Positions 1-31,807 of a stretch of 31,807 bases of DNA are shown in pieces. The stretch comes from Sistotremastrum niveocremeum HHB9708. Taxonomy: Eukaryota > Basidiomycota > Agaricomycetes > Sistotremastrales > Sistotremastraceae. The notes below the pieces were generated by a model. It did no database searches, was not told the DNA's origin, and saw only the letters and a list, made by a program, of their open reading frames with translations. The DNA is taken from assembly GCA_001630475.1 (NCBI GenBank), contig KV419466.1, forward strand, positions 9,624 to 41,430, written 5' to 3'. The position numbers and the translations under genes were made by a program. Each line of letters begins with the position of its first letter. Positions within the stretch are counted from its first letter, which is position 1.

Positions 1-699
1 TTCGGGCAAACATGGTCACATGACCGTGTGTCATCTTCGCTTTTGGATCTCGAGCCGACGCGGCATGGATAGCTCGGGCATCTTTCGGTCTTCGATACAG
101 TGCTTTACCATCATTTGGAACACCACCACCAAATGGAACGATCCGCCATTTTCTCAGTTTCCAGGCAGTAGTCAGCGCTATCTATACCCGGAATGTATTG
201 TACACTTAAACATCGACATATCTACCAACTTTCAGCCTGATCTGGCCCAAACTGATGGGAAGAGAGAGCAATCGTTTTGCCTTGGAACGCCATCGGAGTC
301 AGAAAATTTCAGGTCGTGGGAAAGCTTCAATCGCTCGCCTTCTCCTATATGATCTACTGCGCTCGCCGTTAGTTTTTGCCAATCTGAGGATGTCATATGT
401 CTTGAATAGCTTCTGAATACATACTGGTAAAATCTCGGAGCCAGAAACAACGTGTAGGCTGAGATCGATGGTTGAGCGTTCCATCTGGTGGTCAACGGCG
501 ATAACGGTCGAGCGCTCAGGGTTCACACTAAAAAATCACTCATCATACGCACTCTCACATAATTTTAATGAATGATGCTGGATAGCATTTTTGAGATCTA
601 TAGGTACACGATGGTGCAAAATTTACGAAGAAAGAGGAAGGTTTGAGGGTGCCCGGGCCATTTTACCAAAAACGCGTTCCAAATGATGATAAAGCACTG
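1..699. other. No recognisable gene
   Basis: Short open frames occur on both strands, the best being about 75-110 codons between 20 and 526, but none has recognisable domains or a convincing chain of splice sites. I see no RNA gene here. It is probably intergenic or decayed coding sequence on the left flank of the MITE-like element. Confidence 0.4.
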
Positions 700-742
700 T
701 AGGGCGCTGCAAAAATGTCAAGTGCTATTAGCACACGGGCTA

Positions 743-776
743 ATTAGCTGCTAATAAGCGTTAATTAGCAGCTAAT
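743..776. repeat. 13-bp inverted repeat inside the MITE-like element
   Basis: ATTAGCTGCTAAT at 743-755 is the reverse complement of ATTAGCAGCTAAT at 764-776, giving a 13-bp stem with an 8-base loop. It is made of the same TTAGC/GCTAA words that fill the element. Confidence 0.75.
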
Positions 777-1050
777 AACCCGAGGGGTCAGAATCGGAGG
801 GCAAGTAAAGGCTAAAATAGACAGTTTTATAGATACATACGCAACCCTCCCACAGAAGTCTTAGAGGCGTCAATCCAGGTTCAAAATTGTTTCAGAGCGT
901 CGTGCGGTCCAGGTGTATGACACGTGGACCCTGAAGATGAAATGCCACCGAAAGGACCTCAGGAGAGTCGGTAGTCGTCGCTAATAACTGCTATAATATG
1001 CTAAAAAGTGCTAATTAGCGTTATTTAGCGCTAAAAAAGGTACTGAGCTC

Positions 1051-1069
1051 CCGGGGGCTTCGCCCCCGG
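1051..1069. repeat. GC-rich perfect hairpin inside the MITE-like element
   Basis: CCGGGGGC and GCCCCCGG flank a three-base loop in an otherwise AT-rich element. The hairpin is followed directly by a C-rich run and the 10-bp tandem array, a sharp change in composition over a few bases. Confidence 0.75.
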
Positions 1070-1085
1070 ACCCCCTGCTAAAAAC

Positions 1086-1145
1086 CTGCTAATAACTGCT
1101 AATAACTGCTAATAACTGCTAATAACTGCTAATAACTGCTATTAA
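1086..1145. repeat. 10-bp tandem array, unit CTGCTAATAA
   Basis: Five exact copies of CTGCTAATAA (1086-1135) are followed by a one-base variant, CTGCTATTAA (1136-1145). The array lies wholly inside the MITE-like element near its right end, so its copy number should vary among copies of the element. Confidence 0.9.
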
Positions 1146-1187
1146 CAAAGCCTCCCCAGAGCTACCTGCTATTAACCGGCTAAAATC

Positions 1188-1583
1188 GTGAGAAATCCTT
1201 TTTTGCAGCGCCCTAGTCTTCGACTTGCAGAGGCTTCTTCACTTGAGCAAGCACTTGAGCATTCCGTCTGCGACACAATTGCTACTCTTTCTCAATATGT
1301 CCGCTCGAAGTCGTCCGATCTTACTTTCTGGGGTTATTTAAATCGATTTCTGCCGGATTTTCGTCTAAATTTCAAAATTTGCCTCAGTCACCTTAGCAAG
1401 ACCGCTGTAGCCGACGACGAACTTCAATCCGGTTCTCATTGCCCCCTCTTCACGCGTGCACTTGCAGAGAGTCTGAATGAGGTGTTCTTCAATCGTCCGA
1501 TATGTGGGTACGACGATCGTTTGAAAATTATATTCGCTTTTAATGACCACGCAGTACGTGATGAGCCATTTCCTTATTCGTAA
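1188..1583 (+). CDS. Unidentified open frame fragment abutting the MITE-like element
   Basis: A 131-codon open frame whose first ATG and first nine codons or so lie inside the MITE-like element (ending at 1215). The host-derived part therefore begins around codon 10. The remainder, from the SLRLAEASSL segment to the terminal PFPYS, has balanced amino-acid composition and no low-complexity bias, but I recognise no family. If it was once coding, the element interrupted it or replaced its 5' end, since no matching frame is visible left of 700. It could equally be a chance open frame. No promoter or splice context was found. Confidence 0.22.
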   Translation: MRNPFLQRPSLRLAEASSLEQALEHSVCDTIATLSQYVRSKSSDLTFWGYLNRFLPDFRLNFKICLSHLSKTAVADDELQSGSHCPLFTRALAESLNEVFFNRPICGYDDRLKIIFAFNDHAVRDEPFPYS

Positions 1584-2526
1584 AGGAGAACAGGAATTTC
1601 ACCTGAGGGCGAAAAGGTACATGTACTGCTGATGCCGCAACTTCCTACATCTCCCATGTATCCACCTCACCCGATTATTGAGAGGACGAATTCAGCATAC
1701 TGCGATGGCTCTTGTCGCCCAAAGAGCTGGCTGGGCGTCAAAGATTCTCTGATTTCGCCATAATGAGCCTTCTGCGTCAGAGCTCAGTGATTCAGGGTCA
1801 TCGCTGATGTATGTAATATCCTGACCATGAATGCTAGCGCATCATGAGTTTGGTAGAGGCTTCTCTAGCTTTGTTCGAGTATAGGGCCTTCACTGATTTC
1901 GTTGTTCAGTTTCGGTCTCCGTGGGGCGGAGAGACGGCGTGATATATAAGAGAAGACGTTATGACGACCGGATAGATGCTAGGCGCTACACAGATGGTCG
2001 TCGGGACATCTATACTAATAGAAGTCGTCAGCATCCATGACAACCCCGAGAAACGGCGAGGAGACGAAATAGAACTCACGTCAAGACCTTCGTACCTCAC
2101 GACGACTACGAACGAAATGGGCAGCAGTCATCCCAAATCTTCTATGGCGGCGCATGTGAAACTCGGCATCACCGTGGACCGTGACTGATAAGACGTATTA
2201 GTGGACTGCAGACGCAACGGAAGGAGAAGGACCCACTGCTTGACGATGCTACCTGATGCAACCCTCTGACATCCTTTCGAAAGCGCTGTCTGCCGTCGTG
2301 AAAGGAGAGTATTTGCTCTTTATAGATGCTCTAGGAGGCCCTGTTCGACTTTGCAATTTGCTTTCGGGGAGCTCGGGCAACATTGTGAAGAGAAGGCGGA
2401 CATTCTAGTATATCTAATCCGCGAAGCTTAGAATGGTGAATGATCTGATGAAAACTGAAGAGGGTGACGGTGAACGAAGATGAGATACATACCATCGACT
2501 CAGCCTAATCAATGGTGCGATTAAGG
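1584..2526. other. No recognisable gene
   Basis: Only short open frames (under 75 codons) occur on either strand, and I could not link any by GT-AG introns. No repeats, RNA genes or promoters were recognised. Confidence 0.4.
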
Positions 2527-3498
2527 TCAGTTATGATCACAAGGAGTTTTCACGTCATTGAGCCCGCTGATCTGAAAGTACGCTCAATATCAGGAGGGTA
2601 AGAAAGAGAGAAACTGCGGGACCTACGTACGACTGGAGTTTCCATGATCGCAGGGCCCGTGACGGAAGGAGAGTGAAGCCAGATATGTTTCGAAGACTCA
2701 TGGGCAGAAAGTCTGGTTCCAAACTGTCGAAAGTCGGAGGTTGATCCCGCTGCAATACCCCTCATGTTATCCGAATGTTCAAGCTTCTTCCAGAGGAAGG
2801 GAAGGAGCGTTATCGCAGATAGGGGTGTAGTCCACTCTATAAAGAAGAGCATATATGAAGAGTGAAAATGCGAAGTGCGCAACTCCTTGTGCTCCCCGCA
2901 ATTTTGACTACATCTGTAGAATATGCATGAGAACGAACTATCATAATCTGATTGACTTACCGACTTGAAGGCTGGGGAGGCTTCTGTCGTAACTTGTCTC
3001 GGTGTAGGTCGGCGACATGACACAAGCTATGCCTCATGATGATGCTCGAATCAGAGTAGGTATTGCGGGGGTTCTGAAAGAGGCTTGAATATTCAAACGT
3101 GGATGTTTATGAGTATCTAACTTACGCAGCATACAGTGACTTCGCCAAACGTCCTCACATCGCCCGCCAAGCTCATTCGAGAGTTCCATTCGTAGACTCT
3201 TCTACAGGTGGCACAGAGGTTTTCGACCGATGCATGCCTAAGTGTCATTGAGTGATTGAGGGACATCGCTGAGGGAATAGAAGGATCAGTCTGCCGGCGT
3301 AGAAATAGATATTTAATCGCTGTGCTTACCTGATGATGGGTAATAGTACGACCACACCCTGCCTCTGAGTTCCTGCATTTTCGGCATAGTGTATGCTATG
3401 ACGCCTTTGTCTTGAGAGCGTCGGATGTAGAGGTTCGCACAGTGGCATCTGACTTGAGAGTGAATATTACCGTCGCGGGAGGACTGAATAGTGTGCAT
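2527..3498 (-). CDS. Possible five-exon gene for an unknown Cys-rich protein of about 250 aa
   Basis: Candidate exons on the minus strand are 3330-3498, 3126-3268, 2961-3073, 2631-2913 and 2527-2571. The introns are 61, 52, 47 and 59 nt. All are GT-AG; three begin GTAAG and the last begins GTACGT. Phases (1, 0, 2, 0) join one open frame that ends with TGA at 2527-2529. The product contains scattered Cys/His pairs (CHC near residue 18, LCATC near 75, VCC near 103, SLCHV near 122, CSQNC near 144), suggestive of metal binding, but the spacing matches no family I know. The start is uncertain: the frame is closed just upstream of the ATG at 3498, so an earlier exon may exist. Another frame across the fourth exon also looks protein-like, which lowers confidence. 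It lies directly downstream of the unit 0 fragment on the same strand and could be its continuation. Confidence 0.33.
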
Positions 3499-3796
3499 GT
3501 ACTTACATTCTGATCAACATCAATCCGAGATTAGTAGAGCCCTTCGCTTTCCTCATCTCAACACACGATTGGATAGGGGACGTCAGTACTTTCTCCCGCG
3601 TTTCACTTTCGAGATCGTCAGCTAAAGCATTCGTAAATTAATTGAGAGACAAGAGTGGCATACCATCAAGACTGAAGGACAACTGTATATACGTCGTTAG
3701 TGGCTACTCAATCCTGACCGCTGACAAGTCGTACCTTCAAGTCGCCGCTGGTTTCCCAGTCAACGAAATGTCCCCTGCTGCCATATAGGCAGCCAC

Positions 3797-4135
3797 TTCA
3801 GCTCGGCCCATCCCCAATCAACGTCGACACGCATCCTGCCTGAGCAGACCGGTCGTTTCAACTCGTAAGCAAACGGTGAAAGGGGTGTGCTCCCGGGTCC
3901 GGGAGCAGTGAGCCCACAAACAGCCTTGCGGCTGCTGCGAGAAGGACTTCGTTCCATGACAAACACGATGCATTCTATAGCTGGAACCCCAGTCCATAGA
4001 AAGTCGCTCTGTCCACTTCAGCTCAGCTCACCCGATCACCGTCGACACGCATCCTGCCTAAGCAGACCGGTCGTTTCGACTCGTAAGCAAACGGTGAAAG
4101 GGGTCTGCTCCTAAGAGTACTTAGGAGCAGCGAGC
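3797..4135. repeat. 218-bp-period direct duplication of an exon pair (unit 0)
   Basis: The block containing CGTCGAC at 3822 recurs with the same word at 4040, an offset of 218 bases. Each copy contains, on the minus strand, an exon with a hairpin, a short (about 39-nt) intron and a 22-nt exon encoding MRVD. The same two-copy arrangement occurs in unit I with an offset of 214 bases, so the duplication predates the divergence of these units. Confidence 0.8.
4105..4130. repeat. Perfect 11-bp-stem hairpin in the duplicated exon
   Basis: CTGCTCCTAAG and CTTAGGAGCAG flank a four-base loop. The equivalent sites at 3888-3907, 9975-9996, 10199-10214 and 17678-17693 keep a TGCTCC/GGAGCA stem while the loop changes in length and sequence. 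A second small stem, CAGCC/GGCTG, follows within about 12-15 bases in each copy (imperfect here). Confidence 0.7.
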
Positions 4136-4475
4136 CCACACCAGCCTTGCAGCTGATGTGAGAAGAAGGAACGAAGAAGGATGGGGGGTTTCTTCTGACA
4201 GTGCAAAACACTTATGCTGTCCAGGAGCTGGGATTGAACATTCAAAGAACGACGATAGAAACGAGCAACCAACGGGGACGCACCGAGATGTTCATTCTGG
4301 GTCATTTGTTCTTGCATTTGTTGGAAGGGAGACGACCAAGAGTTCCAAGAGAACGGCAGGGTAGCAGCGGAAGACTGAGCGGAAGCAGGAGCGGAATCGG
4401 ATGTCGAGCGTCCTCTTGGTGACTGGTCTAAGAGTTGCTGCCGCTCTGGCCTCCTTAGTCTGACTTGCATAATAT

Positions 4476-6922
4476 ATCTGAATGATCAAGACAGGCTACT
4501 TTGGATGTTGGGTTGCCAGCGATCTGTTTTCGAAACGTGTTGTACGGTTTAACCGTAATCTCGGTCATCAATTCTCAAGATATATTCCAGGTTTACTGGA
4601 CCTGTCAATTCTAGATATATACGTTGCTTCGCGAACAAGTACTTTCCTCCCAAAGGCTGTCGTTTTGATTGGCCGGACAACGCCTCTGATTCCTCTTATT
4701 CTTTCCTCCCTAGATCGGACAAACCCCTGGCCCGATTCAGACCTATCGACAGTCGGAACAGTTGCTCAGTGCGAGATGATATGAACAAGGCAAGACGGAC
4801 CGAGTAGGAAAGTCGTGAAGATCACGAGTACAGCTCATAGATTCTATACATGGCACAACTTCGCAATTTGAGACCTGGAAAACTGACTAAAAGCATTTTG
4901 CGTCGCATAGGATTGGACGAAGGGGACCTGCTGATGATCGGAATACTTGTCTCAGCTTTGAGGCGTGAGTATCTGTGAGAGAAAAAGTACGCACCAAGAG
5001 GAGAGAGATCCAAGATGACATGAAAGAGTTCCCGCCCTTGATCGTTGGATATGTCTGAGGATGACGATTTTGGAATATTTTGGCTTTCGAAGCATCACAA
5101 GCGATCTTTACACGACGGATCAACTGAGTTACGGCGGTCAGATGGATGCTGGGGCACCGACCAGGAGCATGATGGATGACTACTGCAGAATCATTCTACC
5201 TTTTCAACTAGACTTGATCGATGGGAACTTGGTATTCGAAGGACTTGACACTTCTGGAGGCGCTCTAAAGCTATGTTTCCAGAGCATCTCCCCTATACGA
5301 TTGCAATGCCGTATTAGTAGACTTCGACAGGAACGATGATGAGAAGGACGACGTACTGCAATATCTACACATAGGCACTTCCGAAGATCGAATACAGATA
5401 TCGCGTGCGGTGATGCAAAGGGCTGCAATGTAATATACGGGCTTAGTCCTTCGTCTACTCCGCAGGGCGCTGTAAGTCTCGGGTTTGTGTGAGGGTCTGC
5501 TCCAAGAAATGGTTCACAATGTTCGATTTCAAAGCGTCAAATATGCCACCTGAAGCTTGCGGTGGAACGTAAATTAGAGCATAGGAAGACAGCGGCATTC
5601 AATGCTTCCATGAGATTGCACGTCGGCAGACCTGAGGACTAGGAAGAGCAGAGGTGTCGAGTGAGCGAAGATCGATGAAACTTGCTCCAAGAGATTCCGC
5701 CGCAAACATGAGCCATGATGAAAATCGGTCAATGGATGTGTCGCAAGCGCTCCAGATGTTGGGGCAATGTCGCAGTCCGGAGAAGTTGAAGAGGCATCGA
5801 TTATGTGGTGAACATGCTGCGCGGCGAGGAACATGAACAGGGCGAATCATCCAGGGCGCATGGGTTGAGCACAGCTCTGATGTTCATAATGGGCATTTCA
5901 TCAATAAAAAGCATTAATGTCCCGCACCTGTATGGCTGCTGTAGCCATCTCGTAGCTTTTTATAGCCGGTGATAGGGAGGGCGTTGTGGATGGCCTTCTA
6001 CTGGTAGCGAGGGCACGGGTGACGAGTTGGAATGGTCAAATAGGGAACAGGAGGGCAGAGATCTCGATTGAGGAGTCAATTCTCGGATTTTGAACACGAA
6101 TTATCATCCAGCTTACCTCAGACAAGTCGTCGAACATCATCGTGGGCCTCAGGTTGGGTGGAAATTCCTGAGGGAGGCTACTCTTCGTTCGGCACTTCCG
6201 AAGACTTGTGTTGATCGCTCGAATGAAGGACATGCTGATTGCCATCCTCTTCCCTCCACAATCCACCCCAGTGCTTCAGGATTGCGGCCTGGCCTTTCTC
6301 CTCTGGTCATCGACGTCTGCGAGAACGCCAAGCAGAGCTTGCATTTCGTTCCACACACAACGGTGTCGTCCAATTGAGATTGACTGTGGAGATATCTGCT
6401 ACTCCATAGAATCAATCTCTCAGAACTAACCCGCAGAAGAGACTGACTTACAGGCGGGTGTTGCTGCAGGTTGATGCTAGTGCTGTGCCTAGGCCCGACA
6501 TTCTATTCAACTGCGGTTGACTTTCGTTTCAATTCAAAGAGTCCACTGGAGTAAATGACCTAGGAAAACCTTCAGCATGTGGGTTATACTGAGCTAGAAA
6601 AAAAAAGAAAAAGGAAGCTCGACCCACCAAATCGTTGCCTAGTCTCAAGGCCTTTGAGCTCGAGGCGACATTCAGTCCGATGGTAAGGCTCTCATCTTTC
6701 CAGGCCTTCAATAAAGACGATAGCTTGCACAGAAGCTAACACAGAATGAATCAGTCATGTCGACCAGTGTCAGTCCGATGTTGATGGCGGTTGGGCATTG
6801 GTAGCTGACTAAGCCATCTACTCGTCGCTTGAACGCTCTCTCACTCGTGCTAGTATACTGCATCCTCTTCGTACCGCACCTCATCGACGACCCAACGGAG
6901 CTCACTGCACTGTCTTCTCGCC
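4476..6922. other. 2.4 kb without a convincing gene
   Basis: Short open frames are present, for example 5061-5339 (+) and minus-strand frames at 4887-5123 and 6149-6415. Some have GT-AG-like boundaries (minus donors near 5000 and 6118), but I could not build a continuous model. A short perfect palindrome, TACGGTTTAACCGTA, lies at 4543-4557 and an A-rich run near 6597-6616. The last 80 bases are pyrimidine-rich and probably hold the F-box gene promoter and 5' leader. Confidence 0.35.
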
Positions 6923-8399
6923 ATGTCTTTCGATATACTAGCGCTCGAGATCAAACATATGATCATAAAAGACGTTGAACTGGACACCATCGGTCCCGAC
7001 ATCTCCATAGACCTTCGGTTGGAGAGAACGCTCGCGTTGACTCATGTGTATGTCATGTTCCCCCCATGTCTTCTATTCTTCTCACCAGTCTATCAGCAAT
7101 AGGGCCTATCGTGCAGCAGCGCTGTCGTATCATAGCTTGTGGTCGACCATATACTTGGAGTGGCCAGAACCAGTAGTTCAGCACTATCTGGAGCAGGCTC
7201 GACGGCGTACTCAACCCGACATCACCGTATCCTTGGATCCTCGTTCTTCAGGGACAGATGATAAAAGGAAGAACCACAAACGCTGGGCTCAGTTTCTGAA
7301 AGCAGAAATGAAAATAATTCGCGACTTGAGGGTCAAGCTTTACGCCAATCATCACAGTCCAGCCGTTTCCAAGGCCATCAGCAACACTCCAGCTCCCCGC
7401 CTCGTCTCATTTACACTCGATCTCGATGAGAAGCAACTCCGCAACAACAACAGTCTTCAGCTTTTCAAGAACGATGCCCCGAACCTGACCTCCGCACGTA
7501 TACACGCTTGCAGGCTTATCAACGGCCTTCCAGATTTTCCTTCTTTGGCGGAACTTCTTCTGAGAGTGACCGAGAATAATCTTCCGGGGCTATTGGACAT
7601 GCTGCGAAGGATACCGAGATTGACACACTTATCCTTGAAAGGGGCCAATCGCTGGGATAATTCACCACTTCCTATACACGACCCTGCGCTCGAAACCGTT
7701 ATCCTCCCATTGTGCAGGTCGCTGCTCATTTCCTTCATGACAGCTCATCGAACTCGCTACATCCTTTCCCACATCGACTTGCCTGCTGTTACCCATCTTG
7801 ATGTCCGCGAGACAATTGTCGAGGATGAACATGGCCTTGTCGCCACGATCTTCGATACTCTACCCAAACTACCCAACCCTCCTCCTCAGTCAGAGCCAAG
7901 AGACTGGATATTTATTGGAATTCGCTCGGATCAACTTGCAATCCAGTTCCTTGGTTACCGGTTCCAGACTCAATGGACCAACTTCACCTTCGCAACAATT
8001 GCAGACGCCAACGTCGCCGCCAATACCCTATTTACTCTCATCGTCGATGCCGTTTGCGCTCCCGCGGACATCCTTTTACTCCAACCGACGCGTCTATATA
8101 TTGAAAATTCGATTACTCTCGATGAGGGAGGCGAACTATTCATGGGTTTAGATGATCTCAGGGTGTTGCTGGGCGATGTTTTCCACACATATCCATCGAT
8201 CCAAACGCTGTCACTCTCAGGCAATACTGCTCCTATCACGCGGGCACTTCACTTCACTTACCCGGACCTGCTTCCGAATTTGGCTTTACTAGATCTTCAG
8301 ATTAGCGAACGCGGTAATCTTCCTGGAACTTACGATGGTCCATCGCTCGCCTTGCTTCAACGTAGTCGACATCTCGAGATAGACAACCAGCTGATTTGA
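6923..8399 (+). CDS. F-box / LRR-like protein, two exons, 473 aa
   Basis: Exon 1 is 6923-7047 and exon 2 is 7103-8399. The 55-nt intron has donor GTATGT, a CTCAC branch-like site and acceptor ATAG; its phase-2 joining makes one frame of 473 codons. The ATG at 6923 follows a pyrimidine-rich leader (TCGCCATG). The internal ATG at 7044 lies next to the donor and is not the start. Residues 1-65 form an F-box-like domain: LALEIKHMII, then LTHVAYRAAALSYHSLWSTIYL, the usual pattern of agaricomycete F-box proteins. The remainder has leucine-rich, LRR-like segments (LTSARIHACRLINGLPDFPS, LTHLSLKG, IQTLSLSGN). Such proteins normally recruit substrates to SCF ubiquitin ligases through Skp1; that role is family knowledge and the substrate is unknown. 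The frame is intact. A remnant of a paralogue's C-terminus lies at 15902-15967, so the locus belongs to a duplicated family. Confidence 0.87.
7048..7102 (+). other. Spliceosomal intron of the F-box gene
   Basis: A 55-nt GT-AG intron with donor GTATGT and acceptor AATAG. Removing it joins ...ALTHV to AYRAAALS in phase 2 and completes the F-box. The downstream frame happens to stay open through the intron, so a naive call would wrongly start at 7044. Confidence 0.85.
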
Positions 8400-8761
8400 T
8401 GATGGTGCACTGAGCCGGCGTCTTTTCCCCACACTTCGTTGGTCCGATATTCGACCACTTTTTTGTTTTCTTTTTCCATGACAGTCCGTGGTCTTTCCAA
8501 AGCTTGCAAGTCAAGATTCAGATTATGTTCCAGGTTGAACCCATACTTTTCTTCAGCTGTTTTATTAGTAATGTTGTCGGTTACTCTCAAGTCGAAAAGC
8601 ACGTCATCTCGATTAAAGCGCGCTACCATGAATGGGTGGGAGAGAGAAATATTTAAATAGTGACTACTACGAGATCCACAGCATGTATTTGGAGAGGAAA
8701 GGATCGGATGCAGATACAAACATGCAGTCCAAGATTATCACGCGACCCTTGTCAGAGCTCG

Positions 8762-8767
8762 AATAAA
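8762..8767 (+). promoter_or_regulatory. Possible polyadenylation signal AATAAA
   Basis: AATAAA lies about 360 bases after the F-box stop. The related tails keep an AATAAA at 16349-16354 (unit II) and 31452-31457 (unit IV). Fungal poly(A) signals are loose, so this is only suggestive. Confidence 0.3.
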
Positions 8768-8826
8768 AAATAAAGCGAAAAACTTCGCAGATAGAAGTGC
8801 AACGGGATTGATTGCAAGCCACGCAA

Positions 8827-10526
8827 CTATGCCCAGCGTTGCTGATAGACGTTCATCGCAGCATTGGCCAGAGCCCGCCACCTGTCTCGTTCGTTTTGAG
8901 GTAGTACTAGTGGAGGGTGACCGAGGCTACGGGTGAAAGACGACTAGGCACACCATGATCAGTCTCGGTCGCCATGTCTCTGAACATACAATAGTTACTC
9001 ACTTGGGGGGGTTTGATTGAGCTTTGGCCGGTAATGTCTGGGACGTGGAGTGGGTCGCCGAAGGACTCGATGCAGACGCTGAAGATCCCTACGTGGAGTC
9101 CCTCGCTTTTGCGCTCATCGATGGAGAATAGTGAAGGTTGGGATCTGTAGCCGTGCGGATCGCACGACCGAGGCGCATCCAATTTCGATCTTGAAATCAT
9201 CGATGAGCGGAGACGGGGCAGAGTGACAGGAGGATGCATACTTGGACAACTCGAAGTAAAATTTGCGGGAGATGAGAGCGTCGCCTGCGCGAAGCTGGGA
9301 ATGAGACATGAGAGTTTGATGAGGTGGTGGTGGTCTGGCATTGAGCGGGATACGGTGGCACGGACGACTGTGACGAGAAAGGGAGAGTAGAAGAATGTCA
9401 TTTCGGGGGTGTATACTGCAGGGCCAATTAGCGAGACGGAAGAATACCATATCGTTAGTCTCGATCGAAAGAAGAAATGGGAGAGGCTTACCTTGATAAC
9501 TTGAACACACGCTGTGAGCGATTCTTCGAGTTCCTTGACGCCGACCAGACCTCTCCTCATATAATCCGAAAGATTCTACGTCTCCAAACAAATCGCAGCG
9601 AAGGATTCGCCTTGGGATCTACATCCATAAATTGATCAGCTTCATGCTCGTTACAGAAAGGAAAGACATACCGGCTCATCGAAAAGCAACTGTATATATG
9701 TCATGAGTGGCTAATCAATCCGGATTGTTGACGATACATACCTTCGACGGACAGTGCATTGAGTAGCACGAACAGGGAGACAGTTGATGGGTGCGGAGGA
9801 GATCCCCACCAGACACAGGACAAGCCGCGGCTGGTCTCCCAGTCGACGACAGATCCCGTCTGGCTGCTGCCATAGAGGCAGCCACTTCAGCTCAGCTCAC
9901 CTCTCGCCGTCGACAATCAGAACTGCCTAAGCAGAATGGTCGTTTGAACTCAGGAACATACACAGCGAGAGGGTCTGCTCCCGGACCCAGGAGCAGAGAG
10001 CTCACAAGCAGCCTTGCGGCTGCTGCGAGAAGGGCCTTGTTCCCAACAGACACGATGCATTCTATAGCTGGAACCCCAGTCCATAGAATGTCGCTCTGTC
10101 TCAGGTCGACTCACCCGTCACCGTCGACAATCAGAACTGCATAAGCAGAATGGTCGTTTGAACTCAGGAACATACACGGTGACGGGGCCTGCTCCTAGGA
10201 GCAGCGAGCCCACAACAGCCTTGCGGCTGATGTGAGAGGAGGGAACAAGAAAGGATGGGGGACTCTTCCGATAGTGCGAAACTACATATCCTTTCGACGA
10301 GCTGGGGTTGAACATTCAAAGAACGACGATAGCAACGGACAGCCAAAGCAGACGCACCGACTTGTACATTCTGGAATATATTTTTTTGGAGGGGAGACGA
10401 CCAAGAGTTCCAAGAGAAACTTGCAGGCCAGCAGCGGAAGACTGAGCGGAAGCAGGAGCGGAATCGGAAGTCGAGCTCGCGACCACCCATCCTCTTGACT
10501 CCTTCAATCGTGGTATCGGTGCGCAT
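8827..10526 (-). CDS. Intron-dense unknown gene, unit I copy (integrity uncertain)
   Basis: From an ATG at 10526, minus-strand splice sites define candidate exons 10358-10526, 10286-10301 (16 nt), 10178-10226, 10115-10136, 9964-10022, 9901-9922, 9742-9863, 9672-9689 (18 nt) and 9492-9618, then one or two exons down to a possible TAG at 8827-8829. Introns are 37-92 nt. Copies in units 0, II and IV share most of these boundaries. The downstream part encodes SIDERKSEG...GIFSVCIESFGDPL here and SIDERNSEE...GIFSVCFESFSNPL in unit II, and many differences are at third codon positions. A tail reading RDRWRALANAAMNVYQQ is also shared. The 22-nt exon meets a stop in the simplest joining and an extra C near 9010 shifts the frame. 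This copy may therefore be decayed, or my joins are wrong; an alternative start is an ATG at 9873. No family recognised. Confidence 0.4.
10060..10088. repeat. Conserved 29-base imperfect palindrome in an intron
   Basis: This 29-base segment is identical to 3973-4001. Outer arms TTCTAT and ATAGAA enclose inner arms CTGG and CCAG. The surrounding intron has diverged between units 0 and I, so complete identity over 29 bases is notable for intronic sequence. Confidence 0.75.
10199..10214. repeat. 16-bp perfect palindrome CTGCTCCTAGGAGCAG
   Basis: Equivalent to the hairpin at 4105-4130 but without a loop. The same 16 bases occur at 17678-17693 at the right edge of the assembly gap. It is followed by the small CAGCC/GGCTG stem. 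Confidence 0.8.
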
Positions 10527-10909
10527 TCCTCCTCATTGTGACTTGGACAATATACTTGGACTGCTCAGATGAGTTGTCCGATGCCTCCCCTTGAAATCAA
10601 AATTTTCAGCGATTTTTACCCCAACCCCGACAATGGGAACTTAAATTTTCATAATTTATTCAATTCTGAGTCGACATGCTGCTAGACCTACACGTTCGTA
10701 CCTTCGATATCTTGCTTGAGGATTCCATTTGTGCCTCAGCCCAATACCATCCACCTCCAGAATCCCTTCCCTTCCTGCATCGCCCCTGTCAAACCTGCAA
10801 AACCAACGAATGCCACGAGATGAGAGAAATAAAGACAGACAGACAAGCCGACTGACCGAGATTGAGATGAATGTTCCCGCATTCCCGCCACTCGATACAG
10901 GTCCAAAAT
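10527..10909. other. Upstream block shared by units I, II and III; no gene seen
   Basis: The AT-rich stretch around 10585-10760 is closely matched at 18115-18300 and 26335-26560. It lies just upstream of the minus-strand start near 10526 and so could hold its promoter. The plus-strand words GACCTACACGTTCGTAC and GATATCTTGCTT recur, slightly varied, in the other units. I found no continuous reading frame conserved among them. Confidence 0.45.
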
Positions 10910-11065
10910 GCAAGATATCCAAGAGAGAGTACGGCGCGGTCTTTGTGACTGGCTAGACAGAGCTGCAGCCGCGGCAGCCTTAATCGAGAGGAGAAGGTGC
11001 AGGATGGTCCGAGTTTATGTCCTCAATACCATCGACGAAAAACACGGCGGTGACGAAGACAACCT

Positions 11066-11767
11066 TTAAAATACTTGTGCTATGATTTGTTTCATTCTTG
11101 CGCGGACAGTAGAAGGTTCAGCCTTTGCAGTGCTCGTGAAGGCTGCACTAACGATAGTGAAGACGTTGGCGTGGAACGCGTTAGGAGCGGTCGCCGGGCC
11201 ACTTTGAGATGCTGAGGCCCCGCATTCGGCTTGTGGAGACGTAGCACGGTGCAGGAAAGGCATTGGCACTCTCCTCGTCGTAGCTCTCCCCTACGATCAT
11301 TTCTATACCGCGGTCAGCCACCTTTATCAGTAAAAATGAATTGGCGGACTTACCTCTGAGGACATGTTCGAGCGCGCTGATGGCCATTGGATTACTGGCA
11401 ACTTTGGTATCGATCCTAGTCAAGAAAAACTACCACACTCTCATCAGCACTACATCGAGACAGTGCCGGGCGAAATCGAACGCACTGGATCGGCATCGTC
11501 ATTAGAGGGATTAGCAGGCTTACTCTGCTCCTTGCCCCTCAGTGACACATTCACGCATTTCTTCCCTCTCCTTTTCCTTCTTCTCTCCGATCCCTTCGGA
11601 GAAGGGACGAGCATTGCCGAGGTCAGCGTCTTTGTAAGTCTAGCTGTTAAGCTGACCGAGAAGTCCGTAGACGACTCAAACCAAGAATTCGACACTGGGG
11701 CCGACAAGATGTGAACCAAGGATGAGAAGAATATAAAAGAGTTTTGTTGATTTTCGAGTTCAGACAA
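11066..11767 (-). CDS. Possible three-exon gene for an unknown protein
   Basis: A minus-strand model: an exon from the ATG at 11767 to about 11527, encoding SELENQQ...GKKCVNVSLRGKEQ; an intron from GTAAGC (near 11526) to TTCTTGACTAG (near 11420); a short exon ending at 11354; a second intron beginning GTAAGTCC and ending either TATAG or, 12 bases later, CGTAG; and a last exon ending TAA at 11066. The later acceptor gives an Ala/Thr/Ser-rich C-terminus ending MKQIIAQVF. The earlier acceptor gives other short endings. The first exon has a basic cluster, SERRRKRRGKK, that could act as a nuclear signal. No family is recognised and frame choice at both junctions is uncertain. It lies in the unit I-specific segment. 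Confidence 0.25.
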
Positions 11768-12385
11768 GTTTTAGCAGTAGAGAGAGGGATTGGATTGGTA
11801 CTCTACATCGGTCAATACATGCATGTACTTATAGTAATTCGAATGCAATTAACTAACCAATGAAAAAGTGTGAGAGAATTGGCCTGGCCAAGGCCTACAT
11901 GAATGATGACAGGAGGGGTACGAAGCAACAGGATTTCAATACAAAAGAGCCGCGCAATAGACATATTGATAGGGGCATTTCACAGTGTCCAATAGTCGAA
12001 TAGCTCGACGTCTTCGATGGCGGATCCTTCAGAGAAAGGGGAGTTTGGGGAAAGGTGATAAGGCCATTTATAAGATGATGACGTCGAAACATGTGGGAAA
12101 GATGAATAAGACGATGACTGAGCACATTGGATCGAGATGTCGACTACGAATATCGAGGAATAAGGAGTGAGGGTGTCCATTTCGAGTGTGTCGGCGATGT
12201 GGAGGCTGGATGGGGACATTCGGGGGTTGCGTGAGAACGCGAAAGGAGCGGGATGGCACGTCGTAGGATTGATGTATGGATATATTGGATGTCGAGGACG
12301 TAAAGAGTGACGTTGAAAGGAGAGTGAGTGGTCGAGACGATGATGGTAAACGAAGTCGAAAAGGCGTAGGTCGGAGTTTGAATTC
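11768..12385. other. No convincing gene
   Basis: Several overlapping minus-strand open frames of 63-84 codons (11895-12398) are Ser/Pro-rich and do not join into one model. They show no recognisable motif. It may be non-coding or part of an inserted element. Confidence 0.35.
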
Positions 12386-12403
12386 TCAACGTGATCACGT
12401 TGA
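12386..12403. repeat. 18-bp perfect palindrome TCAACGTGATCACGTTGA
   Basis: A perfect 18-base palindrome centred on GATC, near the right edge of the segment found only in unit I. It could be a regulatory dyad or an element-end structure. The sequence alone does not decide. Confidence 0.8.
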
Positions 12404-12499
12404 CTTTAGACGCTGGGCTCGACGAAGCAAAACGAAGACGAAGAATAATATGAACGACTCAACGCTGAGCTAAGGTAGGATACCTTACAGTCTTCTTCA

Positions 12500-14400
12500 T
12501 CTTCTGACGAGGAATGGCAGTCGCCCCATCCAACCCTATTCAAGAACCGCATCGTCATAGCCAAATTCGTAGCTTCTTTGACTGCCGCAGGACTCCTGCG
12601 CTTCATCAGCCTCGTCGTTTCTTTGGCAATCATCGAAAGAGAACACACTCTTGGGGATACCGGGAAACGAAGGCCATATGACTTCTCCTCTCCTCTTCTC
12701 GAACCGATCAAGGACTTTCAAAACGGCTCGTTGAGAGTAATTGACATGACAGCATCTGAACAAGTATATGCCAGGTGCGGAGCGGTAGTTTGAGGCTATC
12801 AGATCACATGCCACGGAGGAAAAGGAGGCAAGAGAGATGTTAACATACAGGTACTGAGATGTGTGACGGAGGTAACAGGCGTCAAGTCAACTGACGTCGA
12901 TGAGAATTGCATATTGGGCCATATTGGGAGCTGCGAAACGCCGCGAAGGCGCACTATCCGCTCCCATAGGCTATAGCCAACGTCGGAAACGTTGGTATCT
13001 GAGAAATCCGACAAGCTTAGACAGTGCAGCGCGAGACTGATCGGTTCACTGAGTGAAGGTGTTCATTTAGAGGATTCTGGAAAGGAAAACGCTCCCGTGG
13101 CGCTGATTGTTGGCGCAGCTTGAATGGAAACGATGAGAATAACATCAATCAAGACTATTAAGCTCACTAACGAGAAATGGGGATCCATGTTCTCTTAGGT
13201 TTCTATGACCAGGGCTGGGGACCGAATTAAGGACGGGCGTTCTCACAAGGGGACTAGAAATAGACTGCGATGTAGGAAATGTATGACAAAAGTCCCGACA
13301 GAGCTGTCAACCTTTGAATTGCGGCTATAAATCATCGTTGAACGTACCTGGCCCAGGATGCTCTCGTGGCACGTCGTCGATCGCGGCGGCCCCAATGACA
13401 GATCCAGCGACGGCATCTCTTCTTTGACCTTGAGGGAGTTCTGGTGCCCATATGACATGGAAAGCCGTCCCATGATCTGACCCTGGCTTGTGGATGTCGG
13501 AAAGCGATGCGGCTCGGAAGGCCAGATGGAACGTCTAAGGTGTTGATTGGGCTTCGGCGTGATCAGCAGAACGCTGTAGGACAATCCTGGAGCTGTGATA
13601 ATCTCTTGTAAATGAGGAGGAGGACGATTGATGAGTGGGCATCCATATGATACTGCAAGAGGATGATCGACTCTTTCCAAAATGCGTTTAACTCCATCAA
13701 CTTCGCAACCATAGCATCTAGTACAAGGGTGAGGCTTTCTTGTAAGATGAGAGGCAGCGGCGTGCGTACCAGGTAAGTCATGGCCTTCAGAGTCCAGATC
13801 ATCACTGATTGCTACACGATGGCACTTGAGTTGGAGCTTCTTGCGGGCATGATGCACCGAATATCGCGATTCTTGAGGCATAGGGGACCGCAGGCTGCAT
13901 GCCACCTCAGCGATGCTAGTGCAAAATAATTGAAATCCATAAAACGAATGAAAGCGATTGTGCCACGGTGACGCCTGGTGATCAACATATTCTGATGACG
14001 ATAAACAGTTGACCTACTGTACCAGCGAGAGATAATCATGATTATCCCATCGCCGGCGCCGTCTGCCACCTTACTCTCCCGTGCTTGCTTGATCACCGAG
14101 AAGAGGTTATTTCGAATGGCCTGTTGCCGAAGCCAAACGTCGAAATCAGTGATCGATTTACGGCTCAACGGTCAGGAGGCACTACTTACCATTGTTCTCG
14201 GTATTGTCGGCAGGATTATCTGAACTTCTGGAAGTCAAGAGAGTATATGTCTGCTCAGACTCTTCAAACCGCCGCGACGCAAATGGACTCGAAGCTGCGC
14301 ATTTCATGCAAGTCTTCATTGCAGCCAGCGGTTTTTTGATGTGTCGGTTTAAAAGATGAGCAATACATCTGAAGATAGGGTCGCCAGCCTTTGAGCTTTG
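12500..14400 (-). pseudogene. Second minus-strand multi-exon remnant, unit I copy
   Basis: Intron-like intervals recur at matching places in the three units. One is a GTAAGTAGTG donor at about 14190 with a GGCAACAG acceptor about 70 bases on, matched near 29918 in unit III. Another is a 48-nt interval before GCGTCACCG. A third is a GTACGTTC/GTAAG donor near 13350 following a segment that reads AGSVIGAAAIDDV here, AGSVVGAAVFDDV in unit II and PGSVVGAAVLASV in unit III. A Gly/Ala-rich stretch of that kind could be membrane-associated. A CxxC motif (TCMKCAASS here, TCVDCAASS in unit III) also recurs. Reading frames are broken by stops in every copy in the joins I tried. Function unknown. Confidence 0.35.
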
Positions 14401-14452
14401 AGGCCTGTCGGATCCCTACTGACGTCGACGACGGTCAAGAAAGTCTGGGACA

Positions 14453-15067
14453 TTGATGACTAAGCAATACGGCTTTCATCGTTCTGAGTCCTCGGTATTG
14501 CCAATATCTATATCTGATGACTTATCCTACGATGAATTTGCGTCAGTCGTTCCAAGAATGTGCATGATTTGGATGCCTCTACTCAATTACTCAGATTTTC
14601 GTTTTGACTTGGCTTTTACGGTCATCGGTCGCGTTCCCGGCTCGAACAAAAGGCGACTTCCCAGGTCGATGACCATGGAATCTTCTTGTGTATTCAAGGC
14701 TGATGCAAGGATCAGGTGCGATGGCTTGCGCACAATAATACTGTATTGGAAAGCTGAGGTCCTATCGATGATCATTCAGGCCGAATACGCTCTTGATTTC
14801 ATCAAAGCATTGCGGCCCATCATGTCTCCTTGGTCGTTTCTCTGGACTCAAACGTACCGATCATCGCAATTTGGCCTTCGAAATGTTACCACTAAATTAT
14901 TATATAGTCGAAGCTCAGATGGGCATACCCCCTCCCAGAAGATGGGTCCGAAGCGCGTTTCCATCGTGCATCAAACGGAGTCCCATGCAATATATCTCTC
15001 TTCTCTAACAAAAAACCTTCGCAATACTAAATTTGTTCGTCAGATGCCTTTGCGACGAATCTTATGA
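14453..15067 (+). CDS. 204-codon open frame, partly matched in unit III; coding status unclear
   Basis: An open frame with ATG at 14453 and TGA at 15065-15067. A central stretch, YWKAEVLSMIIQAEYAL, is matched by YWKAEVLSMIMQAGNAL in the unit III frame at 30284-30592. Outside that stretch the two diverge and units II and III contain stops. The opposite strand is also partly open here (MIIDRTSAFQY in unit I, MIIERTSAFQY in unit III), so I cannot say which strand, if either, was coding. No known domain. Confidence 0.2.
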   Translation: MMTKQYGFHRSESSVLPISISDDLSYDEFASVVPRMCMIWMPLLNYSDFRFDLAFTVIGRVPGSNKRRLPRSMTMESSCVFKADARIRCDGLRTIILYWKAEVLSMIIQAEYALDFIKALRPIMSPWSFLWTQTYRSSQFGLRNVTTKLLYSRSSDGHTPSQKMGPKRVSIVHQTESHAIYLSSLTKNLRNTKFVRQMPLRRIL

Positions 15068-15517
15068 CCGACGGACTTGCAGTAACCCACCTCACCTCCT
15101 ATCCTTCGGGTTTGATGCACGACTTCGAAGAATACTACCTTGTCCCAACTTATGACTCGCATGCCGAAAATAAGTTCTCTATGCCACGCCACTTACCTGG
15201 ACCGTTCTGATCCTCCCGTGGCATCTGCAGACAACCTTTGTGCGAAGAAACCGGATTGGAAGACCGACGGCTCGCTTCGTAGGTAAGTGATTACATGAAT
15301 CATCTATAATCGGTTTTCAAGGCCAAATGTGCTCTCAGATCATTTGATCCACTGCCCCTTCGCAATCAGCGTCAAATAAGTCACGTCGTAATTGGAATGA
15401 TTCACCGCCCTACCACCAGCACCCCGAAACAGCAGGCCCACCAAAGTCACACTCGACAAAGAGCTTCTCCTTCAAGTTCGTCTCACAAAATCCGCTGCTA
15501 CTATATTCGACATCACA

Positions 15518-15841
15518 TCAATGCCTCCATTCATTCTTCAGATCAAGGAGGAAAGTTCTATCCGTCGTCATCACCTTCGATTTGGTCATCGTCACTCTCG
15601 AAACCTCATGTGTGAACAACAGCGTCACTAGGGCCCCTTTCCCATCAAAAACGAAGATAACACGTCCGTAGCCAAGTCCTTCAATCAGCACCCAGTCCTG
15701 TGAAGTCTTTTGACCGAGCTGCACTCTCTTCGATTGATAAGGTGTCAGAAGATGTACTCGCCTTGGGCGATATCGGGCGTTATTTGTGAGCTCATTCGTC
15801 ATATAAAGTGATTCCCGCCTCCGTCTGATTCCACTTTTCAA
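15518..15841 (-). CDS. Hypothetical protein of 107 aa
   Basis: A single open frame from the ATG at 15841 to a stop at 15518. It has a basic N-terminus (SGIRRRRES) and a well-composed middle (DWVLIEGLGYGRVIFVFDGK) with alternating hydrophobic residues. The left part (15518-15600) overlaps sequence shared with units II and III, but the stretch containing the motif was not found elsewhere in the window. No family was recognised and no splice sites extend it convincingly. Confidence 0.22.
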   Translation of the reverse strand: MKSGIRRRRESLYMTNELTNNARYRPRRVHLLTPYQSKRVQLGQKTSQDWVLIEGLGYGRVIFVFDGKGALVTLLFTHEVSRVTMTKSKVMTTDRTFLLDLKNEWRH

Positions 15842-15901
15842 AGCGCGTTACTAGTAAAGCCTTTAAATAACTTGAATTGACGATGATACTTGTGATCTCA
15901 C

Positions 15902-15967
15902 GATGGTCCATCGCTAACTACACTTCAACGTACTCGACACCTTGAGATACAGAACCAGTTGATCTAG
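15902..15967 (+). pseudogene. C-terminal remnant of an F-box paralogue
   Basis: Twenty-one codons plus TAG (15965-15967) read DGPSLTTLQRTRHLEIQNQL + I, against DGPSLALLQRSRHLEIDNQL + I at the end of the intact F-box gene. Many differences are silent (CAT/CAC, CTC/CTT, CTG/TTG, ATT/ATC, TGA/TAG), so the paralogue was once under protein-level selection. The frame is closed just upstream and the rest of the gene is absent here. This fixes the left edge of unit II. Confidence 0.7.
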
Positions 15968-16390
15968 AGATGGTTCTCGGCACTGGTATCCTTTGGCTAT
16001 CCTTGGTCTAATTTTTTGCCCCTTTTCGCTTTCTTCCTCATGACGATCCGCTGTCTTTCCCAAGCTCGCAAGTCGAATTCGGGCTCTGGTTCAGATCGTA
16101 TCCAATGCTTCCCTTGAACCGTTCTAAGTTACTAGTAATGTTGTTGTTTACTCTGAAGCCCAGATGCGCGACATCTCGATCACAGCGTGTTACAAATGAA
16201 AGAGAAAATGAGTGGGCGAGAAGAAATATGCTAAATAATAAATACTACGAGAGCCGCATCCTGCGATTGCACGGGAATTCGGACACAGATACAGCTAGTA
16301 TATGAAGAACGCAGCCCAAAACAGTTGCATGATCGCGGTTATAGCTCCAATAAAGCAAGAAACTTTGAAAAAACAGGAATGTAACAGAAT
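15968..16390. other. 3' flank shared with the F-box gene and with unit IV
   Basis: Non-coding sequence resembling 8400-8830. Its right part (about 16190-16390) is closely matched at about 31305-31494 in unit IV. It includes AATAAA at 16349-16354. No frame of note. Confidence 0.5.
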
Positions 16391-16394
16391 AAAT

Positions 16395-18040
16395 TGCCTA
16401 GCATTGCTGATAGGCAAGCATTGCAGAGGCTAAAGACCGCCACCTGTCTCGTTTGACTTGATTCGCGGTAGTGGAAAGTGGTGAAAGATGACTAGACACG
16501 CAAGGCACATAGCGATCAGTCCTCGGTTGCCATGTATCAGAACTTGAATATATACGCACTTGGAGGTCTCAATCGAGCTTTAGCCGGCAAATGTCTCGAA
16601 TGACGAGAGGGTTGCTGAAGGATTCGAAGCAGACACTGAAGATCCCCTCCTCAATTTCTTCGCTGTTACGCTCGTCGATGGAGGATAGTGAAGATTGATC
16701 CCTGAAGTCATGCGGATCGCACAACCGGAGCNNNNNNNNNNNNNNNNNNNNNNNNNNNNNNNNNNNNNNNNNNNNNNNNNNNNNNNNNNNNNNNNNNNNN
16801 NNNNNNNNNNNNNNNNNNNNNNNNNNNNNNNNNNNNNNNNNNNNNNNNNNNNNNNNNNNNNNNNNNNNNNNNNNNNNNNNNNNNNNNNNNNNNNNNNNNN
16901 NNNNNNNNNNNNNNNNNNNNNNNNNNNNNNNNNNNNNNNNNNNNNNNNNNNNNNNNNNNNNNNNNNNNNNNNNNNNNNNNNNNNNNNNNNNNNNNNNNNN
17001 NNNNNNNNNNNNNNNNNNNNNNNNNNNNNNNNNNNNNNNNNNNNNNNNNNNNNNNNNNNNNNNNNNNNNNNNNNNNNNNNNNNNNNNNNNNNNNNNNNNN
17101 NNNNNNNNNNNNNNNNNNNNNNNNNNNNNNNNNNNNNNNNNNNNNNNNNNNNNNNNNNNNNNNNNNNNNNNNNNNNNNNNNNNNNNNNNNNNNNNNNNNN
17201 NNNNNNNNNNNNNNNNNNNNNNNNNNNNNNNNNNNNNNNNNNNNNNNNNNNNNNNNNNNNNNNNNNNNNNNNNNNNNNNNNNNNNNNNNNNNNNNNNNNN
17301 NNNNNNNNNNNNNNNNNNNNNNNNNNNNNNNNNNNNNNNNNNNNNNNNNNNNNNNNNNNNNNNNNNNNNNNNNNNNNNNNNNNNNNNNNNNNNNNNNNNN
17401 NNNNNNNNNNNNNNNNNNNNNNNNNNNNNNNNNNNNNNNNNNNNNNNNNNNNNNNNNNNNNNNNNNNNNNNNNNNNNNNNNNNNNNNNNNNNNNNNNNNN
17501 NNNNNNNNNNNNNNNNNNNNNNNNNNNNNNNNNNNNNNNNNNNNNNNNNNNNNNNNNNNNNNNNNNNNNNNNNNNNNNNNNNNNNNNNNNNNNNNNNNNN
17601 NNNNNNNNNNNNNNNNNNNNNNNNNNNNNNNNNNNNNNNNNNNNNNNNNNNNNNNNNNNNNNNNNNNNNNNNNNGCCTGCTCCTAGGAGCAGCGAGCCCA
17701 CAACAGCCTTGCGGCTGATGTGAGAGGAGGGAACAAGAAAGGATGGGGGAGTCTTCCGATAGTGCGAAACTACTTATCCTTCCGACAAGCTGGGATTGAA
17801 CATTCAAAGAACGACGATAACAACGGACAGCCAAAGCAGACGCACCGACTTGTACATTCTGGAATATATTTATTGGAGGGGAGACGACCAAGATTTCCAA
17901 GAGAAAGGCAGGTCAGCGAGCTGGTCAGCGGCGGAAGACTGAGCGGAAGCAGGAGCGGAATCGGATGTCGCGCGTTGATCGTAGCGACGAGCTCGCGACC
18001 GCCCATCGACTCGCTCAATCGTGGTATCGGTGCGCATTCC
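16395..18040 (-). pseudogene. Intron-dense unknown gene, unit II copy, interrupted by an assembly gap
   Basis: The right part (17675-18040) repeats the start of the gene. From an ATG near 18034 it reads TSDSAPASAQSSAADQLADL then PFSWKSWSSPLQ before a TAA, followed by the same ATTCCAG acceptor, the same GTGCGTC intron and a 16-nt exon as in unit I. The left part (16395-16731) holds the SIDERNSEE...GIFSVCFESFSNPL block and the tail KRDRWRSLASAMLAYQQC. The middle is unknown sequence. The TSDSAPASAQSSAA-to-PFSW frame agrees with unit 0 but is shifted in unit I, where indels around 10435 lie between the two motifs. Confidence 0.4.
16732..17674. other. Assembly gap (943 N)
   Basis: The flanks match unit I at about 9174 on the left and 10197 on the right, so unit I predicts roughly 1.02 kb of missing sequence. 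That missing part includes the duplicated exon pair, which would be hard to assemble. Long open frames called across this run of N are artefacts. Confidence 0.97.
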
Positions 18041-18399
18041 TCCTTATTGTGACTTGGATAATATACTTGGATTGCTCAGATGAGCTGTCCGATGTTTCCC
18101 CTTCAAACTGATTTTTCTAGCGATTTTCACCCCAACCCCGACAATGGGAACTTAAATTTTCGTGATATATTCAATCTGGAGTTGACATGATTCTAGACCT
18201 ACACATTTGTACTTTTGATATCTTGCTTCAGGATTTTCTTTGTGTCCCAGACCCAATTTCATCAGCCTCTAGGATCCTTTCTCCTACTGCATCAGCAGGC
18301 ATATACTTTCTTTCCCCTCCTTCGTTCCCTCATTATTCTCTCCATCGGGATGAGCGAGTTCAGCATGTTATTCGCCGTCCGGCGAAGCATTGCAGTCTC

Positions 18400-20330
18400 C
18401 CAATCCAACCATATTCAGGAACCGCATCGTCGTAGCTAGTTTCGCAGCTCTTTGAACTTCATCAGCCTCGTCGTTGCTTTGGCAAGCATCAGAAGAGAAC
18501 GTACTTTTGAGAATACCGGGAAATGATGACAATATAGCTTCTCCCCTTGTATTCAATCATGGATGTTCGAAAACGGCTCGCCGAAAAGTATTAACGAATC
18601 AGCATTGAGGAGGATCAAGGACACAGCCGCTGCATCCTACTTATAACCCAAGCAAGTATGTGCCAGTTGCGGAGCGTTTGGGGTTATCATTTCAGATGAG
18701 ACGGAGGAAAAGGAGGCTAGAAAGATATGAGACACACAGGTACTCAGCCGTTCGATCAAGGTAAGGACATGCGTCAAGGCAACTGAGATCGACGAGACTG
18801 GCATATTGAAAGTGGTAAAACGCGCGACGTTGCACTATCCGCGCTCGTCACCAAGGAAGGAGATGATGATATGCGAGCAAGTCGACAAGCTCGGGAAATG
18901 CAGCGCCGGAATGATCGCTCATTTGGTGAGCGTGTTCAGATCGAGGAATCATGGAGAGGAAACGCCTTCATGGAGCTGCGGGTGGTCGCAGCTTGAATGC
19001 AAATGATGAGAATAACGTCGAGCGAGACTATTAAGCTCACCTACGAGAAGGGGGATCCAGATTCTCTTAGGTTTCTATGGCCAGTGATGGGGAGCGAATT
19101 CATGACGGGCGTTCTCGCGTGGAGCATAGAAAATAGGCTGCGATGGAAAATATTTATGACCAGGGTCCTGGTAGAATTATGAGCCCTCGAATCGCGGCTA
19201 CGAATCATCCTTGAGCTTACCTGGCCCATGATGCTCTTTTGAAACGTCGTCGAACACGGCGGCCCCAACGACAGATCCAGCTACGGTCTTTTTTCTGCCA
19301 GGTCGATTCCTTGTGGGTGTCCCGATGCATAGATCATACATGGAAGCCGCCGCATTAGTTGACATTAGCTTGCGGACGTCGGGGAGCCAAACGAGCCGAG
19401 AGGCCAGATGGAACGCGTGATATGTTGATGGGACTTTGGCATGATCAGCAGAACGCTATGGTGTGCTGCTGGAGCTACGATAAATTCGTCGATAACGCTT
19501 GGAAAAGGGGAGGAGCAGAGTTGAGGGTCGGACATTGGTTCTGCAGGAATCGAGAATTGGCTCTTTCTCGAGTGATTTGGAGTGAACCACCTTCACATTC
19601 GCGGTATCTACTCCAAAAGTGAGTCTTGCTAGGAAGAATGGGTCACTGTGGCCGACGTACCAGACAATTCACAGCCAGAATTCGACCTTCCATCATTTGC
19701 TTGACCATGTGACTTGTACCAGAACTTCTAGCATAATACACTAGCATCCTGACTCCTAGGAGATCACAGGCTGAATGCCACTCGGCAATGATAGCGTCAT
19801 CTAATCGATGTCCACGAATGCCAGCGATCATGCTGCGTTGACGCCTGTGAGCAAAACATTCTTAAGAACATATATACATCACTCACGAGTAAACGAATAT
19901 CATGGCCGACGCAAAGCCTCTACCGCCTGCCTCCATAATTTCCCGTGCTTCCAGATAGACTGGTGCCGGCGCCCAACCTCGCAATTCGCGCCCTGTTCAG
20001 AGCTGGGTAGTCGGGAGTCACTAGTAGTGTTTTCGGTGCCGTTGATAGTTCATAGGATAACCAGAACCTCTGGATTTCCAGAGAGCTGATGTCTGTACAG
20101 TCCCACACGGCCAGTCTTCGAGCCGCCTCAACACGACTGAAGTCGACAGTGAGCGGAGGGGCCATCCGTATCAGTATCCGCACATCATCTACAAGTCTTC
20201 ATCGCAGCTAGGGGACCTCTCACTGTGGAAATTGGGCATTCTTTCTGAAGATGGTGTAGCCAGTACGAGGGCAATGAGAGCTTGATGGATGTCGATGACT
20301 AAGCAATACGGTGCCTCATCGTTGCGAGTC
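18400..20330 (-). pseudogene. Second minus-strand multi-exon remnant, unit II copy
   Basis: It is collinear with 12500-14400. The Gly/Ala stretch reads AGSVVGAAVFDDV just upstream of a GTAAGCTC donor near 19220. Frames are broken by stops (for example between 19640 and 19830 on the minus strand). It is best viewed as a decayed copy. Function unknown. Confidence 0.35.
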
Positions 20331-20914
20331 TGACTGCTAAGCACTGAGTACTAGGGGTGAGTCCTCGCGATTCCTAATATCGATCTACTAAGTAATTTCC
20401 ACGCAGTAATATCATCCGTTAAGGCAAACCCTTTACAATTCATCAGAATGACCGATTGGCTCAAACATTATCGCTATCACTTGGCCATCCGTTTCGCTTC
20501 CAGCATAGCGAGAGGCAACTTCCCTGAATGAAAAATGGGATGCCTCTCTTGATTATTCAGGCTTGACGCGAAGGTTAAGGTGCGATTGTTGGCACTTGAG
20601 AATATTGCATTAGAATGCTGAGGTCCTTTGATAATCATTCAGGCCAAATAACATCGGTTCTATACTGTTGGTTTCACCAAATTGTTGCGGGCCATTATAG
20701 TTTCCCTTGTCGCTGCTCTGATCCCCCAAACATACCGACCCATCTGGGGTGTAAACCGTTCCGAAGAGATACCACGAAATTCACTTGGACGAAGTTGGCG
20801 TGCCCCCGTCCGATAAACTGGATTCAGAACGGTGTTCTCATTGTGCCTCATATGGAGCGCATGCTTGTACAAAGCTTCTGGTCTATCGGAAACTCTCTTT
20901 GAGTTTGGACCTCT

Positions 20915-21525
20915 GCACCTTCAACCTCCAGCCTCGCTAGCGCCCTATACGTCGACACAACGACGGCACATTTAGCCCACGACAACCGCATTCTTTATCC
21001 CGCTGTGACTCCGAGCAACGAGGGCCCATTTTCTTTTGCAAATGGTTTCCGTCTCTCGTGACAACCCCCTCAAGTCAGTATGTTCTCCGCAGCGAATTGC
21101 GGTCAGTACGTACGACAGTTTAAAGTCTTTTGGTCGACCTTCTGACATGGTATTTGCAGTTTCAAGTTCTAACAGGGTCTCTTTCGACAAGCCTCTCTTT
21201 ACACCTACCATCGCGGACAGCACTACACTAGTGTTACGCCGTCATATGTATTACCTGAGGCAATGTAAATACTCATCCAGACTTATCATCGATACTAAGA
21301 TGGCCCTGCTTTCCCTCAGTCGGAACTGATCAGTTCTTTGTCTTTCGGACGTCCGGCCGTACCGTCTACTTTGCAATTTTGGTATCTTCTTTCGCGCGCA
21401 AGGTCTCGCCCTCCCTCGCTCTCAGAAACGGCATTCTCGGAAAATTGTGAACGCTACACCGAGCTATCCATACTGCTGGTGTCGGCCTCGCTTCGGGCGC
21501 AATTTGGCGCCGCCGCTCTGATCTC
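20915..21525. repeat. Sequence present only in unit II (about 0.6 kb)
   Basis: In units I and III the block matching 20620-20900 runs almost directly into the block matching 21530-21640. Unit II has about 600 extra bases between them. A 14-bp perfect palindrome, GAACTGATCAGTTC, lies at 21323-21336. No terminal repeats were fixed and no gene recognised. A small direct repeat (CTTGTGACCGAC twice) follows at 21589-21613. Confidence 0.4.
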
Positions 21526-22180
21526 CCATGTAACATGTTCCCTTCTTCAACAAAAGCCTTCGCAATACTAACATTGTTGGTCAGATGCCCTTGTGACCGA
21601 CCTTGTGACCGACCTACCAACTTTCAGCAGCTCAACCTCATTACCACCGTTCAAATGTGATGCAAGACAGCGAAGATCTCGTAGGCCTGAATTGTTCGAT
21701 TCTCGCGTCGAAATACCCTCTCCGTCGCGTGCCACTTTATATGGTCTTCGCATGACATTTGCAGGTCACTTTTGCACGAAGAGAATCGCTCGAGAGATTG
21801 ACCGCTTGTTTGGAAGGTGAGCAGTTGTGTCGATTGTTTTCGATCCGAAGTCAATATATCCACAGATAATTCGACTTCACCAACCGTTCGCAGGCAGCGC
21901 GAAAGAAGTCTCTCCGTCATTGTAATGAATCTACGCCATCATCGAGCCCAGCACGTTGAGACAGAAGATCCCTTCGAATCACGCGCGCCTTGGGCTCTTC
22001 GTTCAAGTTCGTCTCACCGAAATCTTCTGCTGCCCTTACATTTGGCGTCACACCAACGCCGACACCGACTCAGCGAGAGAATCAGGCGCAGAAGACTCTC
22101 GCTTACGCTTCGTAGTCCAAAGACGGGGCCGAATTTCGACATATATGCGTTACAAAGTACGGTCGCCTCGACGTGATTCG

Positions 22181-22435
22181 TGGCGACTCACAGGAAGCTC
22201 TGCTCATATGTAAGTATGTGCGCATATTCAAGAGACCCAGTACATCCGATTTTAACGCAGAATGCAGATCTAACGAGTTAACGACATCACGCACCATTTA
22301 TTCCTTTAACGAGAACAAGCATCCCAAGAGGAAAGCCTCAGGCAAGCTGCGTATGAAGAGATGAAGGAAGAGCTTGAGACGTAGTACGACGCGGCTGACG
22401 GACTGTCCAGTGTCCCTGTTTGTCAGTCAAGGAGA
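22181..22435. other. Transition from unit II to unrelated sequence; no gene seen
   Basis: Similarity to units I and III fades after about 22180. Short overlapping frames only. The region upstream of 22436 probably acts as promoter for the following gene model. Confidence 0.35.
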
Positions 22436-22443
22436 TATAAAGG
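22436..22443 (+). promoter_or_regulatory. TATA box (TATAAAGG)
   Basis: TATAAAGG lies 49 bases upstream of the ATG at 22485, leaving room for a short leader. Position and strand fit the spliced model that follows. Confidence 0.5.
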
Positions 22444-22484
22444 CCTTGTTCCAAGGAACCTACATATAGCAAGCACTGATAACG

Positions 22485-22986
22485 ATGAACACCGGCCCTG
22501 TTGAGACGACTGTAAGTCAGGAAGAGGAAGACGACTCGGAGCACAACGAAGACGAGTGATGGATGGCTTAGTCAGCTCAAGCCACCTTTCTTTCAAGGAT
22601 ACTCGACCACTGCGAAGTCCTTCTCGAGGAGTCATATCTTGGATCCAATGAAGGCCTCAATCTTGCGATTGAGCGTCGAAAACCTTGCACACGCCCTAAG
22701 GATTGCGTCGAGCCAGAAAACCACACTACGAAAGCCTCAGTCACCGTCTTTCTCGAGATGACCCTTGGCTCGAAGATCAAGTCAAGATTACCATTGTCAC
22801 ATATCCTTGCCACCTCACTCATTGGTATGACTTGATCTGTTCTCGTTCGGAGGACATCACTAATAATGACTTAATGCAGTGATAGAATTCGCTCAGGTTC
22901 GAGGACTTCAAAGACCTGAACATCTGGTGGCTGATCGACGTTCAGGTACCTCCTTTCACTCTAAAACGCGTCGGAGACGAAGATGA
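22485..22986 (+). CDS. Possible three-exon gene for an unknown protein of 128 aa
   Basis: Exons 22485-22511, 22572-22824 and 22880-22986 are joined by introns of 60 nt (donor GTAAGTC, acceptor CTTAG) and 55 nt (donor GTATGA, ACTAAT branch-like word, acceptor TGCAG). Phases 0 and 1 give one open frame to TGA. The product starts MNTGPVETT and has a helical-looking segment, FLSRILDHCEVLLEESYLG. It then has a basic Cys-containing region (RRKPCTRPKDC) and, in the simplest model, a basic tail KTRRRRR. An alternative last intron (22947 to about 22999, GTACCT...TTCTAG) would replace the tail with ESGPGVNS and a stop. A TATA box stands 49 bases upstream. It lies in sequence not shared with the repeat units. 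No family was recognised. Confidence 0.42.
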
Positions 22987-23747
22987 GATTTCTAGAGTCA
23001 GGCCCCGGCGTGAACTCTTGAAAGCTAGCTCGGAACAGTGTATCGAGCCGTAGACGGAGGAGAACGGCTGCTGGATGTGGATTTAATGTTTTGTGCGCTA
23101 TCGTCTTCTTACATCAGAGACTCACATTCATGTTTGATGCTGTAGATACAACGAGTGCGCTCTTCCACTCTGGTTTAGAAAGGAGGCATCACCATCTTCT
23201 CCCCCGAGAAATCCATGGCTCCAGGGATGAATCGTGTGCCTTCCACGCACTAGTCAGCTCCGTAGCTGTTTCCACAGTCTCTCTGGCGATATCCTGATTA
23301 TCTTCCAAATCTAGCCATATCGATCGTACAGGACGAATAGTCGCTTTGGAGGCTTGAACCAACCCGATGCTCTTACTTGGTGATATCGTTGTCTGGCCAT
23401 CGGAAATCCTCGAAGCTGTCAGAGTGCCTCGTTGTGCAGCGGAATGAGATCAAAGATCTGTTCAAAGATCTATTCATGAGATCCGCGTCCAACTGTAAAC
23501 CCGCTGGCTCAGGTAAGTTAGACATTAATCTGCAGTCGGCATATCGAAAATTCACAACTCTTTCAAAGCCGACTTTGTCACCAAATTTTCTAGCTGGCTA
23601 TCACGACTTGTATTCTACGCGACCTTGAGAGACGAAAGCCGTGAATTCGCTCCCCATCCTCCTTCTCTGCTCAAGAAAATTTCCGTGATCTCGAGTTAGT
23701 GATTCCCCTGCTCTTTATCGATATCAGCTCTCATCGGTATCAAGGCT
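22987..23747. other. No convincing gene
   Basis: Short frames on both strands. A run containing two close copies of the word CAAAGATCT lies at about 23453-23472. I found no splice-linked frame, RNA gene or repeat family. Confidence 0.35.
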
Positions 23748-24005
23748 ATGACCAAGATAAGCACCGTAGGAGACTGGCGCCGTTCAAACATTTGCATACA
23801 TCTTCAATGCCTCATAACCCATGCAATCGCATCGCTGACAATTGCCCACTACCTCAAGTACCGACGTCGCATTCATCGGATCACGAAGAGAATTCCTCAG
23901 CTCGGTGCTGCGGCACTTGAACAGCCCCAAGATGATGCTTTGTCGATCTCACCATCTCACATTTCAGTATCCCGCCATGAGGTCCACCGCATATATATGC
24001 ACTTG
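23748..24005 (+). other. Exon-like open stretch, unassigned
   Basis: An open frame reads ICIHLQCLITHAIASLTIAH, then a basic region KYRRRIHRITKR, and ends HEVHRIYMHL at a GTAAGTCAC donor-like site (24005). One hydrophobic segment followed by positive charge could be a membrane helix. No upstream or downstream exon could be joined with confidence. Confidence 0.2.
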
Positions 24006-24235
24006 TAAGTCACACCATTCTCTAGCCATCCTTGACCGCATCTTATTCCGAATTACTAGTAGAGGCTCTAACGAACTTGCTGAATCAGAAGACACGGCTA
24101 TGCATTCTCCCCGTGGTCGTATGACAGTCTCTTTGGTATATTTGTCATCCTGTCGGTGTGAGTTCCCAACATCACCAACTTTGCTATACACTCACAATAG
24201 TCTCTTCAGAGAGCGACGGCAGGTATTCTGAGATG

Positions 24236-25258
24236 TCATTCGGCAACGCTCATTAGCGTGATCCTCAAGTCTAACATGTTCCTGCCCCAGTAGCCATTCT
24301 GCCGATGCATGTGTCGCTCGTTGACCCAATCCGTCGAATGCCCTGTGTCCAATGGGTATGTCTCCTGCCACGCGAAGTCCGCCTGCTCATTTACAAACAT
24401 AGAGAGGTACAGGATATCGCCTGGTACAAGGTCATTTGTGTCGTCCTTAGTGAGGAGGAACATTGTCGTCAAAGACCAAGATTGTCTGACGGTTCCGCGA
24501 GATATCGGTAGCCTTGGCTATATCGGATAGATTGCAGGCCGCATGTTCAGCGACGGGAAGTAGCAAGCATGGCCATTTTCTTGAACCGTATCTCAATTTC
24601 TTTTGCCATTCTCGTTGATCCGGCTTCGAGCGTTTTGCGTAACTCAGCAATCATTGTCCTGCTTATGTAGTGTTCGAAAATTGTGCCAAGATATTCAATG
24701 AAGTCGGATTTGGAAGTGAATGTATGCGCTACAAAAGACTGACACAAATCCATGGGTATCCAAGAGGATGGATGGTGATGAGAATAAGGACGAACTAAAC
24801 AGCTCTGAGGAAGATGAGGATTTGATCAGTGGAAACAACTAGCATAACGTACGTTGAGTTTGGCAACCTATGAATGGGCAGATCTCTCTCGTCTTTCTTT
24901 AAGGATGCAGAGAGTGCGCACCGTAGTATCGCATCTATATATGAAAGGCAACGGTCGGTTCTGATAGTGCTGTAAGTCTTCGCAGTCATGGCGAATCAGT
25001 TGCCTGCTTACCCGAGACATGCTGGGTCCGTACTCAAGTATCATCGACTCGGAGCTCGCAGAGATCAACAGCCATTTCTTCGGCACAGTCTTCTGCGGGG
25101 TGATGGGTCCGGAAAGTCGAGGGAAGTTGTTGGCACAAAATTCGAGACCTCAGACTGGACGATTTTGGTTCGCAGTCGTCGAACAATATGAGCTCAGAGG
25201 CCGTTAAACGCGTGGCAGACCACGGCCGAGCTGTAGAAATGATAAGATATCCTGCCAC
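24236..25258 (-). other. Exon-like open stretches on the minus strand, unassigned
   Basis: Three separate frames look protein-like. One is at 24236-24472 (GDILYLSMFVNEQADFAWQE). One is at 24547-24753 (FIEYLGTIFEHYISRTMIAE, then a basic region). The third is at 24868-25086, where a 42-nt GTAAGC...TTACAG interval separates ILEYGPSMSR from HYQNRPLPFIYRCD. I could not join them into one gene. They may be exons of a decayed gene or chance frames. Confidence 0.2.
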
Positions 25259-26190
25259 GGCAACAGTGTCGAGGGCGGGGATCTACCTACATGTGCCCCT
25301 CAAATCGCATGATTCGGATGCCCACAGCCCTCCTCAGCCTCTCGAAATAGTTGATATCGTTCAATAGTTCAGTTTCTGTCCGATTTCTATTGTTTCCACG
25401 TTGAGGATTCAAGAGCACCAGGTGACGAATGCAAACCAACATAGAGTGGTTTCACATTTGCAACTTCATACAAAAAAGTCCCAAGCATAGTTCAAGAGTG
25501 TCATCATGAATTCCTGTATCAACGGGGTCCGTGTGAGAGGCTGATGACCAGCTTGTCGATTCGTAAGTTACAGAGAAAGCGACGTTACGTAACTTTCTCG
25601 TGACCATGTTTGGCACGTGATCAGTTGCTCCCGCGATATTTAAGGTTGTTTGCGTCTAGGCTGAACCTTGGGCATCACCTTGCTCACGAGCTGCAGAGCA
25701 GCTGATTTGTCTCAAGGCTCGTGAGTGGAGGAACGCTCCAACATTTCTTTTACACCTGGTGGCTCCCGGATCTGCGTACAACTGCTACAAGGTCATGGGT
25801 ACCCCGATTGTTGCGGCTGAAAGTCTCGCTGTGAGTCCTACGTTCCTCCTATTCTACGCATCATCTGACTTGCCGCATGTCCCAAGGTCGCAGGGGCTTC
25901 ACAAGAATAAGGGCTCATTGATGGCATGGTTGGCACTCCTTAATAGGACAAATGATCATTTCCGCGGTACAAAATATAATCTCAGTTGACTACTAAGCAA
26001 ATTGGGCCACTGTGTCTCTAGCAATGGTCCACAGTAACCTCCGAGTCAGCATATTGGTGCTCCCATAGAGACCCGTTGCACTCAATGTGTCGCGCAGATG
26101 AAGTAAATGGTGAGGCTGGAATGGGCTATCGATCAGGCCGGAAGCCGCCTGATTTCGGCGAACACAATCATTTTGTCCTTAAAACTGGCC
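25259..26190. other. No recognisable gene
   Basis: Nothing coding was recognised. Around 25565-25595 overlapping inverted words occur (AAGTTAC/GTAACTT, GAGAAAG/CTTTCTC and TTACGTAA), a small dyad-rich spot of unknown meaning. Confidence 0.35.
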
Positions 26191-27159
26191 GATAGTAATC
26201 GGCTCAACCGTCGTCAAGTGTTGAGCCTCCTCTGGACTCGTTCAAGCATGCTACCGGTGCGCGTTCCTCCTTATTGTGTCTTCGATGATATACTTGGGTT
26301 TCTCAGATTAGTTGTTCAATATCTGCTATTAACATCAAATTTTCCAGCGATTTTTATCCCCCAACCGCGAACTCAATGGGGAACTTGGAATTCTCATCAT
26401 TTATTCGATCCTGCACTAGACATGATCCTAGACCTCCATGTTCGTACCTTTGATATCTTGCTTCAGAATTCTATTTGTGCTCCGAGCCTGGTATCATCAA
26501 CTTTTAGAATCCCTTCTCTGCCTTCAGCCGCGGCGAAACCTGTAAAGACCAACGAATGTCACGCGATGAGAGAGGCCGACTGACTAGGGTCGATGTGGAC
26601 CTTTCCGCCTTGCTTTCCGCAATCGCGTTACTTGCTACAGATCAGAAGTTGTGCGTTCCGACGAAGAATGGCTGTCTCCCACTCCAACCATAGTCAAGAA
26701 CCGCATCGTCGTAGCCAGTTTCGCAGCTCACTTGATCAACGCAGCTCTCCTACGCTTCATTAGCCCCGTCGTTTCTTTGACAATCATCTATGTTTGGTCT
26801 TCATCTTCATGTTCCAGCAGTAGAGAAAGGAGGATGATTAGTATACAATATATTTTAGTAGATTAGACCGATTAGTATTGTTTGCAATGGTCAGATAAGG
26901 TGATGGGCATTTGCCCGCAGTTGGACCGCGCGACAAATATTCGGGGAGCCAACTCTCCTGCCCTTGAGGATGGACCGAACCGAGACACCCATATATTAGG
27001 AACAAAGTGACGCGGACGGTGAGGGAATCAGTAGGCCATTCAGGTATGATAACGACGCAGAGGGCAATGCACCATCTACCCCTATACTAGGAGTTAGAAA
27101 GACCTGGATGTTAAGTGCGGGGACTCAGGGATATATAGCTAAGGAATGCATCCTTCTTC

Positions 27160-27665
27160 CACCTGCCAATGGGCATCCTTCTCTGCAAAGGGTATATCGA
27201 GCAATGCACCAAGCACTAGCAGTCATCCACCTGCCAATGGGCATCCTTCCGTGAAGGGAACAAGCGGTAGCATCTTTCTAGATGAACTGGCAGTCATCTG
27301 CTTGTCGTACACAGGAACGAGCAAGCAGAAGCAGTCAAACAAACATTGGCGAGCAAGCCTATAATCGGGTTGCAGGCAGCAGACAACGACAATCATCTGC
27401 CTGTCGTACGCAGGATACGAGCAGCCAGCGGCATCGACAGTCATCCGCCTGTCCAACGCGGGATTCAAGCATAACGAGCAGCTGAGCGGTTGGACAGTCA
27501 TCCGCCTGTCAAACACGGGAATCGAGCATTACGAGCAACCAGGGATGAGACAGTCATCCGCCTGTCTAGACACGGGATCGAGCAATATCCAGAGACAGTC
27601 ATCCGCCTGTCAGGACACGGGGATCGAGCATTATAGTTGGTACTAGAGACAGTCATTCACCGCGG
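27160..27665. repeat. Irregular minisatellite, core GACAGTCATCCGCCTGTC
   Basis: Four perfect 18-base cores lie at 27436-27453, 27493-27510, 27549-27566 and 27594-27611. Diverged cores lie at 27289-27306 and 27388-27405, and partial ones near 27160, 27210 and 27648. Spacing ranges from 45 to about 100 bases. The core has GACAG/CTGTC arms able to form a small hairpin, and most copies are followed by ACACGGGATCGAGCA-like sequence. The array lies inside the 26791-28394 insertion. Confidence 0.8.
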
Positions 27666-27736
27666 CGCAGACGAGGCACCGCCCATTCGGTGAGATAAAC
27701 TGGAGCGAGCATGAACGGACCGGGGTTCCTATGATA

Positions 27737-27880
27737 GTTAGTGGACCTCCGGATTGTATGGATCTGTAAATCGTGTCGCAAATTGTTAATATCTCGCCAC
27801 ATTAGTATGTTAGTGGACCTCCGGATTGTCTGGTTCTGTAGATCGTGTCACAAATCGTTAGTATCTCGCCACATTAGTAT
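27737..27880. repeat. 72-bp tandem duplication, two copies
   Basis: Copies at 27737-27808 and 27809-27880 both begin GTTAGTGGACCTCCGGATTG and end CGCCACATTAGTAT. They differ at only a few positions, so the duplication is fairly recent. It lies within the insertion at 26791-28394. Confidence 0.9.
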
Positions 27881-28275
27881 TAAATCGCCAGAGTTAGCGT
27901 CGCATCGTGGATACCCCGTTGTCGATGGGACTCTGGTTCGGACTTAGGACAAGAAGGGAATGTGTGGACGATACAGTGGAATCGTGGATGCCATGGATAA
28001 CGAGAACATGAGAATTCGACACTGACGGCGCAGAAATCAGTATCAGATTATAGCGATAAATACCTACTATGGTCTTATGCAAGGTGTTATGCAATTTCCA
28101 AGTGTCTCCCTTCGCCAAAACTCTCATTCGTTGTATGGTAGAGATGTGTCTTCAAAGGATATATAAACGTAGGAGTGTACAACATGAAAGCTTAAGTCGA
28201 GAGGCTAAACGCAAGCCGACAAGGAGATCGAGTGAGGACTCGGATGCCTGAACGCGCGGAGGAAGGAGCGTAACT

Positions 28276-28289
28276 GTCACATGTGTGAC
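28276..28289. repeat. 14-bp perfect palindrome GTCACATGTGTGAC
   Basis: A perfect dyad centred on CACATGTG, an E-box-like word, about 110 bases after a TATAAA (28162-28167) and about 105 bases before the right edge of the insertion. It could be a transcription-factor site in the element; function not shown. Confidence 0.6.
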
Positions 28290-28399
28290 CCATACCACAT
28301 AGACACCATTCTACTCTAGTTTGTTCCTCGTGTGTTTGTCTTCTCTACTCGTTCCTCGTGTTCGACTCACTGCTCGTCTCTACCTGCGTAGAATATCAT

Positions 28400-30210
28400 C
28401 TAAAGAGAACGTACTCTTGAGAATTCCGGGAAACGATGGTCATATGACCTCTTCTGTTCTGGAATCGCTCAATGACTCTTGACAACGGCTCGTCGAAAGG
28501 GATGAACAGGACAGTATTGAGTGAGGTCGAGGACACAGGGCATGTATCTGGATTATCATCCAGACAAGGATACGCCAATCACGGAGCGGTAGTTCGAGGC
28601 TATCACTGAACATGAGACGAAGGAAAAGGTGGCAAGAAAGATATAAAACATACGGGCACTCAGACGTTCGACGGACCCGGAGGTAAGAAGACGCTTTAAG
28701 TCAACCGATGTCGATGTGAATTGCATATCGAAAGTGGCAGAACGTCCCAACTTCGCGCTATCCGCTCCCATGTTCGAGATGGGAGACGATGATAAGTGAG
28801 AAAGTCGACAGGCCCAGAAATGGCAGCGCAGGCCTGATCGGTTCATTCAGTGAGCCTTTTCAATTAGAGGATTCTGGAAAGGGAAATGCTTTGATGGCGT
28901 TGATTGTGATCGCAGCTTGAATGCCAACGATGAGAATGACGTCAGTCAACATTCTTGAGCTCACTGACCAGAAGCGGCGATCCAGGTTCTCTTAGGTTTC
29001 ATTAAATCTTCATGACAAAGATCCTAGTGAAATTAAGAACCTTTGAATCGCGGCTACGAATCATCCTTGAACTTACCTGGCCCATGATATTGTGCTCGAA
29101 CGCTGGCGAGCACGGCGGCCCCAACGACAGATCCAGGGATGGTCTCTCCTCTGCTAGCTTGATGTTTCGTGAGTGTTCTGGTGCATAGTTCATACATGGA
29201 AGCTGCCGCATGAGTTGATTATGGTGGGAACGTCGGGGAGCTTAGCGAATCGAGACGCTAGATGTAATGCGTGCTATATTGATGAGGCTTCAGCATGACC
29301 AGCAGAACGCTTATAGTATGATCCTGGCGCTACGATAATTGCTTGGAAGAGGGTAGGAGCACAATTGAGGGTCGAGCATTGACACTGCAGCATGATTGGC
29401 TCGTGCATTGGGGTGCGCGACCTTCGAAATCGGGGCATCTAGTACAAGAATGAGTCCTCATACCGAAAATAGGACGCTAAGGCCGACGTACCAGCTAATC
29501 CAGCCTTCAGAATGCAACTCTCCATGTTTTAATTCCGAGTTATGAGGCCACAGGAAATGGGACTTCTTCCGGGCATGTTGCACTGAGTAGATTGACTTCT
29601 AGGAGACCGGACGCTAGATGCCACCTCAGCGATGATAAAGCCACACAATTGAAGTCCATACGACAGATGCGAGAGATTACGCTAGTGGATGCGTCTGGTG
29701 AGCAAGATAATCCCAAGACGATGAACGCGTCACTCACAAGTAACCAGCGTCGCGGCCATCCCACCATTTCCACTGTCTGACAGCCTACTTTGCCGTATTC
29801 CAATCATGCTCAGGCCTCGTCGCTGATAAAGACGTAGTTTCAAATGAACTGTTACCAAAACCAAACGTCGAAATCAGTGCTCTATTCAAAGCTCAGTAGT
29901 CAGAGTCACTACTTACCATTGTCATCGGGATTGTTGATATGATTACCTGGACTTCTGAGACTCGAGGGAGGAGATGTCTCCTCCCCAAGTGTTGAAATCG
30001 CCCGACGCAACTGAACTTGAAGCTGCGCAGTCCACGCAGGTGTTCATCGCAGCCAAGATATTTTTCGGTGTGTTGGTGTGACAGGAGACCATTAGAACTG
30101 AGGATAGGGTGGCCAGCCTCTGAGATCTGCGCTTTGAGGCCCATTAGAGGGCGACTGGTGTCGACGACGGTCAAGAAATTCATGCTGACTAAGCAATAAG
30201 GCTCTCTCAT
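28400..30210 (-). pseudogene. Second minus-strand multi-exon remnant, unit III copy
   Basis: Collinear with 12500-14400. From an ATG near 30183 the frame reads NFLTVVDTSRPLMGLKAQ, then GCDEHLRGLRSFKF, to a GTAATC or GTAAGTAG donor (about 29918-29950). This 5' part is the most intact of the three copies. Downstream it has PGSVVGAAVLASV near 29105-29145, followed by a GTAAGTTC donor. The 1604-bp insertion separates its 3' end (26665-26790). Frames downstream contain stops. No family recognised. Confidence 0.35.
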
Positions 30211-31290
30211 CCTCAGTCCTCGCCATTGCCAATATCTATCTGATCACTTATCCTACGGAGAATCTGCGTCCGTCGTCTCAAGGGTGTGCATGACTTGCAT
30301 GCCTCTGTTCAATTTTACGGACTCTCGTTTCACTTCGATTTACGGTCACCAGCTGCGTTCTCAGCTTGAACGAGAGCCTACTTCCCAGATTGATGAGCAT
30401 GGTCTGGTTCTTGGTTACTCAAGGCTCAGTCAAGGGACCAGGTCCGATTGCTGGCGCTCGATAAAAGAGTATTGGAAAGCTGAGGTCCTTTCGATGATCA
30501 TGCAGGCCGGAAACGCTCTTGGTTTCATCGAAGCATGGCGGCACATTATAGCGGCTCTCGAGTCGTTGTTCCCGTTACTCTGGATCTCCTAACGTACTGA
30601 TCCATCTGGGCCGCAAATCGTTTCTTGAAGAGACACCACAAGATTACCCCAGTCGAAGTTCAAATCGGTATACCCCTCCCATAAGCTGGGTCCAAACGGC
30701 GTTTCCATCATGCATCAAAAAGAGCGCATGCCATCCCACAGAGTCGTCGGTCTGTAACTCATTTCCCTTCTCTACCAAAAAGCCTTCGCAATCTTAACAC
30801 TATTTGTCAGATGCTGTTATGACAGTTCTTAGGGCCGATCAACTTCCAGCAACCCACCTCCACTCATACTCTTGAATCTGAGGTCAGACGATGAAGATCA
30901 CCTTGTCCCATTCTCATGCCGAGTATACGCTCGTCCTGGTGCCACTTGTCTGGGCTATCATGATCCTCCCGTAGCGTCTGCAAACGATTTCGCGCAAACA
31001 GACGTTGGAAGGCCGACGAATCACTTGCAAGGTAAGCGAATGTGTCGAAGCCAATGTGCTCACAAATGATTCAACTCGCCACTCTTCTCAGTCAGCGCCA
31101 GAGACGTCTCTCCGTCATTGAGATGATTCGCCGCCGCCGCCGCCTAGACCGAGCACCCCGAAACAGCAAGTCCTCCAAAATCACGCTCAAGATCAACTTG
31201 ACAAAGAGCTTTTCACTCAAGTCCGTCTCACAGCAGTCCGCTGCTCCTATATTGGACATTACATCAATGCCTCAATTGAATGAGCGCCGT
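30211..31290. other. Right part of unit III; no intact gene
   Basis: It includes the 102-codon plus-strand frame at 30284-30592, which shares YWKAEVLSMI with unit I, and a 65-codon frame at 30872-31069 with a GTAAGCG donor-like site at 31032, matched by GTAAGTG near 15283 and GTGAGCA near 21818. The pieces do not join into a complete gene in any unit. Confidence 0.3.
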
Positions 31291-31807
31291 CAGCGGGATA
31301 GATGCAAATGAAACTGAGTGGACGAGAAAAATATGCGAGAAGTAAAACTACCGGAGCCGCATCATGCGTTCGGACGGGGACTCAGACGTAGATACAACTA
31401 GTATATGAAGAACGCAGCCCAAAATAATTGCATGTCCCTGGTGACAGCTCCAATAAAGCAAGAAACTTTGTAAAAACAAGAATGTAACAGAATAAATTGC
31501 CTAGCATTGCTGATAGGCAAGCATTGCAGAGGCCAAAGACCGCCACCTGTCTCGTTTGATTTGATTCGCGGTAGTGGAAAGTGGTGAAAGATGACTAGAC
31601 ACGCAAGGCACATAGCGATCAGTCCTCGGTTGCCGTGTCTCAGAACTTGAATATATACGCACTTGGAGGTCTCAATCGAGCTTTAGCCGGGAAATGTCTC
31701 GAATGACGAGAGGGTTGCTGAAGGATTCGAAGCAGACACTGAAGATCCCCTCCTCAATTTCTTCGCTGTTACGCTCGTCGATGGAGGATAGTGAAGATTG
31801 ATCCCTG
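31291..31807. repeat. Unit IV: start of a further repeat copy, cut by the window end
   Basis: From 31391 to the end it aligns with 16288-16704 at a constant offset of 15103 bases with no net indel. I count about 16 differences in 417 bases. It contains the AATAAA (31452-31457), the RDRWR tail and the SIDER block of the intron-dense gene. It presumably continues beyond the window. Confidence 0.85.
31495..31807 (-). pseudogene. Intron-dense unknown gene, unit IV copy, 3' part only
   Basis: It holds the tail KRDRWRSLASAMLAYQQC and the SIDERNSEE...GIFSVCFESFSNPL block, nearly identical to unit II. The gene's 5' part would lie beyond 31807. Whether this copy is intact cannot be judged here, so the pseudogene label is only a default. 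Confidence 0.35.

What the first reader, a model, noticed from the sequence alone, without database searches (positions are those of the whole stretch)
8335..31807. At least three and a half collinear copies of a long unit containing unknown genes
A dozen or more blocks recur in the same order in units I, II, III and the start of IV. The spacing is about 7.5 kb (I to II) and 15.1 kb (II to IV). The unit joins the tail of an F-box gene to two minus-strand multi-exon genes I cannot identify. Copies are well diverged except II versus IV. This is an amplified, decaying gene cluster not explained by an obvious transposon.
Basis: seen in the sequence. Interest (0 to 1): 0.75.

Follow-up and report, generated by a model that had tools for sequence, protein, structure and literature searches.

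The report
Structured RNA gene in decaying repeats
A wood-rot fungus carries worn-out tandem copies of a long DNA unit, and one part of that unit has kept its form and looks like a gene for a large folded RNA of unknown kind, so the array may hide a new class of fungal RNA.

Summary
The collinear repeats are real. Blocks a-b-c recur in order at 8326-15531, 15894-22327, 26226-31286 and from 31291, and further along the contig. The genome is probably Sistotremastrum niveocremeum HHB9708. Blocks a, c and d diverge like neutral DNA, with no codon signal in any frame, so the 'two minus-strand genes' are not protein genes as they stand. The F-box gene at 6923-8396 is under purifying selection.

Block b is the exception. 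It holds two tandem ~180-nt modules that fold, on the minus strand, into one branched structure. Support comes from compensatory changes, also against a tree-based null, from wobble pairs that favour the minus strand, from GNRA loops and from a conserved intron-like stretch. Block c shows no such signal. At least 19 loci exist; 16 of 16 read in full have two modules. Rfam has no match at its cut-offs. I propose a new family of structured noncoding RNA, kept by selection and homogenised by gene conversion in a decaying F-box array. Expression is untested and function unknown.

The parts
6923..8396 (+). F-box/LRR-type gene (one long ORF 7041-8396 plus an N-terminal piece 6923-7072); the part of the unit with protein-level constraint
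   Evidence: tblastn of Sistotremastrum proteins, 93% to a partial S. suecicum protein; dN/dS 0.11 and 0.15 against two C84 paralogues, synonymous sites saturated. No Pfam F-box match; the name is the source's.
8326..9170 (.). block a of unit I (tail of the F-box gene and its 3' flank)
   Evidence: 67% to 15894-16727; 66% (from 8628) to 31308-31800
9807..10250 (-). structured RNA of unit I: module 2 (10082-10250), module 1 (9858-10040), then a 3' hairpin domain ending near 9807
   Evidence: covariance model hits 195.5 and 151.8 bits (the model was built with these two among its 26 rows); covariation; 3' domain with GNRA loop; 92-100% identity to C28 in 100-bp windows starting 9754-10404, 63-91% in the other windows
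10302..10357 (-). predicted 56-nt intron upstream of the RNA modules (GTGCGT...CCCAG)
   Evidence: intron-like stretch in 16 of 17 copies examined, the 17th being cut by a contig end; inferred, no transcript data
3690..4176 (-). structured RNA of the copy left of unit I: modules 3995-4176 and 3769-3952; degenerate 3' domain
   Evidence: 134.6 and 156 bits; tail; predicted intron 4228-4283
17675..17729 (-). 5' piece of the RNA of unit II; the rest should fall in the N run
   Evidence: 26.4 bits; predicted intron 17790-17845
16732..17674 (.). N run inside unit II, where the rest of the RNA copy should lie
   Evidence: flanks align to 9170 and 10187 of unit I
12493..15531 (.). block c of unit I: decayed, no coding or structural signal
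15894..16727 (.). block a of unit II
18368..22327 (.). block c of unit II
26226..26573 (.). unit III: remnant of the flank of block b; no RNA module found here
   Evidence: 78% to 10490-10827; no model hit
28395..31286 (.). block c of unit III (its start, 26656-26788, is cut off by an insertion of about 1.6 kb at 26789-28394)
31291..31807 (.). block a of unit IV
   Evidence: 92% to 16183-16704
11633..12489 (.). insertion in unit I, solo-LTR-like (TGTAAG...CTTACA, GTCTT repeated at both sides)
   Evidence: empty site in C97; parts repeated on C23, C104, C42, C8 and others

Best explanation
The array is an old tandem amplification of a cassette made of an F-box gene and, on the opposite strand, a gene for a large structured noncoding RNA. 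In most units the F-box gene has been lost and the spacers (blocks a, c, d) drift as dead DNA. The RNA gene is kept. It is transcribed from the minus strand of the window, probably loses an intron of about 56 nt, and folds into two copies of a branched domain followed by a hairpin domain with a GNRA loop, about 440 nt in all. Selection keeps the fold. Gene conversion between copies keeps sequences of one class near-identical, which would also explain why the assembly tends to break there. Shown here by computation: the repeats, the neutral decay, the conserved fold, the favoured strand, the pairing of modules, the copy number. Inferred: transcription, splicing, selection on the RNA, and action as an RNA. 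The likeliest role is a folded RNA acting in trans (for example a protein-binding scaffold), since copies persist without an F-box gene beside them. Antisense control of the F-box gene from its 3' side is the alternative.
For: Fold: on the sequence-only alignment A2 (26 modules, 25 distinct), 92.3% of cells pair and 20 pairs change on both sides, against 11.1 sd 2.0 in shuffles (0 of 500) and 1-7 when slid; one of the five measures, further pair types, was not striking (50 of 500 shuffles reached it). Against a tree-based null on 30 distinct modules, the consensus energy is -98.8 against -54.9 sd 5.6 after refolding (0 of 200), with 21 doubly changed pairs against 4.9 sd 1.9 refolded and 9.5 sd 2.0 unrefolded (0 of 200 each).
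Specificity: sliding scans give z -2.2 to +1.9 over block c (6 rows), but down to -6.7 on the minus and -5.6 on the plus strand over the modules of b.
Strand: GU 138 against AC 42 on the minus strand; a structure derived on the plus strand still shows AC 75 against GU 36. The GCAA loop is in 26 of 26 rows of A2; the tail loop is GAAA or GAGA in 10 of 12 rows, counted by eye.
Copies outside the model: 4 of 4 modules at C48 and C42 score 132-159 bits.
Genome: 24 pattern matches (22 distinct modules), 0 with the reversed control pattern. 16 of 16 loci read in full have exactly two modules.
Constraint or conversion; the two-module stretch is 98% identical to C28 over 393 bp.
Spacers neutral.
Against: No transcript data exist here. 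All copies come from one genome, so constraint across species is untested. A per-pair test over all 17,020 column pairs with the same kind of null found only 1 pair at E<=0.05; with 2.9 changes per column it has little power. The percentage of paired cells alone was reached by 18 of 200 refolded nulls. High within-class identity could be conversion alone. Nothing shows which molecule the RNA acts on. Convergent F-box genes or fragments were seen at only 6 of 14 complete loci. Only 10 of 16 intron-like stretches hold a CTRA branch-like motif; those of units 0, I and II do not. The motif upstream of the RNA is not shared with this genome's U6 and U2 genes, so I dropped an snRNA-type promoter. 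The last hairpin of the module is gapped in 7 of 25 distinct rows, and the tail of unit 0 is degenerate.
Confidence: 0.66

Rival explanations
1. The whole array is plain dead tandem duplication. Block b looks conserved only because gene conversion is frequent there, and its hairpins are DNA palindromes without RNA function.
For: The identity peak around b between unit I and C28 falls off over 100-300 bp, as conversion tracts would. The V and unit-0 copies match at 95% from about 3792, while the d flank is at 60%. The plus strand folds too (z to -5.6). The rest of the unit is neutral.
Against: Conversion does not create compensatory changes between classes or the excess of wobble pairs on one strand. 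Classes more than 20% apart keep most of the fold, the loops and the intron-like motifs.
Confidence: 0.18
2. Block b is a mobile element or the structured end of one (SINE-like, or a leader of a retroelement) that spread in both orientations.
For: Copies occur on six contigs and on both strands.
Against: In units I and C28 the element sits at the same place of the a-b-c unit, yet it is far more alike than its flanks, which insertion cannot produce; the readable piece of unit II behaves the same. It carries an intron-like stretch. I made no systematic test for terminal repeats or target duplications.
Confidence: 0.09
3. Block b is an untranslated or coding part of an unrecognised minus-strand messenger RNA.
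For: Predicted intron. A public gene model, SISNIDRAFT_470071, overlaps one copy, C42a, though on the opposite (plus) strand.
Against: No codon periodicity in the b pairs. The ORF over copy C42a finds only that record of the same strain. Pfam finds nothing over its cut-off in 4 proteins from b.
Confidence: 0.07

Closest known systems
Candidate structured RNA motifs of fungi (PMC5640933, PMC8216456; listing, abstract openings and found passages seen)
   Same: Found by comparative analysis of covariation; one of them (ies6 motif) is drawn antisense to a gene because that strand keeps a GNRA loop (passage of PMC5640933).
   Different: The genome database of PMC8216456 is all Ascomycota (passage seen). 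'Basidiomycota' and 'Agaricomycetes' do not occur in the main text of PMC5640933. The present RNA has two tandem domains and is multicopy within one genome; I did not compare it motif by motif with those lists beyond the Rfam scans.
Large ornate bacterial RNAs (OLE, GOLLD, ROOL; PMC12286853, listing and abstract opening seen)
   Same: Large, multi-helix noncoding RNAs (their open functions are recalled).
   Different: Those are bacterial; no sequence or model relation was tested apart from the Rfam scans.
Tandem F-box gene clusters
   Same: Tandem duplication, gene loss and pseudogenes around F-box genes.
   Different: Known descriptions concern the proteins; an RNA gene riding in the cassette is not part of that picture as I recall it (one search gave a listing only, 10 of 212 papers).

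Membership tests
Any RNA family in Rfam 15 | Covariance-model match at the curated score | tested here: not met
   No match at gathering score over the window. At lax E-values around three copies: none at 9600-10800, best E 0.16 at 3600-4500 and 0.39 at a C84 copy, all below their gathering scores.
Structured noncoding RNA gene | Covarying fold beyond a phylogenetic null | tested here: met
   whole-structure test, 0 of 200 nulls; the per-pair test found 1 pair of 17,020
Structured noncoding RNA gene | Transcribed | not testable with these tools
   no expression data
Structured noncoding RNA gene | Conserved in another species | not testable with these tools
   No DNA of a related fungus was at hand. 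Pattern matches in viral (20) and bacterial or archaeal contigs (120, scan stopped at its limit) look like chance: 0 model hits in the 100 of these 140 stretches that were searched.
snRNA-type gene (U6/U2 promoter of this genome) | Shares the upstream element of the genome's own U6 and U2 genes | tested here: not met
   upstream of 5 of 5 listed U6 and 4 of 8 listed U2 matches read by eye; different motifs
Transposon-borne unit | Unit bounded by terminal repeats or containing transposase/reverse transcriptase | tested here: inconclusive
   No Pfam match over cut-off in 10 ORFs of the window or in 3 ORFs further along this contig; ORFs were a selection, and terminal repeats of the whole unit were not tested systematically.
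F-box protein gene | Pfam F-box domain | tested here: not met
   no F-box domain model among the hits for the ORF or for 3 relatives, only weak LRR and other hits below cut-off; 'F-box domain' comes from the source records

The most novel reading that the evidence does not exclude
A new class of large structured eukaryotic RNA: a spliced, about 440-nt, two-domain RNA often encoded head-on to F-box genes in Sistotremastrum. It is amplified to about 19 or more copies and kept alike by gene conversion, while the DNA around it dies. It may be the selected or selfish core that drives amplification of the array.
Probability: 0.5. Interest if true: 0.8.

Novelty: new variant of a known kind. Interest (0 to 1): 0.66.

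Why it matters
The fungal covariation screen whose methods I saw in passages used Ascomycota genomes only (PMC8216456), so mushroom-forming fungi may be poorly covered; that is my inference. A large, paired-domain RNA that survives in a field of dead duplicates gives a natural experiment: selection and conversion on the RNA can be read against neutral spacers of the same units in the same genome. It also warns that 'unknown multi-exon genes' in decayed arrays can be RNA genes.

Tried and rejected
Protein genes in the unit: stop-to-stop ORFs against Pfam and one ORF of block c against the protein collection (no hit) led nowhere. Rfam gave nothing at its cut-offs; ARAGORN found no tRNA. CpG-directed decay: CpG observed/expected is 0.94-1.08 in three copies of block c, so I dropped methylation or RIP-type decay. 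An snRNA-type promoter (box plus TATA-like stretch) was rejected after reading U6 and U2 upstream regions; the box fits a 3' splice site better. An internal Pol III B box was considered by eye only. The per-pair covariation test was too weak, and its script stopped with an error after the count was printed; I replaced it by whole-structure tests. Pattern hits in viral and prokaryotic contigs look like chance. Rows and columns dropped: one of 31 modules as an identical duplicate and 36 of 224 columns with half or more gaps; the V-C97 pair from the means; the C97 row from the block c scan; C42b module 2, C84d module 1 and the two cut copies not in A2; C42b (degraded upstream) not.

Full report
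Origin. The window is contig C73:9624-41430 of a 34.7-Mb genome in 111 contigs. The ORF at 7041-8396 finds 9 proteins, of which 8 are named and all 8 are from Sistotremastrum. One of them, from S. niveocremeum HHB9708, is 100% identical over 428 residues to contig C84 of this genome, and a second record of the same strain is 100% identical to an ORF of C42. I take the genome to be that strain.

The repeats. Self-comparison of the window and of the contig shows collinear blocks a (8326-9170), b (9655-10959) and c (12493-15531). They recur as unit II (15894-22327, with a 943-base N run), unit III (part of the b flank, then c, 26226-31286), unit IV (a at 31291-31807, then b flank and c after an N run) and unit V. 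A fourth block, d (about 1252-3700), recurs before other b copies. C28 holds a single a-b-c unit, and C97 holds b-c-d-b.

Decay. In the 30 aligned pairs of at least 400 columns printed, mismatches are spread about evenly over the three codon positions (single windows vary), and gaps are seldom multiples of three (for example 15 of 91, 15 of 84, 11 of 92). Translated comparison of block c finds matches in all six frames. The F-box gene is different: against two C84 paralogues dN/dS is 0.11 and 0.15, although synonymous sites are saturated. CpG is not depleted in block c. Insertions cut the units: 11633-12489 with TGTAAG...CTTACA ends and GTCTT at both sides, and about 26789-28394.

The exception. 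Between unit I and C28, 100-bp windows starting at 9754-10404 are 92-100% identical, and the other windows of the alignment 63-91%. The stretch holds two tandem modules. A profile found 30 module hits on the fetched parts of five contigs: 14 complete pairs and two pieces cut by the N run or a contig end. A pattern search of the whole genome gave 24 matches (22 distinct modules), against 0 for the reversed pattern. It added C48 and two more C42 loci, which makes at least 19 loci. Two of these three were read and again hold two modules each. If C97 and the end of C73 are two versions of one place (97% alike), the number is lower by one.

The fold. On the minus strand the module folds into: a hairpin CAGCC-GCAA-GGCUG; a closing stem GGCUC/GAGCC; a hairpin CUGCUC/GAGCAG of variable length; a long arm with invariant CGAC and GUCG and a variable hairpin, with UUCG in its loop region in 9 of 26 rows by eye; and a last hairpin GCUGCC/GGCAGC, gapped in 7 of 25 distinct rows. 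After the two modules follows a hairpin domain whose loop is GAAA or GAGA in 10 of 12 rows. Several helices change on both sides, for example CCAUUCAC/GUGAAUGG against CCCGUCAC/GUGACGGG (alignment).

Tests. With 26 modules aligned by sequence only, 64 cells change on both sides, against 22.7 sd 3.8 in shuffles (0 of 500); sliding the partner strand drops pairing from 92% to 31-50%; the count of further pair types was reached by 50 of 500 shuffles. Because related sequences inflate such counts, I simulated 200 alignments on the tree with the same number of changes per column. None reached the observed number of doubly changed pairs, with the structure kept or refolded, and none reached the observed energy after refolding; the percentage paired alone was reached by 18 of 200 refolded nulls and by 0 of 200 with the structure kept. 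A test over all column pairs found one pair at E<=0.05. Block c, scanned in windows with 6 rows, gave z from -2.2 to +1.9; block b gave down to -6.7 on the minus strand and -5.6 on the plus strand over the modules, and between -1.2 and +1.2 to their right. Wobble pairs favour the minus strand even when the structure is derived on the plus strand.

Gene-like features. Upstream of the modules I examined 17 copies. One is cut by a contig end. The other 16 have a stretch of 52-59 nt, by the script's choice of 5' end, that runs from GTGCGT (9), GTACGT (3), GTATCC (3) or GTATGT (1) to CCCAG, like a short intron; in C97a and C84d GTGCGT stands a few bases further out by eye. A branch-like CTRA is present in 10 of the 16 and absent in units 0, I and II. 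The conserved TTCAANCCCAGC was first read as a promoter box. Five of five listed U6 and four of eight listed U2 matches of the genome do not share it, and exact matches to the box plus an AT-rich stretch fall at 5 places, all at RNA loci.

Relation to the F-box genes. At 6 of the 14 complete loci an F-box gene or fragment ends within about 1.5 kb of the RNA's 3' end, head-on: unit I, three on C84, two on C97. At C42b an F-box-like match lies on the other side. So the pairing is frequent, not obligatory.

Assembly. The N run in unit II, the end of C73 and the start of C97 fall in or within about 100 bases of an RNA copy, and the N run after the window lies between flanks that bracket one. This fits near-identical copies that short reads cannot separate. 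A 100-base N run on C84 (25818-25917) is not at a copy, and the N run at the start of C73 cannot be placed. Whether N runs are gaps or withheld I cannot tell.

Literature. Searches for S. niveocremeum genomes, structured RNAs in basidiomycetes, F-box clusters in Agaricomycetes and Sistotremastrum with noncoding RNA listed 15 of 16, 10 of 92, 10 of 212 and 2 of 2 papers; none of the titles or abstract openings describes this RNA. I saw passages of PMC8216456 and PMC5640933 and the outline with abstract of PMC11234323. That Sistotremastrum is a wood-rot fungus is recalled.

Verdict. The reported repeats are real and mostly dead. Their interest lies in what is not dead: a probable new structured RNA family.

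Noticed in passing
C73 61.5-67.0 kb (window numbering 51917-57409) and C97:1486-7222: The two contigs are 97% identical over 4.8 kb from one sharp point, but about 75% before it, as if a crossover or conversion joined different units.
   Followed up: partly
C73:59267-61388 (window numbering 49644-51765): Two overlapping long ORFs (428 and 397 aa) beside unit V. The 428-aa one has no Pfam match; the other was not scanned.
   Followed up: partly
C84:11562-12645 and 18796-19879: An 89% inverted duplication of about 1.1 kb, each arm holding one RNA copy.
   Followed up: no
window:22300-26230: Parts of the stretch between units II and III match C13:55070-57730 (75-84%) and C42:287987-288951 (83%), so it may belong to another repeat family.
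   Followed up: no
C42:278.6 kb, L017:2667-3146: A public gene model (SISNIDRAFT_470071) overlaps an RNA copy on the opposite strand and the search found no other homologue; possibly a spurious protein.
   Followed up: partly
C6:389996-858216 and C5, C9, C30, C37: All eight listed U2 matches lie on C6 and the five U6 matches are scattered. The 4 U2 and 5 U6 copies read share upstream motifs within each set by eye (U2: CACGTG...TATATAA; U6: CACGCG...TTTCACAATC-like).
   Followed up: partly
window:27372-27880: Short tandem repeats (45-72 bp units) inside the insertion of unit III.
   Followed up: no
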